Shown here: positions 1 to 64,000 of the stretch, one piece after another | Numbering within the stretch: the first letter of the stretch is position 1 | How the letters are laid out: each line of letters opens with the position of its first letter | IMG/VR virus record: IMGVR_UViG_3300009158_000031 | Location: 186,001-250,000 of that record | Strand: one strand, 5' to 3' | Length of the DNA: 64,000 bases | DNA from: a virus | Translations under genes and position numbers: made by a program | The notes under the pieces: generated by a model | Database searches by the model: none | Seen by the model: the letters and a program-made list of their open reading frames with translations, nothing else | What the model was told of the DNA's origin: nothing

Positions 1-957
1 AAGAAATCCGGTGCTGGTTTTGAAATCGATGTTGAAAAACTATCTAGTCAAGAACAAGATGATTTATTAAAATATTTACACTCACAAGATTATTTAGAAG
101 AATCTGTTAATGAAGCTTGGAGTAATATAGACACCGACAAAGCTGCCGATCTAATCAATAAAGAAATTGGAGTTAATCCTGGTTATTTCTTTATTGGCGA
201 TGAAGATTTATGCATCAAATTTGATAAATTATGGACTGAAAAGAAATACAAAGTAGCTCTTAATATGTTATTTTTTATTGAAAATCTAAAAGATCTTAAA
301 GACTTCATAAAACAAAACCAAAACGAATCGGTTAATGAAGCAGTATCACCAGAAGTACATCGTATGGTTAATAAATTTGTAACCGGTATGGCTGATAAAT
401 ATGATTATTCTTTACAAGATGCAGTTTATGCAATACTAGACGTTTTAAAAAGTCAAAAATATAAAGGATTAAAAGAATCTGTTAATGAAGGTGAAACTTT
501 AATATTTGATGAGATCGGAGAAAACCTAACCAAACTTCAGGATCAAATAGATGCAATGCTTAAATGGGAAATCACCGATCAAAAATGGATCGTTGCACTT
601 AAAACAATTCAATCTGCCTGTTCTAAATTGGAAGATACTGTCGCTAAAGCTGATCAGAAATTAGGTGCTATTGAATATAATGAATCCATTAGTGAAGGTC
701 TTTTAAAATTAGATGAAGGTGCTGTTAAACAATTTGAGATCGATTATAAAGACATGGAAAGTAGTATCAAACGAGGTATTGGTTGGATTGATCCTGAATA
801 TGTGGCTGAAACTTGGGAGAATTCTTCAGATACTATTGATTATGAAATAGTTAGAAATGAAATTCTTACTCGTCTAATTAAAGCCGATCTTCTTTATACA
901 TCACTAGATGGAGAAACTAAAGGTAAAAGAATTACCAACATAAGTCAAATTAAATAA
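1..957 (+). CDS. Internal/cargo-type protein with repeated ESVNEA-like motifs (5' partial)
   Basis: The reading frame is open from base 1, so the true start lies upstream of the window; the first in-frame ATG at 265 is internal. At least 318 residues are visible. A short motif recurs: EESVNEAW, NESVNEAV, KESVNEGE and NESISEGL. Each copy sits between helical, charged segments and resembles the end of the N-terminal signal (F-L-N-E-S/A) of the neighbouring cargo proteins. The family is not recognised. The stop codon overlaps the next start (TAATG). I infer a structural or core protein cut at several sites by a prohead-type protease; this is not proven. Confidence 0.7.
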   Translation, partial: KKSGAGFEIDVEKLSSQEQDDLLKYLHSQDYLEESVNEAWSNIDTDKAADLINKEIGVNPGYFFIGDEDLCIKFDKLWTEKKYKVALNMLFFIENLKDLKDFIKQNQNESVNEAVSPEVHRMVNKFVTGMADKYDYSLQDAVYAILDVLKSQKYKGLKESVNEGETLIFDEIGENLTKLQDQIDAMLKWEITDQKWIVALKTIQSACSKLEDTVAKADQKLGAIEYNESISEGLLKLDEGAVKQFEIDYKDMESSIKRGIGWIDPEYVAETWENSSDTIDYEIVRNEILTRLIKADLLYTSLDGETKGKRITNISQIK

Positions 958-1859
958 TGCTAAAATTTAATCAATTTGTTAACCTGATTCTTAATGAAGG
1001 AGGTAATGCGATTGAGGATGCTCGTCCTATTTTGCAATCTGAAATAGATGCAACGTATGCATATGTTATTAAAAACATATATCCTCTTATTGGTCTTGCC
1101 GAAGATTTTGCTAAACCAATAGGATCTTTTAAGAAAAAAGCACCTGATCAAACATCTGGTGATATCGATATTGCCGTTCTTGCTGATAGAATTGCCGGAG
1201 AAAATGGAATTGATTTATCTCAGGTTCTTGAATTCATCGCATCTAAATTGAGTGATTATTCTCCGGTCGTTAGTAAAGGGTTTCAACAAGTTTCTATAGG
1301 TGTTCCAATTGAAGGTGATAAGAAAAAAGGTATTGCACAAATTGATTTGATGCTAACAGATAATCTGAATTTTTCCTCCTTCATGTATCATTCACCAGAC
1401 TTTACTCAAGCAGAATCCAAATATAAAGGACTTTACCGTAATATTCTACTAATGAATATCATTAGCAATTCGAAACGAGAAACTACCAAGCTAACCGACA
1501 AAGGTGAAATTGAAGAATATCGTTCATATGTACTTCGTCTAAATCAAGGTGTTGTTGCGGTAACCAAATCGTTTATAGGTAAGAAAGGGTTAGTTAAGAA
1601 TCCTACATTACTCAACGATCAAGATAAATTTATGTCTAATACTCCAGAAGTTATTGCGGAATTGGCATTCGGTCCGGATGTTCCCATTTCAGAAATAATG
1701 ACTTTTGAAGATACTTGGAGACATACAATGGATTCTAAATTTATTCACCAAGATAAATTAGATGCAATTCTAAAAGATTTCAGAACTAGATTACTTGCTG
1801 CTAAAGTTCCTTTCCCTATTGAATGTGTAGAACAATACCCAAATATATTTACATCATGA
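957..1859 (+). CDS. Putative nucleotidyltransferase with N-terminal capsid-targeting-like signal
   Basis: This 300-residue protein starts M-L-K-F-N-Q-F with LNE at residues 12-14, the shared cargo signal. After it comes a polymerase-beta-type nucleotidyltransferase signature: G56-S57 and then D69-I-D71 (GDIDIAV), with a further acidic strand (IAQIDLMLTD) near 130. This fits the GS...DxD...D active site. The family transfers nucleotides to proteins, RNA or small molecules; the substrate here cannot be read. It overlaps its neighbours by one base on the left and TGATG on the right, so they are co-transcribed. I infer a packaged, injected enzyme. Confidence 0.65.
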   Translation: MLKFNQFVNLILNEGGNAIEDARPILQSEIDATYAYVIKNIYPLIGLAEDFAKPIGSFKKKAPDQTSGDIDIAVLADRIAGENGIDLSQVLEFIASKLSDYSPVVSKGFQQVSIGVPIEGDKKKGIAQIDLMLTDNLNFSSFMYHSPDFTQAESKYKGLYRNILLMNIISNSKRETTKLTDKGEIEEYRSYVLRLNQGVVAVTKSFIGKKGLVKNPTLLNDQDKFMSNTPEVIAELAFGPDVPISEIMTFEDTWRHTMDSKFIHQDKLDAILKDFRTRLLAAKVPFPIECVEQYPNIFTS

Positions 1860-3382
1860 TGTTAAAATACAATCAATTCGTTCAATGGTTAAATGAATCA
1901 GCTATGGCTCCAGTTGAATGGAATGAGAAGCCTAAATATCGAGTACAATTTCTTAGTTTCTTAGAAGATAAAAATAAAGAACTTATAATTGATGGTAAAT
2001 ACAAATCCTCATATCCATTTCTAACTTTCAAAGTTTCTGATATTTCTAATTTAGAAGATATACAATCGTTTATAAAAAGTGATAAAGCGGTTTCATCTAA
2101 AGAACCTTTAATGGATGTTGATGCAGTTAAAATACCATTAACACATTTGCTAAAAACTGGATTATTTACTAATCAATCAAAGACTTCAACTGATACCGAT
2201 ACTAAAGAAGGTATGGTTGTTTATTTCTACTACAATCAAGACGCAGACATTCTTTCTATAAAAAATTCAGAAGCAGTTGCATTAGTAGATAACATTCCGA
2301 ATGGAGATTTACATCCAAAAGCTATGGATAAAATTAGATTATGGTTATCTGATTTTGATAGAGAAAATGAAGAACAAATCGCTCAATGGAAATCTACCGG
2401 TAATGTAATGGCTGAATTTTTATCGAATGGATATCATTTAGACCGAAATGATATACTTATAAAAGTTAGAGATAGGGCAAGAATACTTTCTGGTTTAGCA
2501 CCGGATAATTGGTGTCCTGGAGACGTTTACTTAGTAGATCCTTCTGCTAAATCTACCATACTTGATTATGTAAATAATGCAAAAACCATAGGAGAATTAA
2601 ATTTATTATTCAATGATTCATTCACACCAAGAGAAACCTCAGCTGAACCTATGGGATCTCTTGTAGCGGTTTCTCTTAAACAACAAGTAGCTAGATTAGG
2701 TAGAGCAAAAGAATTCCTAAAAACAATATCCACAAAAGATTCAGTATATAACCTTACAAAAGAAGAATTGGTTAAATGTAAAACTGATGAATCTTGGGCA
2801 AAAGCAGAAATTTCTAATTATCAACAACTCTTAGGAACTATCGCTTCTAAATCAGAGATAACCGTTCATTATAACCCTGGAAGTGTAGATCGTATTAAAC
2901 CGGCTTTATTACCTAGTAAATTGGCTGCCATAAAATTAACTTATCATCTACTTACTTTACCAAAAGAATCACCGGAAGATCTTGATGATAATCTTCTAAG
3001 TGTTCTTCAATTTGGACTTAAGCAAGCCGACAAATCAACAAATCCTCCATATTTCAAAATCACCGGAAGTATAAAAGGTGAAGGTAGTTTAGAGTTCTTT
3101 CATGGAGGAGATACTTTAAAGTTATTAATTGGAGGAATTGGTAACAAAGAAGCCAAGCTAGTTATTTTAGATTTACCTAGTAGATTAGATATTGTTCTGT
3201 TTTATTACGTTTCAATTGGCGATACTGCATATGAAATTCGTTTAAGGTCGGCAACTACCAATAGTAAACAAGCCGGATTAGAATTTGAAAGAAAAGATAT
3301 TATCGGAAATCTTGTAGAAGATCCTCAAGGAACAACATCTAAAATAGATAAATTATTCCATCAAAGATCCTCGATGAAATAA
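1859..3382 (+). CDS. Unknown protein with capsid-targeting-like N-terminus
   Basis: This 507-residue protein has no family I recognise. The start at 1859 is preferred over ATGs at 1823 and 1856 because it begins M-L-K-Y-N-Q-F-V-Q-W-L-N-E, matching the shared signal and the preceding gene, and it gives a TGATG overlap. The body is mixed alpha/beta and soluble, with no membrane segment; a PGDVYLVDP stretch lies near residue 220. A GATAAATA late-type octamer follows the stop. I infer packaged cargo by its N-terminus and neighbours. Confidence 0.65.
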   Translation: MLKYNQFVQWLNESAMAPVEWNEKPKYRVQFLSFLEDKNKELIIDGKYKSSYPFLTFKVSDISNLEDIQSFIKSDKAVSSKEPLMDVDAVKIPLTHLLKTGLFTNQSKTSTDTDTKEGMVVYFYYNQDADILSIKNSEAVALVDNIPNGDLHPKAMDKIRLWLSDFDRENEEQIAQWKSTGNVMAEFLSNGYHLDRNDILIKVRDRARILSGLAPDNWCPGDVYLVDPSAKSTILDYVNNAKTIGELNLLFNDSFTPRETSAEPMGSLVAVSLKQQVARLGRAKEFLKTISTKDSVYNLTKEELVKCKTDESWAKAEISNYQQLLGTIASKSEITVHYNPGSVDRIKPALLPSKLAAIKLTYHLLTLPKESPEDLDDNLLSVLQFGLKQADKSTNPPYFKITGSIKGEGSLEFFHGGDTLKLLIGGIGNKEAKLVILDLPSRLDIVLFYYVSIGDTAYEIRLRSATTNSKQAGLEFERKDIIGNLVEDPQGTTSKIDKLFHQRSSMK

Positions 3383-3390
3383 GATAAATA
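3383..3390 (+). promoter_or_regulatory. Late-promoter-like octamer GATAAATA
   Basis: GATAAATA ends 22 bases before the ATG at 3413. It differs from the T4 late -10 octamer TATAAATA at one position. The same octamer lies 15-23 bases before the endolysin, the flavodoxin-like gene and the giant surface protein. No -35 element is visible, as in T4 late promoters. Assignment is by analogy. Confidence 0.4.
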
Positions 3391-3412
3391 ACATAACAAA
3401 AACAAACAAAAC

Positions 3413-4000
3413 ATGTATACTAGAGAACAGATAGAAGGAGCCGTAAAGGCTAAAGGATACGTTTGGTTTGAAGGGGAAAAAGATTACGATGTTAATATCG
3501 TGGGAGTTAGAAATTCAGCCACTGGCCAAAAAGTTACTAATGTATTTGATGATACATTAACACTATCCTATAAGATTGCCGGTCAATGGAAATTCCATAC
3601 CTGGATATGTACAACTGACCCTGGTAAAAAGGGTGTTATGGAATATCATAATGCTGCTGGTGTTGCAAGATTAGTCGAAGGACAATATCGTGGATCTCAT
3701 ACTATCAGATTACATCAAGGAAAATATGAAGCTTTAGGGCAAGCTAAAAACGTAAAAGTTTATAGAGATGCTAACCGAGATTTAACTTATAACGAAGATA
3801 AAATTCAAGAAGGAGTTTTTGGAATTAATATTCATAAAGCCGGTGCCGATTCAACATACGTCGAGAATTGGTCAGAAGGTTGCCAAGTATTTAAAAAATC
3901 AGCAGACTTTGAAGAATTTATGACTATAATCAGAAAATCAAGAGATATTCATGGTAATTCTTTTACCTATACTCTAATTGAATCTACTGATATCGCCTAA
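3413..4000 (+). CDS. L,D-transpeptidase-like (YkuD-fold) peptidase, putative lysin
   Basis: This 195-residue protein carries the hallmark of YkuD-type catalytic domains in its C-terminal half: NIHKAG near residue 142, then WSEGCQVF with the candidate nucleophile Cys157. The H...S-x-G-C order matches L,D-transpeptidases, which act on peptidoglycan cross-links. No signal peptide or cargo signal is present. It follows a late-type octamer by 22 bases and sits between signal-bearing cargo genes. It may be a virion-associated or late cell-wall enzyme, alongside the GH19 endolysin (20934) and the transglycosylase (50193). The exact reaction is inferred. Confidence 0.6.
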   Translation: MYTREQIEGAVKAKGYVWFEGEKDYDVNIVGVRNSATGQKVTNVFDDTLTLSYKIAGQWKFHTWICTTDPGKKGVMEYHNAAGVARLVEGQYRGSHTIRLHQGKYEALGQAKNVKVYRDANRDLTYNEDKIQEGVFGINIHKAGADSTYVENWSEGCQVFKKSADFEEFMTIIRKSRDIHGNSFTYTLIESTDIA

Positions 4001-4014
4001 CAAATATATACATT

Positions 4015-4449
4015 ATGATACTAAACTACCAAGAATATCTTGCTTTAGAAGAAGCCGCTAAGTACTCAATCGATAAAAATCATTCTCTAATTGCCGTTCA
4101 TGGTCTTTCATTGAGAGATCAAATACACGTTTGGCATTGGCAAACCGAGGTTGGCGATCAACATAAAGCCTTAGGAGAATTTTACGAAAACTTATTAGAA
4201 ACTCTCGATCAATTAGTAGAAGCTATAATGGGAAAATACGGAAGAATTTCTGTTAAGACGGTTGGATCTCCTAAACCTCTTGTTGATCTACAAGATCTAA
4301 AAAACATTGACGCTTTTGTTGATGAATACATAAAACTTTTTGACAATTTCAGAAACACAACTTTCAAAAATGATACAGAAATTCAGAATATCATAGATGA
4401 AATCGTTGCAGAAGCTCTTAAATTGAAATATCTCCTAACAATGTCTTAA
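4015..4449 (+). CDS. Ferritin/Dps-like helical protein (DUF5856-like) with cargo-type N-terminus
   Basis: This 144-residue all-helical protein contains a segment near 28-65 (LRDQIHVWHWQT, then HKALGEFYENL) that resembles the first helices of Dps/ferritin-like proteins and the phage DUF5856 group. The N-terminus M-I-L-N-Y-Q-E-Y-L-A-L-E-E-A is a variant of the shared signal and contains LEE, which fits L-x-E. Dps-like proteins bind iron or DNA; whether metal ligands are complete cannot be judged. A packaged DNA- or iron-binding role is inferred. Confidence 0.55.
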   Translation: MILNYQEYLALEEAAKYSIDKNHSLIAVHGLSLRDQIHVWHWQTEVGDQHKALGEFYENLLETLDQLVEAIMGKYGRISVKTVGSPKPLVDLQDLKNIDAFVDEYIKLFDNFRNTTFKNDTEIQNIIDEIVAEALKLKYLLTMS

Positions 4450-4466
4450 AAATACTTAATTACAAA

Positions 4467-4850
4467 ATGTTTGTACCAAATCACATTCACGTCCTTATTA
4501 AAGGTTATGTCAAAAATCCACCTCGAACAGAGGAACATCTAAATGATTGGTTTCGACGATTGGTCGAACGTGTAAGAATGGTAGTAGTTGCTGGTCCAAC
4601 TTCTGTATATGTTAATGAACCCGGAAATGAAGGTTTAACTGGAACCGTTACATTAGCAACCTCACATGCATCTATTCATGTATGGGATAACATTGAACCT
4701 GCAATGTTCCAATTCGATCTATATTCATGTTCAGAATTTACTCCACAGGAAGTTATCGAACACTTAGAAGAATTCGATCTAGTTTCATGCGAATATATGT
4801 TCATCGATCGTAATACTGAAATGAAAGTCGTAGAAACTGGAAATGTTTAA
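4467..4850 (+). CDS. S-adenosylmethionine decarboxylase-like protein
   Basis: This 127-residue protein matches the bacterial SpeD size and core. Near residue 66 it has TSHASIHVW, comparable with the ESHxSIHxW motif of AdoMet decarboxylase, where the Ser before His becomes the pyruvoyl cofactor after self-cleavage. The next strand, QFDLYSCS, fits the DxFTCG part of the fold. The usual Glu before Ser is Thr here, which could alter autoprocessing. The enzyme would feed polyamine (spermidine) synthesis, which large phages use for DNA charge neutralisation. It overlaps the next gene by 8 bases. Confidence 0.5.
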   Translation: MFVPNHIHVLIKGYVKNPPRTEEHLNDWFRRLVERVRMVVVAGPTSVYVNEPGNEGLTGTVTLATSHASIHVWDNIEPAMFQFDLYSCSEFTPQEVIEHLEEFDLVSCEYMFIDRNTEMKVVETGNV

Positions 4851-5187
4851 AGCTCTAAAAAATAAATTACACATCATATCATGGGTGTTAACTGATATTG
4901 TCTGGTACTCAGGCAATTCTGATTTAACTCTGATTATGATTATACCTACGTTACTCTTAACCGGATATGCTCTAATAGCACAAAAGGATAAAAGAGAAGA
5001 AAACTTTGTACTTGCCTCATGGGTTCTTGCGAATACTATTTGGTTGTTACATGAAATACGAGATTGGTCTATTCTTCCAGTTTTTCTTTTCATGACGATT
5101 GGAGTCGTATTCTCTTTTCTCACTATGAGATCTTGTTTACATATCCAATGCAAAAAACCAACACCTATAAAAAATGGCAAAGTCTAG
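4843..5187 (+). CDS. Multi-spanning membrane protein, unknown
   Basis: This 114-residue protein has about four hydrophobic segments (near residues 10-25, 28-45, 55-70 and 78-95) and a basic tail. It has no recognised domain. It overlaps both neighbours (8 and 14 bases), so it is part of the 4467-5850 operon. Confidence 0.6.
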   Translation: MFKALKNKLHIISWVLTDIVWYSGNSDLTLIMIIPTLLLTGYALIAQKDKREENFVLASWVLANTIWLLHEIRDWSILPVFLFMTIGVVFSFLTMRSCLHIQCKKPTPIKNGKV

Positions 5188-5317
5188 TACCAGCGAGGTT
5201 AGAAATTTCCACGCTAAAACTAAAAAGAAAAATCCTGGAGTACATTCGAAGACAAAATCTTCAAGAGCAAAAACTTCTAAGAATTACAGAAAAGCTTATG
5301 TAGGACAGGGGAAATAA
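5174..5317 (+). CDS. Small basic conserved protein (HSKTKSSRAKTSKNYRKAY type)
   Basis: This 47-residue, Lys/Arg/Ser-rich protein is read from ATG 5174 to TAA 5315-5317, overlapping the membrane protein by 14 bases. Its pattern (FHAKTKKKNPGVHSK..., then KNYRKAYVGQGK) resembles a small basic protein that I recall from flavobacterial genomes and phages. The charge suggests nucleic-acid binding; function is unknown. Confidence 0.65.
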   Translation: MAKSSTSEVRNFHAKTKKKNPGVHSKTKSSRAKTSKNYRKAYVGQGK

Positions 5318-5322
5318 TCCCT

Positions 5323-5850
5323 ATGGCAAAACGTAGAATTCAAAACCGAACCATAATGTTTTTTGGTCAGGTTACAGAAAACAATGTATCTAAAGTCATC
5401 GATCAAATTGATGCCATTTTAGAAGAAGATCCGAATGACAATGGTCCCATCAAAATCATTCTGTCTAGTGAAGGTGGAGATGTGTATGATGGATTTGGCC
5501 TTATAGGTTATATGGAATCTATACCAATAAAATTCCATATTCATTGTGTAGGTAAAATCATGTCAATGGCATTACCAATCGCTCTATCAGGAGATTTAGT
5601 TACTGCATCTCCTTATTGTACTTTCATGTATCATGAAATATCCCATTCCGTACCATATCACGAGAAGATACAATATCACAAACAAGAATTAAAAGAATGT
5701 GACCGTCTACAGAAGATGTACGATGAGTATATAGTTAATCACACCAAGTTCGATAAAGTGTTCCTAGATGATATTAAGGATAAACGAGCAGAGTTCTATT
5801 TTTCACCGAAAGAAGCCATTAAATATGGTGTCATATCTAAAATAGTTTAG
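5323..5850 (+). CDS. ClpP-like serine protease
   Basis: This 175-residue protein has the ClpP/crotonase fold. A glycine-rich oxyanion strand (SSEGGDVYDG) is followed by candidate nucleophile Ser81 in the MSMALP context (ClpP usually ASMA) and His104 in FMYHEIS (ClpP usually MIHQP). A conserved Asp should lie in the C-terminal helix. The length is slightly short for ClpP but close to phage ClpP-like proteins. Phage homologues serve either as prohead proteases or as degradative subunits. A prohead role would fit the L-x-E cargo signals nearby, but T4-type prohead proteases belong to another family, so this is only one option. Confidence 0.75.
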   Translation: MAKRRIQNRTIMFFGQVTENNVSKVIDQIDAILEEDPNDNGPIKIILSSEGGDVYDGFGLIGYMESIPIKFHIHCVGKIMSMALPIALSGDLVTASPYCTFMYHEISHSVPYHEKIQYHKQELKECDRLQKMYDEYIVNHTKFDKVFLDDIKDKRAEFYFSPKEAIKYGVISKIV

Positions 5851-5875
5851 ATAGATATTAAAATCAAATTATCAA

Positions 5876-6157
5876 ATGGAAAACAAATCAAATACCGTCT
5901 TTGGAAAACTTAAATGGTTCTTTACCGAACTTATGAAAATGTACAGCAGTGAAAAATCATATTTCTCTAAGAAGAGAGTTGAATCTGGAATTGCTTTTGT
6001 CATATCTCAATGGGGTATGATTTGGTTCTTAATAAAGAAAATCGATGTACTAACTGCATCCGATATGTTAATTTGGGCAGGTATTGAATTTGCCGTTGCT
6101 GGATATATGATTAATCAAATCCAAAAAGAGAAGAAGACCGAAGATACTTCTAATTAA
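5876..6157 (+). CDS. Small two-span membrane protein, holin-like candidate
   Basis: This 93-residue protein has an amphipathic N-terminal half and two hydrophobic helices (about residues 39-55 and 62-80), ending in a lysine-rich tail. The size and topology would suit a holin or membrane anchor. No lysis gene is adjacent, so the role is unknown. Confidence 0.55.
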   Translation: MENKSNTVFGKLKWFFTELMKMYSSEKSYFSKKRVESGIAFVISQWGMIWFLIKKIDVLTASDMLIWAGIEFAVAGYMINQIQKEKKTEDTSN

Positions 6158-6162
6158 ATTTT

Positions 6163-6173
6163 ACATATAATTA
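6163..6173 (+). promoter_or_regulatory. CATATAAT-type upstream motif
   Basis: ACATATAATTA lies 23 bases before the NUDIX gene start. The same (A/T/G)CATATAA(T/A) core recurs before many operon starts in this window, for example at 7614, 9010, 14264, 46318, 54232 and 59776. It may be a middle-promoter -10 element; this is inference from recurrence. Confidence 0.35.
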
Positions 6174-6195
6174 CTATATTCTAAATAGTAATAAT

Positions 6196-6606
6196 ATGCA
6201 AACATCAGCCGGAATACTTTTCATATTAGACAACAAAGCGCTATTAGCACATTCAACTAATTCAAGATGGTGGAATTCATGGATGCCACCTAAAGGTCAT
6301 GTTGAAGACGGGGAGTCTTTACCACAAACAGCAGCCAGGGAAACCGAAGAAGAAATTGGTTGGCGAATAGATCCTAAATATCTTAAAGAAAGTTTTCTAG
6401 TAGAATATCAAAAATCTAATATGGTTTGGAAACAAATACACATATTTCCGATTTATCTAGATTCCATTAATGACGATAGATTAAAAATTGTAGGAGATCT
6501 TCAAAAAGAAGAAGTTGATGCTATTGAATGGATGGATCATGATATGATTATTAAAAGATCTAATCGAGGTTATGTTACACATATATTAAACGCAATAAAA
6601 AAATAA
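6196..6606 (+). CDS. NUDIX hydrolase
   Basis: This 136-residue protein contains a complete NUDIX box around residues 35-57: GHVEDGE, seven residues, then RETEEEIG, matching G-x5-E-x7-R-E-U-x-E-E-x-G-U. The family hydrolyses nucleoside diphosphates linked to other groups (oxidised NTPs, nucleotide sugars, RNA caps, NADH). The segment NSRWWNSWMPPKG before the box is typical of diadenosine-polyphosphate/MutT-like members. A CATATAAT-type motif precedes it. Confidence 0.85.
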   Translation: MQTSAGILFILDNKALLAHSTNSRWWNSWMPPKGHVEDGESLPQTAARETEEEIGWRIDPKYLKESFLVEYQKSNMVWKQIHIFPIYLDSINDDRLKIVGDLQKEEVDAIEWMDHDMIIKRSNRGYVTHILNAIKK

Positions 6607-6611
6607 AAATT

Positions 6612-7586
6612 ATGCACGAAACACGCATTCCTAAAGTTAAAGGTTTCATTGATTCACGAGAAGTAAAAGTACATGGAACATTCGTAAAAGGTTGGGTTTG
6701 TCCTCTTGATCGAAGAACTCCATACGAAATGAAGTTACTCGTTGATGGAATCGAAATGCCAATCGCATCAGGTATGGAAAGACCAGATGTATCAAAGGTA
6801 TATTACAAAAAAGAAAAACAATTTGGATTTCAAACCGTATTTCCTAATACTGCAAAAACCGCAATAGTACTTATTAAAAATGAATATGGTACATGGGATG
6901 AGGTATTCGATTTATTAGGAATTCCCGAAGCAGTAACTCCTAAAGCAGAAACCTCTAATGAAGATCTAGATAAAATATTTAAAACGACTAACGAATGGAA
7001 AACGTTCTTATGCGTTGATAATTTTTATGACGATCCTGATGCAGTTAGAGAATTTGCATTGAATCAAGATTTTCAAATACACAAAGATTATCATAAAGGA
7101 AGACGAACTGATGTAGTATATCGTCCTGAAGGTTTAAGAGAAAAATTCGAAAAGATCATTGGTAGAAAAATCACTTCATGGGACAAATATGGAGTTAATG
7201 GATGTTTTCAACATTGTATAGCCGAAGATCAAGTGGTTTATCATTTTGATTCGCAAAATTATGCAGGTGTAATTTATCTAACACCAGATGCACCACCCGA
7301 AAGTGGAACTACATTCTATCGCTCTAAGAAAAACAAACTAACAAAAATCATGGATAATCCTCATGCAACAGCAACCGGAAAATCATTTGATGAATTACAT
7401 AAGGAAACTTTCGAAAGAGGATTCTATGATTCTACTCAATTCGATGTAGTGGATGTTGTTGGTAACGTTTACAATCGATTAGTTATATGGGATGCATTAA
7501 CACTCCATGCAGCTACTAAATATTTTGGAACAGATCTACATAATTCCAGACTATTCCATCTATTCTTCTTCGACGTAGAGAAATAA
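6612..7586 (+). CDS. DUF6445/2OG-Fe(II) oxygenase-like protein
   Basis: This 324-residue protein has an N-terminal beta-rich region (1-115) and a C-terminal oxygenase-like domain. In the latter, YHFDSQNYAGVIYL supplies a candidate H-x-D metal pair near residue 212, and WDALTLHAA near 295 with NSRLFHLFFFD supplies a distal His and an Arg for 2-oxoglutarate. This pattern matches prolyl-hydroxylase-like/DUF6445 proteins often found in large phages. Substrate is unknown; sugar, protein or nucleic acid hydroxylation are all possible. Confidence 0.6.
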   Translation: MHETRIPKVKGFIDSREVKVHGTFVKGWVCPLDRRTPYEMKLLVDGIEMPIASGMERPDVSKVYYKKEKQFGFQTVFPNTAKTAIVLIKNEYGTWDEVFDLLGIPEAVTPKAETSNEDLDKIFKTTNEWKTFLCVDNFYDDPDAVREFALNQDFQIHKDYHKGRRTDVVYRPEGLREKFEKIIGRKITSWDKYGVNGCFQHCIAEDQVVYHFDSQNYAGVIYLTPDAPPESGTTFYRSKKNKLTKIMDNPHATATGKSFDELHKETFERGFYDSTQFDVVDVVGNVYNRLVIWDALTLHAATKYFGTDLHNSRLFHLFFFDVEK

Positions 7587-7613
7587 AATAGATATTCTTC
7601 ATTAATGCGTAGT

Positions 7614-7625
7614 TCATATAATTTA
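7614..7625 (+). promoter_or_regulatory. CATATAAT-type upstream motif
   Basis: TCATATAATTTA lies 17 bases before the metallophosphatase start at 7643, in a 56-base gap. It belongs to the recurrent (A/T/G)CATATAA(T/A) set. Confidence 0.35.
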
Positions 7626-7642
7626 AAATACACATTAATCAA

Positions 7643-8338
7643 ATGAAAAAAGTAGAAGCTCTGTTTATATCAGATGTACATCTAGGAAGTAAAGGATCTA
7701 ATGCCGCAAAGTTATTAGAAACTTTAAAACAATATGAACCGGAGAAATTATTTATTGTCGGTGACTTCATTGATGGTTGGCTGCTAAAGAAGCGACATTA
7801 TTGGACACAGGATTATACTAACGTAATTCGTAAAATTTTATCATACTCAAAACGAGGAACTCAAGTGATTTATATAACAGGAAATCATGACGAGTTCCTT
7901 CGTCATTATGCACCAACCGATCTAGGTGACAATATACAAATTGCTGATGAATGGATTTGGAATGGATATTTCATAACACATGGAGATTTATACGATGGAG
8001 TTGTTAGCCTAAAATGGTTAGCTCATTTAGGATCTGCTGGTTACGAATTAGCAATTACCATTGATCGATTCATGAAACGTTTTGGTTATAAGAAATCTTT
8101 ATCTAAATGGGCTAAAGATTCAGTAAAAGATGCAGTAAAATTTATCACATCGTTCGAATCTCAATTAGCTTTTCAAGCAGATAAACGCAATTGTACTGGC
8201 GTAATTTGCGGACATATACATAAACCAGAGAATAAAATAATTGATGGTATACATTATCTCAATTGTGGAGATTGGATAGAAAACAATACATACATAGTAT
8301 ATGATAAAGGAACATTTGACAATCGTCATTCCGTGTAA
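7643..8338 (+). CDS. UDP-2,3-diacylglucosamine diphosphatase (LpxH)-like metallophosphoesterase
   Basis: This 231-residue protein has the full calcineurin-like motif series: SDVHLGS, GDFIDGW, GNHDEFLR, HGDLYD and CGHIHKP. The W-rich GDFIDGW and the length match the LpxH/UDP-2,3-diacylglucosamine hydrolase group, which acts in lipid A synthesis at the inner membrane. A phage copy could alter host lipid A, but other phosphoester substrates are possible. The 3' end overlaps the glycosyltransferase by 38 bases. Confidence 0.75.
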   Translation: MKKVEALFISDVHLGSKGSNAAKLLETLKQYEPEKLFIVGDFIDGWLLKKRHYWTQDYTNVIRKILSYSKRGTQVIYITGNHDEFLRHYAPTDLGDNIQIADEWIWNGYFITHGDLYDGVVSLKWLAHLGSAGYELAITIDRFMKRFGYKKSLSKWAKDSVKDAVKFITSFESQLAFQADKRNCTGVICGHIHKPENKIIDGIHYLNCGDWIENNTYIVYDKGTFDNRHSV

Positions 8339-9005
8339 AAACGAAGAGAATTACATATTAGAAACCCTATATTCAATAGAAAAACAGGAGTGGATCGTTG
8401 GAACTCGAGTAATTATTGCCGATGCAAATTCTACGGATTCTACTCGACAAAGAATAAAAGAATATCAAGAACATTCTTTACTTAATATTGAGGTAATTGA
8501 TGGAGGTTCCGTTTCATTTGGTAGAAATGCCGGTGCCAAATTATGCGATACTCAATACGTTCTTTTTATGGATGCAGATTCTCATCTTTTTGAAACGGAT
8601 ATTATATTCGAAGCCATCTTTCAAATATTACATTATGCAGATCTAGTAACATGCAAATTAAAATGTACACAAAAAATACTTAAAGCAAATATCATATACC
8701 GAACATTTAATATCATACAAAGTCTTATGCCAGAAACATTTTCGACTGGAGTTTTTATGATGGTTAATATGGATGAATATCGAAGAATTGGTGGATTCAA
8801 TGAAGATCTACATCAATCCGAAGATTATATCTTCTCTAGAAATATTCCTAAAAAGAGATTCCAGATTATAGATAGATTTACCGGACAAGACGATCGAAGA
8901 TTTAAGAAGACCGGATATTTAGGTATGTTAAAGCTGGTATTCAGTAATTACCTTAATCGTAATAACATAGAACACTTTAAGAAAGACGTAAATTATTGGA
9001 AATAA
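8301..9005 (+). CDS. Family 2 glycosyltransferase
   Basis: This 234-residue GT-A protein opens with LTIVIPCKNEENYI, the usual GT2 N-terminal strand, and has a DAD motif (MDADSHLF) near residue 91 for metal and nucleotide-sugar binding. EDYIFSRN near 175 is a plausible catalytic Asp region. It overlaps the LpxH-like gene and precedes a UDP-sugar dehydrogenase, so these three probably act on surface sugars or lipids. Confidence 0.8.
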   Translation: MIKEHLTIVIPCKNEENYILETLYSIEKQEWIVGTRVIIADANSTDSTRQRIKEYQEHSLLNIEVIDGGSVSFGRNAGAKLCDTQYVLFMDADSHLFETDIIFEAIFQILHYADLVTCKLKCTQKILKANIIYRTFNIIQSLMPETFSTGVFMMVNMDEYRRIGGFNEDLHQSEDYIFSRNIPKKRFQIIDRFTGQDDRRFKKTGYLGMLKLVFSNYLNRNNIEHFKKDVNYWK

Positions 9006-9009
9006 TGAA

Positions 9010-9020
9010 TCATATAATAA
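9010..9020 (+). promoter_or_regulatory. CATATAAT-type upstream motif
   Basis: TCATATAATAA lies 16 bases before the dehydrogenase start at 9037. It is a member of the recurrent motif set. Confidence 0.35.
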
Positions 9021-9036
9021 CTTTAAATTAATAAAC

Positions 9037-9897
9037 ATGAGTAAAGAAACAATCGGAATCATCGGTCAAGGCTTTGTTGGATCAGCCGTTCGAGAAGGAA
9101 TGCAAAATTATTTTGATATTTTAGCATTTGATAAAGATCCAAATAAATACAGCAATGTAGAATCAATATATCATATGATTGAATCTACCAGTATTGCTTT
9201 TCTTTGTGTACCTACTCCAATGAAAAAATCAGGTGAATGTGATTTATCAATCGTTAGAAATGCATTAACAGAAATCTCTAATATAGCAAAGTCGCTATCC
9301 GTTGAAGATTTTATCGTGGTTATGAAATCTACGGTTCCACCAGGAACAACTGATAAATTGAATAGTGAATATTCCAATTTAGATATCCTATTCAATCCTG
9401 AATTTCTAACAGAAGCTAATGCAACCGAAGATTACAAAAATCAAAATCGTATTATTGTAGGTGGTGAAAGACCTGGATCTACAAAAGTTAAAGCAATTTT
9501 CGCTAAAGCATTTCCGAAAGTGCCTATCATCAAAACATCTTCCACTATCGCGGAAACTATTAAGTATGTAACTAATACATTCTTGGCAATGAAGGTTTCG
9601 TATGCAAATGAAATCTTTCAAATGTGTCAAGCTCTTAATGTAGATTACGATAAAGTAATTGAATATGCTCGATACGATGACCGTTTAGGTAATTCACATT
9701 GGTCAGTACCCGGACCAGATGGTGATTATGGATTTGGTGGACATTGCTTCCCAAAAGATATTGCAGCACTACAATATGTTGCAAAAAACCTTAACGTAGA
9801 TTCCACTATGTTAACCGCTACAATTAATAAAAATAACCTTGTTCGCACTGATTTAGATTGGACTAAACAAATCGGTAGAGCAGTATCTGCAGAATAA
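9037..9897 (+). CDS. UDP-glucose/GDP-mannose 6-dehydrogenase, C-terminally short
   Basis: This 286-residue protein has the N-terminal Rossmann NAD site (IGIIGQGFVG), CVPTP near residue 59, STVPPGTT, NPEFLTEA, and the catalytic Cys237 in GFGGHCFPKD. These are the landmarks of nucleotide-sugar 6-dehydrogenases, which oxidise UDP-glucose or GDP-mannose to the uronic acid with two NAD. Cellular enzymes run about 390-450 residues. Here the protein ends shortly after the central helix, lacking the C-terminal UDP-binding domain. It could be a compact phage form or work with a host partner. Confidence 0.8.
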   Translation: MSKETIGIIGQGFVGSAVREGMQNYFDILAFDKDPNKYSNVESIYHMIESTSIAFLCVPTPMKKSGECDLSIVRNALTEISNIAKSLSVEDFIVVMKSTVPPGTTDKLNSEYSNLDILFNPEFLTEANATEDYKNQNRIIVGGERPGSTKVKAIFAKAFPKVPIIKTSSTIAETIKYVTNTFLAMKVSYANEIFQMCQALNVDYDKVIEYARYDDRLGNSHWSVPGPDGDYGFGGHCFPKDIAALQYVAKNLNVDSTMLTATINKNNLVRTDLDWTKQIGRAVSAE

Positions 9898-9898
9898 T

Positions 9899-10156
9899 AT
9901 GAGTATATTAAAAGATCAAAAAGTAAATTGGATCCAATCTAAAGAAGATACCAAGAAAGTTGAAGATAAAAAAGCAATGAGTGGTAAAGAAAGACTTAAA
10001 ACCATCACTGCAATTATTACTGCTCAACAGACAATAAATGAAAAATGTAAGTTGGTATATGAAAGTAAACCAACTTCTGAATTGTATAGCATCATCATAA
10101 TGAACGATGTTAATTTAAGCGTATTAGAAAAAATAAAAGTACAAAATGAAGGTTAA
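9899..10156 (+). CDS. Small lysine-rich protein, unknown
   Basis: This 85-residue, charged, helical protein (ISKEDTKKVEDKK type composition) has no recognised motif. It starts 1 base after the dehydrogenase stop and overlaps the cupin gene by 11 bases, so it is co-transcribed with them. Confidence 0.6.
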   Translation: MSILKDQKVNWIQSKEDTKKVEDKKAMSGKERLKTITAIITAQQTINEKCKLVYESKPTSELYSIIIMNDVNLSVLEKIKVQNEG

Positions 10157-10496
10157 TACTAATAAGATTGATGGAATGGTTATTCGTGATAACGAAACCT
10201 ACATCGTAGAAGACAATCGTTTTTTGAAGAATATGGTTCTATCAAAAACTACATTACATCCTGGTAAAGATACTTCAGGACATTCACATCCTGGTCTCGA
10301 GGAAGTTTACTTCTTCAAAAAAGGAAGTGGTGTTATGCAATTAGATGAAGAATTTATCGATGTTGCTGAAGGCGATATTGTTCTAATTCCAGACGGTGCG
10401 TTTCATAAAGTATACAATTCAAAACATCCTTCAGGATGGAGTCAACATTCACTTGAATTTGTATGTGTATTTCAATCATACGAAAGAGAAGATTAA
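10146..10496 (+). CDS. Cupin-domain protein
   Basis: This 116-residue single cupin has G-x5-HxHx3,4-E (SGHSHPGLEEVYF, near residues 45-57) and the second motif G-D-x-V-x-I-P-x-x-x-x-H (GDIVLIPDGAFH, near 79-90). These two motifs bind a metal in a small beta barrel. Family members include sugar isomerases, oxygenases and sensors. Its position after the UDP-sugar dehydrogenase suggests sugar chemistry. Confidence 0.8.
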   Translation: MKVNTNKIDGMVIRDNETYIVEDNRFLKNMVLSKTTLHPGKDTSGHSHPGLEEVYFFKKGSGVMQLDEEFIDVAEGDIVLIPDGAFHKVYNSKHPSGWSQHSLEFVCVFQSYERED

Positions 10497-10508
10497 CAGA
10501 TAAAATAT

Positions 10509-10808
10509 ATGAACTTAACAAACGAATTTATGCCTATTCGAGAATGGGCAAAAGACAAAGGAATCTACGAGAAAGGCGATCCTCTAACACAATTCGCTAA
10601 GCTATCCGAAGAAATGGGTGAATTAGCTATGTCATTGCTAAAGAAGAATGATGCGGAATTTCAAGATGCTATTGGTGATTGTGTAGTGGTACTTACGAAT
10701 CTAGCAAAACTTAAAGGTTATAACATTGAGGATTGTATCAATGGATCTTATGAGGTTATTGCAAAACGTAAAGGACAAATGGTTAATGGAACTTTCGTAA
10801 AAGAATAA
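10509..10808 (+). CDS. MazG-like nucleotide pyrophosphohydrolase
   Basis: This 99-residue helical protein shows the MazG pattern: KLSEEMGELAMSLLKK (E-x-x-E) and later DAIGDCVVVLTNLA (D-x-x-x-D), the Mg-binding acidic quartet. Such enzymes cleave NTP or dNTP to the monophosphate, and phage versions can lower (p)ppGpp or dispose of non-canonical dNTPs. The TGTTAATAAC box follows the stop directly. Confidence 0.8.
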   Translation: MNLTNEFMPIREWAKDKGIYEKGDPLTQFAKLSEEMGELAMSLLKKNDAEFQDAIGDCVVVLTNLAKLKGYNIEDCINGSYEVIAKRKGQMVNGTFVKE

Positions 10809-10846
10809 TGTTAATAACTTTCAATAATTAAATTTTTTTATTCCGC
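10809..10846 (+). promoter_or_regulatory. Early-promoter upstream half without a -7 box
   Basis: TGTTAATAAC at 10809-10818 and the T-run/ATTCC element at about 10831-10843 match the eleven complete promoters. At the expected -7 position, 48 bases from the box start (10857), the sequence is GACAAAAG instead of TATATTTG, and the ATG at 10855 overlaps that place. It is either a decayed promoter or a box used differently. Confidence 0.5.
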
Positions 10847-10854
10847 AAAAAAGT

Positions 10855-11079
10855 ATGACAAAAGAAAAATTAGATAAGGAATTACGAGAGCTTGCCGTGG
10901 GCGCAATCGATGCTGGAGACATAGACGATTCAATGGCATTCGATATTGCGGATGGCTGGCTAATGGATAATCCAACCGCGAATGCAGCGATCAAGAAGTA
11001 CTATGGCGCAAGCGATGCACAAGGCTTTGTGGCCAATCGAATCTGTTGGCCTAACGTCCGAAACTTACTTAACCCTTAA
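10855..11079 (+). CDS. Small acidic protein, unknown
   Basis: This 74-residue protein is rich in Asp/Ala and GC-richer than its neighbours. Its stretch MAFDIADGWLMDNP resembles no family I know. It starts inside the would-be -7 region of an early-promoter copy, so its expression may depend on the upstream operon. Confidence 0.55.
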   Translation: MTKEKLDKELRELAVGAIDAGDIDDSMAFDIADGWLMDNPTANAAIKKYYGASDAQGFVANRICWPNVRNLLNP

Positions 11080-11106
11080 AACCAATTAACATGACAACCC
11101 AGGAGA

Positions 11107-11706
11107 ATGATAGACAATCTAGAAATAATAAAGAGCATTCTTAATTTCCAGAAGCGAGGTGACTTCTATATGTTATACGTTTTCAAACGCAAGAAAGATC
11201 AACCTGAAGGAGAACGTAATAATCATCAATCAGTAAGAACTATTAAAACTTATTGCATCGAAAGTATCGATCATCTAGAAAGACGATACGATGAAATCCG
11301 TCAAATGTGCGAAATGTTTAAAGCCCGAGCATATATACATGTACAAAAGCAAAATCACTTTGATGTTTCTCTTAATATGATGGTTGCACTTGCTCAACGA
11401 ATTCAAGATGGAAACGTCAATCAAAAAGGTTTATTCGATTCGGTTGTTGGTCAAATCAAAACGCAAGAAAAACTTTGGATAGTCGATATCGATACACAAG
11501 ATCTACAAGAACTAAGAAACATTCAAGTAACTATTAATCAATGCAAACCAGAAGGACCAAAAACTAAATACATCGTTCCAACTAAAAACGGATGGCATTT
11601 AATTACTGATCGTTTCGACGTATTAGAATTTTCAAAGAAACATCCTGAAGTAGATATCCAAAAGAAGAACCCTACTTTATTATATTTACCTAATAGCTTA
11701 TCTTAA
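11107..11706 (+). CDS. Unknown protein, possible archaeo-eukaryotic primase-like fold
   Basis: This 199-residue protein has WIVDIDTQD near residue 121 and TKNGWHLITDRF near 160. A D-x-D strand followed by a G-x-H motif is the core of AEP primase active sites, so a primase or prim-pol remnant is possible. It is short for a full AEP primase. AGGAG lies four bases before ATG 11107, one of the few Shine-Dalgarno-like sites here. Function is tentative. Confidence 0.45.
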   Translation: MIDNLEIIKSILNFQKRGDFYMLYVFKRKKDQPEGERNNHQSVRTIKTYCIESIDHLERRYDEIRQMCEMFKARAYIHVQKQNHFDVSLNMMVALAQRIQDGNVNQKGLFDSVVGQIKTQEKLWIVDIDTQDLQELRNIQVTINQCKPEGPKTKYIVPTKNGWHLITDRFDVLEFSKKHPEVDIQKKNPTLLYLPNSLS

Positions 11707-11708
11707 AT

Positions 11709-11764
11709 TGTTAATAACTTTTTACGAAAACAGTTTTTTATTCCACAAAAAAGTATTATATTTA
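11709..11764 (+). promoter_or_regulatory. Early promoter with TGTTAATAAC box
   Basis: The box is at 11709-11718, the TTTTTTATTCC element at about 11734-11744, and the -7 box TATATTTA at 11757-11764, exactly 48 bases from the box start. The next gene starts at 11788, leaving a short leader. TATATTTG/A matches the Bacteroidota TAnnTTTG -7 consensus. Confidence 0.75.
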
Positions 11765-11787
11765 TACTATAATTAAATACTCAAAAT

Positions 11788-12078
11788 ATGAAAAACTTTC
11801 GAATCGTTATTAAATGTCAAGGTGGTTTCTTAACTATCATCGATAAAAAAACTGAATCCGTAATGGATATTATGAAATCTTTCGTAACACCAAAAACTAT
11901 TCTAACAATCGAACAAAAATCCGAAGCATCTGATAATTACTTTACGGTATTCGCAACTAAAGGTTCTAAAGTACATATCGCTTCAAAAGAAATTTACGAT
12001 TCAAACTATATTCAATCATATTGGCCAACAACCGATATGAACAGAATTGGTAAACCAGTAACCGAATGGAGAAACTAA
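11788..12078 (+). CDS. Small early protein, unknown
   Basis: This 96-residue soluble alpha/beta protein is basic at the N-terminus and has no recognised motif. It is the first gene after an early promoter and leads a run of small genes up to the RNA ligase at 12526. Confidence 0.65.
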   Translation: MKNFRIVIKCQGGFLTIIDKKTESVMDIMKSFVTPKTILTIEQKSEASDNYFTVFATKGSKVHIASKEIYDSNYIQSYWPTTDMNRIGKPVTEWRN

Positions 12079-12091
12079 AAACAAAACATAT

Positions 12092-12292
12092 ATGCTAAAA
12101 TTCGAAAATCTAAAAACCGGCGATCGCTTTACTGCGAACACAAATTTTGAAAGTAATGTTGTAAAAATCATTGAGGAATTAACCTATTATGGAATATCCG
12201 AAACTGGATTACATATAGGATTAACCAAAGATGGTGAACGAATGGGATTCTATGATTTTGACATTATTGATATTATTCACGTAGAAAAATAA
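12092..12292 (+). CDS. Small early protein, unknown
   Basis: This 66-residue protein with an LKTGDRF start and an acidic C-terminus is likely a small beta barrel. No family is recognised. It lies between two small early genes with 4-13 base gaps. Confidence 0.6.
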   Translation: MLKFENLKTGDRFTANTNFESNVVKIIEELTYYGISETGLHIGLTKDGERMGFYDFDIIDIIHVEK

Positions 12293-12296
12293 AAAT

Positions 12297-12521
12297 ATGA
12301 TATGTAAATGTAACTCGGAAATACATCCGAAAAGAATTGAATTAGGTTATAAAACGTGTACTGGATGTTCAACCGAAGAAATGAAAGCCGTTATACAAAT
12401 TAACAATCACAAGACCGGGAACGAAATCCAAATCGTTGATCAGGAAACAGCAAGACAATTTAATTTCTTAGCTAGCCGATCATCATTTGGCGTATCAACC
12501 GGTGTAAAAGGAAGAAGATAA
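12297..12521 (+). CDS. Small zinc-finger protein, DksA/TraR-like
   Basis: This 74-residue protein has C3-x-C5 and C20-x2-C23 within IELGYKTCTGC, which resembles the zinc finger of DksA/TraR proteins that bind the RNA polymerase secondary channel. The coiled-coil arm of full DksA is absent, so only the finger is shared. A host-transcription role is inferred. Confidence 0.5.
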   Translation: MICKCNSEIHPKRIELGYKTCTGCSTEEMKAVIQINNHKTGNEIQIVDQETARQFNFLASRSSFGVSTGVKGRR

Positions 12522-12525
12522 AACT

Positions 12526-13533
12526 ATGGAAAGAAAATTAGCAAGCATTCAAGTCATTCGAGACATTCGTCCTATTGAAGGAGCAGATGCAATCGAATTA
12601 GCAATCATTAATGATTGGCAAGTAGTAGTCGCAAAAAGCGTAGGTCATCAAGTTGGCGATCATGTTGTTTATTGTGAAATTGATTCATTCTTACCTATAA
12701 GAGAAGAATTCGAATTCTTGCGAAAAAGTTCTTATAGGAAGATGGATGATCTAGAAGGATTTCGTCTTAGGACTATAAAACTTCGAGGACAAATATCACA
12801 AGGACTTATCGTACCAATAAGTATATTTGGTGATTTTGGATGGACCGCATATGAAGGTCTTGATGTTACCGAAAGATTAGGAATTATAAAATACGAACCA
12901 CCTATCCCTGCAGAATTAGCCGGTAAAGTAAAAGGAAACTTTCCTTCATTTATACCAAAGACTGACGAAGAAAGAATTCAAAATCTAACTGACAAATATG
13001 AGACTTGGAAAACTCAACCATTTTATGTTACTGAAAAATTAGATGGATCATCCGCAACCTACTACTTCCGCAATGGAGAATTTGGAGTGTGTTCTAGAAA
13101 TCTAGATCTTGAAGAAACTGAAGGTAATACCTTTTGGAAGATTGCTCGAGAATTAAAGATAGAAGAATGGTTAGGAACACAATCAATTAATTATGCCATT
13201 CAAGGTGAGTTAATTGGTGAAGGTATTCAAGGAAATCCTTATAAGATCAAAGGACAAACGGTTCGCTTCTTTAACGCATTCAATATAGACAAATATGAAT
13301 ACTTAAGTTTAGAAGAATTCGAATCCCTAATCACTTCAATGAAGTTAAAAACCGTTCCAATTATCGATCGTGCATTTACTTTACCTAATACAATCGAAGA
13401 ACTTCTTAATTATGCCGATAAGAAAAGTGAATTGAATAATCAATTTGATCGTGAAGGTGTCGTTATTCGTAGTATCGATCGAAAAATCAGTTTCAAAGTA
13501 ATCAGTAACAAATTTCTACTAAACGAAAAATAA
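12526..13533 (+). CDS. RNA ligase, DraRnl/DRB0094-like
   Basis: This 335-residue protein has an N-terminal OB-fold-like domain (1-110, IKLRGQISQGL near 88) and a C-terminal adenylyltransferase domain with the motif I lysine K171 in EKLDGSS. Later motifs include YAIQGELIGEGIQ and REGVVIRS, followed by FKVISN (motif V). The OB-first layout matches the Deinococcus DraRnl group, which seals nicked RNA with ATP. A second, T4 Rnl1-type ligase is at 53118. Together they could repair tRNAs cut by host anticodon nucleases. Confidence 0.8.
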   Translation: MERKLASIQVIRDIRPIEGADAIELAIINDWQVVVAKSVGHQVGDHVVYCEIDSFLPIREEFEFLRKSSYRKMDDLEGFRLRTIKLRGQISQGLIVPISIFGDFGWTAYEGLDVTERLGIIKYEPPIPAELAGKVKGNFPSFIPKTDEERIQNLTDKYETWKTQPFYVTEKLDGSSATYYFRNGEFGVCSRNLDLEETEGNTFWKIARELKIEEWLGTQSINYAIQGELIGEGIQGNPYKIKGQTVRFFNAFNIDKYEYLSLEEFESLITSMKLKTVPIIDRAFTLPNTIEELLNYADKKSELNNQFDREGVVIRSIDRKISFKVISNKFLLNEK

Positions 13534-13874
13534 TGAGAAACCTACTAATAGCACTCCTATGTATTGTTCTAGGACAATCAATTTCCTTTATACAACTACA
13601 AGGACAATTCATAAACGAATGGATGAAGAATAACATTTGGGCATCAGTTCTTCTTGGATTACCTATTAGTTGGTTGCTTATAACCTTTACTCGATATTGT
13701 AAAGACGCTTTCGATGGTCAAATATGGCCAGGGAGATTAATTGGATTTGCAATAGGTGCTATCGTATTTACGATAATGTCGCAAATTATTTTCAAAGAAA
13801 CATTAACTGCCAAAACCGTTTCCTGCTTATTTTTAGCAGTTTGTATTTTGGCAATTCAATTATTATGGAAATGA
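13533..13874 (+). CDS. Four-span small membrane protein, unknown
   Basis: This 113-residue protein has four hydrophobic helices (about 3-20, 35-52, 68-86 and 94-112). It resembles small membrane proteins commonly seen in large phages, but the function is not known. Its start overlaps the ligase stop by one base, and its stop overlaps the next ATG (ATGA). Confidence 0.65.
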   Translation: MRNLLIALLCIVLGQSISFIQLQGQFINEWMKNNIWASVLLGLPISWLLITFTRYCKDAFDGQIWPGRLIGFAIGAIVFTIMSQIIFKETLTAKTVSCLFLAVCILAIQLLWK

Positions 13875-14245
13875 AATTAGAAGTATTTAAAGAGACGATC
13901 AACCGATTAAAGGAACAAAACGAATCTATTGATAGAGCTTACAAAGCTGGTATAGATTTGATAAATTTCTTAGATCCAATAGAAAGTGCAGTATCTCATT
14001 TGATTGGATCTATCTATGGTATTGAAGGTAAAGAAGTTTTTGATTGGTGGTGTTATGAAAAAGAATGGGGAACTAGAAAGGATTTTAATATGACAGATCG
14101 TGAAGGAAATGTAATGTGCGAAACTATAGAAGATCTACATACTTGGTTAGAAGAAAATGCATCAAATGATTATATTCTACCTAGAAGATTAAGTGATGAG
14201 GAGCGAGAAGAGGCAATAAAGATTGCATTCGGATTTGGTGCCTAA
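13871..14245 (+). CDS. Acidic helical protein, unknown
   Basis: This 124-residue protein starts at 13871 by ATGA overlap with the previous stop; an ATG two codons upstream (13865) is also possible. It is helical and acidic, with a FDWWCYEKEWG patch near residue 60. No family is recognised. Confidence 0.6.
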   Translation: MKLEVFKETINRLKEQNESIDRAYKAGIDLINFLDPIESAVSHLIGSIYGIEGKEVFDWWCYEKEWGTRKDFNMTDREGNVMCETIEDLHTWLEENASNDYILPRRLSDEEREEAIKIAFGFGA

Positions 14246-14263
14246 ATTAATAACATTCAACAT

Positions 14264-14275
14264 ACATATAATTAA
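14264..14275 (+). promoter_or_regulatory. CATATAAT-type upstream motif
   Basis: ACATATAATTAA lies 16 bases before the ATG at 14292. It helps choose this start over the upstream ATG at 14223. Confidence 0.3.
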
Positions 14276-14291
14276 TAATAAAAACTCTCAC

Positions 14292-14519
14292 ATGAAAAAA
14301 CCATTATCTAAAATTGCTTATTTTCTACTACTATTTTTTGTTGCACATCAATTAGGTAGATTAGGATTTAATTGGATGGAATCCCATAATTCATTTTTAA
14401 GTTGGACTGGAGCTCTATCTATAATTGTTTCTATTACTACATGTCTTATATGTGGTTGGAATATTGGATCAAACTTGGCTGACATCGTAATCCATTGGAG
14501 ATCTAATAGAAAGAAGTAA
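14292..14519 (+). CDS. Two-span small membrane protein
   Basis: This 75-residue protein has two hydrophobic helices and a basic tail (WRSNRKK). The start at 14292 is preferred to 14223 because an upstream motif and AT-rich leader lie between. Function unknown. Confidence 0.55.
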   Translation: MKKPLSKIAYFLLLFFVAHQLGRLGFNWMESHNSFLSWTGALSIIVSITTCLICGWNIGSNLADIVIHWRSNRKK

Positions 14520-14521
14520 AA

Positions 14522-14577
14522 TGTTAATAACTTTTAGACTCGAAATTTTTTAATCTCAAGTTTTTGTATTATATTTG
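14522..14577 (+). promoter_or_regulatory. Early promoter with TGTTAATAAC box
   Basis: The box is at 14522-14531 and the -7 TATATTTG at 14570-14577, 48 bases apart start to start. The middle element is a variant (TTTTTTAATC). The next gene starts at 14607. Confidence 0.72.
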
Positions 14578-14606
14578 TTATATTAAATTCATATAAAATA
14601 TACAAC

Positions 14607-14906
14607 ATGAAAAAATCATTAATTATTGCTTTATTAGCACTTCCTATTTTGAGTTACTCACAAACGGAAATGGGAAACTTTGCACAAGTAAACTCTAAAA
14701 AAGATACGCTATTTCTTTTAGAAAACGATCCATTAACGAAGTTAACTTTCAAAATTTGGAAATCCGATTCTACTTGGAATGGACAAAATCCCACTATCGT
14801 TTTCGTCAAAGCGAAAGAAATGGAAGAAATTAAATTTGCTTATTTTAGAAAATCTAATGAATTCGTAAGAATGAGAAAAACTCCCATCAAAACTAAAAAC
14901 AAATAA
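14607..14906 (+). CDS. Small secreted protein with signal peptide
   Basis: This 99-residue protein begins with a clear signal peptide (MKKSLIIALLALPILSYS, cleavage likely before QTEM). The mature part is about 80 residues, basic, with no recognised domain. Being first after an early promoter, it may be a periplasmic or envelope protein acting soon after infection, for example in exclusion of other phages; that is inference. Confidence 0.65.
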   Translation: MKKSLIIALLALPILSYSQTEMGNFAQVNSKKDTLFLLENDPLTKLTFKIWKSDSTWNGQNPTIVFVKAKEMEEIKFAYFRKSNEFVRMRKTPIKTKNK

Positions 14907-14914
14907 ACCATACA

Positions 14915-15163
14915 ATGAAAAACTCAGCAATGTTAATAACTGGTCTAGTAACCGTAGTATTTACCATCCTATTCGTATCAGCAATCTTTGCATGGCCAAT
15001 TCAATTACTTTGGAATCACTGCTTAGTTGGTGCAGTAAATGGCGTTAACCCTATTGGTTTCTGGCAAGCGCTAGGAATTCTAATCTTATTTACTCTTTTA
15101 TTCACACCTAAAACCAGTCAAATAACCAAAGATGAAAAACCAAATACTCCAAAAAATAGCTAA
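14915..15163 (+). CDS. Two-span membrane protein
   Basis: This 82-residue protein has two long hydrophobic helices (about 6-30 and 46-64) and a polar C-terminal tail. It contains a TGTTAATAAC match at 14931-14940 that is inside the coding frame and lacks the other promoter parts. Function unknown. Confidence 0.6.
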   Translation: MKNSAMLITGLVTVVFTILFVSAIFAWPIQLLWNHCLVGAVNGVNPIGFWQALGILILFTLLFTPKTSQITKDEKPNTPKNS

Positions 15164-15497
15164 TGTAATTGATACATTACCTAAAGATTTAGATAATTCT
15201 GAAATGATTAAACTTTTAGGTGATGCTCATTGGGAAATAGAAAACCTTTCTAAAGTATCCGATTCCTCTAAGAAAAATCAAAAAGTTATTATGAACTTCT
15301 TTGAAGAATATCAGAATATGGCTATTGATGCTGAATATATCTTGATGGATTATGTAGAAACTTCATGGTGGCATTTTTCTAAAAGACGTTCGCAAATGGC
15401 AAAGTATATTTGGTTAAGTAATAAACGAGTTTCTCTCTTTCAAGAATTGCTAATGAAAATCAAACCTGCAAGATTAGATGAAATGCTTAATAACTAA
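15132..15497 (+). CDS. Helical protein, unknown
   Basis: This 121-residue, mostly helical protein overlaps the upstream gene by 32 bases and the downstream gene by 20. No motif is recognised. Confidence 0.6.
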   Translation: MKNQILQKIANVIDTLPKDLDNSEMIKLLGDAHWEIENLSKVSDSSKKNQKVIMNFFEEYQNMAIDAEYILMDYVETSWWHFSKRRSQMAKYIWLSNKRVSLFQELLMKIKPARLDEMLNN

Positions 15498-15909
15498 GGA
15501 AGATTTTCTAATTGCAGCAGAATTCGCAAATTCGGCTTATCAATACCATACTTCACACGGAAGAACGGATAAACAATTAATACATGATATTGTTATTGGT
15601 AAGCTCGGTGAAATTGCATACAAGAAAATTCTCGGCGATGCTATCAATGATACAGACTTAACGGTACATGAAGATCCCGATCCAGGTTGGGATTTTGAAT
15701 TGAAGAACGGTGATCGTATACAAGTAAAAACCGTTCAATCAAATTATCCATGGGTTTCCTTTGGTAATTTCTATTGGGATCGGTTAGCAATTATTCAAAT
15801 TGAAGGAAATGAATGTACTCTTATTCGAGATATGCATATAACAGAAGTTAAACCGATAGCAGAAAAATCTAAATTTAAAGGATGGTACATTCCATCATAT
15901 AAAATATAA
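15478..15909 (+). CDS. Putative PD-(D/E)XK nuclease
   Basis: This 143-residue protein shows GKLGEIAYKKIL (helix with Glu), then DPGWDFELKNGDRIQVKTV. The order E...GWDF...QVK fits the PD-(D/E)XK active site (Asp, then Q/E-x-K). Size suits a small endonuclease. Possible roles are host DNA degradation or a homing-type activity. Sequence-only call. Confidence 0.5.
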   Translation: MKCLITKEDFLIAAEFANSAYQYHTSHGRTDKQLIHDIVIGKLGEIAYKKILGDAINDTDLTVHEDPDPGWDFELKNGDRIQVKTVQSNYPWVSFGNFYWDRLAIIQIEGNECTLIRDMHITEVKPIAEKSKFKGWYIPSYKI

Positions 15910-15910
15910 T

Positions 15911-16162
15911 ATGAAAAAGAAATCTGAATTTTGCACATACGATTCATCAATGATTCGTACATCTCGTTATAACTTTGAAACTAAGGATTTAGAAGTAGAA
16001 TTTAATGGAGGTACCACTTACAAATTCGAAAATGTAGATACCGTAGATTATCTAGCATTTGCAAATAGTGAGGAATCTATCGGAAAATCATTCAATCAGC
16101 ACATTCGTAAATACGAAGGTAAAAAAACCTCAATAGAAAATCACTCACCAACACATGACTAA
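15911..16162 (+). CDS. KTSC-domain protein
   Basis: This 83-residue protein matches the KTSC pattern: S-S-M-I...Y, L-E-V-E-F-x-G-G-x-x-Y, F-E-N-V, then a small S-x-G-K-x-F-N-x-x-I-R end. KTSC domains are small stand-alone or C-terminal modules often linked to RNA-related enzymes. A second copy ends the cargo protein at 36842. Confidence 0.6.
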   Translation: MKKKSEFCTYDSSMIRTSRYNFETKDLEVEFNGGTTYKFENVDTVDYLAFANSEESIGKSFNQHIRKYEGKKTSIENHSPTHD

Positions 16163-16397
16163 AAAACGTAAAACCGTTAAAATGAAAAAGGTCGATATGG
16201 AAAATCGACTCAAATGGTACTTCCATAAAAGATGGAACACTATGTACAAAAAATTCTACATTATTCCTTCTTTGTCTTGGACTTGGAGTGCTAGTGGAGA
16301 TTTTATCGAACAAGGAGTATATGCTCCCATGTTTATTCTAAAATTAGAATGGTTGCATTTTGAAGTAGGTGTTTACAATTATCACGAAATGTACTAA
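16155..16397 (+). CDS. Small basic/aromatic protein, unknown
   Basis: This 80-residue protein has a lysine-rich N-terminus and a Trp/Tyr-rich C-terminus (WTWSASGDF, WLHFEVGVYNYH). It overlaps the KTSC gene by 8 bases. No family is recognised; similar small proteins occur in other phages. Confidence 0.55.
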   Translation: MTKKRKTVKMKKVDMENRLKWYFHKRWNTMYKKFYIIPSLSWTWSASGDFIEQGVYAPMFILKLEWLHFEVGVYNYHEMY

Positions 16398-16400
16398 TCT

Positions 16401-16757
16401 ATGAAAAGACTAATAAAAGCTTGGTTGCAGAAAAAATTAAAATCTTGGGTCTTTGATAATAAGAGTCCTTATTATAAAGAGCATAGGGTTATACAAACTC
16501 CAACCGAAACTTTAAAACTTAGATCTACTGCTAGATGGTCGATTCAGGATTTACAAGAGATGCATACAGTACAAGGCTTAAGCGAAGCTCGTATAATAGA
16601 GATGATTAAAATGGATTTGATACAAGATCTATTTAATCATGTTAAAGATTCTGGTGCTATTGAGATTGTTCAATATGACGAGCCTCCTGGAATTTCAATG
16701 AATGGTCAAGGAATTCATTTTGACGCTAAATTAACAGTGGTAAAATCTAAACAATAA
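16401..16757 (+). CDS. Small protein, unknown
   Basis: This 118-residue protein has a basic amphipathic N-terminal helix (MKRLIKAWLQKKLKSW) that could lie on a membrane, followed by a mixed alpha/beta part. One-base overlap with the next gene. Confidence 0.55.
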   Translation: MKRLIKAWLQKKLKSWVFDNKSPYYKEHRVIQTPTETLKLRSTARWSIQDLQEMHTVQGLSEARIIEMIKMDLIQDLFNHVKDSGAIEIVQYDEPPGISMNGQGIHFDAKLTVVKSKQ

Positions 16758-16963
16758 TGGCAAACGTAATAATAAACATAACCTTAAATGATAAACAACA
16801 AAAGAGTTTAGATATTTGGGGTAAGCATTTAACGGCTATATTTAGATCACGAGGCGATCTAACTTGGACAGTATCATCATGTGGAATTGGAGATACCATC
16901 ACGGTAACCAGTTCGCATGCACCTAAACATCCTTTAGATTTAACAGATGTTGACTCATGGTAG
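16757..16963 (+). CDS. Small beta-rich protein, unknown
   Basis: This 68-residue protein is overlapped by its upstream neighbour by one base. It has beta strands (VIINITLN, ITVTSSHA) and no recognised family. Confidence 0.5.
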   Translation: MANVIINITLNDKQQKSLDIWGKHLTAIFRSRGDLTWTVSSCGIGDTITVTSSHAPKHPLDLTDVDSW

Positions 16964-16973
16964 AATTTAAGAT

Positions 16974-17225
16974 ATGATAAAGCCTAATCTAAATTTTTAC
17001 AACGAATATTATGCATTAATAGATGTTAAAGATCGTGAGAAACTTATATCATTAACAAATAAAATGTCGGAATCAAAACCGGGTTTGCTACAAGAATCTA
17101 AATTTGAGCTAAAGGATAGATTGAATGGCGATATAGAAGTTTGGATATCTAATACAGCAGCATTTGATTATGCAACAAAGAGAATAATTTTCAACTTCAT
17201 TAATGCTCTTAACAAGTTTTATTAA
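16974..17225 (+). CDS. Small protein, unknown
   Basis: This 83-residue alpha/beta protein is in the same run of small orphans and has no recognised motif. Confidence 0.5.
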   Translation: MIKPNLNFYNEYYALIDVKDREKLISLTNKMSESKPGLLQESKFELKDRLNGDIEVWISNTAAFDYATKRIIFNFINALNKFY

Positions 17226-17253
17226 TGATAATATCAAATCAGAAAAAGAAAAT

Positions 17254-18231
17254 ATGCAAAACAAACCAATTAAAATAATCGATGATGTTGAAGGACAGAT
17301 TAGATTTATAGTAGAAAATCCAGTAGATAAAACCTATACCATGTACGCTAGAGACGTAGCTACTGGTTTATTAAGAGGAAAAACCAAAATCGATTGTAGA
17401 ATAAAATCACCTGAAGGACATTGGGTATGGTGGAATCCGCATCCTGGAACAGGACAAAGTAAAAGAAAAAACCTAGGTGACATTATTGTAGAAATCAAAG
17501 ATGGTGATAAAATGATTCAAACCGAATATCTTTATCGTCATGGACCAGGAAAAAAATTAATCGTAAAAGACCGAGAGGTTAGATATCCCGGAAACCTTAC
17601 TGACATATATCCTACGGTTTGGGAAATATTCATGGTAGATGATTATTACTCTGAATTTTTAAACATTGACAAAGGTGGAATTGTTGTTGATATTGGATTT
17701 AATTACGGAATCTTCTCGCTATACGCAATAGACAATTTTGATCCCAAGAAAATATATGCGGTTGAACCAATGCCTTCTTGTGTAAAGATTGGAAAAAGAA
17801 TTATGAACGAACAATCTGTTTTAGTTGATATTACCGAAGCCGCAATAACGCTTGAAAATGGTACGGTTTTCATGGACAATTATGAAAATCAAACTAATTG
17901 TGCAACGGTAGTAGGTTCTAATATACGAACTGCAAAATTCTTAGAATCCGGACAAATACCAGTAAAAGGAATAAACATCAACGATTATCTAGCAACGATA
18001 TCCGAAGATGAAATTGAATTAATGAAGATTGATTGTGAAGGTGGTGAAGAATTCATATTTGATACTATCTCACGCCAAAACCTAAGACGAGTAAAGAATT
18101 ACATTATCGAATATCATAGTGAAGATATTTCCCAAAAGATTATTAATGTACTTAATTCGGTAGGATATTCAGTTTATCAAAGACCTTCTTGGAATAATCA
18201 TATAGGTACAATTGAAGCATATAAATTATAA
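17254..18231 (+). CDS. FkbM-family SAM methyltransferase
   Basis: This 325-residue protein has a variable N-terminal beta-rich region (1-135) and a C-terminal FkbM methyltransferase: GIVVDIGFNYGIFSLYA (SAM loop), YAVEPMPSC, and LMKIDCEGGEEFIF, the DCEGxE hallmark. FkbM enzymes methylate sugars or amino groups of glycans and secondary metabolites. The start at 17254 is preferred to 17203, which lies inside the previous gene. A second FkbM enzyme is at 56014. Confidence 0.8.
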   Translation: MQNKPIKIIDDVEGQIRFIVENPVDKTYTMYARDVATGLLRGKTKIDCRIKSPEGHWVWWNPHPGTGQSKRKNLGDIIVEIKDGDKMIQTEYLYRHGPGKKLIVKDREVRYPGNLTDIYPTVWEIFMVDDYYSEFLNIDKGGIVVDIGFNYGIFSLYAIDNFDPKKIYAVEPMPSCVKIGKRIMNEQSVLVDITEAAITLENGTVFMDNYENQTNCATVVGSNIRTAKFLESGQIPVKGININDYLATISEDEIELMKIDCEGGEEFIFDTISRQNLRRVKNYIIEYHSEDISQKIINVLNSVGYSVYQRPSWNNHIGTIEAYKL

Positions 18232-18243
18232 TAACATGAAAAC

Positions 18244-18501
18244 ATGAAAACCCAACTACCTAAAATTGAACTTCTTAATTTTGAAGGACCGGTATTACAA
18301 GCCGTAAAACATAAAAACCTATACATCATTGTAGATGAATGGAAAGAAATTATTTCGGTTCTTCTAGAAGAAGAATTTCTTGAATTTTTCGATGGCGCAT
18401 TTTCCGTAATAGATTCTGATGGAAGAAATTGGAATATGAGCGAACATCATCGAGATGCCAAACAAACAGCAGAAAAAATACATAAATTTGTAAACTTATA
18501 A
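18244..18501 (+). CDS. Small acidic protein, unknown
   Basis: This 85-residue protein has an acidic LLEEEFLEFFDGAF segment. No family is recognised. It lies upstream of the thymidylate synthase gene in the same transcription unit. Confidence 0.55.
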   Translation: MKTQLPKIELLNFEGPVLQAVKHKNLYIIVDEWKEIISVLLEEEFLEFFDGAFSVIDSDGRNWNMSEHHRDAKQTAEKIHKFVNL

Positions 18502-18502
18502 T

Positions 18503-18712
18503 ATGCAAGACTTAATAGAATCTTTTGAATCGGTTAAGTATCGAATCAAAGCCGAAGGTATGGATTATTGCTTTAAGCATTACTCTAACTTCGAAGAAAT
18601 TGAAGATAAAGAATTTCATAAACTAAGAAAGGCTTATATAAAAGCATCAGAGAACATTGAAGAGTATGTGAATTGTAAAATACAAGAACTCCAAAACGAA
18701 GATGGCGAATAA
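18503..18712 (+). CDS. Small helical protein, unknown
   Basis: This 69-residue charged helical protein starts 1 base after its neighbour and overlaps the thymidylate synthase frame by 11 bases. Confidence 0.5.
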   Translation: MQDLIESFESVKYRIKAEGMDYCFKHYSNFEEIEDKEFHKLRKAYIKASENIEEYVNCKIQELQNEDGE

Positions 18713-19877
18713 CTCAATAATCAATTGGGAATTATATCAAAAGACTCTAAAACCTTCACATATACATATTGCAGAATTAGATTTTAAAATGAAAAACAAA
18801 TTAGATATACAATATCAAGAACTTTTACAAACCATATTAGAACACGGGATTGATAAAGCAGATCGAACCGGAACAGGAACTCGTTCAATATTCGGTTATA
18901 CTATTCGTCACAACATGTCAGATGGATTCCCTCTTCTCACAACCAAAAAGATGGCATGGAAATCTATCGTTACCGAGTTATTATGGTTCTTAAAAGGTGA
19001 TACTAATATCAAGTACTTAGTTGATAATGATTGTCATATTTGGGATGGTGATGCTTATAAGAATTATGACAAACTTTGTATTGACACAAAGTGGATGGAA
19101 CCGGTTAAAAAGGAACTAAATGGCGAAGTTTATGATATGGGAAGAAAATACGATCAAGAAGGGTTCATCAATCGTATCAAAACAGATGATGAATTTGCTA
19201 AACAATGGGGAGATCTAGGTCCAATCTATGGTAAACAATGGAGAAATTGGGTTAGAAAAACTACACGAGACGAAAAGATTGTTGAACCTGGAGTATATGA
19301 AACGAGTATAGATCAAATCACAAACCTAATCAATGACATTAAAACAAATCCTGATTCACGAAGATTAATGGTCACTGCATGGAATCCTGCCGAATTAGAT
19401 CAAATGGTTCTTCCACCTTGTCATTATGGGTTTCAAATGTATACAAGAGAATTAGATCAAACGGAAAGAGTTATTCTAATGGATAAAAAATTAGGCGTTA
19501 CGGAAAACCTTCCTGCATATTATACCGAAGATGAAATGATAAAACATAACATCCCAAAACGAGCAATCTCTCTTATGTGGAATCAACGAAGTGTAGATAC
19601 CCTTTTAGGTTTACCATTCAATATTGCAAGTTATGGTTTACTATTAATGATGATTGCCGATGAAGTTAATATGGTTCCTGATCAGCTAATAGGTAATCTT
19701 GGAGATACTCACATATACAACAATCACGTCGATCAAGTAAAAGAACAAATCACTAGAACTCCATTTGAACTACCAACCGTTCATGTTAGAGATGGTATTT
19801 TTTGTAGTTCTCATAATGATGTTATACTTCAAAATTACAATTCACATCCGGCAATCAAAGCACCTTTAAGTAATTAA
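18702..19877 (+). CDS. thyA: Thymidylate synthase
   Basis: This ThyA-type enzyme converts dUMP and methylene-THF to dTMP. It has DRTGTGTRSIFG at the N-terminus, nucleophile Cys240 in VLPPCHYGFQ, QRSVDTLLGLPFNIASY, and DTHIYNNHVDQ. Asn307 in PFNIAS is the residue that selects dUMP; T4-type dCMP hydroxymethylases carry Asp there, so a uracil substrate is favoured. At 391 residues it is far longer than E. coli ThyA (264), mainly through an insert after Cys240. An alternative start at 18789 would remove 29 extra N-terminal residues. Confidence 0.92.
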   Translation: MANNSIINWELYQKTLKPSHIHIAELDFKMKNKLDIQYQELLQTILEHGIDKADRTGTGTRSIFGYTIRHNMSDGFPLLTTKKMAWKSIVTELLWFLKGDTNIKYLVDNDCHIWDGDAYKNYDKLCIDTKWMEPVKKELNGEVYDMGRKYDQEGFINRIKTDDEFAKQWGDLGPIYGKQWRNWVRKTTRDEKIVEPGVYETSIDQITNLINDIKTNPDSRRLMVTAWNPAELDQMVLPPCHYGFQMYTRELDQTERVILMDKKLGVTENLPAYYTEDEMIKHNIPKRAISLMWNQRSVDTLLGLPFNIASYGLLLMMIADEVNMVPDQLIGNLGDTHIYNNHVDQVKEQITRTPFELPTVHVRDGIFCSSHNDVILQNYNSHPAIKAPLSN

Positions 19878-19881
19878 CCCA

Positions 19882-20097
19882 ATGCAAATAATTCGTAGTA
19901 TATTTCCATTTAAAATCGATCAACGAGTAGTAGATAGATTTATAGAAACCGGTGAAGTAGATGAACTTTACTTAAGAGTAATTTGCTTTAAGATTATAAA
20001 AAATAAAGAACTGAACGAATTTGAAGATGTAATATTTCGAGGAAAAACCAAAGAAATAAACGAACTTATAATAGACATATCAAATTCAATTGACTAA
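19882..20097 (+). CDS. Small protein, unknown
   Basis: This 71-residue alpha/beta protein follows thyA by 4 bases and has no recognised motif. Confidence 0.5.
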   Translation: MQIIRSIFPFKIDQRVVDRFIETGEVDELYLRVICFKIIKNKELNEFEDVIFRGKTKEINELIIDISNSID

Positions 20098-20102
20098 TTA
20101 AT

Positions 20103-20738
20103 ATGGGATTTGTAACAAGAACACTCAGAAAAACAATGTTGGCTACCACAAATTACGTGGATCCAAAAGAATCAATTCTTTTAGAATTAGGAACTCAAAA
20201 CGCATTCAATGATTTGACTGAACCTGAGAAAATAGACAAATATCCTATACGAAATATACTACATCGATATTTCAAAGCCTATCATACACTAGATCTTCAA
20301 AAAGAAGATGGCGTAACAATCGTCGATTTATCCATATATCAACCTGGTTTATTTACAGCAAACATCATTACTAATATAGGAACAACAGAACATGTTGAAT
20401 ATGAACAAGGCCAATTGAATTGTTGGAAGAATATACATAGTTGGTTAAAGATCGGTGGAATTATGATACATGAACTTCCTGAACTTGGCAGTTGGCCTGG
20501 TCATGGTAGATATTATGCAACTCGAGAATTCTTTCAAAGTTTAGAAGATTATGGATATCAAATTCTAGAATTAGACGATCATAAATTTAACATAGGAAAT
20601 TCTTTATGGTGTGTAATCCGAAAGGTAGAAGATGTTCCTTTTATGGATTACGATACATTCTTCTCTACTATGGCATTCGATCAAAGTGTTCCTCCTGCTG
20701 GGGTAATATCAAGCAATAACCCAAAAAACCTAATATAA
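20103..20738 (+). CDS. Putative SAM-dependent methyltransferase
   Basis: This 211-residue protein has a methyltransferase-like core: NIGTTEHVEYEQGQLNCWKN near residue 86 and LKIGGIMIHELPE near 120, the strand-4/5 region of class I enzymes (NxGTxEH is common in sugar or lipid methyltransferases). The glycine-rich SAM loop is weak. Substrate unknown. Confidence 0.5.
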   Translation: MGFVTRTLRKTMLATTNYVDPKESILLELGTQNAFNDLTEPEKIDKYPIRNILHRYFKAYHTLDLQKEDGVTIVDLSIYQPGLFTANIITNIGTTEHVEYEQGQLNCWKNIHSWLKIGGIMIHELPELGSWPGHGRYYATREFFQSLEDYGYQILELDDHKFNIGNSLWCVIRKVEDVPFMDYDTFFSTMAFDQSVPPAGVISSNNPKNLI

Positions 20739-20882
20739 ATGATACGACGTTTAACCGCATTTATCGTGCTACTATTTTCTTTATTTACCTTTTTTCCTGC
20801 GATTTTTTTGCTTATTGATGCAATGATTAATGGAGATAATTGCGTTGCTAGAAGATTGTTCCTAATAATAGCCGAAGATTGA
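20739..20882 (+). CDS. Small single-span membrane peptide
   Basis: This 47-residue protein runs from ATG 20739 to TGA 20880-20882, beginning directly after the previous stop. The N-terminus is basic (MIRRL), followed by a hydrophobic helix of about 20 residues. It precedes the endolysin, so a holin or lysis accessory is possible. Confidence 0.55.
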   Translation: MIRRLTAFIVLLFSLFTFFPAIFLLIDAMINGDNCVARRLFLIIAED

Positions 20883-20910
20883 TATAATCATCAAGAAGAC
20901 AAAGTACGAA

Positions 20911-20918
20911 GATAAATA
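20911..20918 (+). promoter_or_regulatory. Late-promoter-like octamer GATAAATA
   Basis: GATAAATA ends 15 bases before the endolysin ATG at 20934. Lysis genes are late genes, which supports reading this octamer as a T4-type late element. Confidence 0.5.
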
Positions 20919-20933
20919 ACATAAACGAATATT

Positions 20934-21758
20934 ATGTTATTGAAAAATGGATCTACTGGAGAAGACGTAAAAAAGCTTCAGACTAAATTAGGCTTAAATG
21001 CCGATGGTTCTTTTGGACCTGGAACAGAAGCTAAAGTTAAAGAATGGCAAAGTGCTAATGGTTTAACTGCCGATGGTATTGTTGGCGATGCTTCATGGGC
21101 TAAAATGTTTGGTACTACTCCGATTGCTTCTGCACCAATTGTTATACCGGCTTCTTCTTTTAAATTAGCCGCTCTTAAAGGACATGTTCCTGATGCAGTT
21201 ATTGCACAAATCCCTGATACGGCTGTAAAATTTAATATCACAACTCCTCTTCGTTTAGCTCATTTCTTAGCTCAATGCGGACATGAATCAGGTGGATTTA
21301 AAGCAGTTAATGAAAATCTAAATTATGGAGCAAAAGGTCTTCGAGGTACATTTGGTAAATACTTTCCAACCGATGCACTTGCTTCACAATATGAAAAAAA
21401 GCCAGAAAAAATAGCTAATCGAGTTTATTCATCTCGTATGGGTAATGGTGATGAGGCTTCTGGTGAAGGTTGGAAATATAAAGGTCGTGGATTTATTCAA
21501 TTGACTGGAAAATCTAATTATGCAGCATTCGATAAAACCGTGGATGAAGATATTATTGCTACTCCGGATTTAGTTGCTACTAAATACCCTTTAATGTCTG
21601 CAGCATTCTTCTTCAATAATAACTCTCTTTGGACTATATGTGATAAAGGTGCTGATGTTGCAACGGTAACTGCAGTTACTAAACGAGTGAATGGTGGTAC
21701 AATCGGTCTTGAAGATCGCATCAAACATTTCAACGAATACTATAACCTACTTAAATAA
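20934..21758 (+). CDS. Endolysin: peptidoglycan-binding domain plus GH19 glycosidase
   Basis: This 274-residue lysin has an N-terminal PG-binding domain (about 1-60: STGEDVKKLQ..., DGIVGDASW) and a GH19 chitinase-like lysozyme domain (about 80-274). Candidate catalytic Glu118 lies in QCGHESGGF, and YKGRGFIQLTG at 182-192 is the GH19 substrate-groove signature. It has no signal peptide, so it needs a holin. It sits behind a late octamer and is followed by a membrane protein at 21761 that could be part of the lysis cassette. Confidence 0.9.
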   Translation: MLLKNGSTGEDVKKLQTKLGLNADGSFGPGTEAKVKEWQSANGLTADGIVGDASWAKMFGTTPIASAPIVIPASSFKLAALKGHVPDAVIAQIPDTAVKFNITTPLRLAHFLAQCGHESGGFKAVNENLNYGAKGLRGTFGKYFPTDALASQYEKKPEKIANRVYSSRMGNGDEASGEGWKYKGRGFIQLTGKSNYAAFDKTVDEDIIATPDLVATKYPLMSAAFFFNNNSLWTICDKGADVATVTAVTKRVNGGTIGLEDRIKHFNEYYNLLK

Positions 21759-21760
21759 TT

Positions 21761-22045
21761 ATGGCAGACGAAAAAAATTCTACTTCAGGATTTACTGATA
21801 CCTTCTTTTCTAAATTAAAAGAGCAATCATTTACTATCATACTTATGATAGCCGTCATTTGGTATCAAGGTAAATTGATGGAAGAGAGAGTTGCGTATTG
21901 GCAAAAATTATATGAAGAGCAAAAAGCTTATACTGAGCAAAGTGTAAAAGAAGATAAACAAATTATGTTAGATCGAATTCGGTATCTTCAAGAACAACGA
22001 GATAAGTATGTTGAAGATGCAATAAACGAATTAAAAACAAAATAA
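21761..22045 (+). CDS. Membrane-anchored coiled-coil protein (spanin/holin-like)
   Basis: This 94-residue protein has a single hydrophobic helix (about 28-42) followed by a charged coiled coil to the C-terminus, the layout of an i-spanin or T4-type lysis accessory. It follows the endolysin stop by 2 bases. The call rests on topology and position. Confidence 0.5.
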   Translation: MADEKNSTSGFTDTFFSKLKEQSFTIILMIAVIWYQGKLMEERVAYWQKLYEEQKAYTEQSVKEDKQIMLDRIRYLQEQRDKYVEDAINELKTK

Positions 22046-22052
22046 TACTAAT

Positions 22053-22793
22053 ATGCAAACTTACAACAGTTTAAAAGAATTTCAAGATGCAGTATACGCA
22101 GCTGCGGTAGGAAAACAAAGCCTTAATGCAATGTGTTCTACTCAATGTAAAAAAGGAACGGTAAAATCTAAAGTTAGATCTTCCAATGATGATGGATCGT
22201 CGATGAATATGACTTCATCTAATCTAAGTTCAGTTGCACAAGATTATGTAGATAATCACCTTAAAGCAACTAAAAAAGTAAAACAAACTATTCAATTGAC
22301 TGGTGATACGGTATCATATACATTTCATAAAATAGATCAATCTAGTTCTAGAACAACTTGTAATATTTCTGTTGATCGAAGTTTTTCAATTACTGGTAAT
22401 GTACAATATGGTGCTGCGAGTGTTACAGCAACTGCAGCATACTCAGATCATACCGATACGACAACAGATGATTATGAAAGTCATTATTCCGAAGATACTT
22501 GTACAATGACATTCAGTGGTTCAACTGGTACTGCCATAATTTATTACAACGCTTATACATGTAGTGATGCACCGACATTAAATGTTACTTATACATTTGA
22601 TACCATCACAATTAAAGCATCATGTACTTACAAAGGTGATACTGGAATTCCATTTGATAATGGTAATGCTCGTCATGAAACAAGAACTTATAATCTAGCA
22701 GATCTAGGTTTTAGCGGACCAGTATGTATTAAAACTCCTACCGTTTTCGATGTTAGTTGTTCTGACGAATGGGTAAGTAAAGAAATGAAGTAG
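22053..22793 (+). CDS. Thr/Ser-rich beta protein, unknown (possible virion decoration)
   Basis: This 246-residue protein has a helical N-terminus and a Ser/Thr/Asp-rich, beta-strand-rich body with about ten Cys. It has no signal peptide. The composition suits a decoration, fibre-associated or adhesive protein. Its place between lysis genes and the Rieske gene gives no firm clue. Confidence 0.45.
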   Translation: MQTYNSLKEFQDAVYAAAVGKQSLNAMCSTQCKKGTVKSKVRSSNDDGSSMNMTSSNLSSVAQDYVDNHLKATKKVKQTIQLTGDTVSYTFHKIDQSSSRTTCNISVDRSFSITGNVQYGAASVTATAAYSDHTDTTTDDYESHYSEDTCTMTFSGSTGTAIIYYNAYTCSDAPTLNVTYTFDTITIKASCTYKGDTGIPFDNGNARHETRTYNLADLGFSGPVCIKTPTVFDVSCSDEWVSKEMK

Positions 22794-22795
22794 TA

Positions 22796-22807
22796 GCATA
22801 TAATAAA
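22796..22807 (+). promoter_or_regulatory. CATATAAT-type motif next to the start codon
   Basis: GCATATAATAAA is immediately before ATG 22809. If it were a promoter, the mRNA would be leaderless; it may instead be an AT-rich translation enhancer. An almost identical arrangement is found at 51051. Confidence 0.3.
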
Positions 22808-22808
22808 T

Positions 22809-23831
22809 ATGCAAATCTCTAATTATTTTAGTAAAGACAATCACCAAAGAGAAAGTAAACTCTTTGGTGAATTGTTATATTGTGGACACACTCAGCTAGT
22901 CCCACGAAATTTAGATTATTCAGTTTTAGCTAATACTGATAATCGATGGACTCTCATCAATAGAGATTATCAATATTTCATACAATCAAATGTTTGCTTA
23001 CATCGACAAGGTGAAATTTGTAGTGGAAGCGGAAGCGGTAAAACGATGATGTGTAAAGCTCATTGTTGGACATATGACGTTGATGGTAAAATAAAAGGAA
23101 CTCCTCATTTTGAAGAGAAGGTTGTTGGTGCACTAGAAAGAAAATCCCTAATCAATTTGAATGGTGCTCTTTTTTCAGGTCATGTGAATAATCTTATAGA
23201 TCTAAAAGAAACTGGAGTAGATCATCTTATAGACCTTCATAAATATGATTTTGATAGCTCATCAAAGACAGAATATGCATTTAATTGGAAAACTTTCGCT
23301 GAGGTTTATTTAGAAAATCTTCACATCTATGCAATGCATCCTGGATTACGTAAATTTGTAGATCCGCAAATACTCGAATGGCAATTTGGTCAACAATGGT
23401 CACTACAAAAAATTGGTATTCGTCCTGATCTAAATGGTAATGATTCTGCATCATATACTGATATGATAGACTCTCTTAAACGAGACGGTATCACACCGGA
23501 ATTTGGAGCAGTTTGGATTTACATATATCCTAATATCATGATTGAATGGTACCCTAAAACAATTGCCATCTCTACCATTTATTCACCTGAACCAGAAGTT
23601 ACCACCAATTATGTAGATCTTTTCTTTGAGAAAGGAACCACTGAAGAATTTAAAGAGATATTCAAACGAGTATACGCTGAAACGGCATTAGAAGACGAAG
23701 AAGCCTGTAGTATTATACATCGTGGTCGAAGAGCACTTTGGTTAAATGGAGAAACTGAAGGTGGACCCGTTCAACCTAAGCTAGAAGCCGGAGTAAAACA
23801 CTTTTGGGATTGGTATAGCGATCAATCATAA
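22809..23831 (+). CDS. Rieske non-heme iron oxygenase, alpha-subunit-like
   Basis: This 340-residue protein has a Rieske [2Fe-2S] site: C63-L-H65 and C82-K-A-H85, with 16 residues between them. In the C-terminal SRPBCC domain, FNWKTFAEVYLENLHIYAMHP contains the catalytic H-x4-H pair and the bridging acidic/amide residues expected for mononuclear iron. Such enzymes hydroxylate or demethylate aromatic rings, sterols or quaternary amines and need a reductase partner, presumably from the host. This looks like a full-length auxiliary metabolic gene. Confidence 0.85.
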   Translation: MQISNYFSKDNHQRESKLFGELLYCGHTQLVPRNLDYSVLANTDNRWTLINRDYQYFIQSNVCLHRQGEICSGSGSGKTMMCKAHCWTYDVDGKIKGTPHFEEKVVGALERKSLINLNGALFSGHVNNLIDLKETGVDHLIDLHKYDFDSSSKTEYAFNWKTFAEVYLENLHIYAMHPGLRKFVDPQILEWQFGQQWSLQKIGIRPDLNGNDSASYTDMIDSLKRDGITPEFGAVWIYIYPNIMIEWYPKTIAISTIYSPEPEVTTNYVDLFFEKGTTEEFKEIFKRVYAETALEDEEACSIIHRGRRALWLNGETEGGPVQPKLEAGVKHFWDWYSDQS

Positions 23832-23852
23832 CTTATTAACAATCAAATAAAT

Positions 23853-23876
23853 AGTCGATCTTAATGATTGACTTTT
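23853..23876 (+). terminator. Rho-independent terminator
   Basis: AGTCGATC, loop TTAAT, GATTGACT (one G-T pair), then TTT. It follows the Rieske gene and precedes a late-type octamer, separating two transcription units. Confidence 0.5.
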
Positions 23877-23880
23877 GTCA

Positions 23881-23888
23881 TATAAATA
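23881..23888 (+). promoter_or_regulatory. Late-promoter-like octamer TATAAATA
   Basis: A perfect T4 late octamer TATAAATA, part of TCATATAAATA, ends 10 bases before ATG 23899. It lies directly after a terminator, as expected for a new transcription unit. Confidence 0.5.
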
Positions 23889-23898
23889 AAAAATCAAT

Positions 23899-24228
23899 AT
23901 GTATAATAACCGTAGAAAATCATCAATGAAGAATTTGTTACTAATTGGATTAGTCTTGTGGATTGCGTTGTTAGGGTTTGCTTGGTTTGCCGATCAAGGT
24001 GAATTAGTTATTATGAATCGTAAATATCTAAAAACTCAATTTACTTTGGATTCGATAAATATGGAACGCCAAAAATATATACAAACAATATCCGAATTAG
24101 AAGAAGATCTTCAAGATATACAAACTTCCATGAAAAAAACCGAAGATCAATTGATGCGATTGAATAAATTATATTGGATTGAAAAAAGTAAAAACGACAC
24201 AACTATAAAAACCGAAACAAATGAGTAG
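23899..24228 (+). CDS. Membrane-anchored coiled-coil protein
   Basis: This 109-residue protein has a basic N-terminus, one transmembrane helix (about 12-30) and a long coiled coil. An internal ATG at 23926 (MKNLL) could also serve. It could be a structural or spanin-like protein. It overlaps the next gene by 8 bases. Confidence 0.55.
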   Translation: MYNNRRKSSMKNLLLIGLVLWIALLGFAWFADQGELVIMNRKYLKTQFTLDSINMERQKYIQTISELEEDLQDIQTSMKKTEDQLMRLNKLYWIEKSKNDTTIKTETNE

Positions 24229-24460
24229 ATACCAATCACAAAAAGACAATTTACAAATAGCCTATGGATTCGATCATGCATTAGGTTATTGGTACGACAT
24301 GTGGGATACCAACCAACGAGAATCCGATGGATCTCCTCGACATATAGAAGAAGGATCTTCTATGAGGCGAATGTCTAGAGATACATTCGCTAGTCGACTA
24401 ATGGAATTTCCCATATCACCTGATCATCTGCAAGCAATTGCACTAGATCTTCCCTTTTAA
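24221..24460 (+). CDS. Small protein, unknown
   Basis: This 79-residue protein is polar and Met/Arg/Asp-rich (YWYDMWDTNQ, SSMRRMSRDTF). No family is recognised. Confidence 0.55.
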   Translation: MSRYQSQKDNLQIAYGFDHALGYWYDMWDTNQRESDGSPRHIEEGSSMRRMSRDTFASRLMEFPISPDHLQAIALDLPF

Positions 24461-24494
24461 CTCCTTCTCACCTTAAAAAATAAATACAACAAAA

Positions 24495-24884
24495 ATGGAA
24501 ACGACAACAATCGTAGTGTTAAGCGTAGCAAGCACTCTAGTAATCATTGGACTAATAGCAATGGTAAACGGGTTACGTAAGGCACACAAACAAATCACCC
24601 ACCTATTAGAAACTTCAAATTCAAGTATTCGCCATCATGAAGAAATTCACGATCGAATAAGTGAAGAGAATGAAAACCTGAATCGAATCATTTGCACTAT
24701 GGAAAATAACATCCATCGTCGTATAGATGAAACTCTACAACAAGCCGACCAGCAATATGCAAATATTTCTCGTCACGCTGAAGAAACCTGGAAAGAAAAT
24801 CAATCCGATTTAGATCGTCGATTTGATCGTCTTTATAATAAAATATACGAGGCATTACCTCAATTGAAAGAAAAAACTAATTAA
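24495..24884 (+). CDS. Membrane-anchored coiled-coil protein
   Basis: This 129-residue protein has one N-terminal transmembrane helix (about 5-26) and a long heptad-rich, His/Glu/Arg-rich coiled coil. An AATAAATA octamer lies 8 bases before the start. Role unknown; a terminator follows at 24907. Confidence 0.6.
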   Translation: METTTIVVLSVASTLVIIGLIAMVNGLRKAHKQITHLLETSNSSIRHHEEIHDRISEENENLNRIICTMENNIHRRIDETLQQADQQYANISRHAEETWKENQSDLDRRFDRLYNKIYEALPQLKEKTN

Positions 24885-24906
24885 CAATTAATCGAGAAGG
24901 AGTTCA

Positions 24907-24934
24907 GAGAGGGTTCTAACGAACCCTCTCTTTT
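24907..24934 (+). terminator. Strong Rho-independent terminator
   Basis: A perfect 10-bp stem GAGAGGGTTC / GAACCCTCTC with a TAAC tetraloop, then TTTT. It ends the 23899-24884 unit. Confidence 0.85.
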
Positions 24935-24960
24935 CATATAAATTAAATATTCCTTATAAA

Positions 24961-25716
24961 ATGAAATCTATACTAATTGTAATTATGTTCTTGGCATCTA
25001 CTGCCTTTGCACAAGATACTTCAAAGATCAATCCAATCAAAATACAAATTGGTCTTGGCGGAAATTATACTGATGGAAATGCTAAAATACTTGGATTCAA
25101 TACCAACAATTCTATTACATATACCTCACTAAATCGTGAGTGGTCTTTGCTGCCATCATTTATTTACTCACAAGTACAACAAGATAATGAGTTCAAACCC
25201 AGACAGCGAGAACTATACATAACCGGTGCTGTTCAAGAAAGACGAGGTTCCGACAAAATTATTTCGGCTTTTGAACTAGAGACTTCATTAGTAAAACAAA
25301 TCCGATTAAGAACATCAATTGGTCTTGGATGGAGTTTCGATATAATTCGAACACCTAAAACTAAATTCATCATATCCGAAGCCGCTGTATATGAATCATA
25401 TTTATCAGATTTGATAATTGATAAAAACCTACAATCGCTTAGAGCATCTACTCGAATTAGATTTTCCACTAATGGGAAAGTCAATACCGATTTTGTAGCA
25501 CTTATACAACCTTCAATATGGAATGATCGAGGAGTTAGTGCAGCTAATAATACAAATTCTCGCATATCTGCAACGATTGCTATACCAGTTACCAAGAAAT
25601 TACAATTTGGAATAACCTCTACATTTATTGGATCTACCTATTCAAATTTCATTAATTCTGGAATCAATCCCGCTGACATAAATACAACTTTTTCACTCAT
25701 ATATAAAAATCTATAA
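24961..25716 (+). CDS. Outer-membrane beta-barrel protein (DUF481-like)
   Basis: This 251-residue protein has a signal peptide (MKSILIVIMFLASTAFA, cut before QDTS) and then alternating amphipathic strands typical of a small barrel, similar to DUF481 proteins. The last strand, NTTFSLIYKNL, ends in a hydrophobic residue near the C-terminus, as barrels need for BAM recognition. A phage-made outer-membrane protein could mask or replace a receptor. A terminator lies upstream, and TCATATAAAT at 24934 may be its promoter. Confidence 0.65.
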   Translation: MKSILIVIMFLASTAFAQDTSKINPIKIQIGLGGNYTDGNAKILGFNTNNSITYTSLNREWSLLPSFIYSQVQQDNEFKPRQRELYITGAVQERRGSDKIISAFELETSLVKQIRLRTSIGLGWSFDIIRTPKTKFIISEAAVYESYLSDLIIDKNLQSLRASTRIRFSTNGKVNTDFVALIQPSIWNDRGVSAANNTNSRISATIAIPVTKKLQFGITSTFIGSTYSNFINSGINPADINTTFSLIYKNL

Positions 25717-25718
25717 AC

Positions 25719-25949
25719 ATGATAATATCAATAATTGGCTTAATCGCTACACTCATCACAATAGGATCATTCCTATTTAAAGAAATCAAAGACATTCGAA
25801 TGGTTAATTTCATTGGCTGTTTGGTTTGGTTATTATATGGATCGTTAAAGCTCGATTTTCCGGTCATAACGGTAAATTCTGCTATTGCTCTGATACACCT
25901 ATATTCATTTATAAAATCCGAAGATGATAACAATTCTATCGGTAGCTAA
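25719..25949 (+). CDS. Small three-span membrane protein, YgjV-like
   Basis: This 76-residue protein has three hydrophobic helices and the pattern GxxxTxxSF...DIRxxNFxGCLxWxxYG, resembling YgjV/SemiSWEET-type proteins at half length. It starts 2 bases after the barrel gene. Function unknown. Confidence 0.55.
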   Translation: MIISIIGLIATLITIGSFLFKEIKDIRMVNFIGCLVWLLYGSLKLDFPVITVNSAIALIHLYSFIKSEDDNNSIGS

Positions 25950-26127
25950 TTTAGTTAATTATATTGTAATTGGTGCCATTTTGGCATTCATTTCCGATAT
26001 AACTATGAGATACATTATCAAAAAACCTGAACTAGAATTTACTAACGTCGAAAGATGTGCCATCATTGCGCTTTGGCCTATATACGTGGCAATCATTATA
26101 TTAGGAAATTCAAAATCAAAAAAATAG
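25924..26127 (+). CDS. Two-span small membrane protein
   Basis: This 67-residue protein has two hydrophobic helices flanking an acidic loop. It overlaps the previous gene by 26 bases. No family is recognised. Confidence 0.55.
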   Translation: MITILSVANLVNYIVIGAILAFISDITMRYIIKKPELEFTNVERCAIIALWPIYVAIIILGNSKSKK

Positions 26128-26131
26128 AAAC

Positions 26132-26350
26132 ATGCTAAATTATTTCAAACAACCTAAAACCCGAGCTATCATTTCCACTATATTGGTAGTTGTGGGAACC
26201 ACTCTTTCCATCGAAGCTGCTCTATGGTTAGTATTCAATTATGGACGAGAGCTAATGGCCTTCACGGTTATTCTCGCTATGGCTTGGTTAAGTCGTAGTA
26301 TATACTTTTCGTATTTGGAAAAATATCGCAAAGAAAAAGAAACAAAATAG
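26132..26350 (+). CDS. Two-span small membrane protein
   Basis: This 72-residue protein has two hydrophobic helices and a lysine-rich tail. It belongs to the membrane-protein run 24961-26350. Confidence 0.55.
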   Translation: MLNYFKQPKTRAIISTILVVVGTTLSIEAALWLVFNYGRELMAFTVILAMAWLSRSIYFSYLEKYRKEKETK

Positions 26351-26356
26351 TCAATC

Positions 26357-26590
26357 ATGCAATATTATATAGGCATATTACCAGAAGATCGAGGTCGACT
26401 TAGATCCACGATAGAGTTTTTAAATGACAATCCCAATTGGCGATGGCAGGTTAAAGTCTTATCAGAATTTGACGATCCTGATGGATATTATACATTCCAA
26501 ATGGAAGGGAATGAGGAGACTTATCGACACTTTCTTCGACTCTCTACTAACGAAGGATTTGTCAAATCTCTTAATCATTATGAAGAGTAG
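26357..26590 (+). CDS. Small protein, unknown
   Basis: This 77-residue soluble protein overlaps the GIY-YIG start by 11 bases and has no recognised family. Confidence 0.5.
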   Translation: MQYYIGILPEDRGRLRSTIEFLNDNPNWRWQVKVLSEFDDPDGYYTFQMEGNEETYRHFLRLSTNEGFVKSLNHYEE

Positions 26591-26837
26591 TTGGTTCGTT
26601 TATATAGTTCGTTGCTCTGATGGAACTCTGTATACCGGAATCACCGTTGACCTTCAAAAACGAGTGGCCTCTCACAACTCCAAGAAAGGAGCTAAATATA
26701 CTGCGACTCGAACTCCTGTCGAGTTAGTTTGGTCTCAACCTTCAGAAACGAGATCCACTGCCGCGAAAGAAGAGTGGAGAATAAAACAGCTTTCCCGTAC
26801 AGAAAAACTCGCCTTAATAGATAATCTTATATTATAA
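26580..26837 (+). CDS. GIY-YIG nuclease, UvrC-N/YhbQ-like
   Basis: This 85-residue stand-alone domain has WFVYIVRCSDGTLYTGIT (the GIY-YIG strands), LQKRVASHN (catalytic Arg region), and KEEWRIKQLSRTEK (Glu region). It matches the small YhbQ-type single-domain group by length. The start at 26580 is chosen because upstream codons are inside the previous gene. It may cut branched or nicked DNA, or be a degenerate homing enzyme. A second GIY-YIG protein is at 43990. Confidence 0.85.
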   Translation: MKSSWFVYIVRCSDGTLYTGITVDLQKRVASHNSKKGAKYTATRTPVELVWSQPSETRSTAAKEEWRIKQLSRTEKLALIDNLIL

Positions 26838-27318
26838 TAATCTAGTACAGATCACTCCCTTGCAAGTAGAGTAAATAAAAAGTTTGCTCACTCTAAACAC
26901 ACTCTTCTAATATAATCTACTACATCTTATATAGGATAAACCGCTTTATATAGAAGGTAATACGCTATATAAGGTAATAATCTATATAGATAACTCTCCT
27001 CCTCGTCTGACTAGTCGTGGTGTTGTGAGCGGAGAAATCCGGTAAGCCACGGAGGAAGCCGGTATTTGCAGATCCGCTTATAGTGACACCTTTTGTTTTC
27101 CGCATTCTCACAAAGATTTGCCGCATATACCAACGAGCCGTTAAGTACCGAGGAATCCATAATCGTAATGGCTCTCAATCACCCAGGGCTCGTTGCTAAC
27201 TCCCATCACCAAAGCTACTCCGTCCACAACCCGCCTACCCTTATATAGTGATAATTGGATCCGGTGGTAATTCCGCCTTACCTTATATAAGGAATATTGA
27301 ATCCAGTAGCGATTAAGA
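26838..27318 (+). other. Non-coding tract with TATATA/GGTAAT repeats and stem-loops
   Basis: About 480 bases carry no convincing gene. The first half (26925-27000) has four imperfect units built on TATATAG/TATATAAGG followed by GGTAAT. The middle (27000-27240) is unusually GC-rich and contains CAACGAGCC (27131-27139) pairing with GGCTCGTTG (27187-27195). The end has the perfect palindrome CCTTATATAAGG at 27281-27292. It may be a replication origin or a structured RNA gene; the promoter at 27319 follows directly. Confidence 0.5.
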
Positions 27319-27374
27319 TGTTAATAACTTTCTCACAAAACATTTTTTTATTACAACCTTTTTTATTATATTTG
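27319..27374 (+). promoter_or_regulatory. Early promoter with TGTTAATAAC box
   Basis: Box at 27319-27328, TTTTTTTATT element at about 27343-27352, -7 TATATTTG at 27367-27374, exactly 48 bases from the box start. Gene start at 27401. Confidence 0.8.
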
Positions 27375-27400
27375 TATATACATAATAACTAATACACTAT

Positions 27401-27679
27401 ATGGAAGAACAAGAAGATTTTAATCAGGAACTCGATCCTGTACAAAAGGCCGAGTTAGAATTACAATATCAAGAAGAAATAGGAAAGGCCATGAGAAGTG
27501 CATTTGCTTATATAGAGGAAGATCTAGGCTGGGAGGCTTGGATCGAGAATCGAGTGATTGGTGACGCGGCCAAGAAGCGGAGAATCCTCGATAATATGAT
27601 GAAATGGTTTGCTTCTCCAGAGGTGGAGGAATATGAGAAATCCGCTCGCATCAAAAGGGCTATTGATACTCTCGTATAG
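27401..27679 (+). CDS. Small acidic early protein, unknown
   Basis: This 92-residue, Glu-rich helical protein is alone behind its own early promoter and is followed by another promoter. Such monocistronic early genes are often host-takeover factors. No family is recognised. Confidence 0.65.
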   Translation: MEEQEDFNQELDPVQKAELELQYQEEIGKAMRSAFAYIEEDLGWEAWIENRVIGDAAKKRRILDNMMKWFASPEVEEYEKSARIKRAIDTLV

Positions 27680-27681
27680 GT

Positions 27682-27759
27682 TGTTAATAACTTTGTTAAT
27701 AAGTTTTGAAACAAATAGTAAAATAAATTTTTTTATTCCACAAATAAGTATTATATTTA
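27682..27759 (+). promoter_or_regulatory. Early promoter with two TGTTAATAAC-type boxes
   Basis: Boxes at 27682-27691 (TGTTAATAAC) and 27694-27703 (TGTTAATAAG), T-run/ATTCC element, and -7 TATATTTA at 27752-27759. The boxes start 70 and 58 bases from the -7 box, about two and one helical turns more than the usual 48, so they stay on the same DNA face. Confidence 0.75.
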
Positions 27760-27791
27760 TATATTATTTAATTAACTTAAAAAAGATCTAT

Positions 27792-28046
27792 ATGCAAATC
27801 AATCAAATTAAAACCGGTTCCTTTATTCGTAACAGCGGTGGATTTACCTTCCACGTAACACTTACCGAGAAGTTCGCTCACCTTCACCCTATCGATGATA
27901 ACACATCTACCTCAACGAAGGTACTACCTATAGCGGTATTCAATCAGTTAATTCGTAATCACAACTTCGTTACCGTTACCAATCCCAATAACGCACACGA
28001 AAGAATTCTTACTAAATCATATGGATCAAGATTATTAACACAATAA
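27792..28046 (+). CDS. Small early protein, unknown
   Basis: This 84-residue protein starts at 27792, downstream of the -7 box; the longer frame from 27609 would span the promoter and is rejected. It is His/Thr-rich and likely a small beta fold. Monocistronic between two early promoters. Confidence 0.65.
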   Translation: MQINQIKTGSFIRNSGGFTFHVTLTEKFAHLHPIDDNTSTSTKVLPIAVFNQLIRNHNFVTVTNPNNAHERILTKSYGSRLLTQ

Positions 28047-28102
28047 TGTTAATAACTTTCCCATCAAACATTTTTTTATACCAAAAAAAAGTATTATATT
28101 TA
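28047..28102 (+). promoter_or_regulatory. Early promoter with TGTTAATAAC box
   Basis: Box at 28047-28056, TTTTTTTATACC variant, -7 TATATTTA at 28095-28102, spacing 48. It begins directly after the previous stop and drives 28143-29955. Confidence 0.8.
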
Positions 28103-28142
28103 TACTATATTTAAAAATCAAATAAAACAAAAAAAATCAATT

Positions 28143-28460
28143 ATGGCAAAATCATCTAGAGGCGGATTAACAGTTTACGATAAACAAGATGTGGTAATAT
28201 CACAATTCGCAAAAATCGTACGTAACGAACAATACAGAAAAGAACCAACATGGTTCGAACAACAGGTAATCGATTCTAAACAACGTACTGCGGATTATCA
28301 AAAACGTATGGTGAACAACCCACCTCAACCCCGTATCTCACACTATAATCCAGACAATATCTTAAATCGCACCAGACACTTATCTGCGGAAGATCGTAAA
28401 ATCGCAATCAAACAATTTCTTAAAGAAGAAAAGGCTGCTAATAATTTAATCAATCAGTAA
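28143..28460 (+). CDS. Basic early protein, unknown
   Basis: This 105-residue, Arg/Lys/Gln-rich protein is the first gene of a three-gene early operon. It is likely nucleic-acid binding by charge; no domain is recognised. Confidence 0.6.
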   Translation: MAKSSRGGLTVYDKQDVVISQFAKIVRNEQYRKEPTWFEQQVIDSKQRTADYQKRMVNNPPQPRISHYNPDNILNRTRHLSAEDRKIAIKQFLKEEKAANNLINQ

Positions 28461-28480
28461 TCTCTAAATAAAAAAAACAT

Positions 28481-28804
28481 ATGTCAGCAAGACCACACTC
28501 CCTAAATGATGAATTACCTTCTAATCCAAATATTAGAAGAGATCAATACAAACGTATACTTGGTATTCTTAAAATACATCGTGATCGTCCTCAATTAGCT
28601 TTCGATCTTATAAGAGATTACGCTAAAGGTGTAGATAAGGTGAAAACCGTTTTCCTATACCCCAATGGTACTGGTGATATCCCAACCGAAATTCGAGTAG
28701 TTTCTGAAGGTTCACATACCGAATCTATGGCTACACAAATCATGACTACCGTTTATTCATTTCCTTTCGAACGTCCTGAAATCGTTGAACCACCCGTATT
28801 GTAG
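28481..28804 (+). CDS. Small early protein, unknown
   Basis: This 107-residue protein has no recognised family and lies between the basic protein and the 362-residue protein of the same operon. Confidence 0.6.
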   Translation: MSARPHSLNDELPSNPNIRRDQYKRILGILKIHRDRPQLAFDLIRDYAKGVDKVKTVFLYPNGTGDIPTEIRVVSEGSHTESMATQIMTTVYSFPFERPEIVEPPVL

Positions 28805-28807
28805 AAT

Positions 28808-28818
28808 ACATATAATAA
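28808..28818 (+). promoter_or_regulatory. CATATAAT-type upstream motif
   Basis: ACATATAATAA in the 62-base gap before ATG 28867; 48 bases separate it from the start. Confidence 0.25.
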
Positions 28819-28866
28819 TAAACCACTCCACTCTCACACAGACGGTGGACTAAAAACAACCAATCA

Positions 28867-29955
28867 ATGACAATATCTCAAAAGCAATTTAGTGACTTCC
28901 GAGAAGACGCACTAAAAAATCAACCACTCCGCAAGGAAATCGCACTAGCCGATATTCGTTTCGTCACTATGGATGCAATCGAATATGCCGGTTTAAACTT
29001 TGGACTTGCTCGTCCTGCACTTAAAGATCTAATGCGTATATTAGGTGTAAACATGAATATCGAATCTCGCTTATCTGAATCTATCGGTGAGGATGGTGCG
29101 AGGAACTTCCTTAATGGTCTAAGATCTGCACTATCTAAATCAGCCGGATCTATTATCTTATCGGTTACACCAGATCGCATCATTCAACGTATCACTAAAG
29201 GTGGAAAAGAAACTTCACTCTTTACTGCACCTACCTACTTCAATACAGTAGATCGCTTTATGAATACCAACTCCGGTATGGAAATAAAGGATATGCACTT
29301 CAATCGCGAAACAGGTGGAATATCGCTCTCTGCGGCTTCACCCAAATCAGAATTTAACGTGGGTAACTTTAACGATGAGGTTTTCCATGGAGGATTAAAT
29401 CTCTCTATCACTGCCGATGGAATTAAAGCCGCTCCTTATCTACACCGTCTAGTGTGTACGAACGGAATGGTAACACGTTCTTTCGAGGAATCCTTTAATC
29501 TTAATCGCAACACCACTGAAAGTTGGACTTCCTTCTGGCAGAATCTAGAAAGAATCGAACACTCTGGATTTCAACCCATCGCCTTTACCAACAAGGTACT
29601 CGCTGCGAAAAACACTACTGCTTCTTTCGCTGAGATGGAAAGATCAATGAACCTCATCCTAGGTAATTCAAAATGTGATCTAGACAATCTACCCCAATTC
29701 ATCAATTACCGTCCGACCTTCAATCGTCTACACTCTACAGGAATCGATACCCTGAAGTTAACACCAGGACAGAAACGCAATCTACGTACTGGCTTAACCA
29801 TGTGGGATTGCATTAATGGAGTTACCGATTTTGCCTCACACAATTATGGTTTTGAAAAAACAGCTAACTGTGATCGCCACTTACAGTTACAAGCTGGTGA
29901 TATCCTCACTAAGGACTTCGACACACAAAACCTAATCCTGAATCAACCTTACTAA
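28867..29955 (+). CDS. DUF932-like phage protein
   Basis: This 362-residue protein has an internal LHRLVCTNGMVTR segment near residue 197, similar to the (V)CTNxx stretch of the DUF932/TIGR03299 phage-plasmid family, and a beta-rich N-terminal half. Codon use is richer in C than in its neighbours. It is the last gene of an early operon and is followed by a hairpin. DUF932 proteins lack a settled role. Moderate certainty. Confidence 0.5.
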   Translation: MTISQKQFSDFREDALKNQPLRKEIALADIRFVTMDAIEYAGLNFGLARPALKDLMRILGVNMNIESRLSESIGEDGARNFLNGLRSALSKSAGSIILSVTPDRIIQRITKGGKETSLFTAPTYFNTVDRFMNTNSGMEIKDMHFNRETGGISLSAASPKSEFNVGNFNDEVFHGGLNLSITADGIKAAPYLHRLVCTNGMVTRSFEESFNLNRNTTESWTSFWQNLERIEHSGFQPIAFTNKVLAAKNTTASFAEMERSMNLILGNSKCDLDNLPQFINYRPTFNRLHSTGIDTLKLTPGQKRNLRTGLTMWDCINGVTDFASHNYGFEKTANCDRHLQLQAGDILTKDFDTQNLILNQPY

Positions 29956-29969
29956 GAGTAAGGAACTGC

Positions 29970-30036
29970 GAGTGGAGAAAACCACTCTAATTTGATAATA
30001 CCACTAAGGCTGCTCACTAGAGTGGCCTTTTTGTGG
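29970..30036 (+). terminator. Tandem terminator hairpins
   Basis: GAGTGG / CCACTC (29970-29987) forms a 6-bp hairpin 14 bases after the stop. A second hairpin, CCACTAAGGC with GCCTTTTTGTGG (30001-30036), is followed by few further Ts but contains a T5 run. Together they probably end the 28143 operon. Confidence 0.55.
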
Positions 30037-30360
30037 TTTACACAGCGAGACTGCCCTATTACTCACCTTTACCACCTAGAAGAGACTAGATACCTTCTAG
30101 TCTCACCTAATAAGGGCCTGTACAGATCTAGACCAGCAAAACAACATCCTACTAGATCTAGATCTTAACAAGAAGAGCCTAGATAGACTAGATGAGTACT
30201 AGCAGTGTACTAGTAGGATCTATTAAGGCTAGAAGCAGACTAGAAGAGCTCAATATATCCACATATAGGACAGAAGAGTGCTATAAAGACTCATATATAC
30301 TCATTATATCACCGATAGATCATCTAGAAGCCGCTGAGGTGAGCTATAGGGACTAGAAAG
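30015..30360 (+). other. CTAG-rich non-coding segment
   Basis: About 345 bases hold fifteen CTAG tetramers, many as CTAGA or ACTAG, where roughly one would be expected from base composition. No reading frame is convincing. Dense CTAG suggests a protein-binding array or a special secondary structure. Its end joins a phased A-tract segment. Confidence 0.5.
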
Positions 30361-30361
30361 T

Positions 30362-30420
30362 CAAAAAAAGGTCACAAAAAGCCAAAAAGGATCACTTTTA
30401 GCCAAAAAGGATCAAAAAGG
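30362..30420 (+). repeat. Phased A-tracts with repeated GCCAAAAAGGATCA
   Basis: A/T tracts start near 30363, 30376, 30384, 30394 (T run), 30404 and 30414, mostly 8-12 bases apart. GCCAAAAAGGATCA occurs twice, 20 bases apart. A-tracts in helical phase bend DNA, so this is a predicted bend between the CTAG-rich segment and the GC-richer tract. Confidence 0.55.
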
Positions 30421-30976
30421 CCACATGTGCTCCTCGTAATCCATGTCTTGTCCGCGTTAACGTCCCGTGGAAGTCCAGTCCTGGCTAGGGCCCATGAAAT
30501 TCCGGACATTTTTGACCCTCGAAACTTTGGGCCGGAAATAAGGCGACGCACATCCCACTCTATACGGAAAGCCCTTTCTGGTAACGCGAGTAAGAGAAGC
30601 CCAAAGGCCTTTTTAAAAAAATTTTCCAGACTATATAGGATCTCTCGAAACTCATTGACTAATATATAGAGTAGCCGGTGAGTCTTTTTAAACCTTTCTG
30701 ACTCTTTGTTTTGCTCGAAGGAGAAGGTACTGACAGAGTGAAGACGGCTACTTTGTTTACAGTAATCTGTTAATAGTAAACTCTTACCCGACGCAAACGA
30801 CGAGGGGCCATCCAGACTTCTCTGATGGTTTATTTCGCATCCCTCTTTTATACTCTCGGTATAAATTCGAGACCTCGATTGAACTGCCGATACCGCGACT
30901 CGCATCTGATAACCACGATAAATAAACCATATACTCGATCTTACCGGCGAATCGTGTAAGTCATATAAAAACTAAT
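30421..30976 (+). other. Non-coding GC-richer tract of unknown function
   Basis: About 550 bases with no convincing gene. Open frames of 177 codons on the - strand and 80 codons on the + strand have coding-unlike composition. A GATAAATA octamer (30917-30924) and TCATATAA (30961) lie near its end. It may hold a structured RNA or origin elements. Confidence 0.4.
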
Positions 30977-31303
30977 ATGGAAATGAAAACTGTAATGTAC
31001 TGTTCAACTATTGAAGATGCACGAGAGTGTATTGAAGATGATACGACGATATTTCCGCTTCTCGAAAGAGCTCTGATTACCATGTGGAAGACAACCTCTC
31101 ACTCTGAGGAAGTTCTAGAAATCCGTTGTATGGATGTAGGTGCTTCTATGTGGGTAACTCTCCGTCGAAGTGAGTGTGATGAAGTATGGGAGAAGATCAT
31201 CACTTGGAGAAGTGGAAGAGAAGAGTGGGAAGAACTGACGGTACTTAAAGATATTCGAGATGAGTGGTTCAACTCTAAGAAGGTTGTGGAGCCAGTCCAT
31301 TGA
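30977..31303 (+). CDS. Small acidic protein, unknown
   Basis: This 108-residue protein is Glu/Trp-rich (EEWEELTVL, WKTTSHSEEV). The start at 30977 follows a TCATATAA motif; ATG 30983 is an alternative. No family is recognised. Confidence 0.55.
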   Translation: MEMKTVMYCSTIEDARECIEDDTTIFPLLERALITMWKTTSHSEEVLEIRCMDVGASMWVTLRRSECDEVWEKIITWRSGREEWEELTVLKDIRDEWFNSKKVVEPVH

Positions 31304-31329
31304 AAAAAAAAAGCCCTCCAGCGTTCAAA

Positions 31330-31411
31330 CTCTGAGTTTCAGGAATAAATAGAAATATAAACGAACAAAAAAGCGCGCAGCGGCTTCCACCTCTGAGTAC
31401 CAAGAATAAAT
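31330..31411 (+). repeat. Short direct repeat CTCTGAGT-N6-AATAAAT
   Basis: Two copies, 31330-31350 and 31391-31411, 61 bases apart, each ending in AATAAAT. The second copy runs into the ATG at 31410. They may be duplicated late-promoter-like leaders in front of the cargo cluster. Confidence 0.4.
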
Positions 31412-31787
31412 GAAATCAATACCTACATATCACGAATTCCTTAATGAGACCGTCTCATTTAATACCGATACTACTGGTCGTGAAGATTGGGATGATGATC
31501 TAAAGAAACATTCTAGAGATTTTACTCAATCTATAGTAATAATGAGTCCGATGGATTTCTTGAAGAGAGTTCAATATCACCGATTTGAGATTAATAAATC
31601 TAAAGTGGCTAATTATGTTAAAGAATTTCGTGGTAATGTCAAAGGAATTCCAGCACCAACCATGTGGTTCTCTGATAAGTTTCAATACGATAAAGGACTT
31701 GCTCCTGCTTTTCATGATGGATCTCATCGCATGCTAGCTCTACAAGAAGTAGGGATACGAGAAGTTCCGGTTAAAATTATATACTAA
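31410..31787 (+). CDS. ParB-like domain protein with cargo signal
   Basis: This 125-residue protein starts M-K-S-I-P-T-Y-H-E-F-L-N-E, the shared signal, with LNE at 11-13. The C-terminal half contains FHDGSHRMLALQEVG followed by EVPVKIIY, which matches the G-x-H-R core and closing strand of ParB/sulfiredoxin-like domains. These can be nucleases, CTPases or kinases. It leads the large cargo cluster. Confidence 0.55.
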   Translation: MKSIPTYHEFLNETVSFNTDTTGREDWDDDLKKHSRDFTQSIVIMSPMDFLKRVQYHRFEINKSKVANYVKEFRGNVKGIPAPTMWFSDKFQYDKGLAPAFHDGSHRMLALQEVGIREVPVKIIY

Positions 31788-31788
31788 G

Positions 31789-32409
31789 ATGAAAAACATT
31801 CAAACATACGAAAGCTTCTTAAATGAACTTCGACATTCAAAAGAGTTTTTAATAGACCTATTTTCTAAAATGGATATTTTAGATAATGATGTATACAAAA
31901 ACATTTTAATCCATTACATTGAACAACCACAAAATTTAGAAAAACAAGAGTTCATTGATTTAGTTTCATGGTTGATCCAGAATAAAAACAAGTACAGTGA
32001 AGTACTAAAGCCTAAAAATGGATATGCATACAGAGGAACTTCAATAACTCCTGATATGTTTCATAAATTAAAAAATGGATTATCAAAAAAAGAAGGTGGT
32101 ATAAGCATATTTAACTTTCCTTATACCAGCGAATCAGAAGCACAAAGTTGGACATATGATTATAAAGTAGCAATGAGGTTTGCGGATAAAGGTCTTTTAA
32201 ATAACCCTAGATTAGAAAAAGGAGCTAGACCAGCTATTTTAAGAGCTAAGATAGATGATACATTTGTAGGTAATCCTAAGTTGACTGGTCCCATAGCTGA
32301 CCGATTAAGTCTGAAGTCCGAAAAGGAAATATTTCATTTAGGGAATTCTATAAAAGATGCTGAATGGATGATATTCTCAGCCGATATAGAATTAGGAAAA
32401 TTTAATTAG
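31789..32409 (+). CDS. ADP-ribosyltransferase with cargo signal (Alt-like)
   Basis: This 206-residue protein starts M-K-N-I-Q-T-Y-E-S-F-L-N-E. The rest fits an R-S-E class ADP-ribosyltransferase: R82 in YAYRGTS, S120-W-T in the second strand with the helix VAMRFA, and the E178-K-E180 (E-x-E) motif that transfers ADP-ribose to arginine. T4 Alt, an injected ADP-ribosyltransferase that modifies host RNA polymerase, is the closest functional parallel. It starts 1 base after the ParB-like gene. A packaged effector is inferred. Confidence 0.7.
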   Translation: MKNIQTYESFLNELRHSKEFLIDLFSKMDILDNDVYKNILIHYIEQPQNLEKQEFIDLVSWLIQNKNKYSEVLKPKNGYAYRGTSITPDMFHKLKNGLSKKEGGISIFNFPYTSESEAQSWTYDYKVAMRFADKGLLNNPRLEKGARPAILRAKIDDTFVGNPKLTGPIADRLSLKSEKEIFHLGNSIKDAEWMIFSADIELGKFN

Positions 32410-32419
32410 TATAAAGACT

Positions 32420-32818
32420 ATGAAATCAATATCGACATATGATGAATTCTTAAATGAGTCTATTCGTGCAGAAGAGGCTTATCGAGATACAGGAGCTATT
32501 CAAACCGTCATTGATGGAAAGAGAGATATGGGATTCATTACCATCAAATCATCGGTTGATGTGAGCGAAAAAGAATTCTGGACATTGGTGAAGATACACG
32601 ATCTGAGTACCATTCACCTATCTGGAAATGAATATGATGCCTATATCTATTATCATAAAGGAGCCGAGCGAGGTGCCAGAGAGCTAGCGAAGATTGCTAA
32701 CAAATACGGTGGATATCTATCACATGAAGCGACTGAACGAGAATCTCGTCGAATAGGCGAACTTCTAGGTTACGATCGACGAGACATAGATGATTATATA
32801 AAGAAAAACTACAAATAA
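32420..32818 (+). CDS. Unknown protein with cargo signal
   Basis: This 132-residue protein starts M-K-S-I-S-T-Y-D-E-F-L-N-E. The remainder is charged and alpha/beta, with a basic, Arg-rich C-terminal helix (ATERESRRIGELLGYDRRD). No family is recognised. The stop overlaps the next start (TAATG). Confidence 0.6.
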   Translation: MKSISTYDEFLNESIRAEEAYRDTGAIQTVIDGKRDMGFITIKSSVDVSEKEFWTLVKIHDLSTIHLSGNEYDAYIYYHKGAERGARELAKIANKYGGYLSHEATERESRRIGELLGYDRRDIDDYIKKNYK

Positions 32819-32973
32819 TGGATAATGGAAAACGTAATCAATTAAAACCTGTGAGAATCGCTGATGTTAATAAGTTGGTGGCTAATGATCCGAGGATTCT
32901 TATTAAAGTTAATCATAAAGGTGGAAGTGGAGTTTCTCTTATGAACACTAATAAAATTAAAGACCGAAAATAA
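32818..32973 (+). CDS. Small basic protein
   Basis: This 51-residue protein runs from ATG 32818 (overlapping the previous stop) to TAA 32971-32973. It is Lys/Asn-rich, contains VNHKGGSGVSL, and has no cargo signal. Function unknown. Confidence 0.6.
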   Translation: MDNGKRNQLKPVRIADVNKLVANDPRILIKVNHKGGSGVSLMNTNKIKDRK

Positions 32974-32975
32974 GA

Positions 32976-33680
32976 ATGAGAAAGATAGCCTTATATGAGC
33001 AATGGATAAATGAAATTGGTGATTCATCAGCCAAGCCATTCAAATGGAGTAGTCCTGTTATCGCTGTTAATATGAAGAGATGGATAGATGATTGTATCGA
33101 AGGAGCTGCAGACAAGAAGATGAGTGGAACTCAAGAAGATATTTACTATAAAACTAAAACATTTAGATATGAATTCCGATCGGATGTGACTAATACAAAT
33201 TATCATGTACACATCGGTGGATTTGTTGGTAGAAATATCTGGATTGCCTTTCAAGGAGAAAAACCTAAAGATTGGGTTGGATATCATATAATTGCCGGAT
33301 TAGGATTTGGTGTTGAAGGAGATTTCGATAAAACTACTAATCTTAATGAACAATTCCGAGTAATGGCAACCGTTACCGAATGTGCCATTGATTTTCTACA
33401 ACGATTCTTGGATGATGGACGAATCAAGATTGATAAATTTCACATGAAACCTAAGGCCGATCACGAAGAACAAAAAGGAATAGATTCTCGTCGAGCTAAA
33501 CTATATGCCCCTTATATTAAAGCCGCATTCCGCAAACTCAAAACGAAGAAGGATTATTACATAGATCAAGAGGCAGATGGATTCGTTCTTCATTTCGGAA
33601 AGGTCATAATGAACTCTCCTTATTCCACTTCAGTATTAGCATCAACCTTTGAAAATGAAGAATCCAATGAAATCAATTAA
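32976..33680 (+). CDS. Unknown protein with cargo signal
   Basis: This 234-residue protein starts M-R-K-I-A-L-Y-E-Q-W-I-N-E. The body has beta strands and a C-terminal DSRRAKLYAPYIKAAFRKL helix. No catalytic motif is recognised. It overlaps the nucleotidyltransferase gene by 14 bases. Confidence 0.6.
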   Translation: MRKIALYEQWINEIGDSSAKPFKWSSPVIAVNMKRWIDDCIEGAADKKMSGTQEDIYYKTKTFRYEFRSDVTNTNYHVHIGGFVGRNIWIAFQGEKPKDWVGYHIIAGLGFGVEGDFDKTTNLNEQFRVMATVTECAIDFLQRFLDDGRIKIDKFHMKPKADHEEQKGIDSRRAKLYAPYIKAAFRKLKTKKDYYIDQEADGFVLHFGKVIMNSPYSTSVLASTFENEESNEIN

Positions 33681-34737
33681 GCTATATGAAGCCTTCTTAA
33701 CAGAAGGAGGCTGGGCAACAACCAAAACACAAGGAACCGTTCTGACTCCAGCTGTTATCGCTGAGGTTGTGAAGGTTATGGATCTGATCAATACGGGATT
33801 CAATGGACATTTGAGAGAGCTTGAACTTCCCACTCTAGATATTCTAAAACCTATTGGCAGTGGAACTTGGTGGAGTGAAGATGTGACCGAACAACCAGAC
33901 AAAACTTATGGAGATGTCGATTACATGGTTGCCTATCCCACTTTGAAGCTCACTGCTGGTCGTGATAGAGAAGATGAGATTGCTACGGTGAAGCTATACA
34001 ATACCGAGCTGCTCATGTGGTTAGAGGAAGAAGGTATCACCGATGTAGATATTGATGAGACGAAGAAAATATCTTCGGATGTTTCTCTTAAGTTAATTGC
34101 GATCGTTCCCTTTAATGGAACTGATGCATATGTTCAGGTTGATATGGTTGTTACTCACAAAGAGTATAGTGATTGGGCAGTATTCCGTATGACTCCTATT
34201 CGTAACGTTAAAGGTTTTGTGCTAGGAAATCTCTACTCTTCATTTGGTGAAGTTCTAGATTTGTCTATTCAGGCAAGAGGAGTAAGAGCTAAATTTGAAG
34301 GTCAGGTTATGAAGCCTTATTCTAAACGAGCTAATGTTGAGGATCGCATCATCTCACAAAATGCTGAATCATTCATGACCGATATCGCTCGTTTCTTTTG
34401 GGAACAGAGCGGAACAGATATTCCATTCACCGCTACTCCTATCGAATCTTGGAAGGGAATGGATCGCAACTCTCCTCGATTCGAAGATCTAGCCGAAGGA
34501 ATTCGTCTGGTTGCCGAGACACTAGGTCAGCTAGACGAATTTGGAACTACTATTAAATACAAATCAGCTGCTGATCTACTAAATGCAGTGATTGCTCAAT
34601 ATACGAAGAAGATGATGGAAGCTTATAATTCTGCTAAATTTGATAAGGCAGAAACTCCAGCAGCAAAAGCCATTATCACTAAAGTTAGAGCAACCATTGA
34701 CGAATATATCAGTCTGGCTAAATCACTACTTACATAA
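33667..34737 (+). CDS. Putative nucleotidyltransferase with cargo signal
   Basis: This 356-residue protein is started at 33667 (not 33649 or 33655) so that it begins M-K-S-I-K-L-Y-E-A-F-L-T-E, matching the shared signal. It has G64-S-G-T followed by D83-V-D85 (YGDVDYMVAY) and a later strand YVQVDMVV with the third Asp, the polymerase-beta-type nucleotidyltransferase triad. It is the second such enzyme with this signal (first at 957). Target unknown; AMPylation-like or tRNA modification are possible. Confidence 0.65.
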   Translation: MKSIKLYEAFLTEGGWATTKTQGTVLTPAVIAEVVKVMDLINTGFNGHLRELELPTLDILKPIGSGTWWSEDVTEQPDKTYGDVDYMVAYPTLKLTAGRDREDEIATVKLYNTELLMWLEEEGITDVDIDETKKISSDVSLKLIAIVPFNGTDAYVQVDMVVTHKEYSDWAVFRMTPIRNVKGFVLGNLYSSFGEVLDLSIQARGVRAKFEGQVMKPYSKRANVEDRIISQNAESFMTDIARFFWEQSGTDIPFTATPIESWKGMDRNSPRFEDLAEGIRLVAETLGQLDEFGTTIKYKSAADLLNAVIAQYTKKMMEAYNSAKFDKAETPAAKAIITKVRATIDEYISLAKSLLT

Positions 34738-34744
34738 AAGTAAT

Positions 34745-35119
34745 ATGTTATACTATTCACCAAAAATTGCAGTCGGAGAATCGACTGTAGCAGGCAGAGG
34801 TGTATTTGCCATAGCCGATATAGAGGCTGGAGAGGTACTTGAAGAGTGCCACTTCTTTTTACTAACTAATGGTAATCATTCAGCTATGGATGATACTTTA
34901 AAAGAGATGGTATTCGCATGGCCGGCATATAATGATGTTCATCAATTTGCTGTTGTACTAGGCAGTGGAACTGTTTATAATCATTCATATGAAAACAATG
35001 CAACCTGGGATACTGATGAAGCTAAATGCTGTTTCAGATTTTCTTCTACTCGAGACATAAAGGCCGGTGAAGAGATATTCACAAATTATAACCGAAGCGG
35101 AGGAAATCACTTTGATTGA
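34745..35119 (+). CDS. SET-domain methyltransferase
   Basis: This 124-residue protein is a compact SET domain. GRGVFAIADIEAGEVLEE (N-terminal motif), TVYNHSYENNATW (the N-H-S SAM/pseudoknot motif) and STRDIKAGEEIFTNY (C-terminal Tyr motif) are all present in order. SET proteins methylate protein lysines with SAM. The start is 34745, since the frame from 34640 lies inside the previous gene. It has no cargo signal, but it lies in the cargo cluster. Confidence 0.8.
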   Translation: MLYYSPKIAVGESTVAGRGVFAIADIEAGEVLEECHFFLLTNGNHSAMDDTLKEMVFAWPAYNDVHQFAVVLGSGTVYNHSYENNATWDTDEAKCCFRFSSTRDIKAGEEIFTNYNRSGGNHFD

Positions 35120-35125
35120 TAAATA
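35118..35125 (+). promoter_or_regulatory. Late-promoter-like octamer GATAAATA
   Basis: GATAAATA overlaps the SET gene stop and ends 20 bases before ATG 35146, the same spacing as other late-type octamers here. Confidence 0.45.
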
Positions 35126-35145
35126 TAAAAACACACAAAAGCTAA

Positions 35146-36063
35146 ATGGCTAATTCAACATACACAGATCTTCAAGTTCTTATTCAACGAATAAGAGGTA
35201 AGCGAGTTCTTCTTCTTACAACATCTAATAGATGGAGTGGTGATGAAGGAGGAAAACCTAAATCTACTCAATTGGCTGAGTTAATAGCCAGATCTTTATA
35301 CGACGATTCAACGGATTCTACTCTTTGTAAAGTAATAGATATTCCATCTCTCAATATTCACAACTGTGAAGGTAATGTATCTTCCGGAAGTGGTAATGGT
35401 TGTGGAGTTAAGGCTGCTGCCCTAAAGGATACCACTAAAAATCCTACTGGTAATCTTCGTTGTTGGGCTTCTATTAATAATGCCGATGATGAGTTATGGA
35501 AAGTTAGTAATGCTATATTCGAATCAGATGTAGTCCTCTTCTTTGCTTCTACAAGATGGGGTCAGGCAAATGCATTCTATCAAAAACTTATCGAACGTCT
35601 AACTTGGTTAGAGAATCGTCACACTACTCTTGGTGAATCTAATCTACTAGGAAATATTGAAGCTGGTGGATTCTTCATTGGACACAATTGGAATGTAGAA
35701 GATGTAATGAATACTCAAAGAACGGTACTTCAGTATTTCGGATTTCAAGTTCCACCTCAACTTTTTCTTCACTGGCAATGGACTAATAGTGATACTAACG
35801 AAACTCAGAAAGGATATGAAGCTGATGCTAAAGACTTCAAAGAGGTTTGGAAAGTTGGAACATATCCTTTAGAGGAAAGTTTTAATCGTTGGTTGAATGA
35901 AGCTGGTTATGATGCTGGTTCTAGAAAACCTACTCCGGAAGAGGTTGAAATGTGCAAATCTCCAGAAGGATTTAATCAGATAAACCACTGCAAAGCTTTA
36001 GGACTTACTCCTCGTGAAGATGGAACCAAAGCCAAATCTAAAAAATATGGTGGTGACGCATAA
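35146..36063 (+). CDS. Flavodoxin-like NAD(P)H-dependent FMN reductase-like protein
   Basis: This 305-residue protein has a flavodoxin-like fold: VLLLTTSNRWSG at the N-terminus (phosphate loop), VVLFFASTRWGQANAFYQKLIERL near 125 (the typical NPxYxxxxPxxxKxxxD-like region of FMN reductases, here altered) and a later GGFFIGHNWN strand. The C-terminal 80 residues are charged. It has no cargo signal. It could be a redox enzyme acting late; substrate unknown. Confidence 0.55.
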   Translation: MANSTYTDLQVLIQRIRGKRVLLLTTSNRWSGDEGGKPKSTQLAELIARSLYDDSTDSTLCKVIDIPSLNIHNCEGNVSSGSGNGCGVKAAALKDTTKNPTGNLRCWASINNADDELWKVSNAIFESDVVLFFASTRWGQANAFYQKLIERLTWLENRHTTLGESNLLGNIEAGGFFIGHNWNVEDVMNTQRTVLQYFGFQVPPQLFLHWQWTNSDTNETQKGYEADAKDFKEVWKVGTYPLEESFNRWLNEAGYDAGSRKPTPEEVEMCKSPEGFNQINHCKALGLTPREDGTKAKSKKYGGDA

Positions 36064-36845
36064 TGAAACCGATAAAACTTTTTGAAGATTTTATTAATGA
36101 ATTCGATACAGGTAAAGTATTACTAGGTGATCCTTCTTTATTGGGTAGACCTAATAAATGGGAAGATCTCGGAATAGAGTTTGAACCTAATACTGCTGAC
36201 AAAACTCAATTAATACAATTGATAAAAGATTGGATTTTTAAAGTAAAGGCAGATCCAAAGATGGGACATATCCTTAAAGAATTGCTGCCCTTAAAAAAGA
36301 AGTTTCCGAAAATATTAGAACCATCTGAAGGTAGATCCGTCTATGAAGGTACTTCTCTTTATAGAGGAACTATAATACCATTTAAAGAAGTGTTATCACT
36401 AAAGGGTAAATGGAAACGTAACGACGCGGTTGATATTTTTGGTGGTAGCCTAAATCTCAGTACATCATATAATTGGGAAAGTATTAATAGAAAGGGATTC
36501 ACTTCGTTTACACCATCTATCGAAATAGCGGCCACTTTTGCAGGAAGCCTTAGTTCAGAAAATTATAACGAAATTGTAGCATCTAAAACGGTTGTTAAAA
36601 GATTATTAGATGGATCCATTGATGGTATGATTCCGATGATTATTAAAATTAAAGACACACATCCCTTAGCAATTATGAATCCGGTGTTTACTCAATCAAT
36701 TCACGAATTCATGAATGAATTTGAGGTATTTGTTGTTGGAAATAAAATCCGGGTTGATGAAGTTATAATTCCAGGATGGCATTACTACGAAAGAGATGCT
36801 AAAGAATTAGGAGTAGATCTTACAAAATATTTTAACATACAATGA
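36063..36845 (+). CDS. ADP-ribosyltransferase with cargo signal (Alt-like)
   Basis: This 260-residue protein starts M-K-P-I-K-L-F-E-D-F-I-N-E. It has R101 in SLYRGTI, S148 in GFTSFTP followed by helix IEIAATFA, and E219-F-E221 (E-x-E), the R-S-E triad of arginine-directed ADP-ribosyltransferases. It is longer than the one at 31789 and has a 90-residue helical spacer after the signal. Like T4 Alt it is expected to be delivered with the DNA. It overlaps both neighbours by 1-4 bases. Confidence 0.75.
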   Translation: MKPIKLFEDFINEFDTGKVLLGDPSLLGRPNKWEDLGIEFEPNTADKTQLIQLIKDWIFKVKADPKMGHILKELLPLKKKFPKILEPSEGRSVYEGTSLYRGTIIPFKEVLSLKGKWKRNDAVDIFGGSLNLSTSYNWESINRKGFTSFTPSIEIAATFAGSLSSENYNEIVASKTVVKRLLDGSIDGMIPMIIKIKDTHPLAIMNPVFTQSIHEFMNEFEVFVVGNKIRVDEVIIPGWHYYERDAKELGVDLTKYFNIQ

Positions 36846-37450
36846 AACATATCCAAGGTTTTAATACATTCCTTAATGAAGGCGAAGGTTTATTTGCTGA
36901 TGCCGGTAAAGGATCTACTAAAGGAATTGGATATGGAACGCCAGAAAAAGCTAAAGAGACTATTAAGATCGCTGACAAAATGAAGGCAGACGATCCAGGA
37001 AAAGCCGTTCAAATCGTTAATGCCATGCTCAATCGAGCTAAATACTCAAATGGTCAGAATGATGGCATGAGAGCAGCAATTCCCATCTTTCAAAAATGGT
37101 TAAAGGCCAATCAAGCATCTGAATCATTTTTAGGAGTTGATGAATTCATTCTAGAAAAACTTTGGCAAAAGGAAGTAGAATCTTCTCACCTTAACGAAAT
37201 TGAATATGACTCATCAACTGAAGAACTAACTATTACTTTTAACAATGGAGACCGCTACAGATATTATGAAGTTCCTAAATCCATCTTCCGAGAATTTGCC
37301 AATGAGAAAACTATTCTAGGAAAGATTGGTGGAGGAATTGTCAAAGGAGCCAAGAAGCTATTTGGTAAGGATATTGACGAAGGTACATATGGTAAAAAAT
37401 TCTGGTCACTCATTCGTCGAGGTGGCTATCAATACGAAAAACTCTCATGA
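36842..37450 (+). CDS. KTSC-domain protein with cargo signal
   Basis: This 202-residue protein starts M-K-H-I-Q-G-F-N-T-F-L-N-E. A helical middle (30-100) is followed by a C-terminal KTSC-like domain: SSHLNEIEYD, ITFNNGDRYRYYEVP, then GKKFWSLIRRGGY. It pairs a packaging-type N-terminus with a module also encoded alone at 15911. The function of KTSC is not settled. Confidence 0.6.
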   Translation: MKHIQGFNTFLNEGEGLFADAGKGSTKGIGYGTPEKAKETIKIADKMKADDPGKAVQIVNAMLNRAKYSNGQNDGMRAAIPIFQKWLKANQASESFLGVDEFILEKLWQKEVESSHLNEIEYDSSTEELTITFNNGDRYRYYEVPKSIFREFANEKTILGKIGGGIVKGAKKLFGKDIDEGTYGKKFWSLIRRGGYQYEKLS

Positions 37451-38112
37451 AAGAAATAAAATTATATGAGCAATGGCTCAATGAAATCGATGGTCCTGCA
37501 GATGGATCTCTATTCGGTACATCCGGAGTAGATTTTGGATTCATCGGTCTGCAAGATCCAGGAGACACACCAAATTCGTTTGAACCTAATATGGTTGAAT
37601 CCTTTATTATTGATCTTCTTCAAAGACACAATAATACCGTTCCTTCTCCTGGCACACTTACCGTCGAGTATCTTGAAGATATCGAAAAGGTACAAACCGG
37701 AATGAGTGATAAAGATCGATCATTTGTTCAGGCAGTTAATAATAATCCTATGGCTTTTCATGTTGAAGATGCCAAGAAAGCTGGTATTGATCTAGATGGT
37801 AAATGGTTAACTGAATGTTGGGATTATGCTACCAGTGTAGCAGGTACTGCAAAAGATATTTGGAAAGTAAAACGTCCATTTGAATTAAGCTCAAAAGTCA
37901 AGGGGTTGGTTCCTACTAAATCCTTCTCATTTCCTTCAACTAATGCGGCCGGATCTTTTTATGTAGCAAAAAAGGTTGCAGAGAAATATCCTCAATTGAA
38001 AGAATCTCAAATGGAAGTGGCTACTCAAATAGCAAATTCACGAGTTGTTGCCGGTGTGCATCATCCATTAGATATTGCCGTTGGAAAAATGTTAGCCTTA
38101 GGCTTATTATAA
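37447..38112 (+). CDS. PAP2/acid-phosphatase-like protein with cargo signal
   Basis: This 221-residue protein starts M-K-E-I-K-L-Y-E-Q-W-L-N-E. The C-terminal half has the three PAP2 phosphatase motifs: K-D-I-W-K-V-K-R-P (K-x6-R-P), FPSTNAAGSF in place of PSGH, and S-R-V-V-A-G-V-H-H-P-L-D (S-R-x5-H-x3-D). The nucleophile His is kept, but the motif-2 His, the general acid, is Asn, so activity may be altered. Soluble class A acid phosphatases are the nearest group. ATGA overlap with the previous gene. Confidence 0.65.
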   Translation: MKEIKLYEQWLNEIDGPADGSLFGTSGVDFGFIGLQDPGDTPNSFEPNMVESFIIDLLQRHNNTVPSPGTLTVEYLEDIEKVQTGMSDKDRSFVQAVNNNPMAFHVEDAKKAGIDLDGKWLTECWDYATSVAGTAKDIWKVKRPFELSSKVKGLVPTKSFSFPSTNAAGSFYVAKKVAEKYPQLKESQMEVATQIANSRVVAGVHHPLDIAVGKMLALGLL

Positions 38113-38666
38113 TGTTCAAGAAATTTAGACAATTCATTAATGAAGATATTCATATACCTTCCGGTAAATGGATAGACACTGACCTTAAAGGTCAGGATGA
38201 TGATATGATGCAACTCATATGGACAATGTATACTGACACATACTCTAAACAAGGATTAGATTTCTCTGCCGATGATTATGCTGAACTTAAAACTAAATAC
38301 CAAGCAACATTCTTAAAGGATGTTGACCATGATCGTATTCCAGATGCCTTTATTATATACAAGAAAACGAAGTATGGAAATAAGATTGCTCTTCTAGGAA
38401 CTAATGATAAGAAGACTGCAAAACGAGATCTTCTAGAAAAAACTATTTCATTACTTAAAAATCCTGGTTGGTTGTTAGAGGCCTCTCGTAAAATGGAAGA
38501 GATTCTTTCAAATTCAAATGTTCCTTATATTGAAGATCCTGAAATCATTGCTGATATTGTCGGTAAAGACAAGAAACCTGAAATGGTTAAACATGGATAT
38601 TATACAAGACTTCTTTCAAAAACACCAAAGCGTATCTTAAAACGCATGTATGGTAAGGTCAAATAG
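38112..38666 (+). CDS. Unknown protein with cargo signal
   Basis: This 184-residue basic protein starts M-F-K-K-F-R-Q-F-I-N-E, a shorter variant of the shared signal. VDHDRIPDAFIIY near residue 70 and a lysine-rich C-terminus are notable. No family is recognised. It is the last member of the cargo cluster. Confidence 0.6.
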   Translation: MFKKFRQFINEDIHIPSGKWIDTDLKGQDDDMMQLIWTMYTDTYSKQGLDFSADDYAELKTKYQATFLKDVDHDRIPDAFIIYKKTKYGNKIALLGTNDKKTAKRDLLEKTISLLKNPGWLLEASRKMEEILSNSNVPYIEDPEIIADIVGKDKKPEMVKHGYYTRLLSKTPKRILKRMYGKVK

Positions 38667-38740
38667 ACCAAAATGACCTAGTAGTTATTCGGCGGATCCC
38701 GTCGGTTATTAAGTAAACCCACTTTTAGGAGATATGTTCT

Positions 38741-38748
38741 TATAAATA
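38741..38748 (+). promoter_or_regulatory. Late-promoter-like octamer TATAAATA
   Basis: A perfect T4-type octamer, 17 bases before ATG 38766. If transcription starts 6-8 bases after it, ATG 38751 would be upstream of the mRNA start, which argues for 38766 as the start. Confidence 0.5.
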
Positions 38749-38765
38749 ATATGAGAAACAAACAT

Positions 38766-41700
38766 ATGAAAAATCCTATTTTAATTTGCCTGTTACTATT
38801 TAATTTAATTGTAATTGGACAAACAACACCTAAAGAAAGATACATAAACAATTCTGATTATCTTTCTAAAAACTCCTTAGTCGATTACAAAAGCTATTAC
38901 GGAGATTCCATACAAGGATTCGACGAAGCAGCTATGAAAGTTGAACTACTAAGACGAAACGTTTTTGGTTCAGAATACATCAACTACATTGCTCTTGTAA
39001 AAAGAGAATGGGTAAATCAAAAGTACGGTATCAAACCTGTACTACCTATCAATTCAAACAACCGACCTATTGGAGGTCCTAACTCAGTTAATTCACCTGG
39101 TAATGCTTGTGTGAATGAAGACTTTGAGCTTACTGCACCTGGAGCTTATAATGGAATGAATTCTGTTTTAGGATGGACAATTCAAAGTGGACAAAATACT
39201 TCCAATATCTGTTGTGGAAATCCTACATATGGTGCTGGCTGTGTTGCTAATCCTATTGCTAATTGGAATGCAGGTAGTCCTGAATTTTCTATTGTTGCTA
39301 CTCCAATACTACCTGCTCCTAGTTGTGCTAATCCTCCTGGATTTAGTATTGACAATGTATCAATACCTAATTCACCTCTTGGCGGTAACCGAGTTGCAAG
39401 ACTACAAAACTCATGTCCAACCGGTTTGATGACTCGAATTATGACACAATTTCCTGTTTCAAATTCTAATACCTTATTTCAATTTTGTTATGCTGGTTCA
39501 TGGGATGGTGTTCATGAATGTTGTGGACAACCTGCTTTTAGAATCGATATGTATAATTGTACAGGTTCATTAATCCCAATACCATGTGCCAATGTAAGCC
39601 TAACTCCTTCCGGACAATCTTGTCAAAGTGGAGTTCCTGGATATCAGGTAACCAGTGGAGTTTCATGGGTTAATTGGCAAACAAAATATATTGACTTAAC
39701 TCCTTATATTGGTCAGTGTATTAGAATTGTGGTAACTTGCTCAGATTGTTCTTATTCTGGACATCATGGAACTGCTTATTTTGATGCAAGATGCGGTGGT
39801 CAATTAGTTGGAGTTGGATTAGGTGGAGTTGGTGGAAACATTGCAGGACCTGTTAGTTATTGTGCTGGTTCAAATCAAGCTATTATTGCCGCACCATTGG
39901 GATACTCGTCATATCAATGGATATCTCCTATCACAGGAACAATTCCTGCTAATGCAGGAGGTACAGCTCCAGTATTAACCATAAGTCCAGTAGTTGCAGG
40001 TTTAGTGTATACAGTTCAGTTAAACTCACCATCAGGGTGTTCTTATATTGCAACCAATACAATCATGCCTACTCTTGTAAACATTGCAGGTATTGGTTCA
40101 GGCACAAGTTGTGCAGGAGGATCAAGTGGAACGGGTACTGTTCAAGGTAATGGCAGTGGCACAGGATACAATTATACTTGGGTAAATTCAAATAATGCTG
40201 TAGTTGGTACCTCAGCAACAGTAAGTGGACTGCTTCCAGGAACATATAGCGTAACTATAACTGGTCTTGGCGCTGCAGGATGTGGTTCAGCAACATCAAC
40301 TATATCAATAGGAGTTGGAATACCTCAAATGCAAAATCTATTAAAACCGTATTGTGGTTCTCAAGCCTATTTAAGTGTAACGGGTAATAGTGTTCAGTGG
40401 TCTACCAACAATACAGCTATCTCCGCTCCATTAGGAGTGGCAATGGGATACACAGTAAACAATCCAGTACAGGCTTCAGTATACACAGTTACCTATACTT
40501 CATTACAAAATTGTAATGAAGCAGCTTCATTCACCCTAATACCATCTCCGCCGGGCAGTATATCATTACTAACTACTTCTGTTTGTTTAAACTCGACAAA
40601 TGGCAGTGGAACTATTAATCTAACTCCTGCATCTGGTTCTCCTCCTGGAGCTAATTCATATTCAGTATGGAATTCTAATAATACTCCGGTTTACAATTCA
40701 TCATTGTCTCCTACTAATCAAAATAATTATTTGTTTGGAAACATGGGAACCGGTAGTTATCAAGTAAGAGTATTTGATGGTTCCTGTGCATACACAACTT
40801 CCTTTATTATACCTACTCATGTATTTTCTCCTACATTAAGTCCAACCTCAACAACTCTATGTCCTGGTGGAGGTATTGCAGCCGGAGTAGTATTTAGTAT
40901 TCCACCATCATTATCTCAATACACTTACTCTTGGACACCTAATATCTTTTTAGCAGGAAACACTCAACAATCAACGATTATCATACCAAATCTTGCAGTA
41001 GGTACGCAATCAAATATAACTTACTCAGTTGTAATTACTCCTACTGCTATTAATTGTCCGATGACTCGTACATTAAATTTATGGGCAATCAATCCACCAA
41101 TTCCAACTATTACTGCAATACCTAATATGTGTAACAATATGCTTCCATATCAAGTATTGGCTAATCCCAGTGGTGGTATCTTTACCGGAGTTGGAATGAG
41201 TACATTAGGTTTAATCTCTCCGACTGCTTCACTATTAGGAATCAATAACTTTACATATGCCATTTCAATTAGTACTTGCGCATCATCTAATACTGGAAGT
41301 TATCAGGTATCATATTTCAATACTTCATCATTAAGCTCTTCAATAAATCCTATATGTTCTACTAATTCAACAATAAATCTTATGACTATTGTTCAGAATA
41401 CCTTAGGATCTTGGTCAGGTAATTATATAACGAATAACATATTCAATCCAGCAAATCTAAATGGAGTATACTCATTAACCTACAATAATTTATCAACACC
41501 AAATCCTACAGTATGTCCTTCATCTACTCAAATGAATATATCGGTTACTAATACAATAATTCCGACTATTGCAAATTCCAATCCATTCTGTACGAATGCC
41601 TCCTCTTTTGTATTGATCGCTAATCCAAATGGAGGAATCTGGTCTAACAATTCTGCAGTGAGCGGTTTAGGTATTGTAACTCCTTCATTGACATCTCCTA

Positions 41701-43718
41701 CAAATACAACGGTTAATTATGTCGTTAATGTTGGTCCATGTATAAACACAAACACATTCAACATATATCCATCAACTTTCAATACGGCTTCTTTAACTGG
41801 ATCTATCCCTAATTTATGCGTAACGAGCTCATCAATAAATCTAATGTCAATCGTACAAAATACGACTGGATCTTGGTCAGGAATGAATGTTACTCAAAAC
41901 ATATTCAACCCTTCAGGATTACCGACCGGAAATTATACTTTAACATACAATACCAACTCGGCTCCTAATGTTACTCTATGTCCAGATAACCGAACAATAA
42001 ACATATCGGTTCTTAATCCGGCATCTCCGAACATTACTACATTCGGACCTATATGTAGCAAAGATGCTATTATGCAAATGACCGTTACTCCTAATTCTGG
42101 TAGTTGGATTTCTACTCCATATCTAAACATTAATGGAATATTAAATCCTTCGCTATGTCCTATTGGAATTAATGCCATTCAATATGTAATAGGAACTAAT
42201 ACTTGTTCGGCTCAACAAACAAAAACCTTTGTGGTTGAGATGTTCATTCCATCAACGATAACAAATCAAATACCTGACTTGTGTAATACCAGCTCTCCCA
42301 TAAATCTTAATTCATATTCTGGTTTTCCTGGATCTTGGTCAGGATTAGGAATCAATGGTTCAATGTTTACTCCATCGAATTCAGGAACATTAATTCTAGT
42401 ACATACCACATCATCATCTAGTGGTTTATGTCCTAGTACGTCAAGCATATCAGTTAGAGTATATTCATTACAATCTCCAGTAATAATCAAGCCAAATTCT
42501 GTATGTAACACATATGCGCCTTTCCAATTACAAGTAAATCCAATCGGTGGTATATTCGGAGGTAATGGATCTAATACTAACGGAATTTTTAATCCAGCAT
42601 ATGGAGCGATAGGAAACAATATAATTAATTACAGCATTTCTGCCGGTCCTTGTATAGCATATGCACAGACTACTGTTAATATTGAGAAATTTATATCGGC
42701 TGATCTAGATCGATACCCTAAAACCGTTTATTGTAAAGGTACTGAATATCCTTTTAATCTGAATTCGTTAGTCAAAAATCCAAATTATAATTGGTCTGGT
42801 CCTGGAGTAAATGGTTATATGTTCGATCCACAAATGGCAAACATCGGAAACAACCTAATATATTATCGAACGCATTCTGCACCAACGGCTTCATTATGTC
42901 CGGATGAAAAATCATTTAACATAAGGGTTGCTCAAATAAGTAAACCCATCATATCGCTATCTGATTCAATTGGTTGTGTTCCTCTTAGAGTAATTCTCAA
43001 TTCAAACGAAAATACTGGATTATCTTCTTGGAAATTTAGTAATGGATATTCTAGTGAAGCCAATTCTCTTGCATATACATTTACTTCAAGCGGAATACAT
43101 TCAATAATATTCTCATATATCAATGATGAAGGTTGTGTATCGCCAAATCAAATGATTACTCTTATTAGAGTTGATGAGGTACCTTTTCCCAAGTTTCAAT
43201 TACCAAAATCCATTTATGCAGGAGATTCAGAAATCCAAGCAATAAATCTAACTCCTAATGTAGGAAGTTACACTTACACATGGATGGTATCTAATGGATA
43301 TTCAGTAAACACAATTAATCTTGCATACGATCCCAAGAAAATAGGCAAGTACGAAATAACATTAATTGCAAAGACGGTTAATGGATGCACGGCATCTACT
43401 AGAAAAATGATAGAGATACAAAACGAATTTGAAGTACATATCCCAAATACTTTCACTCCTAATAGAGATGGTCTCAACGATTATTTTCTTCCAGTATTTT
43501 CTGACTATGGAGTTGAGTTATCTTTTTATACACTAGAGATTTTCGATCGATGGGATCACTTAATTTATAGATCAATCGATCCTAAAAAAGGATGGGATGG
43601 AAAAGCCAAAAATGAATTATGTCAACAAGGATCCTATGTATACAGACTTAAGTTTTCTGATAAAGAGAAGAATGTGTATGAGAAGATTGGACATGTTCTC
43701 CTTTTAGGATCCGATTAA
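38766..43718 (+). CDS. Giant secreted protein with T9SS type-B sorting domain (gliding-motility-associated C-terminus)
   Basis: This protein has about 1650 residues. It starts with a signal peptide (MKNPILICLLLFNLIVIGQ). The N-terminal third is Cys/Gly/Asn-rich. The middle has at least four tandem Ig-like modules, each with a GSWSG-type turn, a short NIF(N)P patch and a LCPxxxxxxIxV end (about residues 850-1400). A PKD-like domain follows. The last ~85 residues match the T9SS type-B sorting domain: FTPNRDGLNDYF, FDRWDHLIY, GWDGKAKNELCQQGSYVYRL and GHVLLL. Type-B CTDs direct export by the host T9SS and attachment to the cell surface. A late octamer precedes it. Confidence 0.85.
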   Translation: MKNPILICLLLFNLIVIGQTTPKERYINNSDYLSKNSLVDYKSYYGDSIQGFDEAAMKVELLRRNVFGSEYINYIALVKREWVNQKYGIKPVLPINSNNRPIGGPNSVNSPGNACVNEDFELTAPGAYNGMNSVLGWTIQSGQNTSNICCGNPTYGAGCVANPIANWNAGSPEFSIVATPILPAPSCANPPGFSIDNVSIPNSPLGGNRVARLQNSCPTGLMTRIMTQFPVSNSNTLFQFCYAGSWDGVHECCGQPAFRIDMYNCTGSLIPIPCANVSLTPSGQSCQSGVPGYQVTSGVSWVNWQTKYIDLTPYIGQCIRIVVTCSDCSYSGHHGTAYFDARCGGQLVGVGLGGVGGNIAGPVSYCAGSNQAIIAAPLGYSSYQWISPITGTIPANAGGTAPVLTISPVVAGLVYTVQLNSPSGCSYIATNTIMPTLVNIAGIGSGTSCAGGSSGTGTVQGNGSGTGYNYTWVNSNNAVVGTSATVSGLLPGTYSVTITGLGAAGCGSATSTISIGVGIPQMQNLLKPYCGSQAYLSVTGNSVQWSTNNTAISAPLGVAMGYTVNNPVQASVYTVTYTSLQNCNEAASFTLIPSPPGSISLLTTSVCLNSTNGSGTINLTPASGSPPGANSYSVWNSNNTPVYNSSLSPTNQNNYLFGNMGTGSYQVRVFDGSCAYTTSFIIPTHVFSPTLSPTSTTLCPGGGIAAGVVFSIPPSLSQYTYSWTPNIFLAGNTQQSTIIIPNLAVGTQSNITYSVVITPTAINCPMTRTLNLWAINPPIPTITAIPNMCNNMLPYQVLANPSGGIFTGVGMSTLGLISPTASLLGINNFTYAISISTCASSNTGSYQVSYFNTSSLSSSINPICSTNSTINLMTIVQNTLGSWSGNYITNNIFNPANLNGVYSLTYNNLSTPNPTVCPSSTQMNISVTNTIIPTIANSNPFCTNASSFVLIANPNGGIWSNNSAVSGLGIVTPSLTSPTNTTVNYVVNVGPCINTNTFNIYPSTFNTASLTGSIPNLCVTSSSINLMSIVQNTTGSWSGMNVTQNIFNPSGLPTGNYTLTYNTNSAPNVTLCPDNRTINISVLNPASPNITTFGPICSKDAIMQMTVTPNSGSWISTPYLNINGILNPSLCPIGINAIQYVIGTNTCSAQQTKTFVVEMFIPSTITNQIPDLCNTSSPINLNSYSGFPGSWSGLGINGSMFTPSNSGTLILVHTTSSSSGLCPSTSSISVRVYSLQSPVIIKPNSVCNTYAPFQLQVNPIGGIFGGNGSNTNGIFNPAYGAIGNNIINYSISAGPCIAYAQTTVNIEKFISADLDRYPKTVYCKGTEYPFNLNSLVKNPNYNWSGPGVNGYMFDPQMANIGNNLIYYRTHSAPTASLCPDEKSFNIRVAQISKPIISLSDSIGCVPLRVILNSNENTGLSSWKFSNGYSSEANSLAYTFTSSGIHSIIFSYINDEGCVSPNQMITLIRVDEVPFPKFQLPKSIYAGDSEIQAINLTPNVGSYTYTWMVSNGYSVNTINLAYDPKKIGKYEITLIAKTVNGCTASTRKMIEIQNEFEVHIPNTFTPNRDGLNDYFLPVFSDYGVELSFYTLEIFDRWDHLIYRSIDPKKGWDGKAKNELCQQGSYVYRLKFSDKEKNVYEKIGHVLLLGSD

Positions 43719-43721
43719 AAT

Positions 43722-43777
43722 TGTTAATAACTTTCCCGTAATAAATTTTTTTATTCCAAAAAGTTTTATTATATTTG
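43722..43777 (+). promoter_or_regulatory. Early promoter with TGTTAATAAC box
   Basis: Box at 43722-43731, TTTTTTTATTCC at about 43746-43757, -7 TATATTTG at 43770-43777, spacing 48. It drives 43803 and the GIY-YIG gene. Confidence 0.8.
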
Positions 43778-43802
43778 TATATACAATTTAAACAAATATA
43801 CT

Positions 43803-43997
43803 ATGGAAAATAATTTTGAAGTATCCGATCTTGAATTACTCACAACATCGGAATTAAAAACTCTACTAATCGATTTATTCGATGGTAATGCAGGTGAAAT
43901 TCTTTATGGTTTTCGAGAAATGGGAATTACCAAAGATGCTAATCTTAAATCGGCAATAATCCGATACATCATTCGTAAACAACCCATCAATGCATAA
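43803..43997 (+). CDS. Small early protein, unknown
   Basis: This 64-residue helical protein is the first gene after an early promoter and overlaps the GIY-YIG gene by 8 bases. No motif is recognised. Confidence 0.6.
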   Translation: MENNFEVSDLELLTTSELKTLLIDLFDGNAGEILYGFREMGITKDANLKSAIIRYIIRKQPINA

Positions 43998-44310
43998 ACG
44001 AAGAAGCGATCGTAACCATCTCATCTACAAAATAGAAAATCTCTCAACCGGAGAATTCTATATAGGAGTTACAGTCGTAACCGGTAGAGCATATCTTAAA
44101 TCTCTTAAATCTCGATGGAAGCGACATATCTATAAAGCAATGGTGCTTCGTGAAGAATGGTTATTTCCAAAAGCGATTCGCGAATATGGCGAATCTCAAT
44201 TTAAACCTGAGATTATCGAAATTGTACGTGGTAAATCTACCGCATTCGGAAGAGAATCTCAACTTATTAACGAAATCCGACCAGCATACAACACACGAAT
44301 GAAATGTTAA
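43990..44310 (+). CDS. GIY-YIG family protein
   Basis: This 106-residue protein has LIYKIENLSTGEFYIGVT (GIY-YIG strands), then SRWKRHIYKA (Arg) and a Glu-rich C-terminal part ending ESQLINEIRPAYN, which resembles the typical E...N-P/R-x-x-N end of GIY-YIG homing enzymes. No DNA-binding extension is present. The stop codon lies inside the next promoter box. Confidence 0.8.
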   Translation: MHKRRSDRNHLIYKIENLSTGEFYIGVTVVTGRAYLKSLKSRWKRHIYKAMVLREEWLFPKAIREYGESQFKPEIIEIVRGKSTAFGRESQLINEIRPAYNTRMKC

Positions 44311-44381
44311 TAACTTTTTTACATTTAGCCAAAAATAAGTTTCAAAAAATTTTTTTATTCCAATAAAAAGTATTATATTTG
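44305..44381 (+). promoter_or_regulatory. Early promoter with TGTTAATAAC box at long spacing
   Basis: Box at 44305-44314 (sharing its TAA with the previous stop), TTTTTTTATTCC element at about 44350-44361, -7 TATATTTG at 44374-44381. The spacing is 69, that is 48 plus 21, two helical turns. It drives the DnaA-domain gene. Confidence 0.75.
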
Positions 44382-44420
44382 TTATATCAATTTAATATTA
44401 ATCTTTTAAACTCAAAAAAT

Positions 44421-44732
44421 ATGAAATCTAAATCAAGTATCGAAAAAATTGCTGCAATTCAATCATTAGTATCGAAATCATTTAACATCGAACTACCTAA
44501 ATTACTTTCACCATCTCGTACTGGTGAAATTGCATACATTCGCCAAATATCAATGTATCTATGCAGATTCAACACAACCGCTTCTCTTAAAATAATTGCG
44601 GCCGAACATAATCGTACTAATCACGGTACCGTTATCCATGCTTCCGAAGTAATTGGATTCGATTATCGCAAAAACGAAAAAGTACGTAATCAAATCATCG
44701 CATTAGAAACCCAAATTAAAACAATAGCATAA
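44421..44732 (+). CDS. Stand-alone DnaA domain IV (DNA-binding) protein
   Basis: This 103-residue protein matches only the C-terminal DNA-binding domain of DnaA: RTGEIAYIRQISMYLCR, LKIIAAEHNRTNHGTVIHA (DnaA signature D-H-S/G-T-V-x-x-A) and a final helix with VRNQIIALE. The AAA+ ATPase part of DnaA is missing. The start at 44421 is chosen because the ATG at 44379 lies in the promoter -7 region. It should bind DnaA-box-like DNA. The phage early promoters carry TGTTAATAAC, close to TGTGGATAAC, making this a candidate early regulator or replication factor. Confidence 0.82.
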   Translation: MKSKSSIEKIAAIQSLVSKSFNIELPKLLSPSRTGEIAYIRQISMYLCRFNTTASLKIIAAEHNRTNHGTVIHASEVIGFDYRKNEKVRNQIIALETQIKTIA

Positions 44733-44734
44733 TC

Positions 44735-44989
44735 ATGAAAGTACACGAAAAAGCAAAATTATACGATTCACTCATAAAAGATTATGAGGAACTTATCACC
44801 GAAATGCAAAATCATTCAAACTCTATTAAAGAAATTGAAACTCGAGAAGATCTTAAAGAAATGAAGGAAAATAACGTTTCAACTTATTATCCTCTTTTAG
44901 CCGGAACCTATCAAGGTTCTAACTTTGGTTTAGATCTTAAAATCTCAAGAGCTCAATCTAATCTTAAATGGTATAAAGGCATAAAATAA
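44735..44989 (+). CDS. Coiled-coil protein, unknown
   Basis: This 84-residue, Lys/Glu-rich helical protein follows the DnaA-domain gene by 2 bases and precedes the photolyase gene. No family is recognised. Confidence 0.55.
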   Translation: MKVHEKAKLYDSLIKDYEELITEMQNHSNSIKEIETREDLKEMKENNVSTYYPLLAGTYQGSNFGLDLKISRAQSNLKWYKGIK

Positions 44990-44991
44990 AT

Positions 44992-46194
44992 ATGGCAACA
45001 TTAGTTTGGTTAACCCATTCATTTCGTACAGACTCTAGGCTAACATCTAAATTATCCGGTCCTTGTACATTCGTATATTATTCACCATACTACTTTGCTG
45101 GTGATCGGGAAAAACAAATTCTGAAACAATGTTCAACGGCTAATCTTGAAGCATTTTACGAATCCCTTGATATTATGCGTAAATCGCTTAAGGCTATTGG
45201 CCACGAGTTTTACGTCTTCAAACAATCAAATCCTATTGAACATATCAATAGCCTAATTGATAAACATGGATTTGATCGAGTTGTAATAGATCTTCCTCTT
45301 TTTGGAATGTGGAAAACAACCGATCCAATGCAAATCAAAGTTCCTTTTGAATTAATCGATTCTGATCTTGTCGACGATACTTGTTTTAATATGACGGCTA
45401 AATCTAGGTGGATGTCACATACTCGCAAAATATCTACACACAAACCAAATCAATGGAATTCTGAAATTGTACCAAATCCTATTAATGAAGCAATCAAAAG
45501 TTATCCGCAATACACTAAGAATAACTTGATTATGCCTCACATCATAACATCTCGTGCATCGGCTATGGCTCCTACATATGCTCAAACTCGAGATAAACAT
45601 AATGGCCAAACTCGTTTATCTACTGCATTTCAAAATGGTACGGTAGATCCTTGCAATATGTTCTATAGCATCGCAAACGATTTTCTAAAATCTGGCGCAG
45701 ACTTCTCGATAAATGAAGGTGCCCATGCTGCAATGCTTCGTCAATTTGCTTTTCGTGAAATGACAATCATTCAAACTCGTCGAGCTAACCTAACCATGGA
45801 AGATTCCCCAATGCAATGGGCACAACAATTTATAACAGCAACCTCTCTACAAAATCTAAAGAGTCAAACAAATCCAGATAGCACTTTAACATTTGAACAA
45901 ATCAAAACGGCTAGTACCAGCGATACATTAATAAATACAATTCTCGCTGAATCGTTTCAAGTTGGTGTAATGCCAAATCGTGCTAGAATGTTCTTTGCCG
46001 GATGGATGTTTTACAATGCACCAACTGGTCAACAAGCACTTGAATGGTTAATCGATACATTTGATCTTCTTCTCTTAGATGGTCAATGTCCTACAAATTA
46101 TACACAATGTACATCCGCTATGAATATGCAATATGGTAAAGTAATGTTGCTTAATCGTCATAACGTTAAAGCATTACTTGCCTACGAAAATTAA
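44992..46194 (+). CDS. DNA photolyase / cryptochrome family protein
   Basis: This 400-residue protein has an N-terminal alpha/beta antenna-type domain (1-130) and a C-terminal FAD-binding helical domain. Signature regions are TRLSTAFQNGTVDP (photolyase T-R-L-S-x-x-L-x-F-G-x-I-x-P), the REMTIIQTRR helix, and a stretch from residue 320 (MPNRARMFFAGWMFYN, then LDGQCPTNYTQC, QYGKVMLLNR) in the position of the FAD-cradling helices. These enzymes split UV-made pyrimidine dimers using blue light. It joins the UvdE gene at 63615 as UV repair. Confidence 0.75.
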   Translation: MATLVWLTHSFRTDSRLTSKLSGPCTFVYYSPYYFAGDREKQILKQCSTANLEAFYESLDIMRKSLKAIGHEFYVFKQSNPIEHINSLIDKHGFDRVVIDLPLFGMWKTTDPMQIKVPFELIDSDLVDDTCFNMTAKSRWMSHTRKISTHKPNQWNSEIVPNPINEAIKSYPQYTKNNLIMPHIITSRASAMAPTYAQTRDKHNGQTRLSTAFQNGTVDPCNMFYSIANDFLKSGADFSINEGAHAAMLRQFAFREMTIIQTRRANLTMEDSPMQWAQQFITATSLQNLKSQTNPDSTLTFEQIKTASTSDTLINTILAESFQVGVMPNRARMFFAGWMFYNAPTGQQALEWLIDTFDLLLLDGQCPTNYTQCTSAMNMQYGKVMLLNRHNVKALLAYEN

Positions 46195-46369
46195 TCAAGC
46201 AACCTTTATTACTGAATCTGACCTGTGATTTTTAACATATAACCTTTATCTAAGGTGATCGAGGAAATAATATAGTTCTTCAGGCAGATTAGGTAATTCA
46301 AGGTTACTCCATCATACTCATATAATTTATACATTTATCTATAGAATTACGACTAATCAAAAACAAAAT
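46195..46369 (+). other. 175-base intergenic region with small hairpins
   Basis: No gene is seen. It contains ACCTT / AAGGT (around 46247) as a short stem and a TCATATAATTTA motif at 46318-46329 that may serve the gene at 46370. Confidence 0.4.
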
Positions 46370-46834
46370 ATGGCAAAGACTAAAAAACAAATCGTTGAGC
46401 TTACTCCGGTTGAACGAGTATTCGCTGCATTCATGGAAGATTTCAATGATACTGAATTACAAGAAAGACTAGATGGATTTGAAAGAACTCTTAAATCTCT
46501 AAAGGCTCGTTACAATGAATTAGTTCCTAATTTGAATGATGCTTTGAGAGATCAAACAATTTTAAACAAAATGATTTTGGATTCGGCTAAAATGAGTTTC
46601 ATTAATAACGATGCTTTCAAGAGACTTAAGATTGTGGATTCATATCTAGACGAGAACATGGAACTTGCCAATGATCTTAAAAGTAAAATACAATCCGAAG
46701 AAGATCTTATCCGAAAATATAAAGAGAATTCACATGATCGTCTTTTTCGATGGTGGCAATCTATTAAAGCCGTAGAACCTAACACTATCCCTTGGTTAGA
46801 ATGGAAAATCATGTATGATTCCAAGATAATTTAA
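46370..46834 (+). CDS. Coiled-coil protein, unknown
   Basis: This 154-residue helical protein has heptad-rich segments and a Trp-rich end (LFRWWQSIKAV). No motif is recognised. An early promoter starts 4 bases after it. Confidence 0.6.
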   Translation: MAKTKKQIVELTPVERVFAAFMEDFNDTELQERLDGFERTLKSLKARYNELVPNLNDALRDQTILNKMILDSAKMSFINNDAFKRLKIVDSYLDENMELANDLKSKIQSEEDLIRKYKENSHDRLFRWWQSIKAVEPNTIPWLEWKIMYDSKII

Positions 46835-46837
46835 AAA

Positions 46838-46893
46838 TGTTAATAACTTTCCATCAATAAATTTTTTTATTCCACTTATTTGTTTTATATTTG
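46838..46893 (+). promoter_or_regulatory. Early promoter with TGTTAATAAC box
   Basis: Box 46838-46847, TTTTTTTATTCC at about 46862-46873, -7 TATATTTG at 46886-46893, spacing 48. The next gene starts at 46918. Confidence 0.8.
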
Positions 46894-46917
46894 TATATAC
46901 AATTTAAAACAATATAT

Positions 46918-47178
46918 ATGCGAACACATGCTTCAACAACTTACTTCGAAACGCAATCATCCGCTTTAAACGAAGCATTTCAACACGTTCAATCTCGAGG
47001 TTATTTGGTAAACGAACCCGATAATCTATGGACTGAACATGTTTCATACGGAACAACCGTTCACTATAATCTTCCTCTTATTCTCGAACGAACAGGTAAT
47101 CCTGCTCGTAAATGGTTGCATGTAAATCTTCATCGTATGGATTCAGGAAGATATGAATTAAACTACTACTTAAATTAA
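46918..47178 (+). CDS. Small early protein, unknown
   Basis: This 86-residue protein is started at 46918 because the longer frame (46891) begins inside the -7 box. It is His/Thr-rich and likely alpha/beta. No family is recognised. Confidence 0.6.
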   Translation: MRTHASTTYFETQSSALNEAFQHVQSRGYLVNEPDNLWTEHVSYGTTVHYNLPLILERTGNPARKWLHVNLHRMDSGRYELNYYLN

Positions 47179-47184
47179 TAAATC

Positions 47185-47412
47185 ATGATAAGAAAAAAAG
47201 AAGAACAAACCGGACCTATCGTTATCGATCTTACTGGTCCTGATGGTAATGCATTCGCCATAATCTCATATGCAAATCGTTTCGCAAAACAAATGGAAAT
47301 GCAACCAAACGATCGAGCACAAATGAATACCGATCTTATGTCTGGAGATTATGAACATCTCCTTCAAGTATTCGATAAGCACTTTGGTGAATTCGTTATT
47401 CTTGAACGATAA
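47185..47412 (+). CDS. Small protein, unknown
   Basis: This 75-residue protein begins basic and continues with VIDLTGPDGNAFAIISYA, a pattern I have seen in small phage proteins without known role. It shares the early transcript with 46918. Confidence 0.55.
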   Translation: MIRKKEEQTGPIVIDLTGPDGNAFAIISYANRFAKQMEMQPNDRAQMNTDLMSGDYEHLLQVFDKHFGEFVILER

Positions 47413-47417
47413 AAAAA

Positions 47418-47473
47418 TGTTAATAACTTTTTGTCAAAATATTTTTTTATTCCACAAATTTGTTTTATATTTG
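47418..47473 (+). promoter_or_regulatory. Early promoter with TGTTAATAAC box
   Basis: Box 47418-47427, -7 TATATTTG at 47466-47473, spacing 48, and a TTTTTTTATTCC element between. It drives the RecA/RadA-like ATPase at 47504. Confidence 0.8.
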
Positions 47474-47503
47474 TTATATCAAATTAATTAAAAAATCATA
47501 TAC

Positions 47504-48598
47504 ATGGAAGCAATCCAATTAACAAATGCTCAAATCCTCAAAGCTGAAAAACGTCATGAACGTTCGAGATTTGCAGATAAGTATCAGCTAAAAAACCCAT
47601 ACAATGGAACTGAATATTTGTTCCGTGGAATATGGCGTTCAAATCGAGAATTTATTATTTCTCGAGGAACAGAAACTTATTTGGTACCATTTGATAATGT
47701 GAATCCAAATCCAACAAACGCAAAAATCGAATCTGCTGAGAATCGCAAAATCGAATTGGTACTTATTGATGATCTACATTATGATGATCGTATCTTTCAA
47801 CCAATGCGAACCGGAACCCCAATCGATTACATGTTTTCAAACGATGGTGGAATTTATCCGGCTACAAATTACATGGTTATCGGTGATCCTGGCATTGGGA
47901 AATCTACACAAACACTTGATCTCCTTGCAAAAATCAAAAAGAACGAACCTCATCGAAAAATACTTTTCATCTCTGGCGAAATGAATCAAATCGATATGTA
48001 TGGTTATGTTAAACGTTATCCATCATTCGGTAAAATACCTACTCTCTTCCTTTGTGATTATCTAGACGAGGATCCTAAAGAAATCATCGAACAAACATTT
48101 AATCAAGGTTGGGATATCATCCTTATCGATTCATTTATCGAAGTTCAAGAATCCGTTCAAGCTTCTTCAAATATGACAAGAACTGCAGCAGAAAAATGGT
48201 TAATCGATATGATGGTCACTCAAAATAAAGGAAACAATGAAGCAAATCTATTTACATCCGTACTTGCAATTCAACAAGTAACTAAGGGTGGTAATTTCGT
48301 TGGTTCCAATAAATTAAAACATAATACAACCGGTATGATCGAATTAAGATACTCATCCGAATTTACCGGTGATCGTTATGCTAAGGTAACTAAAAATCGT
48401 CGAGGTTTCAAATACGAAAAAATATACTTCTCTCTTGATAATCCACTCGAAGTAGAATACGATCAAAAACGACTTGAACGAGATGAAGAAATTCGTAAAC
48501 GTTTACAACGTGAAAAAGAAACTCTTCTTTCCGAGGAAGAGAAATTCAATAAGATTTTCGGTATCATACAACCGGAATTAACCGAAACAGAAAATTAA
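47504..48598 (+). CDS. RecA/RadA-like or DnaB-like ATPase
   Basis: This 364-residue protein has Walker A GDPGIGKST near residue 126, LFISGEMNQ (RadA/DnaB-type ISGE), Walker B WDIILIDSF near 205 and a sensor-like SVLAIQQVTKGG stretch. A VTKNRRG element near 300 fits the DnaB/RadA subunit-interface region. The N-terminal 110 residues are variable. It may act as a replicative helicase or recombination motor; a Sak4/RadA role is also possible. It follows an early promoter and precedes a small protein and a DEDD exonuclease. Confidence 0.7.
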   Translation: MEAIQLTNAQILKAEKRHERSRFADKYQLKNPYNGTEYLFRGIWRSNREFIISRGTETYLVPFDNVNPNPTNAKIESAENRKIELVLIDDLHYDDRIFQPMRTGTPIDYMFSNDGGIYPATNYMVIGDPGIGKSTQTLDLLAKIKKNEPHRKILFISGEMNQIDMYGYVKRYPSFGKIPTLFLCDYLDEDPKEIIEQTFNQGWDIILIDSFIEVQESVQASSNMTRTAAEKWLIDMMVTQNKGNNEANLFTSVLAIQQVTKGGNFVGSNKLKHNTTGMIELRYSSEFTGDRYAKVTKNRRGFKYEKIYFSLDNPLEVEYDQKRLERDEEIRKRLQREKETLLSEEEKFNKIFGIIQPELTETEN

Positions 48599-48638
48599 TC
48601 AATAATCCATAAACAAACAAAATCAAAAATAAATAATT

Positions 48639-49151
48639 ATGCAAGCTACAAAAGCAACACCAGTAAGAAAAGATCGCGATCTAATGCGTCAAAAATCTAA
48701 TGCCAGTCCTGTTCTCCTTAAACATTGGGAAGCTAATTACACACATTTTCATCGTAATGTAATTAATCCATCATTGTTAAAACAGGAAGATCTTGGCCTT
48801 GAATTTAAACATAAAGAAAGAACTTTTAAAATTATCGGAATGACTTCTATTTGGACAATGATCGTCGAAGAGATTCGCGAACCAGGAATGAAACCGGTGT
48901 ATTGGGAATGTTCTCGACATTTTGTTCAATTCGCATTAGGCCGTAAAATTCAAGAGTACTTCAAAATTAAAGGAAAGATACATGAACGTCCTAGAGATTA
49001 TGATGCAGTGCAATTATATCTTCCACCAATTTCCGTTCTTAGAAAATTGAAAATTGATAAGGATGAAGATGAAATTCAAGAAACTAAACCTAAATTCGAG
49101 ATCTTTCAAGAAGACAACACAAAGGACGATTACAATAACGAATACGAATAA
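48639..49151 (+). CDS. Unknown protein in replication operon
   Basis: This 170-residue protein lies between the RecA-like ATPase and the DEDD exonuclease and is likely part of DNA metabolism. Its centre (FKIIGMTSIWTMIVEE) is hydrophobic, and the tail is acidic. An AATAAATA octamer lies 3 bases before its start. Confidence 0.55.
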   Translation: MQATKATPVRKDRDLMRQKSNASPVLLKHWEANYTHFHRNVINPSLLKQEDLGLEFKHKERTFKIIGMTSIWTMIVEEIREPGMKPVYWECSRHFVQFALGRKIQEYFKIKGKIHERPRDYDAVQLYLPPISVLRKLKIDKDEDEIQETKPKFEIFQEDNTKDDYNNEYE

Positions 49152-49152
49152 T

Positions 49153-49794
49153 ATGAAATATCTATCAATCGACATAGAAACATCTGGCTTAGATCCGGAA
49201 AACAATCAGATACTTTCAATCGGAGCAATCATTGAAGATACGGAAAACCGGCTACCATTCGATGAGATTCCTAAATTTCATGTATGCATATTGACTGATC
49301 AATTAACCGGATCTCCATTTGCACTCGACATGAATCGTGAACTCATCGAATCAATGGTTCATTATCAAACTGCCGAGGATCAAGATGAAAAGAATGATTT
49401 AGTAAACATGACTGGCATGCAATTCTTACAACGAGATAATGTGGTTGAATCTTTCTACGATTTCTTATTTCGTAATGGAGTCGTGGAAAATGTTGATTTT
49501 CCTATTAATCCAGGATTAAGTTCTAAAATGAAACCGGTAACAATCAATGTAGCCGGTAAGAATTTCGGTACATTCGACAAGTTATTTCTTGAACGTTTAC
49601 CTCGTTGGAAACAAGCAATCCGAATCCGTCAACGAATTATCGATCCATCAATACTTTTCATTGATTGGAAAGCCGATAATGCAATGCCTTCATTAAACAC
49701 CTGCAAAGTTCGAGCAAAAATTGGTGGTATCGTAACTCATAATGCTATCGAAGATGCATGGGATGTAATTCAATTATTAAGAACTCAATATTAA
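49153..49794 (+). CDS. DEDDh 3'-5' exonuclease (RNase T/DnaQ-like)
   Basis: This 213-residue protein starts MKYLSIDIETSGLDP with the ExoI D-x-E motif. INVAGKNFGTFDK has the second Asp region and HNAIEDAWDVIQLL has the H-x4-D closing motif. The order D-E-D-h-D matches the DnaQ/RNase T group. The start at 49153 is chosen from the alignment of motif I with the N-terminus. It may proofread or process RNA or DNA ends. A second DEDD exonuclease is at 61023. Confidence 0.85.
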   Translation: MKYLSIDIETSGLDPENNQILSIGAIIEDTENRLPFDEIPKFHVCILTDQLTGSPFALDMNRELIESMVHYQTAEDQDEKNDLVNMTGMQFLQRDNVVESFYDFLFRNGVVENVDFPINPGLSSKMKPVTINVAGKNFGTFDKLFLERLPRWKQAIRIRQRIIDPSILFIDWKADNAMPSLNTCKVRAKIGGIVTHNAIEDAWDVIQLLRTQY

Positions 49795-49816
49795 TTAAAC
49801 CTTAAATAAAATCAAA

Positions 49817-50158
49817 ATGGAAATCTACACTGAAAAAAACGAAAAAACTGCATTTAAAAATCTATTGGAGCCAACTCGTAAATTCTTCCTACAATTAGGA
49901 AATTACCTACTAATCATCATTGCAATTACTGCCGGTTTTTTTATTGGAAAGTATTATGATGAAGTGTTCTCTAAGGATAAACCTGATGCACAAAAGTTAA
50001 TCATTACTCAATCAAAAAATGTATCCGTTGCAATCTCACAAAACAGCGAATTGATTATTCTTGATCGTAACACCGGAAGCATCGCAATGTTCTCGGATAC
50101 GGTAGGAATAAATATATTCAAGTTATATGCGAATCAAATCGCTGGTTCTATAAAGTAA
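49817..50158 (+). CDS. Membrane-anchored small protein, unknown
   Basis: This 113-residue protein has one transmembrane helix (about 28-45) and a beta-rich C-terminal domain probably facing the periplasm. No family is recognised. Confidence 0.55.
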   Translation: MEIYTEKNEKTAFKNLLEPTRKFFLQLGNYLLIIIAITAGFFIGKYYDEVFSKDKPDAQKLIITQSKNVSVAISQNSELIILDRNTGSIAMFSDTVGINIFKLYANQIAGSIK

Positions 50159-50192
50159 ATTAATTCATAAAATCTAAAAAAACGTAAGTAAT

Positions 50193-50729
50193 ATGAAGAA
50201 GCTAAAATTTTTAACCGTTATTGTACTAGGTCTTATCGTTGGCCTAATCCATTTAAGAATGGAAAGTAAAATGTACCCAAAAAACGAAAGCCTATCTCTA
50301 CTTGATTCTGCTAAATCTCTAGGAATTCCACGGAATGCGGATTGCATTCAAATGTTTGAATCTATCGAGAAATGGTCAGAATTCTATAAGATACCTAAAA
50401 GTTACGCTTATGGAATTGCTTACGAAGAAACTAGATACGAAGGACCCTTTCATTGGAACTATCAATCGGAAAGAATTAGTCCAGTAGGTGCAGTTGGTCC
50501 TATGCAAATTATGATTGCAACTGGAAAATCTATGGATCCATCTGCAAATCGCAAAAGACTTCTAACTGATATTGATTTCAATGTTAGATTATCAATGAAA
50601 TTACTTCGCCATTTACATGATCGTTATGGTGATTGGCACAAGGTATTCGGTTGCTACAATACCGGTAGACCTATGGTAAATCAATATTCAAAAAATGTAG
50701 CATCACACAAAATAGATTGGTCATTATGA
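50193..50729 (+). CDS. Lytic transglycosylase (SLT-like) with N-terminal membrane anchor
   Basis: This 178-residue protein has an N-terminal hydrophobic signal-anchor (about 5-20) and an SLT domain: AYGIAYEETRY with the catalytic Glu, GAVGPMQIM (the G-x-x-G-x-x-Q-x-M motif), DIDFNVRLSMKLLRHL, and CYNTGR. It cleaves peptidoglycan glycan strands. It may act in DNA entry or late lysis. It is the third cell-wall enzyme of the window. Confidence 0.85.
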   Translation: MKKLKFLTVIVLGLIVGLIHLRMESKMYPKNESLSLLDSAKSLGIPRNADCIQMFESIEKWSEFYKIPKSYAYGIAYEETRYEGPFHWNYQSERISPVGAVGPMQIMIATGKSMDPSANRKRLLTDIDFNVRLSMKLLRHLHDRYGDWHKVFGCYNTGRPMVNQYSKNVASHKIDWSL

Positions 50730-50953
50730 AAATTAAAATGTTAAGAATAACAGTCGATCAAGCATCAACAATGGCTTGGTTGCATTCATTCATTAAAGAA
50801 TCTACCCAAAACAAAGTAGATACTAGAAATGATTACTTAGAGATATACTCTGAGAAGGAATTAGAAATCATAGTTCATACTACTGAAAAGATTGATTTAG
50901 CTTTATGGCGAAAAAACCTTAATATAGTAATTAAAGAGATACCTTCTGCATAA
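50717..50953 (+). CDS. Small protein, unknown
   Basis: This 78-residue alpha/beta protein overlaps the transglycosylase gene by 13 bases; the ATG at 50726 is an alternative start. No family is recognised. Confidence 0.5.
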   Translation: MVIMKIKMLRITVDQASTMAWLHSFIKESTQNKVDTRNDYLEIYSEKELEIIVHTTEKIDLALWRKNLNIVIKEIPSA

Positions 50954-50967
50954 CAAAGATAGCCGCC

Positions 50968-51040
50968 TGTTGATGTGTATATTACCTTATTAGGAATCTA
51001 TTATATGTGATATGCACATCAACACTGGTCTTCTTTTTTT
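50968..51040 (+). terminator. Long-stem terminator
   Basis: TGTTGATGTG (50968-50977) pairs perfectly with CACATCAACA (51015-51024), with further AT pairing inside the loop, followed by a T7 run at 51034-51040. It closes the 47504-50953 unit. Confidence 0.65.
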
Positions 51041-51050
51041 AATTCATCTT

Positions 51051-51063
51051 ACATATAATAAAT
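51051..51063 (+). promoter_or_regulatory. CATATAAT-type motif next to the start codon
   Basis: ACATATAATAAAT lies immediately before ATG 51064, after a terminator. The arrangement copies that at 22796. As the only candidate promoter after the terminator, it suggests a leaderless or very short-leader mRNA. Confidence 0.35.
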
Positions 51064-51828
51064 ATGAAAACATTAACGATAGGGGATATTCATGGTAGAC
51101 GAGATTGGAAGAAATTCTTATTCGGAAGCAATGATTTATACCGAGAATGGCGAAGAGCCGCAGATATTGGTAAAGTAGATATTGTAAAGAATTTACTTCC
51201 TTTATATGATTATGATAAAGTTATCTTTGTCGGTGATTATGTAGATTCTTTCACGATAGAAAATATTGATATGAAGGAAAATCTACAGGATATCATTAAC
51301 CTAGCTAGATTTGAAAGAGATCGAGTTGTTCTTCTTTTAGGAAATCATGATGTTCAATATTTCATACCTAAGGTTTCTGGATGTTCCGGATTTAGACCGG
51401 AAATGATGTGGGATTTTCAAGAGTTATTTCAAAGAGATCGAGACCTATTTCATTTAGCATTTCAATACAAAGATTGGTTATGGACGCATGCCGCAATTAA
51501 CGAAAGATTCTATTCAGATCATATGGAAAACCGACCTCGTCATGGAACAGACGATTGGGCTCAAGTACTCAATGATATGATGATGAGAGAAGAGCCTCAA
51601 GTATTTCAAGTGTCTTTATATCGAGGAGGTGCATCTCTTTATAGCGGTCCTTTATGGACTGATCGAAAAGAATTAGAAAAGGAACCTATGCCTGGAATCA
51701 ATCAGATTGTTGGTCATACTCCAGTAGATGATATTATTGAGATTGAAACTCCTAATGCAAACCTAGTATTTGTTGATACTCTAGAAAGAGGATCTAATCG
51801 ACCATTCGAGAAAGTTTTTGATTATTAA
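51064..51828 (+). CDS. PPP-type serine/threonine phosphatase-like metallophosphoesterase
   Basis: This 254-residue protein has the PPP motif series: GDIHGR (residues 7-12), GDYVDSF, GNHD and, near the C-terminus, GHTPVDDI. This matches lambda NinI-like and PP2A-type phosphatases, and related symmetrical Ap4A hydrolases. It would use two metals to remove phosphate from proteins or nucleotides. It abuts the glycosyltransferase gene with no gap. Confidence 0.8.
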   Translation: MKTLTIGDIHGRRDWKKFLFGSNDLYREWRRAADIGKVDIVKNLLPLYDYDKVIFVGDYVDSFTIENIDMKENLQDIINLARFERDRVVLLLGNHDVQYFIPKVSGCSGFRPEMMWDFQELFQRDRDLFHLAFQYKDWLWTHAAINERFYSDHMENRPRHGTDDWAQVLNDMMMREEPQVFQVSLYRGGASLYSGPLWTDRKELEKEPMPGINQIVGHTPVDDIIEIETPNANLVFVDTLERGSNRPFEKVFDY

Positions 51829-52662
51829 ATGGATAGAATTAAAGTTTGGGCATATTGTTTAGCTTGGAATGAGGAGAAGATGCTCACTTATTATTTGAGA
51901 CATTACACCACTTTCTGTGAGCGAGTAATTGTATATGATAATGAATCAACCGATAATTCTAGAGAAATTTGTTCACGATTCCCTAATGTAGAATTCCGAA
52001 CATTTAGCACAAATAATACATTCGACGATTTTGCACACATTGAAATTAAAACTCGATGTGTGCATGAAGCTCGTAATAAAGCAGATTTTGTTATTGTCAC
52101 GGATTGCGATGAATTCGTCTATCATGAAAATATATTGGAATTCTTAAATGCAGCTAAAGGGAAATATTCGGTACTCTATCCTGCAGGTTTCGATATGGTA
52201 TCTGATAAATTTCCTACAACTACTGGATCTATATTCGATGAGGTTAAATCTGGAGTTCCTAATCCCTGGTATTCAAAACCTGTTATACTAGATCCTAATT
52301 CAGTTTTCGAATTTTCTTGGGTTGAAGGCTGTCATGAATTAGTTAATGATACTCTAATATCATTTGGTGATATTCATCATGTCGTTGAAGAACATGAGAT
52401 ACCTACAGAAAAACCTTACCGAGGACATATGTGGCCTAGATATAAAAAACAATTTGAGATTCTCGATCGATTCTTTGACCATCCTCTTAAATTACTACAT
52501 TGCAAATTCTTAGGTATTGATTATGTTGCTGAAAGGCACGAGGCATATTCTGCTAGATTGAGTGACGTGAATATTAAGTCAGAGTTAGCAAATCATTATT
52601 CAGATGATCTTCAAAATAAATTTAATGAGTTGAATTCTCAAGTTAAGTCTATTTTAAATTAG
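51829..52662 (+). CDS. Family 2/92-type glycosyltransferase
   Basis: This 277-residue protein has VWAYCLAWNEEKML at the N-terminus, VIVYDNESTDNS, and ADFVIVTDCDEF, where D-x-D binds the metal and nucleotide-sugar; these are the landmarks of the Glyco_tranf_2_4/GT92 group. GCHELVN and the HCKFL segment near 222 are typical too. It starts one base after the phosphatase stop. The acceptor may be the phage glycan or the cell surface. Confidence 0.8.
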   Translation: MDRIKVWAYCLAWNEEKMLTYYLRHYTTFCERVIVYDNESTDNSREICSRFPNVEFRTFSTNNTFDDFAHIEIKTRCVHEARNKADFVIVTDCDEFVYHENILEFLNAAKGKYSVLYPAGFDMVSDKFPTTTGSIFDEVKSGVPNPWYSKPVILDPNSVFEFSWVEGCHELVNDTLISFGDIHHVVEEHEIPTEKPYRGHMWPRYKKQFEILDRFFDHPLKLLHCKFLGIDYVAERHEAYSARLSDVNIKSELANHYSDDLQNKFNELNSQVKSILN

Positions 52663-52680
52663 ATCTCGGTAATAATTAAA

Positions 52681-52736
52681 TGTTAATAACTTTTTTCAAA
52701 AAGATTTTTTTATTCCGCAAAGATTTATTATATTTG
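52681..52736 (+). promoter_or_regulatory. Early promoter with TGTTAATAAC box
   Basis: Box 52681-52690, TTTTTTTATTCC at about 52705-52716, -7 TATATTTG at 52729-52736, spacing 48. It drives 52761 through the RNA ligase. Confidence 0.8.
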
Positions 52737-52760
52737 TATATACCATTTAATAATAAACAT

Positions 52761-53012
52761 ATGAAAATCAAAAACCAAACCAAAACCGTAATCAAATCTG
52801 AAATTTTATCAATCGCCGAAGAAATGTCTGCTAATGATTTTATCAACGAATTTAGTAGTCTATTAACATTTGAAGATATTGATAATTTACTCGATGTAAA
52901 TGAAGGATTTACTAATGTTTCTATCGAAGTAAAAGATGGTAAAAAATATTTAAAAAATGAAACCATCTTCATCTTATTTTGCGATGGTAAATTCGATTCA
53001 TACTCAAATTAA
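52761..53012 (+). CDS. Small early protein, unknown
   Basis: This 83-residue protein is started at 52761; the longer frame from 52680 spans the promoter. It is acidic and alpha/beta. No family is recognised. Confidence 0.6.
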   Translation: MKIKNQTKTVIKSEILSIAEEMSANDFINEFSSLLTFEDIDNLLDVNEGFTNVSIEVKDGKKYLKNETIFILFCDGKFDSYSN

Positions 53013-53031
53013 TAATCTAAACTCGAAAAAA

Positions 53032-53118
53032 ATGAAAAAGTTAAAACAAAACTGGCCAATAGTAGCTATACTAATTTGGTTTACTTTAATTGGCATAATT
53101 GCAGTTAAATTAGGATAA
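53032..53118 (+). CDS. 28-residue single-span membrane microprotein
   Basis: ATG 53032 to TAA 53116-53118 encodes a basic start (MKKLKQNW) and one hydrophobic helix. The stop overlaps the ligase ATG (TAATG), the usual junction in this genome, which supports translation. Confidence 0.5.
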   Translation: MKKLKQNWPIVAILIWFTLIGIIAVKLG

Positions 53119-54221
53119 TGGAATTAACAAAAGAAATACTAATCCAATACGAAGAAGAAGGATGGATTCGTTCACAATCGCATCCTACTCTCCCATTGAG
53201 AATTCTTAACTATACTCAGAAAACTCAGTATGAATCTCATTGGGATGAAGTAACTCTCAGTTGTCGAGGACTTATCATCGATTCAGAATATAAGGTAATC
53301 GTTCAGCCATTCGGTAAATTCTTCAATTATGAAGAGGTCGAAAACAAAGGAGAAATTCCTTTGTCTGGTGATTATGTCTATGTCCAAGATAAAATGGATG
53401 GTTCTCTTGGTATTTTATTTTGGTATGAATCCGAATGGATAATGGCTACTCGAGGATCTTTCACTTCAGATCAAGCAATCCGAGGATTAGAAATTGCAAA
53501 TCGTCTATTTAATTTAGAGGCTTGGGAAAAATCCATTGCTTATGCATGTGAAATCATTTATCCGGAAAATCGAATTGTAGTTGATTATGGAATTGATGAG
53601 AAACTCATTTTTCTTAGTGCCTTTTATAACCGTGCATTTTATAATAACAATACAAAAGATTCAGAATTACATTGGACTACTGCAAAAGCATTCTTCAATG
53701 TAAATGGAATTCCTTACAAGTACATCGTTCACACCGAACAGCATTTCGTATTTGGAACTTCTCTTTATAAAGCACTAAAGGAAATGAATCAACGAAATTC
53801 TGAAGGTTTCATTCTTCGATTCCATCCTTCTAATTATCGAATGAAAATCAAATTTGAAGATTATGTTAGACTTCATCGAATAATCACCAGCATCTCATCA
53901 TATGACGTTTGGGAAAACCTAATGAATACTGGTGAAATGTCTGAAAAGGTTTTAGTCGAAGTTCCTGATGAATTTTATTCATGGGTTCGTAAAACAGAAG
54001 AGGATATTCGTTTAGCATATTCCAAATTAGAAACCGAGTATCTAGATCATTTTGATTCCATCAAACGTTTAGGAACTCGAAAGCTATTTGCTCAATCCGC
54101 CAGAAACTTTAGTTATCCTGGAATTTTGTTCAATATGCTAGATGGTCAAGATTATTCAAAAGGAATTTGGTTAATAATCAAACCTAAATATGAGAAGCCT
54201 TTTAGTAATAATGAATCTTGA
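53118..54221 (+). CDS. T4 RnlA-type RNA ligase 1
   Basis: This 367-residue protein matches T4 RNA ligase 1: SCRGLIID before the active site, K92 in VQDKMDGSLG (motif I), ATRGSF (motif Ia/III region), EIIYPENRIVVDY (motif IIIa), SEGFILRF (motif IV) and MKIKFEDYVRL (motif V). T4 Rnl1 seals tRNAs cut by the host anticodon nuclease PrrC. It sits 0.3 kb before the tRNA genes, and the window has a second RNA ligase at 12526. Confidence 0.85.
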   Translation: MELTKEILIQYEEEGWIRSQSHPTLPLRILNYTQKTQYESHWDEVTLSCRGLIIDSEYKVIVQPFGKFFNYEEVENKGEIPLSGDYVYVQDKMDGSLGILFWYESEWIMATRGSFTSDQAIRGLEIANRLFNLEAWEKSIAYACEIIYPENRIVVDYGIDEKLIFLSAFYNRAFYNNNTKDSELHWTTAKAFFNVNGIPYKYIVHTEQHFVFGTSLYKALKEMNQRNSEGFILRFHPSNYRMKIKFEDYVRLHRIITSISSYDVWENLMNTGEMSEKVLVEVPDEFYSWVRKTEEDIRLAYSKLETEYLDHFDSIKRLGTRKLFAQSARNFSYPGILFNMLDGQDYSKGIWLIIKPKYEKPFSNNES

Positions 54222-54231
54222 TAAATGAACA

Positions 54232-54240
54232 TCATATAAT
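54232..54240 (+). promoter_or_regulatory. CATATAAT-type upstream motif
   Basis: TCATATAAT lies 20 bases before ATG 54261, right after the RNA ligase. It could drive the small gene and the tRNA cluster. Confidence 0.35.
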
Positions 54241-54260
54241 ATTAAACTAATTAACACAAA

Positions 54261-54476
54261 ATGGAAAAACGATACGATAGAGTAATAATCGAATTTCAGA
54301 AAGATGATAAATGCGTAATATCTGCTGCATTATCTGATGCCGATTTAGATTTGCTGCAAAATATGCATGGTCAAGAAAAACATGTTGTTGTTGCAATGAT
54401 ATTTCAAGAGATGGAAGAATCTTTAAAAGAAATGGATCAAAAAAATAGTGTCTCGGTACGCTCTGACGAAAGTTAA
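54261..54476 (+). CDS. Small acidic protein, unknown
   Basis: This 71-residue protein lies between the RNA ligase and the tRNA genes. No family is recognised. A GAGG...CCTC and GTAGG...CCTAC fold can be drawn in the 45 bases between its stop and the tRNA-Leu. Confidence 0.55.
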   Translation: MEKRYDRVIIEFQKDDKCVISAALSDADLDLLQNMHGQEKHVVVAMIFQEMEESLKEMDQKNSVSVRSDES

Positions 54477-54521
54477 CGATGAGGTCTCAGTAGGCAGAAG
54501 GCCTCTGATCCTACTCAACAT

Positions 54522-54601
54522 GCCCTTATGGTGGAATTGGTAGACATGCCAGACTTAGGATCTGGTGCTTAGGCGTGTAGGTTCGAGTCCTACTAAGGGT
54601 A
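54522..54601 (+). tRNA. tRNA-Leu (anticodon TAG)
   Basis: Acceptor GCCCTTA pairs with TAAGGGT (G-T at the tip). The anticodon stem CCAGA / TCTGG frames the loop CTTAGGA with anticodon TAG. A variable arm (TGCTTAGGCGTGT) and a T arm with GGTTCGAGTCC follow. About 80 bases; the 3' CCA is not encoded. Confidence 0.9.
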
Positions 54602-54618
54602 CTTAAAATAACTATATT

Positions 54619-54933
54619 ATGAAAAACCAATTAATGATTGCCGGACTTATACTAACTCTAGGGAGTTGTTCAGTCGATAAAGAAATTATCAGCAAAGCTG
54701 AATTTGTAAAATGGTCAACAAAAAATGATACCATCTTTTATAACATTAATCCAGTTGCTTATTATGACCATTCAGAATATGAGTTAAATCCAGGTCACGG
54801 TAAGTATGCTAAACCAATTCAGGAATTATCCATAACGCAATTGCGTTTTGATGTTAAGACCGATGAACTAATTAAATATATACATACAATACATCTTAGA
54901 CAAAAGGTAGAAATTGTAGTACCTCGTCATTAA
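54619..54933 (+). CDS. Small lipoprotein
   Basis: This 104-residue protein starts MKNQLMIAGLILTLGSC, with a lipobox (L-G-S-C), so Cys17 should be lipidated. The mature part is about 88 residues with no known domain. It sits between two tRNA genes. A phage-made lipoprotein could alter receptor access. Confidence 0.65.
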   Translation: MKNQLMIAGLILTLGSCSVDKEIISKAEFVKWSTKNDTIFYNINPVAYYDHSEYELNPGHGKYAKPIQELSITQLRFDVKTDELIKYIHTIHLRQKVEIVVPRH

Positions 54934-54941
54934 AAATATAT

Positions 54942-55013
54942 TGCGGGATAGAGCAGTGGTAGCTCGGCGGGCTCATAACCCGTAGGTCGCAGGTTCGAAT
55001 CCTGCTCCCGCTA
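54942..55013 (+). tRNA. Initiator-like tRNA-Met (anticodon CAT)
   Basis: The 72-base sequence closely follows E. coli tRNA-fMet: GCGGGATAGAGCAG, GGTAGCTCG, GGGCTCATAACCC and GGTTCGAATCC. The first acceptor pair is a mismatch (T1 with T72), and three G-C pairs flank the anticodon loop, the two hallmarks of initiator tRNAs. CCA is not encoded. Confidence 0.85.
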
Positions 55014-55015
55014 CT

Positions 55016-55089
55016 AAAGATGTAGCTCAGTGACATTAATGAGAGCAATCCGTGAGGACGTGACGGTAGGTTGGATTCCTCCCATCTTT
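55016..55089 (+). tRNA. Degenerate tRNA-like element
   Basis: AAAGATG (55016-55022) pairs perfectly with CATCTTT (55083-55089), and TAGCTCAG...GAGAGC looks like a D arm with an extra six bases. The anticodon and T arms do not fold well (TTGGATT replaces TTCGAAT). It directly follows the tRNA-Met. It may be a pseudo-tRNA or a tRNA mimic. Confidence 0.35.
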
Positions 55090-55108
55090 TATTTTGGCTA
55101 CCTTAATA

Positions 55109-55225
55109 TGTCCCTGGCCAGGAATCGTAAACCCGAGATGCCTATCGCCCGAAGCACACTAGCTCGTTTGGATCGTAAGCCAACAAAGTTTTTGCCGAGT
55201 TTCCTTAAGGGTAGTATCATCTAAA
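55109..55225 (+). CDS. Possible 38-residue basic peptide
   Basis: ATG 55109 opens a frame of about 38 codons (MSLARNRKPEMPIARS...) that ends at 55224, overlapping the left arm of the terminator at 55194. GC content is higher than around it. It may equally be part of an RNA gene with the tRNA-like element; CCTGGCCAGG at 55113 is a perfect palindrome. Confidence 0.3.
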
Positions 55226-55241
55226 TAAACTCGGCTTTTTT
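55194..55241 (+). terminator. Rho-independent terminator
   Basis: GCCGAGTTT (55194-55202) pairs perfectly with AAACTCGGC (55227-55235), 24-base loop, then TTTTTT. It ends the tRNA transcript just before the glycan cluster. Confidence 0.8.
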
Positions 55242-55246
55242 GAATT

Positions 55247-56011
55247 ATGAATATACTAATTAACTATGCTGCATTAGGAAGTAACTATGCAAGAAACCAA
55301 CCTAATGGAGGATATTTCGAATCTCAAAGAAGGAACACTCAAACTGGATTAGATGTTGGTGGATTTGATCGATGTATTAATTATGGATCTCATTCTTTAC
55401 CCGAAGATTTTTTTAACAAACACAAAGAACATTTTCAATATACTAGAGGAGCAGGATATTGGATTTGGAAACCTTATATAATTTTAGATGCATTATCTAA
55501 AATGGGACCTAATGATTTCTTAATGTATTCTGATTCAGGGTGTTATTTCATAGATAAAATAGATCCAGTAATAGATCTAGTAAATTCTACAAAATATGGT
55601 GTTGCTGTTTGTGAAATGCCTCATATAGAAAAATTTTGGACTAAACGAGATAGTTTTATCCAAATGAATTGTGATGAACCAGAATTTACCGACACTACTC
55701 AAAGATCCTCTTCGTTTTTCTTTTGTAGAAAGACAGAATTTGCTCATCATATTGCTAGTGAATGGTATCGTTGGATGTCTCATATTAATTTAGTAGCTGA
55801 TGAATTCGTTGCACCATCAAAGAAACCATGTTATCCTGAATTTATCGAACATCGACACGATCAATCTATTCTTAGTTTAGTTTGTAAATTAAATGGAGTT
55901 GAGGCAATACCTGATCTTGCTTCATTTGATGAAGGCGGTCATCCAGTGATAGATAATACATATAATAGAAAATTTCCTCAAGTAATTTTCCATAACCGAA
56001 CACAACATTAA
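55247..56011 (+). CDS. Putative glycosyltransferase (YSDSG/HDQSI type)
   Basis: This 254-residue protein has YWIWKPYIILDAL near 67, LMYSDSGCYF (D-x-D-like) and RHDQSILSLV near 205. This W-K-P...SD-G...HDQS order is shared with DUF273/alpha-galactosyl-type glycosyltransferases of capsule and LPS loci. It begins the glycan cluster right after the terminator. Confidence 0.6.
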   Translation: MNILINYAALGSNYARNQPNGGYFESQRRNTQTGLDVGGFDRCINYGSHSLPEDFFNKHKEHFQYTRGAGYWIWKPYIILDALSKMGPNDFLMYSDSGCYFIDKIDPVIDLVNSTKYGVAVCEMPHIEKFWTKRDSFIQMNCDEPEFTDTTQRSSSFFFCRKTEFAHHIASEWYRWMSHINLVADEFVAPSKKPCYPEFIEHRHDQSILSLVCKLNGVEAIPDLASFDEGGHPVIDNTYNRKFPQVIFHNRTQH

Positions 56012-56013
56012 AT

Positions 56014-56694
56014 ATGAAAGCCACTAAAATTTTTACCGATACTATAAATGGTATTGATTTGTCTATAATTGATGAGGAAAATTCAGAAACTCCTATTTGT
56101 GTATTCCGAGAGCTAAAGGAAGATTTATTCTATGGAATATCTAATTTAGATATTAAACCTGAAGATACTATAATTGATGTAGGTGCAAATACCGGAATCT
56201 TTTCAATATATGCAAAAAAACTATATGGCTGCAAAATAATTGCATTCGAACCAGTTCCTGCAAATTTCGAGAATTTCAAAAAGAATATTGTTTTGAACGG
56301 ATTTTCCCTAGAAGATTTTGAAATACATCAGGTAGCAATAACCGGTAAAGATGGAGATATTATAAACATAGGAACTCCAACAAATAATAGCGGAGCATCT
56401 TCCACGTTTATTCAATCTGATTCAAGTCATTTTTCTATAGGTTATACATCTGAATGTGTTACCGAAACTTTAGGTAAATATATCAATTCTACCTGTGTTT
56501 ATTTAAAAATGGATTGTGAAGGAGGAGAATATGATATTATTCCGACAATCCTAGACAAGCTGAATTTCTTTAAATGGATTGGTGCCGAAATTCATATATA
56601 CAATCCTAATCAAGATCCAGGAGGATTAATAAACTTGATTAATACAAATTTCAATGGTAAATTATTCTACGGAGTAATTATACCTGGACAATAA
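56014..56694 (+). CDS. FkbM-family SAM methyltransferase
   Basis: This 226-residue protein has IIDVGANTGIFSIYA (SAM loop), IAFEPVPANFENFKKN, and YLKMDCEGGEYDI, the FkbM hallmark. It likely methylates a sugar hydroxyl in the product of the neighbouring glycosyltransferases. It follows the first glycosyltransferase by 2 bases. Confidence 0.85.
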   Translation: MKATKIFTDTINGIDLSIIDEENSETPICVFRELKEDLFYGISNLDIKPEDTIIDVGANTGIFSIYAKKLYGCKIIAFEPVPANFENFKKNIVLNGFSLEDFEIHQVAITGKDGDIINIGTPTNNSGASSTFIQSDSSHFSIGYTSECVTETLGKYINSTCVYLKMDCEGGEYDIIPTILDKLNFFKWIGAEIHIYNPNQDPGGLINLINTNFNGKLFYGVIIPGQ

Positions 56695-56710
56695 TTTAAT
56701 AAACCTCAAT

Positions 56711-58288
56711 ATGCCAGAAATTACTGCTCAAAAGACATTAGTTATATATGGATCTCATGATGCATCCGTTACCTTCATAGATAAAAATAATGAACTTCGA
56801 GTTTTTGAATATGAAAGATTTGTTAAACGAAGATATTCTATGCTTTCTTCATCTTTCGATTCTCGAGAATATCTAGGATCTAATGAAGATGAGCGTAAAC
56901 AATTCTTTACCTTAATAAAAGAGAATTTAGCAGATCCAGAAATAACAAATATCTTCTATTTAGAACTAGATGGAAAAGATCTAGATTTCATTCGAGGATT
57001 TTTTCCTTTAGCACAATTCTCTACATTCCCTCATCATTTAGCACACGCAAATGGAGCTTATCATCTATCCAAATTTGATAATGCTCTAATTTTTTCAGTT
57101 GATGGAGGTGGAATAGATTACGAAGCAGTAAGTACAATTAATGTTTATCTAGCAAATCACGGAGAGATATCCGGCATACATAAAACATCTATTGATTATG
57201 GAAGAGCCTATCAATCGATTGGTGATGTGTTATCTGATATAAGGAAAGATTCTACTCATATGACATATGCTGGTAAAATCATGGGTCTGTGTGCATATGG
57301 AAAAATTAGAGAAGAATGGTTACATCATTCAATAGAGTATTTTACGAGCGGTGCCGGTGCTGGATTAGAATCATATATCAGTAATCTTGGTCTTCCTCAA
57401 GGAGATCTATCCGGAAATGATGCATGGGATTTAGCCGCAACGCATCAGAAAGCTTTTGAAATGGTAATGATGGACTTGATAAAGACCTATTATAATGTTT
57501 ATCCAATGGATATTGTTTTAACTGGTGGATGTGCTTTAAATGTTTTATTCAATCAAAAAATATCAATGGATATCGCTGCAAGAAATCACTCAGTTTTCGT
57601 TCCGCCAAATCCCAATGACTGTGGTTTAACTCATGGATGGTTCCTTCATTTATTTCCTGAATATAAAAATCAAGAATCCGTGTATTCCGGCATGCATATC
57701 TTAGATGAGCTAGAATTAGGAAAATATCTAAACGAATATACTCATGAAGAAGCAACCATTGAAAGGCTAACGGATCTTCTTCTCGAAGGTAAGATTTTAG
57801 GATTCATTACAAACAATTCAGAAATTGGTCCTAGAGCTTTAGGCAATCGAAGTATTGTTTGTTATCCAGCATTCGAAGGAATGAAGGATACTCTAAACGC
57901 AAAGGTTAAATTTAGAGAATGGTATCGACCTTTTGCACCAGTATGTAAAATGGAAGATATGCATACATTTTTTGATGATGCTATCGAATCTCCATACATG
58001 AGTTATGCGCCAATAGTTAAAACTGAATACATCAAAGATCTTTCTGCAATCGTTCATGTTGATAATACTGCTAGATTGCAAACCGTAACTTCAGAAAGTC
58101 ATGAAAGATTTTACGATATCTTAACTGAAATAAATTCAAGATCAAAAATACCGGTAATCCTAAATACATCTTTTAACATTAGAGGAAATCCAATCTTAAC
58201 CACATATGAGGATGCATTCTATGTATTAGATACCACTCAATTAGATTGTGTCGTTACTGAGAATTACATATTCTATAAAAAATCATAG
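56711..58288 (+). CDS. NodU/TobZ-family carbamoyltransferase
   Basis: This 525-residue protein has the N-terminal Kae1-like ATPase fold (GSHDASVTF, HHLAHANGAYH with the metal His residues, SVDGGGID) and the C-terminal half with TGGCALN, NNSEIGPRALGNRSI, FREWYRPFAP and LNTSFN. These motifs are complete. The family uses carbamoyl phosphate and ATP to put a carbamoyl group on sugars or antibiotics. In phages it may decorate glycans or modified DNA. It lies between FkbM and GT genes. Confidence 0.9.
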   Translation: MPEITAQKTLVIYGSHDASVTFIDKNNELRVFEYERFVKRRYSMLSSSFDSREYLGSNEDERKQFFTLIKENLADPEITNIFYLELDGKDLDFIRGFFPLAQFSTFPHHLAHANGAYHLSKFDNALIFSVDGGGIDYEAVSTINVYLANHGEISGIHKTSIDYGRAYQSIGDVLSDIRKDSTHMTYAGKIMGLCAYGKIREEWLHHSIEYFTSGAGAGLESYISNLGLPQGDLSGNDAWDLAATHQKAFEMVMMDLIKTYYNVYPMDIVLTGGCALNVLFNQKISMDIAARNHSVFVPPNPNDCGLTHGWFLHLFPEYKNQESVYSGMHILDELELGKYLNEYTHEEATIERLTDLLLEGKILGFITNNSEIGPRALGNRSIVCYPAFEGMKDTLNAKVKFREWYRPFAPVCKMEDMHTFFDDAIESPYMSYAPIVKTEYIKDLSAIVHVDNTARLQTVTSESHERFYDILTEINSRSKIPVILNTSFNIRGNPILTTYEDAFYVLDTTQLDCVVTENYIFYKKS

Positions 58289-58290
58289 CA

Positions 58291-59184
58291 ATGGATTTTG
58301 ACTTAATACACATAACTGAAACAACTGGTGAAAATCCAATTAATCCAATAGATGGAATATATCTGTCATTGAGAAGTGACTTGAAAGATGCTGATATAAC
58401 AACCATAATACCATCAAAGGGTAGACATGGACAATTAAGAGCAACGATCGATTCGTTAAGAGATTCGGTTGCAATTACTTCTGATTATAAGGTGTCTATT
58501 ATTGTAGTTGAGATATCTGTTAATATGGAACATCTTAATATTTGTAGAGAAAAATCATGTTCATATATTTGGATAAAGGAAAATTCTCCAAGATTCAATA
58601 AATGCTTAGCTCATAATATAGGCTATTGTTTTTCGGATTCAACGATTTTACATTTTCATGATTCAGATATATTAGTTAATGATTCATTTTACTCGAATAT
58701 CAAAAATCGTAAAATTGATTCTATTAGTGCAGTTCATTGTTTACGAGAAAGATGCGTTAGATCTATGAGCGAAGGAGATGCTAATAGAATTATGGTTGAT
58801 GGAGCACATATCAAAGATGTTATTAGCGAAACAAATCCTCCTATGCCAGAAGAATTTCAAAGAAAAGCTCCTGGAGGATCAATAATCGTAGGAAGATCTT
58901 TGTTTGAATTAATCGGTGGTTTTGATTCGCATTTATTCGATGGATATTCCGTAGAAGATCAATTCTTCTGGGATAAACTTTCATCAATCGTAGAAATCCC
59001 TTCAATGAATGAAAATGATCTAGTACATATTTGGCATGAGGCAGAAAGATCTCATAATAATCAAGATCACATGATTCCGATACAGGCTTTTAAAAATCTA
59101 GAAGCTAGGGGAAAATACTTTGCCGCGGCCAAGAAACTTCTCTTTAAATTAAAATCTAAGGTGAATGAACTTCAAGGACTTTAA
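58291..59184 (+). CDS. Family 2-type glycosyltransferase
   Basis: This 297-residue protein has TTIIPSKGRHGQL at 37, HFHDSDILVN (D-x-D) near 125 and GGFDSHLFDGYSVEDQFFW, the ED-x-x-x-W acceptor end of GT-A enzymes. It starts 2 bases after the carbamoyltransferase and overlaps the next gene by 20. Confidence 0.75.
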   Translation: MDFDLIHITETTGENPINPIDGIYLSLRSDLKDADITTIIPSKGRHGQLRATIDSLRDSVAITSDYKVSIIVVEISVNMEHLNICREKSCSYIWIKENSPRFNKCLAHNIGYCFSDSTILHFHDSDILVNDSFYSNIKNRKIDSISAVHCLRERCVRSMSEGDANRIMVDGAHIKDVISETNPPMPEEFQRKAPGGSIIVGRSLFELIGGFDSHLFDGYSVEDQFFWDKLSSIVEIPSMNENDLVHIWHEAERSHNNQDHMIPIQAFKNLEARGKYFAAAKKLLFKLKSKVNELQGL

Positions 59185-59767
59185 TATTTATTGCATATCA
59201 CTTAAGCGTAGAGAAGATCGTAGATCTTCCATCAAAAATCATCTAAATTCTCTAGGAATCGAATTCGAATTTGTGGATGCCATCGATTCACGAGATATTG
59301 AAGGAGAATTCACAATACCTAAAGGAGCTATCGGTTGTAATTTATCTCATCTAAAAATCTACAAACAGATTATAGGATCCGATAAGCCTGTACTTATTTT
59401 AGAAGACGATGTTGAATTTTCTTCGGATGTTATCGATAAAATAAGAGACATTCAAATCCCTGAAGATTGGGCTCTTCTCTATTTTGGAGGAAATCACAAT
59501 GAACAAGAATTAGATATGATTGATTCTAATCTACATCGTCTAAAGAAAACCTTTACCACTCATTGCTTTGCAATCAATCCTAAAATCATAGCAGAAATAA
59601 TAGAGAAGTTTTCTCTCTGTTACGATCGATTTGTTATTGATGAATTTCTAGCATATGAGATACAAACCAAATACCCTTGCTATGGAATTCATCCTCATTT
59701 AGCTTGGCAAACTACTGGCTTCTCAGATATACAGAATGCTAATGTAGATTATGGCTTTCTAAAGTAA
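59165..59767 (+). CDS. Family 25 (LPS-type) glycosyltransferase
   Basis: This 200-residue protein has ISLKRREDRR at residue 11, VDAIDSRD, GAIGCNLSHLKIY and VLILEDDVEF, the E-D-D motif of the GT25 family that builds LPS or glycoprotein sugars. CFAINPKIIAEI follows as usual. Short but complete for the phage type. Confidence 0.85.
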   Translation: MNFKDFNIYCISLKRREDRRSSIKNHLNSLGIEFEFVDAIDSRDIEGEFTIPKGAIGCNLSHLKIYKQIIGSDKPVLILEDDVEFSSDVIDKIRDIQIPEDWALLYFGGNHNEQELDMIDSNLHRLKKTFTTHCFAINPKIIAEIIEKFSLCYDRFVIDEFLAYEIQTKYPCYGIHPHLAWQTTGFSDIQNANVDYGFLK

Positions 59768-59775
59768 TATGTCAT

Positions 59776-59786
59776 TCATATAATTA
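59776..59786 (+). promoter_or_regulatory. CATATAAT-type upstream motif
   Basis: TCATATAATTA lies 14 bases before the GDP-mannose dehydratase start at 59801, in a 33-base gap. Confidence 0.35.
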
Positions 59787-59800
59787 CTAAATCGTAATTA

Positions 59801-60781
59801 ATGAAAAAGGCTCTTATTACCGGGATCAACGGTCAAGATGGATCTTATCTCGCATCTTTTCTTTTAGATAAAGGGTATGAGGTATGGGGTACTCTTAAAC
59901 GTAATTCGGTTGCAGAAAATCAAACCGTTCGTATTGAACATATATTCGACAAATTAAATCTAGAGTATTGTGACGTTACGGATTTAGCTTCGATTATAAG
60001 CGTGGTTTCTAAAGTTCGACCGGATGAAATTTACCATTTGGCAGCGCAATCGCATGTTCGTATCTCATTCGATCAACCTATCTACACAGCAAATGCAACT
60101 GGTATTGCATCTCTAAATATTTTTGAAGCGGTTAGATTGATCGATCCAAAAATCAAAATTTATCAAGCATCATCTTCAGAGATGTTTGGAAATTCAATTG
60201 ATCCTGATGGATTTCAACGAGAAACAACTCCGCTAAATCCTGTATCACCTTATGGTTGTGCTAAAGTATTTGCATATAACATTGCAAGAAATTACCGAAA
60301 CTCATATGGAATGTTTATCTCTAATGGAATTCTATTTAATCATGAATCTCCTTTTAGAGGAACTAACTTTGTAACCAACAAAGTATGTAAGGAAGCCGTT
60401 AAAATTAAAATGGGATTATCAAACAAATTAAAATTAGGAAATTTAGATGCATCAAGAGATTGGGGCCACGCAAAAGATTATGTTAAAGCAATGTGGGCGA
60501 TTCTTCAAAATAACAAAGCAGACGATTTCGTTTTTGCTACCGGAATATCACATACAGTTAGAGATCTTGTGGAATATGTATTTGGAAGCCTTGATTTGGA
60601 CTGGAATCAATACGTTGAAGTCGATGAAAAATTCCTTCGTCCGGAAGAGTTACATCACCTCAAAGGCGATCCAACGAAAATTCAAAGCATAATTAAATGG
60701 GAGAAAGAGTATACATTTGAAACAATGTTAGATGAAATGATCGAGTACTGGGAAAATTATTATTCTCCAAAAAGCTTATAA
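59801..60781 (+). CDS. gmd: GDP-mannose 4,6-dehydratase
   Basis: This 326-residue short-chain dehydrogenase has the NADP loop ALITGINGQDGSYLA, HLAAQSHV, ASSSEMFG with the Ser/Glu pair, the Y-x3-K motif YGCAK and NHESPFRG, which is specific for Gmd. It turns GDP-mannose into GDP-4-keto-6-deoxymannose, the precursor of fucose-type sugars. Downstream epimerase or transaminase genes are absent here and may be host-encoded. It supplies the glycan cluster. Confidence 0.9.
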   Translation: MKKALITGINGQDGSYLASFLLDKGYEVWGTLKRNSVAENQTVRIEHIFDKLNLEYCDVTDLASIISVVSKVRPDEIYHLAAQSHVRISFDQPIYTANATGIASLNIFEAVRLIDPKIKIYQASSSEMFGNSIDPDGFQRETTPLNPVSPYGCAKVFAYNIARNYRNSYGMFISNGILFNHESPFRGTNFVTNKVCKEAVKIKMGLSNKLKLGNLDASRDWGHAKDYVKAMWAILQNNKADDFVFATGISHTVRDLVEYVFGSLDLDWNQYVEVDEKFLRPEELHHLKGDPTKIQSIIKWEKEYTFETMLDEMIEYWENYYSPKSL

Positions 60782-60787
60782 TAAATA
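60780..60787 (+). promoter_or_regulatory. Late-promoter-like octamer AATAAATA
   Basis: AATAAATA directly follows the gmd stop and ends 14 bases before ATG 60802. Same octamer family as the late elements, one mismatch from TATAAATA. Confidence 0.3.
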
Positions 60788-60801
60788 TAAATCTAAAAAT
60801 A

Positions 60802-61026
60802 ATGAGTTTTAATAAACGATACCTAAGCGAAGATTCTATTAGATCTCATGCAAAATCAAATCCAGATTCATTCCATTGGTTTGAAAGATACATGGTTTAT
60901 GCCGATGCATATATCATTGATACCACTAAAGGAGATTTTGCCGAAAAGATATACGAGAAATTCGGTGAAGGAAATGAAGAAGTAAGAAGAGAAATACACA
61001 GACAATTAGTAAATGACGAAATATGA
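60802..61026 (+). CDS. Small charged protein, unknown
   Basis: This 74-residue acidic helical protein overlaps the exonuclease gene by 4 bases (ATGA). No family is recognised. Confidence 0.55.
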   Translation: MSFNKRYLSEDSIRSHAKSNPDSFHWFERYMVYADAYIIDTTKGDFAEKIYEKFGEGNEEVRREIHRQLVNDEI

Positions 61027-61781
61027 AAATAACAAAACCTATCGTATTCTTCGATATCGAATCAACCGGAATTAATACTACCCGTGATCGTATTGTAGAA
61101 TTACAAATGATTAAAGTTACTGCCAATGGTGAAGAGGAATGGTATTCTAAATTCAATCCTCATCCAGTAGTAATTTCTGATGAAGCTGCATCTGTTCATG
61201 GTATCTCAAATGAAGATGTTATGGATGCTCCTAAATTCGAAGAACGAGCAAAAGATATTTTAGCCTTTATTGAAGGTTGTGATTTAGCTGGATATAACAT
61301 TCAGAATTTTGACATTCCTATGTTATTCGAAGAATTTTGTAGAGCTAATACTTTATTCGATTGGAAGAAACATCGTCTTCTAGATTCATATGCACTTTGG
61401 ACTTATTTCGAACCTCGAACTTTGACTGGTGCAGTTGAACGTTTTCTCGGTGAGAAATTTGAAAATGCTCACTCTGCAAAATGGGACGTGGATGCAACTA
61501 AACGAGTATTCTTTAAACAAATGGAAACTTACAAATTTACTGAATCGGATTTCGACGACGTTATTGAAAAATCTAAAAAAGACAATCGAATAGATTTGAC
61601 CGGTAAATTCGTTAAGAAAGATAATAACGTATTCTATGGATTTGGTAAATATAATGGAAAATCCGTAATGGAAATTAATAAAGTAGATCCAGGATATCTT
61701 GATTGGATTGCCAATAAATCTGAGTTATCTATGGATTGTAAAATGATTGCTAAAAAATTAATCACTCACATAAACAAATAA
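61023..61781 (+). CDS. DnaQ-like 3'-5' exonuclease with exonuclease X-like C-terminus
   Basis: This 252-residue protein has FFDIESTGIN (Exo I), GYNIQNFDIPML (Exo II) and HSAKWDVDAT (Exo III), the full DEDDh set. The last 60 residues (NVFYGFGKYNGKSVMEI, then YLDWIA) match the exonuclease X-like accessory domain (DUF3820-like), which binds DNA. It may edit or resect DNA during replication. It is the second DEDD enzyme of the window. Confidence 0.88.
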   Translation: MKITKPIVFFDIESTGINTTRDRIVELQMIKVTANGEEEWYSKFNPHPVVISDEAASVHGISNEDVMDAPKFEERAKDILAFIEGCDLAGYNIQNFDIPMLFEEFCRANTLFDWKKHRLLDSYALWTYFEPRTLTGAVERFLGEKFENAHSAKWDVDATKRVFFKQMETYKFTESDFDDVIEKSKKDNRIDLTGKFVKKDNNVFYGFGKYNGKSVMEINKVDPGYLDWIANKSELSMDCKMIAKKLITHINK

Positions 61782-61782
61782 T

Positions 61783-62148
61783 ATGGAAGATATACAATTA
61801 TCAAAATCCTTTTCAGATGATGGAAATACTCCTAATGCATCTAAAGCTCTTAGCTCATACTTGAGTATATGGGTTACCAGTGAACCAATTGGAATTAAAA
61901 TTATTCCTTCAGGTTGGACCGATCCTAGAATGTATCATGTTCTAGTTGAATGGGGTGATACAAACGAAACGGATTATCATTTTCTAGATGCGGATCAAAT
62001 CAAAGAACAAATGGGTATTGATATATCCGAAAATGATTTTGTTTCGTATATAGTAACAAATGATGAGCTATTAGAAAACTCAAATGATTATGACTTAGGA
62101 TCGAAAATTAGAAGCACTCTATATAAAAATGATAAAACCGGTAAATAA
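61783..62148 (+). CDS. Unknown protein
   Basis: This 121-residue, acidic, alpha/beta protein follows the exonuclease gene and overlaps the AAA+ gene by 20 bases. No family is recognised. Confidence 0.55.
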   Translation: MEDIQLSKSFSDDGNTPNASKALSSYLSIWVTSEPIGIKIIPSGWTDPRMYHVLVEWGDTNETDYHFLDADQIKEQMGIDISENDFVSYIVTNDELLENSNDYDLGSKIRSTLYKNDKTGK

Positions 62149-63202
62149 TATAAGACGTAGCATTGAACTCACTAATCTCTATGATATGGGTGAAAAAATG
62201 TGGTGGAAAGATAATGACCATATGTTTTCCAATTGGAGACGTAAGAATTTCATAGTAAATGAAAAGGTCTGGAATGATTGGGTAGATAAAAATGTCGATA
62301 TTGAATGTTGTGAATTGAAGACTCGTGATGTCGTAGAGAATTATGCCGGTAGAACTAAAACCGTAAATTCTACAATTTTTACATGTGGAGTTTCTACTCC
62401 AAGTGAAGGTGAAATCGAAATTGAATATGTTCATCTTCGTTGGGATTTGAAGAGAGGAAACGATGCAGTTAAGAAAATGATTACGGAAATAGAAGATATG
62501 TGTATTATACACAAAGAAAAATCTTCTGTTCAATTGCTAGTTAAAGATAATGGAGATCTTGATCTTCGAGCTTTTGAAATTCATAAACCGAATATCGATC
62601 TAAAAATGAATTATGATGATGAATGGAATGATAAACATAATTATCTCATGAATCAACTTAACATGAAGGAAAAAAAAGGAATTGTTCTTCTTCATGGACA
62701 TCCTGGAACTGGAAAGACAATGTATATTCGACACCTTATTTCTTTGTTATCTGAAAAGAGAACCGTCATATATCTTCCTAATCAGCTAATCGATTCATTA
62801 ACAGATCCTTCATTTATTCCTTTGTTATCTGATTATAGTGGATCTATTATAATTATTGAAGATGCCGATGAAGCTATTCGATCTAGAAAAACTGGTGGTG
62901 CATCAGTTGATAAATTACTTAATCTAGCCGATGGTATACTTTCAGATTTTCTAGGCATTCAATTTATCTGTACATTTAATTGCCCTATTACTACAATCGA
63001 TGATGCTCTACTTCGTAAAGGTCGCCTAATCTTCCGACATGAATTTGATAAACTTCCAATCGCGAAAGCTCAGGCATTAAGCGATCATTTAGGTTTTGAT
63101 ACTAAAATTGACAAAGCCATGACACTTGCCGAAATCTATAATCAAGAGAAGAAATTTAGCGAAGAAGATAAATTAGATAAAAAACGAATAGGCTTTTATT
63201 AA
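62129..63202 (+). CDS. AAA+ ATPase (BCS1/VCP-type)
   Basis: This 357-residue protein has a variable N-terminal domain (1-180) and a C-terminal AAA+ module: Walker A GHPGTGKT near 190, Walker B SIIIIEDADE near 246, sensor 1 CTFNCP and the arginine-finger stretch DDALLRKGRL. The order matches BCS1/VCP-like classic AAA proteins. It could remodel proteins or nucleic acids during infection. It overlaps its upstream neighbour, and an early promoter follows it. Confidence 0.85.
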   Translation: MIKPVNNIRRSIELTNLYDMGEKMWWKDNDHMFSNWRRKNFIVNEKVWNDWVDKNVDIECCELKTRDVVENYAGRTKTVNSTIFTCGVSTPSEGEIEIEYVHLRWDLKRGNDAVKKMITEIEDMCIIHKEKSSVQLLVKDNGDLDLRAFEIHKPNIDLKMNYDDEWNDKHNYLMNQLNMKEKKGIVLLHGHPGTGKTMYIRHLISLLSEKRTVIYLPNQLIDSLTDPSFIPLLSDYSGSIIIIEDADEAIRSRKTGGASVDKLLNLADGILSDFLGIQFICTFNCPITTIDDALLRKGRLIFRHEFDKLPIAKAQALSDHLGFDTKIDKAMTLAEIYNQEKKFSEEDKLDKKRIGFY

Positions 63203-63203
63203 T

Positions 63204-63259
63204 TGTTAATAACTTTTTGTCAATAAAGTTTTTTATTCCACAAATTTTTATTATATTTG
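63204..63259 (+). promoter_or_regulatory. Early promoter with TGTTAATAAC box
   Basis: Box 63204-63213, TTTTTTATTCC element at about 63229-63240, -7 TATATTTG at 63252-63259, spacing 48. It drives 63285 and the UvdE gene. Confidence 0.8.
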
Positions 63260-63284
63260 TTATATCAAATTAATTAATACATCT

Positions 63285-63611
63285 ATGGAAAATCAAAAAA
63301 CTTTTATTGATGGTAGAATTCCATCTAACCATCCTGATCTAGAAATTCTTGCCAAGAATTGCGAATGTGAAAATTTCTTAAGATCTTCAATGGGAAATTA
63401 TGAAACTCATAGTTACGAAGGACATTACTTCCGAGTAAACTATCTTCGAGATTGGTCAAACGATTCGGTTGAAGGACTTAAAAATTCCTTTGCAAAAACT
63501 AACGAACAAACTTCTGAATATCGTTTCGAATTACTTCATGTATCTGATTGGGAATCCGATGATGATCGATATTGGGAAGCTTCATTTACATTTTTAGCGC
63601 ATATAAAATAA
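63285..63611 (+). CDS. Small early protein, unknown
   Basis: This 108-residue acidic protein is the first gene after an early promoter and is followed within 3 bases by the UV endonuclease gene. No family is recognised. Confidence 0.6.
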   Translation: MENQKTFIDGRIPSNHPDLEILAKNCECENFLRSSMGNYETHSYEGHYFRVNYLRDWSNDSVEGLKNSFAKTNEQTSEYRFELLHVSDWESDDDRYWEASFTFLAHIK

Positions 63612-63614
63612 AAT

Positions 63615-64000
63615 ATGGAAATTCATAAACGAATAGGTTATTGTTGTATTAATCTCGAGCTACAAGGTAGTGAAGGAATTTCTACCAATCGTCACATGAT
63701 TAAGAAAACGTTTGAAGCTCAACGTTCAACTCTCGAAGGTGTATCAAAACTTGCTCTTGCAAACGTACAAGATCTAGTAAAAATCATTCAATGGAATGAA
63801 CGTCGTGGTATCAAATTCTTTCGTATGTCTTCTAACATGTTTCCATGGATGTCTGAATATGAATTAACCGATCTACCAAATTGGCCAATTATCGAAAAGA
63901 CTCTTCTACTTGGTGGTACTCTTGCAACCAACTATGGTCAACGTTTAGAAATGCATCCCGGCCCTTTTAATGTTCTTGCATCTCTAAATGGTTTTGTTGT
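63615..64000 (+). CDS. uvsE: UV-damage endonuclease UvdE (3' partial)
   Basis: The first 128 residues of a UvdE-type TIM-barrel endonuclease are visible: RIGYCCINLEL, TNRHMIKKT, KIIQWNERRGIKFFRMSSNMFPW and GQRLEMHPGPFNVL. These match the family's N-terminal signatures, including the metal-binding His of MHPGPF. UvdE nicks DNA 5' to UV photoproducts without light. The rest lies past the window end. With the photolyase at 44992 it gives the phage both light-dependent and dark repair. Confidence 0.9.
   Translation, partial: MEIHKRIGYCCINLELQGSEGISTNRHMIKKTFEAQRSTLEGVSKLALANVQDLVKIIQWNERRGIKFFRMSSNMFPWMSEYELTDLPNWPIIEKTLLLGGTLATNYGQRLEMHPGPFNVLASLNGFV

Follow-up and report, generated by a model that had tools for sequence, protein, structure and literature searches.

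A short N-terminal tag on unrelated proteins of a giant phage: a candidate T4-type system for capsid targeting and cargo processing

In bacteriophage T4, the internal proteins IPI-III bear a capsid-targeting sequence (CTS) that gp21 cleaves (Mullaney and Black 1996; reviewed in PMC9026906 and PMC3012670). In CTS mutants, residues 4 and 7 govern head targeting and residues 8 and 10 govern gp21 cleavage (PMC9026906). The ejection proteins of the giant phages phiKZ and SPN3US have long propeptides that are cut by gp175 and gp245, respectively (PMC5694885, PMC10052503).

We analyzed a window of 64,000 nucleotides, positions 186001-250000 of a 254-kb record of an uncultivated phage (IMGVR_UViG_3300009158_000031). 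The first-pass annotation of this window described a shared start on twelve otherwise unrelated proteins and proposed that it directs them into the capsid and is then cleaved. The best explanation, and one we hold to be highly probable, is a much enlarged T4-type capsid-targeting and cargo-processing system in a giant contractile-tailed phage, with polyprotein cargo. The reading as a capsid-targeting, protease-cleaved tag is supported by an S77 protease gene, columns that match T4 and a sharp end to conservation; packaging and cleavage themselves are inferred.

The tag and the proteins that carry it

All twelve tagged open reading frames (12/12) are present, with ATG starts and the N-termini described. 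As a count, twelve was too low. A thirteenth tagged gene spans the left window edge, with its start 567 bases before the edge, and scanning the rest of the genome, which had been proposed as a check, gave ~30 more; ~42 of the roughly 370 genes in the record are tagged. The features in the window are as follows (an arrow marks the predicted cut).

1..957, + strand: tagged polyprotein-like cargo, C-terminal two thirds of 507 aa; starts at record 185434, tag MKPIKNYNEFINE↓A; the reading frame stays open from 185434 through to window 957, and the ATG at window 265 lies inside it
112..114, + strand: predicted cleavage Glu codon, EESVNE↓AWSN, residue 227 of the 507-aa polyprotein
337-339: predicted cleavage Glu codon, NESVNE↓AVSP, residue 302 of the same
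487-489: predicted cleavage Glu codon, KESVNE↓GETL, residue 352 of the same
694-696: predicted cleavage Glu codon, NESISE↓GLLK, residue 421 of the same
715-717: predicted cleavage Glu codon, LKLDE↓GAVK, residue 428 of the same
718..954, + strand: module GAVKQFE... of the 507-aa polyprotein, also in L463 and L462
957..1859, + strand: tagged cargo, nucleotidyltransferase-like; tag 957-998, MLKFNQFVNLILNE↓G
1859..3382, + strand: tagged cargo, unknown body, no Pfam match; tag 1859-1897, MLKYNQFVQWLNE↓S
4015..4449, + strand: tagged cargo, DUF5856 / Dps-like; tag 4015-4053, MILNYQEYLALEE↓A
31410..31787, + strand: tagged cargo, unknown body; tag 31410-31448, MKSIPTYHEFLNE↓T
31789..32409, + strand: tagged cargo, ADP-ribosyltransferase-like motifs by eye only; tag 31789-31827, MKNIQTYESFLNE↓L
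32420..32818, + strand: tagged cargo, sub-threshold NleE likeness; tag 32420-32458, MKSISTYDEFLNE↓S
32976..33680, + strand: tagged cargo, unknown body; tag 32976-33014, MRKIALYEQWINE↓I
33667..34737, + strand: tagged cargo, nucleotidyltransferase-like by eye only; tag 33667-33705, MKSIKLYEAFLTE↓G
36063..36845, + strand: tagged cargo, ADP-ribosyltransferase-like motifs by eye; tag 36063-36101, MKPIKLFEDFINE↓F
36842..37450, + strand: tagged cargo, KTSC domain, body paralog at record 69416; tag 36842-36880, MKHIQGFNTFLNE↓G
37447..38112, + strand: tagged cargo, PAP2-superfamily phosphatase; tag 37447-37485, MKEIKLYEQWLNE↓I
38112..38666, + strand: tagged cargo, unknown body; tag 38112-38144, MFKKFRQFINE↓D

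The tag has the consensus M-K-x-I-x-T-[F/Y]-x-x-F-[L/I/V]-N-E over roughly 11-14 residues and, as a T4-type CTS must be, is a short N-terminal peptide common to unrelated proteins. That the bodies have nothing in common beyond it is true in general, with the exception genome-wide of two pairs, 97629/97953 and 222842/69416; save for these, paralogy was ruled out as the source of the shared starts. In a de novo comparison of the first 15 residues after Met for all genes of the genome, 36 genes had at least three N-terminal partners, compared with none in 20 column-permuted shuffles. The back-translated tag pattern matched at least 116 IMG/VR stretches, the reversed peptide pattern 0, and a scan of bacterial and archaeal genomes (257 Gb) gave a match to only one stretch. 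These three comparisons (column-permuted shuffles, reversed pattern and bacterial genomes) rule out chance likeness. With 25 large IMG/VR contigs checked, the matches suggest that the tag system is widespread.

Among 34 core tags, counting back from the terminal Glu, position -6 is F/Y, -3 is F/W/Y, -2 is L/I/V and 0 is E, each in 34/34. These tags were chosen by a pattern requiring the residue classes at -6, -3 and 0, and the unbiased test is the column-permuted comparison. The four columns correspond to T4 CTS residues 4, 7, 8 and 10, as expected of a CTS. Conservation is 4.3 bits at the Glu, falls to 1.3 at +1 and is at baseline beyond, and the residue directly after the Glu is S, G or A in 28/39 tags (p = 3e-12). 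The gp21-type (L/I)-x-E motif stands directly at the tag end, with Val also accepted. Cleavage after the tag Glu, as judged from sequence alone, is supported by the sharp conservation end, the S/G/A preference and the domain joins described below. In an AlphaFold model of 957, the tag is not part of the confidently folded region. Spacing departs from the pattern in six tagged genes, and a clear (L/I/V)xE is missing from 96708. Two of the 12 window tags, at 957 and 4015, are slightly irregular in spacing; relatives of 4015 read NYDEFLNE↓AAKY and NYEDFLNE↓AAKY, which accounts for the irregularity.

The identities proposed for the bodies were sustained in part. The PAP2 phosphatase, a pol-beta-type nucleotidyltransferase fold in 957 and the Dps-like assignment of 4015 (through DUF5856 and T4 rI.-1) held up; the two ADP-ribosyltransferases, the second nucleotidyltransferase and the ParB-like domain remain by eye only or unconfirmed. 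In 36063 the motifs YRG, GFTSFTPS and EFEVFV can be seen by eye, and its AlphaFold model, from two sequences only, reached a pLDDT of 38; we therefore keep the ADP-ribosyltransferase identity at the motif level. The 32420 body has a weak Pfam likeness to NleE (22.9 bits, below the cut-off of 27), and a RimK ATP-grasp is found among the tagged bodies. PDB sequence searches with 36063, 33667 and 957 gave nothing useful, and NCBIfam added PAP2-type matches alone.

The T4-like late promoter TATAAATA is not enriched. Another element, [AG]ATATATA, lies at about -27 upstream of the protease, the tail sheath and 10/40 tagged genes. A related-locus search for record 135671 returned near-identical copies only, and a literature search, with most subscription journals outside its scope, found no description of such tags in related giant phages.

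The S77 protease and polyprotein-like cargo

Absence of a gp21-like protease from the full genome would have refuted the first-pass annotation. A Peptidase_S77 gene (PF03420) is present and lies in the head gene module, between the portal and major capsid genes. It scores 50.7 bits against a curated cut-off of 27, matches phrog_207 (head maturation protease), and retains T4 gp21 H85, S140 and D168 as H71, S126 and D148, so that the catalytic His and Ser are in place. The protease is fused to a scaffold-like tail, 633 aa in all, and the tail is rich in (L/I)xE sites: ~18 are of the form (L/I/V/M)xE, and five are LNE[SGAN]-type compared with 0.5 expected (p = 2e-4). S77 occurred in 14/14 tagged IMG/VR contigs of at least 130 kb and 4/9 control contigs (p = 0.004). 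The tagged set includes near-duplicates, and the 14/14 count therefore overstates independence; the controls came from a tRNA-arm pattern, a random 16-base scan having given none above 74 kb. The related phages PTm1 and MA9V-1 have S77 without expanded tags, and the protease therefore does not imply the tag system.

The tags are, from sequence comparison, add-ons to the protein bodies. Four homologs of the Dps-like 4015 are tagged and 76/80 are untagged. Across the tagged proteins, homologs in other phages retain their tags through 50% body divergence. The 507-aa protein at the left window edge consists of modules divided by ESVNE↓A/G-type sites. The GAVKQFE... module of this protein stands alone, with a tag, in another phage (L463) and comes after ESVNE↓ in L462; the join of this shared module falls exactly at the predicted cleavage site. 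Where an extra module stands ahead of a 957-type body, the tag remains at the polypeptide start, and all joins read (L/I/V)xE↓(S/G). We think it probable that injected effectors are assembled as tagged polyproteins, with one tag per string and the prohead protease separating the small proteins inside the capsid. Because tag end and inter-module linker have one cleavage motif in common, modules would be free to pass from single tagged genes into polyproteins and back. If true, tagged polyproteins would be an evolvable plug-in delivery system in a large group of giant phages.

Proposed pathway and alternatives

As a short amphipathic helix, the tag would attach to the prohead core as it grows, with the scaffold portion of the protease-scaffold fusion as the most likely partner, and tagged proteins would thereby be built into the prohead. 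The S77 protease would cut after the Glu of (L/I/V)-x-E and release mature proteins within the head; these would be packaged alongside the DNA and probably delivered to the host by ejection. In some cases the cargo would be a tagged string of modules linked by further (L/I/V)-x-E sites, with one tag delivering several proteins. What the sequence itself shows is the tag with its boundaries, the protease with its active site, the modularity and the joins at predicted cuts. Packaging in the head and tag cleavage are strongly inferred and injection is plausible but unshown; all three rest on analogy, since proteomic data are lacking for this phage, which is uncultivated. As the label matches the head-loading, cut-off tag of T4, the phage probably carries and delivers a large protein kit along with its DNA.

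Head-targeted, cleaved cargo could instead work inside the head, in scaffolding, DNA condensation or size control, without being injected. The present data hold no injection evidence, T4 core proteins are likewise cut and mostly exit the head (PMC9026906), and a polyprotein with many cut sites is as much like a core protein as a cargo string. However, enzyme-like bodies as diverse as RimK ATP-grasp, PAP2 and the nucleotidyltransferase fold would be odd in a structural core, and T4 IPs and Alt with such a propeptide are injected (PMC9026906). We consider this alternative unlikely. We give very little credence to the helix as a localisation signal unrelated to the head, for the inner membrane, a replication compartment or the host cell pole. 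Although a short amphipathic helix could bind membranes or another partner, such a role leaves unexplained the sharp (L/I/V)xE↓(S/G/A) limit, the recurrence of such sites in the polyprotein and in the tail of the protease-scaffold fusion, the agreement with functional residues of the T4 CTS and the S77 association.

The shared start might also be the functionless relic of a duplicated or recombined 5' module (promoter and start codons). Ten tandem tagged genes at 133-137 kb do have excess shared codons (0.736 vs 0.536 expected). Outside this cluster, however, the same codon is used at 0.612 vs 0.584 expected; synonymous codons are near random and residues fixed, which indicates constraint at the protein level and rules out copied 5' DNA modules there. 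The DNA upstream of tagged genes is unrelated (mean identity 0.34), and tags survive the body divergence noted above. The relic reading is largely refuted and has next to nothing left in its favor.

If the capsid-targeting reading is right, this 13-residue tag is a genome-readable index of the proteins that giant phages bring into hosts, dozens of unannotated genes per genome become candidate host-takeover or counter-defence factors, and the content injected by giant phage virions becomes directly testable. The tag would also be a natural handle to load chosen proteins into very large capsids.

Comparison with described systems

phiKZ and SPN3US are likewise giant phages with many inner head proteins and a gp21 relative cutting after Glu (PMC5694885, PMC10052503). 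Their propeptides, however, are mostly ~80-250 residues with no one shared short tag, and the tag of 11-14 residues does not meet a phiKZ-type criterion of that length. Neither Pfam S77 nor a tag cluster was found on searching phiKZ. In Sphingomonas (Sphingobacterium) phage PAU, ~19-20 genes have a lineage-specific start, MKTLxxLYEA or MKSLTKLYESKLNEA; they cluster around the portal and protease, and two are annotated 'internal capsid protein' (GenBank). The PAU tag ends in LYE/LNE, and its sequence differs from that of the tag described here (Leu-Tyr-Glu end). A literature search found no paper on the PAU shared start.

The first-pass annotation gave MKTYQEFIAE as the start of T4 internal proteins and Alt. 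This is correct for IPII and IPIII; the 683-aa T4 protein that we take to be Alt starts (M)MELITELFDE. Both T4 and the phage described here place a short, helix-like N-terminal propeptide on unrelated bodies, with Y/F at -6, F at -3, L/I at -2 and E at 0 from the cut and (L/I)xE specificity, and both have a homologous S77 protease beside the portal and major capsid protein genes. T4 tags the IPs and Alt, whereas ~42 genes are tagged here. The present tag is longer by one helical turn (a further conserved Ile, at -9) and strongly prefers Asn at P2, a residue not required in T4. Unlike in T4, the protease is fused to a scaffold-like tail and there are cargo polyproteins with predicted internal cut sites; the polyprotein variant, if the reading is right, would be a new way of carrying cargo for a virus of bacteria.

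The N-terminal tag and its two elements

All twelve open reading frames to which the first-pass annotation had ascribed a common N-terminus (about 11-14 residues, M-K-x-I-x-x-Y/F-x-x-F/W-L/I-N-E) were present with that tag, and the search of the remaining genome that it had called for yielded about 30 further genes. In total we list 42 tagged genes of roughly 370 called in the 254,393-base record, counting the irregular ones (record 76094, 96708, 97629 and 182865; window 957 and 4015) and including a tandem run of ten at record 133186-137355. The window covers positions 186001-250000 of that record. A motif-free de novo test singled out 36 genes whose N-termini each resembled those of three or more others, compared with none in 20 shuffles that preserved each column's composition; a few of the 36 resemble other start types (e.g. 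200607, 164722, 8123). The same test recovered the T4 internal protein IPIII as a positive control.

When 34 tags were aligned on the Glu after which cleavage is predicted (position 0), F/Y at -6, F/W/Y at -3, L/I/V at -2 and E at 0 were each found in 34/34, N at -1 in 29 and I at -9 in 24. The counts at -6, -3 and 0 are partly by construction, because the tags were chosen with a pattern demanding residue classes there. The Asn, the Ile and the steep fall past Glu were not built in; information content, 4.3 bits at E, is down to 1.3 at +1 and at baseline from there on. In 28/39 tags an S, G or A stands directly behind the first (L/I/V/M)xE (20% expected, p = 3e-12), and an (L/I/V/M)xE is retained despite variable spacing, as in MLKFNQFVNLILNE, MKNLMSFDEFVVNE and MKAIPKFNEFKTVGMNE, with 96708 the sole exception. 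The tag thus reads as a composite of two elements, one a hydrophobic helix pattern, the other a protease site. In the T4 capsid targeting sequence (CTS), MKTYQEFIAE, targeting is governed by residues 4 and 7 and processing by residues 8 and 10, and the T4 prohead protease gp21 cleaves after L/I-x-E (PMC9026906). Aligned on E, those residues fall at -6, -3, -2 and 0, the most conserved columns of the phage tag, Asn at -1 excepted.

Selection acts at the level of the tag peptide. Outside the tandem cluster, DNA upstream of tagged genes is unrelated, DNA identity is 0.61 within the tag versus 0.30 across the next ten codons, and identical residues share a codon in 61.2% of cases versus 58.4% expected from codon usage. 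The element [AG]ATATATA lies at about -27 of 10/40 tagged and 11/280 untagged genes (p = 4e-5), with 35 copies on the + strand versus 3 on the -, and also precedes the protease, the gene after the major capsid protein (MCP) and the tail sheath (128909, phrog_34521). On this pattern it can reasonably be inferred, though no more than inferred, to be a shared late promoter.

A prohead protease and a predicted polyprotein substrate

The gp21-like protease whose absence would have counted against the first-pass reading was found, with a PF03420 match of 50.7 bits (cut-off 27). H71, S126 and D148 align with T4 H85, S140 and D168.

Record 101739: Peptidase_S77 (PF03420) gene, 633-aa product, after the portal and before the MCP
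Record 185434-186957 (window 1-957): tagged polyprotein-like gene, 507 aa, crossing the window's left edge and adjoining 957 upstream

(L/I/V/M)xE sites run all along residues 163-607 of the protease protein, which by simple count tops all proteins in LNE[SGAN]-type sites (5 versus 0.53 expected, p = 2e-4); over its C-terminal part it resembles a fused scaffold. An internal Met at record 103146 begins a CTS-like MHFFNFLAESKRNE; T4 gene 21 likewise has an internal start, giving a short form (PMC9026906). The MCP carries LINE↓S at residue 6 and HELYE↓N at residue 43 (↓, predicted cut), candidate sites only, near the T4 gp23 cut position (FLTE↓A) in the alignment. Amid tagged genes, a 468-aa protein at record 94045-95451 has several (L/I/V)xE↓(S/G/A/N) sites and no clear tag; it could serve as a core protein or as a second scaffold.

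The polyprotein gene begins ahead of the window's left edge, at 185434, and its product opens with MKPIKNYNEFINE↓A; the ATG at window 265 lies within the gene. Its modules of 50-79 residues are joined by regularly spaced (L/I/V)xE linkers (DESVNE↓G, EESIEE↓S, EESVNE↓A, NESVNE↓A, KESVNE↓G, NESISE↓G, KLDE↓G). The last module, GAVKQFE..., occurs in three IMG/VR relatives: in L463 it forms a tagged protein by itself (MKHLHTFESYVNE↓GAVKQFE...), in L462 it comes behind a tag, a further module and ESVNE↓, and in L459 it follows KLDE↓. The same mature product is thus predicted by tag and by linker; of the comparative evidence for Glu as a real cut site, this is the strongest.

Distribution of the tag and identity of the putative cargo

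In 18 IMG/VR homologs of the 957 body, (L/I/V)xE↓(S/G)GN always opens the shared domain. The site ends the N-terminal tag in 12; in the other six (L462, L466-L469, L472) a module of ~80-160 residues intervenes, the tag still comes first in the polypeptide, and a new site (FEQFVSE↓S, ESFISE↓S, ESFVVE↓S, VEFVNE↓G) forms the join. A Lak-B1 homolog of 957 also starts without a tag. Record 182865 and its LR756500 ortholog both carry one. Among 80 homologs of the Dps-like DUF5856 family, of which T4 rI.-1 is a relative, the tag is on the four closest and absent from 76. This marks the tag as an add-on, tracking phage lineage rather than body.

The strict back-translated tag pattern matched at least 116 IMG/VR stretches (reversed peptide, 0) and once in 257 Gb of prokaryote genomes, in a 187-kb contig of a Clostridia MAG (CANCYS010000003.1) that could be a binned phage contig. 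With a looser pattern, each of 25 large tagged contigs gave at least one match and the backwards control none. Among contigs with a length of 130 kb or more, an S77 protease was present in 14/14 that carry the tag versus 4/9 picked with a tRNA-arm pattern (Fisher p = 0.004); independent cases are fewer, because some tagged contigs are near-duplicates. The four S77-bearing controls had no tag matches. Since some S77 phages lack the expanded tag, the protease is not sufficient for the tag system; it may be necessary.

The de novo test found ~36 tagged genes in LR756500, a 462-kb phage, and ~19-20 in PAU with a different tag of their own (MKTLxxLYEA or MKSLTKLYESKLNEA); two such PAU proteins are annotated 'internal capsid protein'. 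Because PAU is cultured, its virion proteomics is feasible.

PAU record 106051-113735: tagged region with shared start MKTLxxLYEA

The test gave no such cluster in phiKZ, crAss001, MaF61, PTm1, MA9V-1, KVP40, RM378, HTVC008M or S-RIM50, and only unrelated N-terminal groups in the sampled parts of Lak-B1 and LR756504.

Tagged bodies with an assignment are as follows.

Window 957: pol-beta nucleotidyltransferase fold (modest TM-scores, ~0.3)
Window 4015: DUF5856/Dps-like, by profile or fold
Window 36842: KTSC, by profile or fold
Window 37447: PAP2, by profile or fold
Record 12539: DUF5824, by profile or fold
Record 109124-110626: RimK-like ATP-grasp, ribosomal protein S6 modification family, by profile or fold
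Window 31789 and 36063: ADP-ribosyltransferase features, motif by eye only

Of the identities proposed earlier, PAP2, Dps-like and one nucleotidyltransferase (957) stood; the ParB-like domain at 31410 and a second nucleotidyltransferase at 33667 found no confirmation, and the ADP-ribosyltransferases rest on inspection alone. The RimK-like protein is plausible as a delivered host-takeover enzyme. Tagged window 32420-32818 weakly resembles the NleE cysteine methyltransferase family; at 22.9 bits, below the Pfam cut-off of 27, the match should not be used as annotation. The tag is not on every cluster gene, given an untagged SET-domain protein at window 34745-35119 and a gene without any match at 35146-36063.

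Proposed working and comparison with T4

We are confident, short of certainty, that the tag serves targeting plus cleavage, and consider it probable that most of the cargo is injected. The system most likely works as in T4: the tag would bind the prohead core, the shell would close, the S77 protease would cut after Glu, DNA would be packaged, and the mature proteins would exit along with it. The principle is known, because T4 reviewers have already suggested that CTSs allow T4-like phages to load varied proteins (PMC9026906; PMC3012670). The novelty lies in the scale, in tags that are divergent and lineage-specific, and in cargo arranged as polyproteins.
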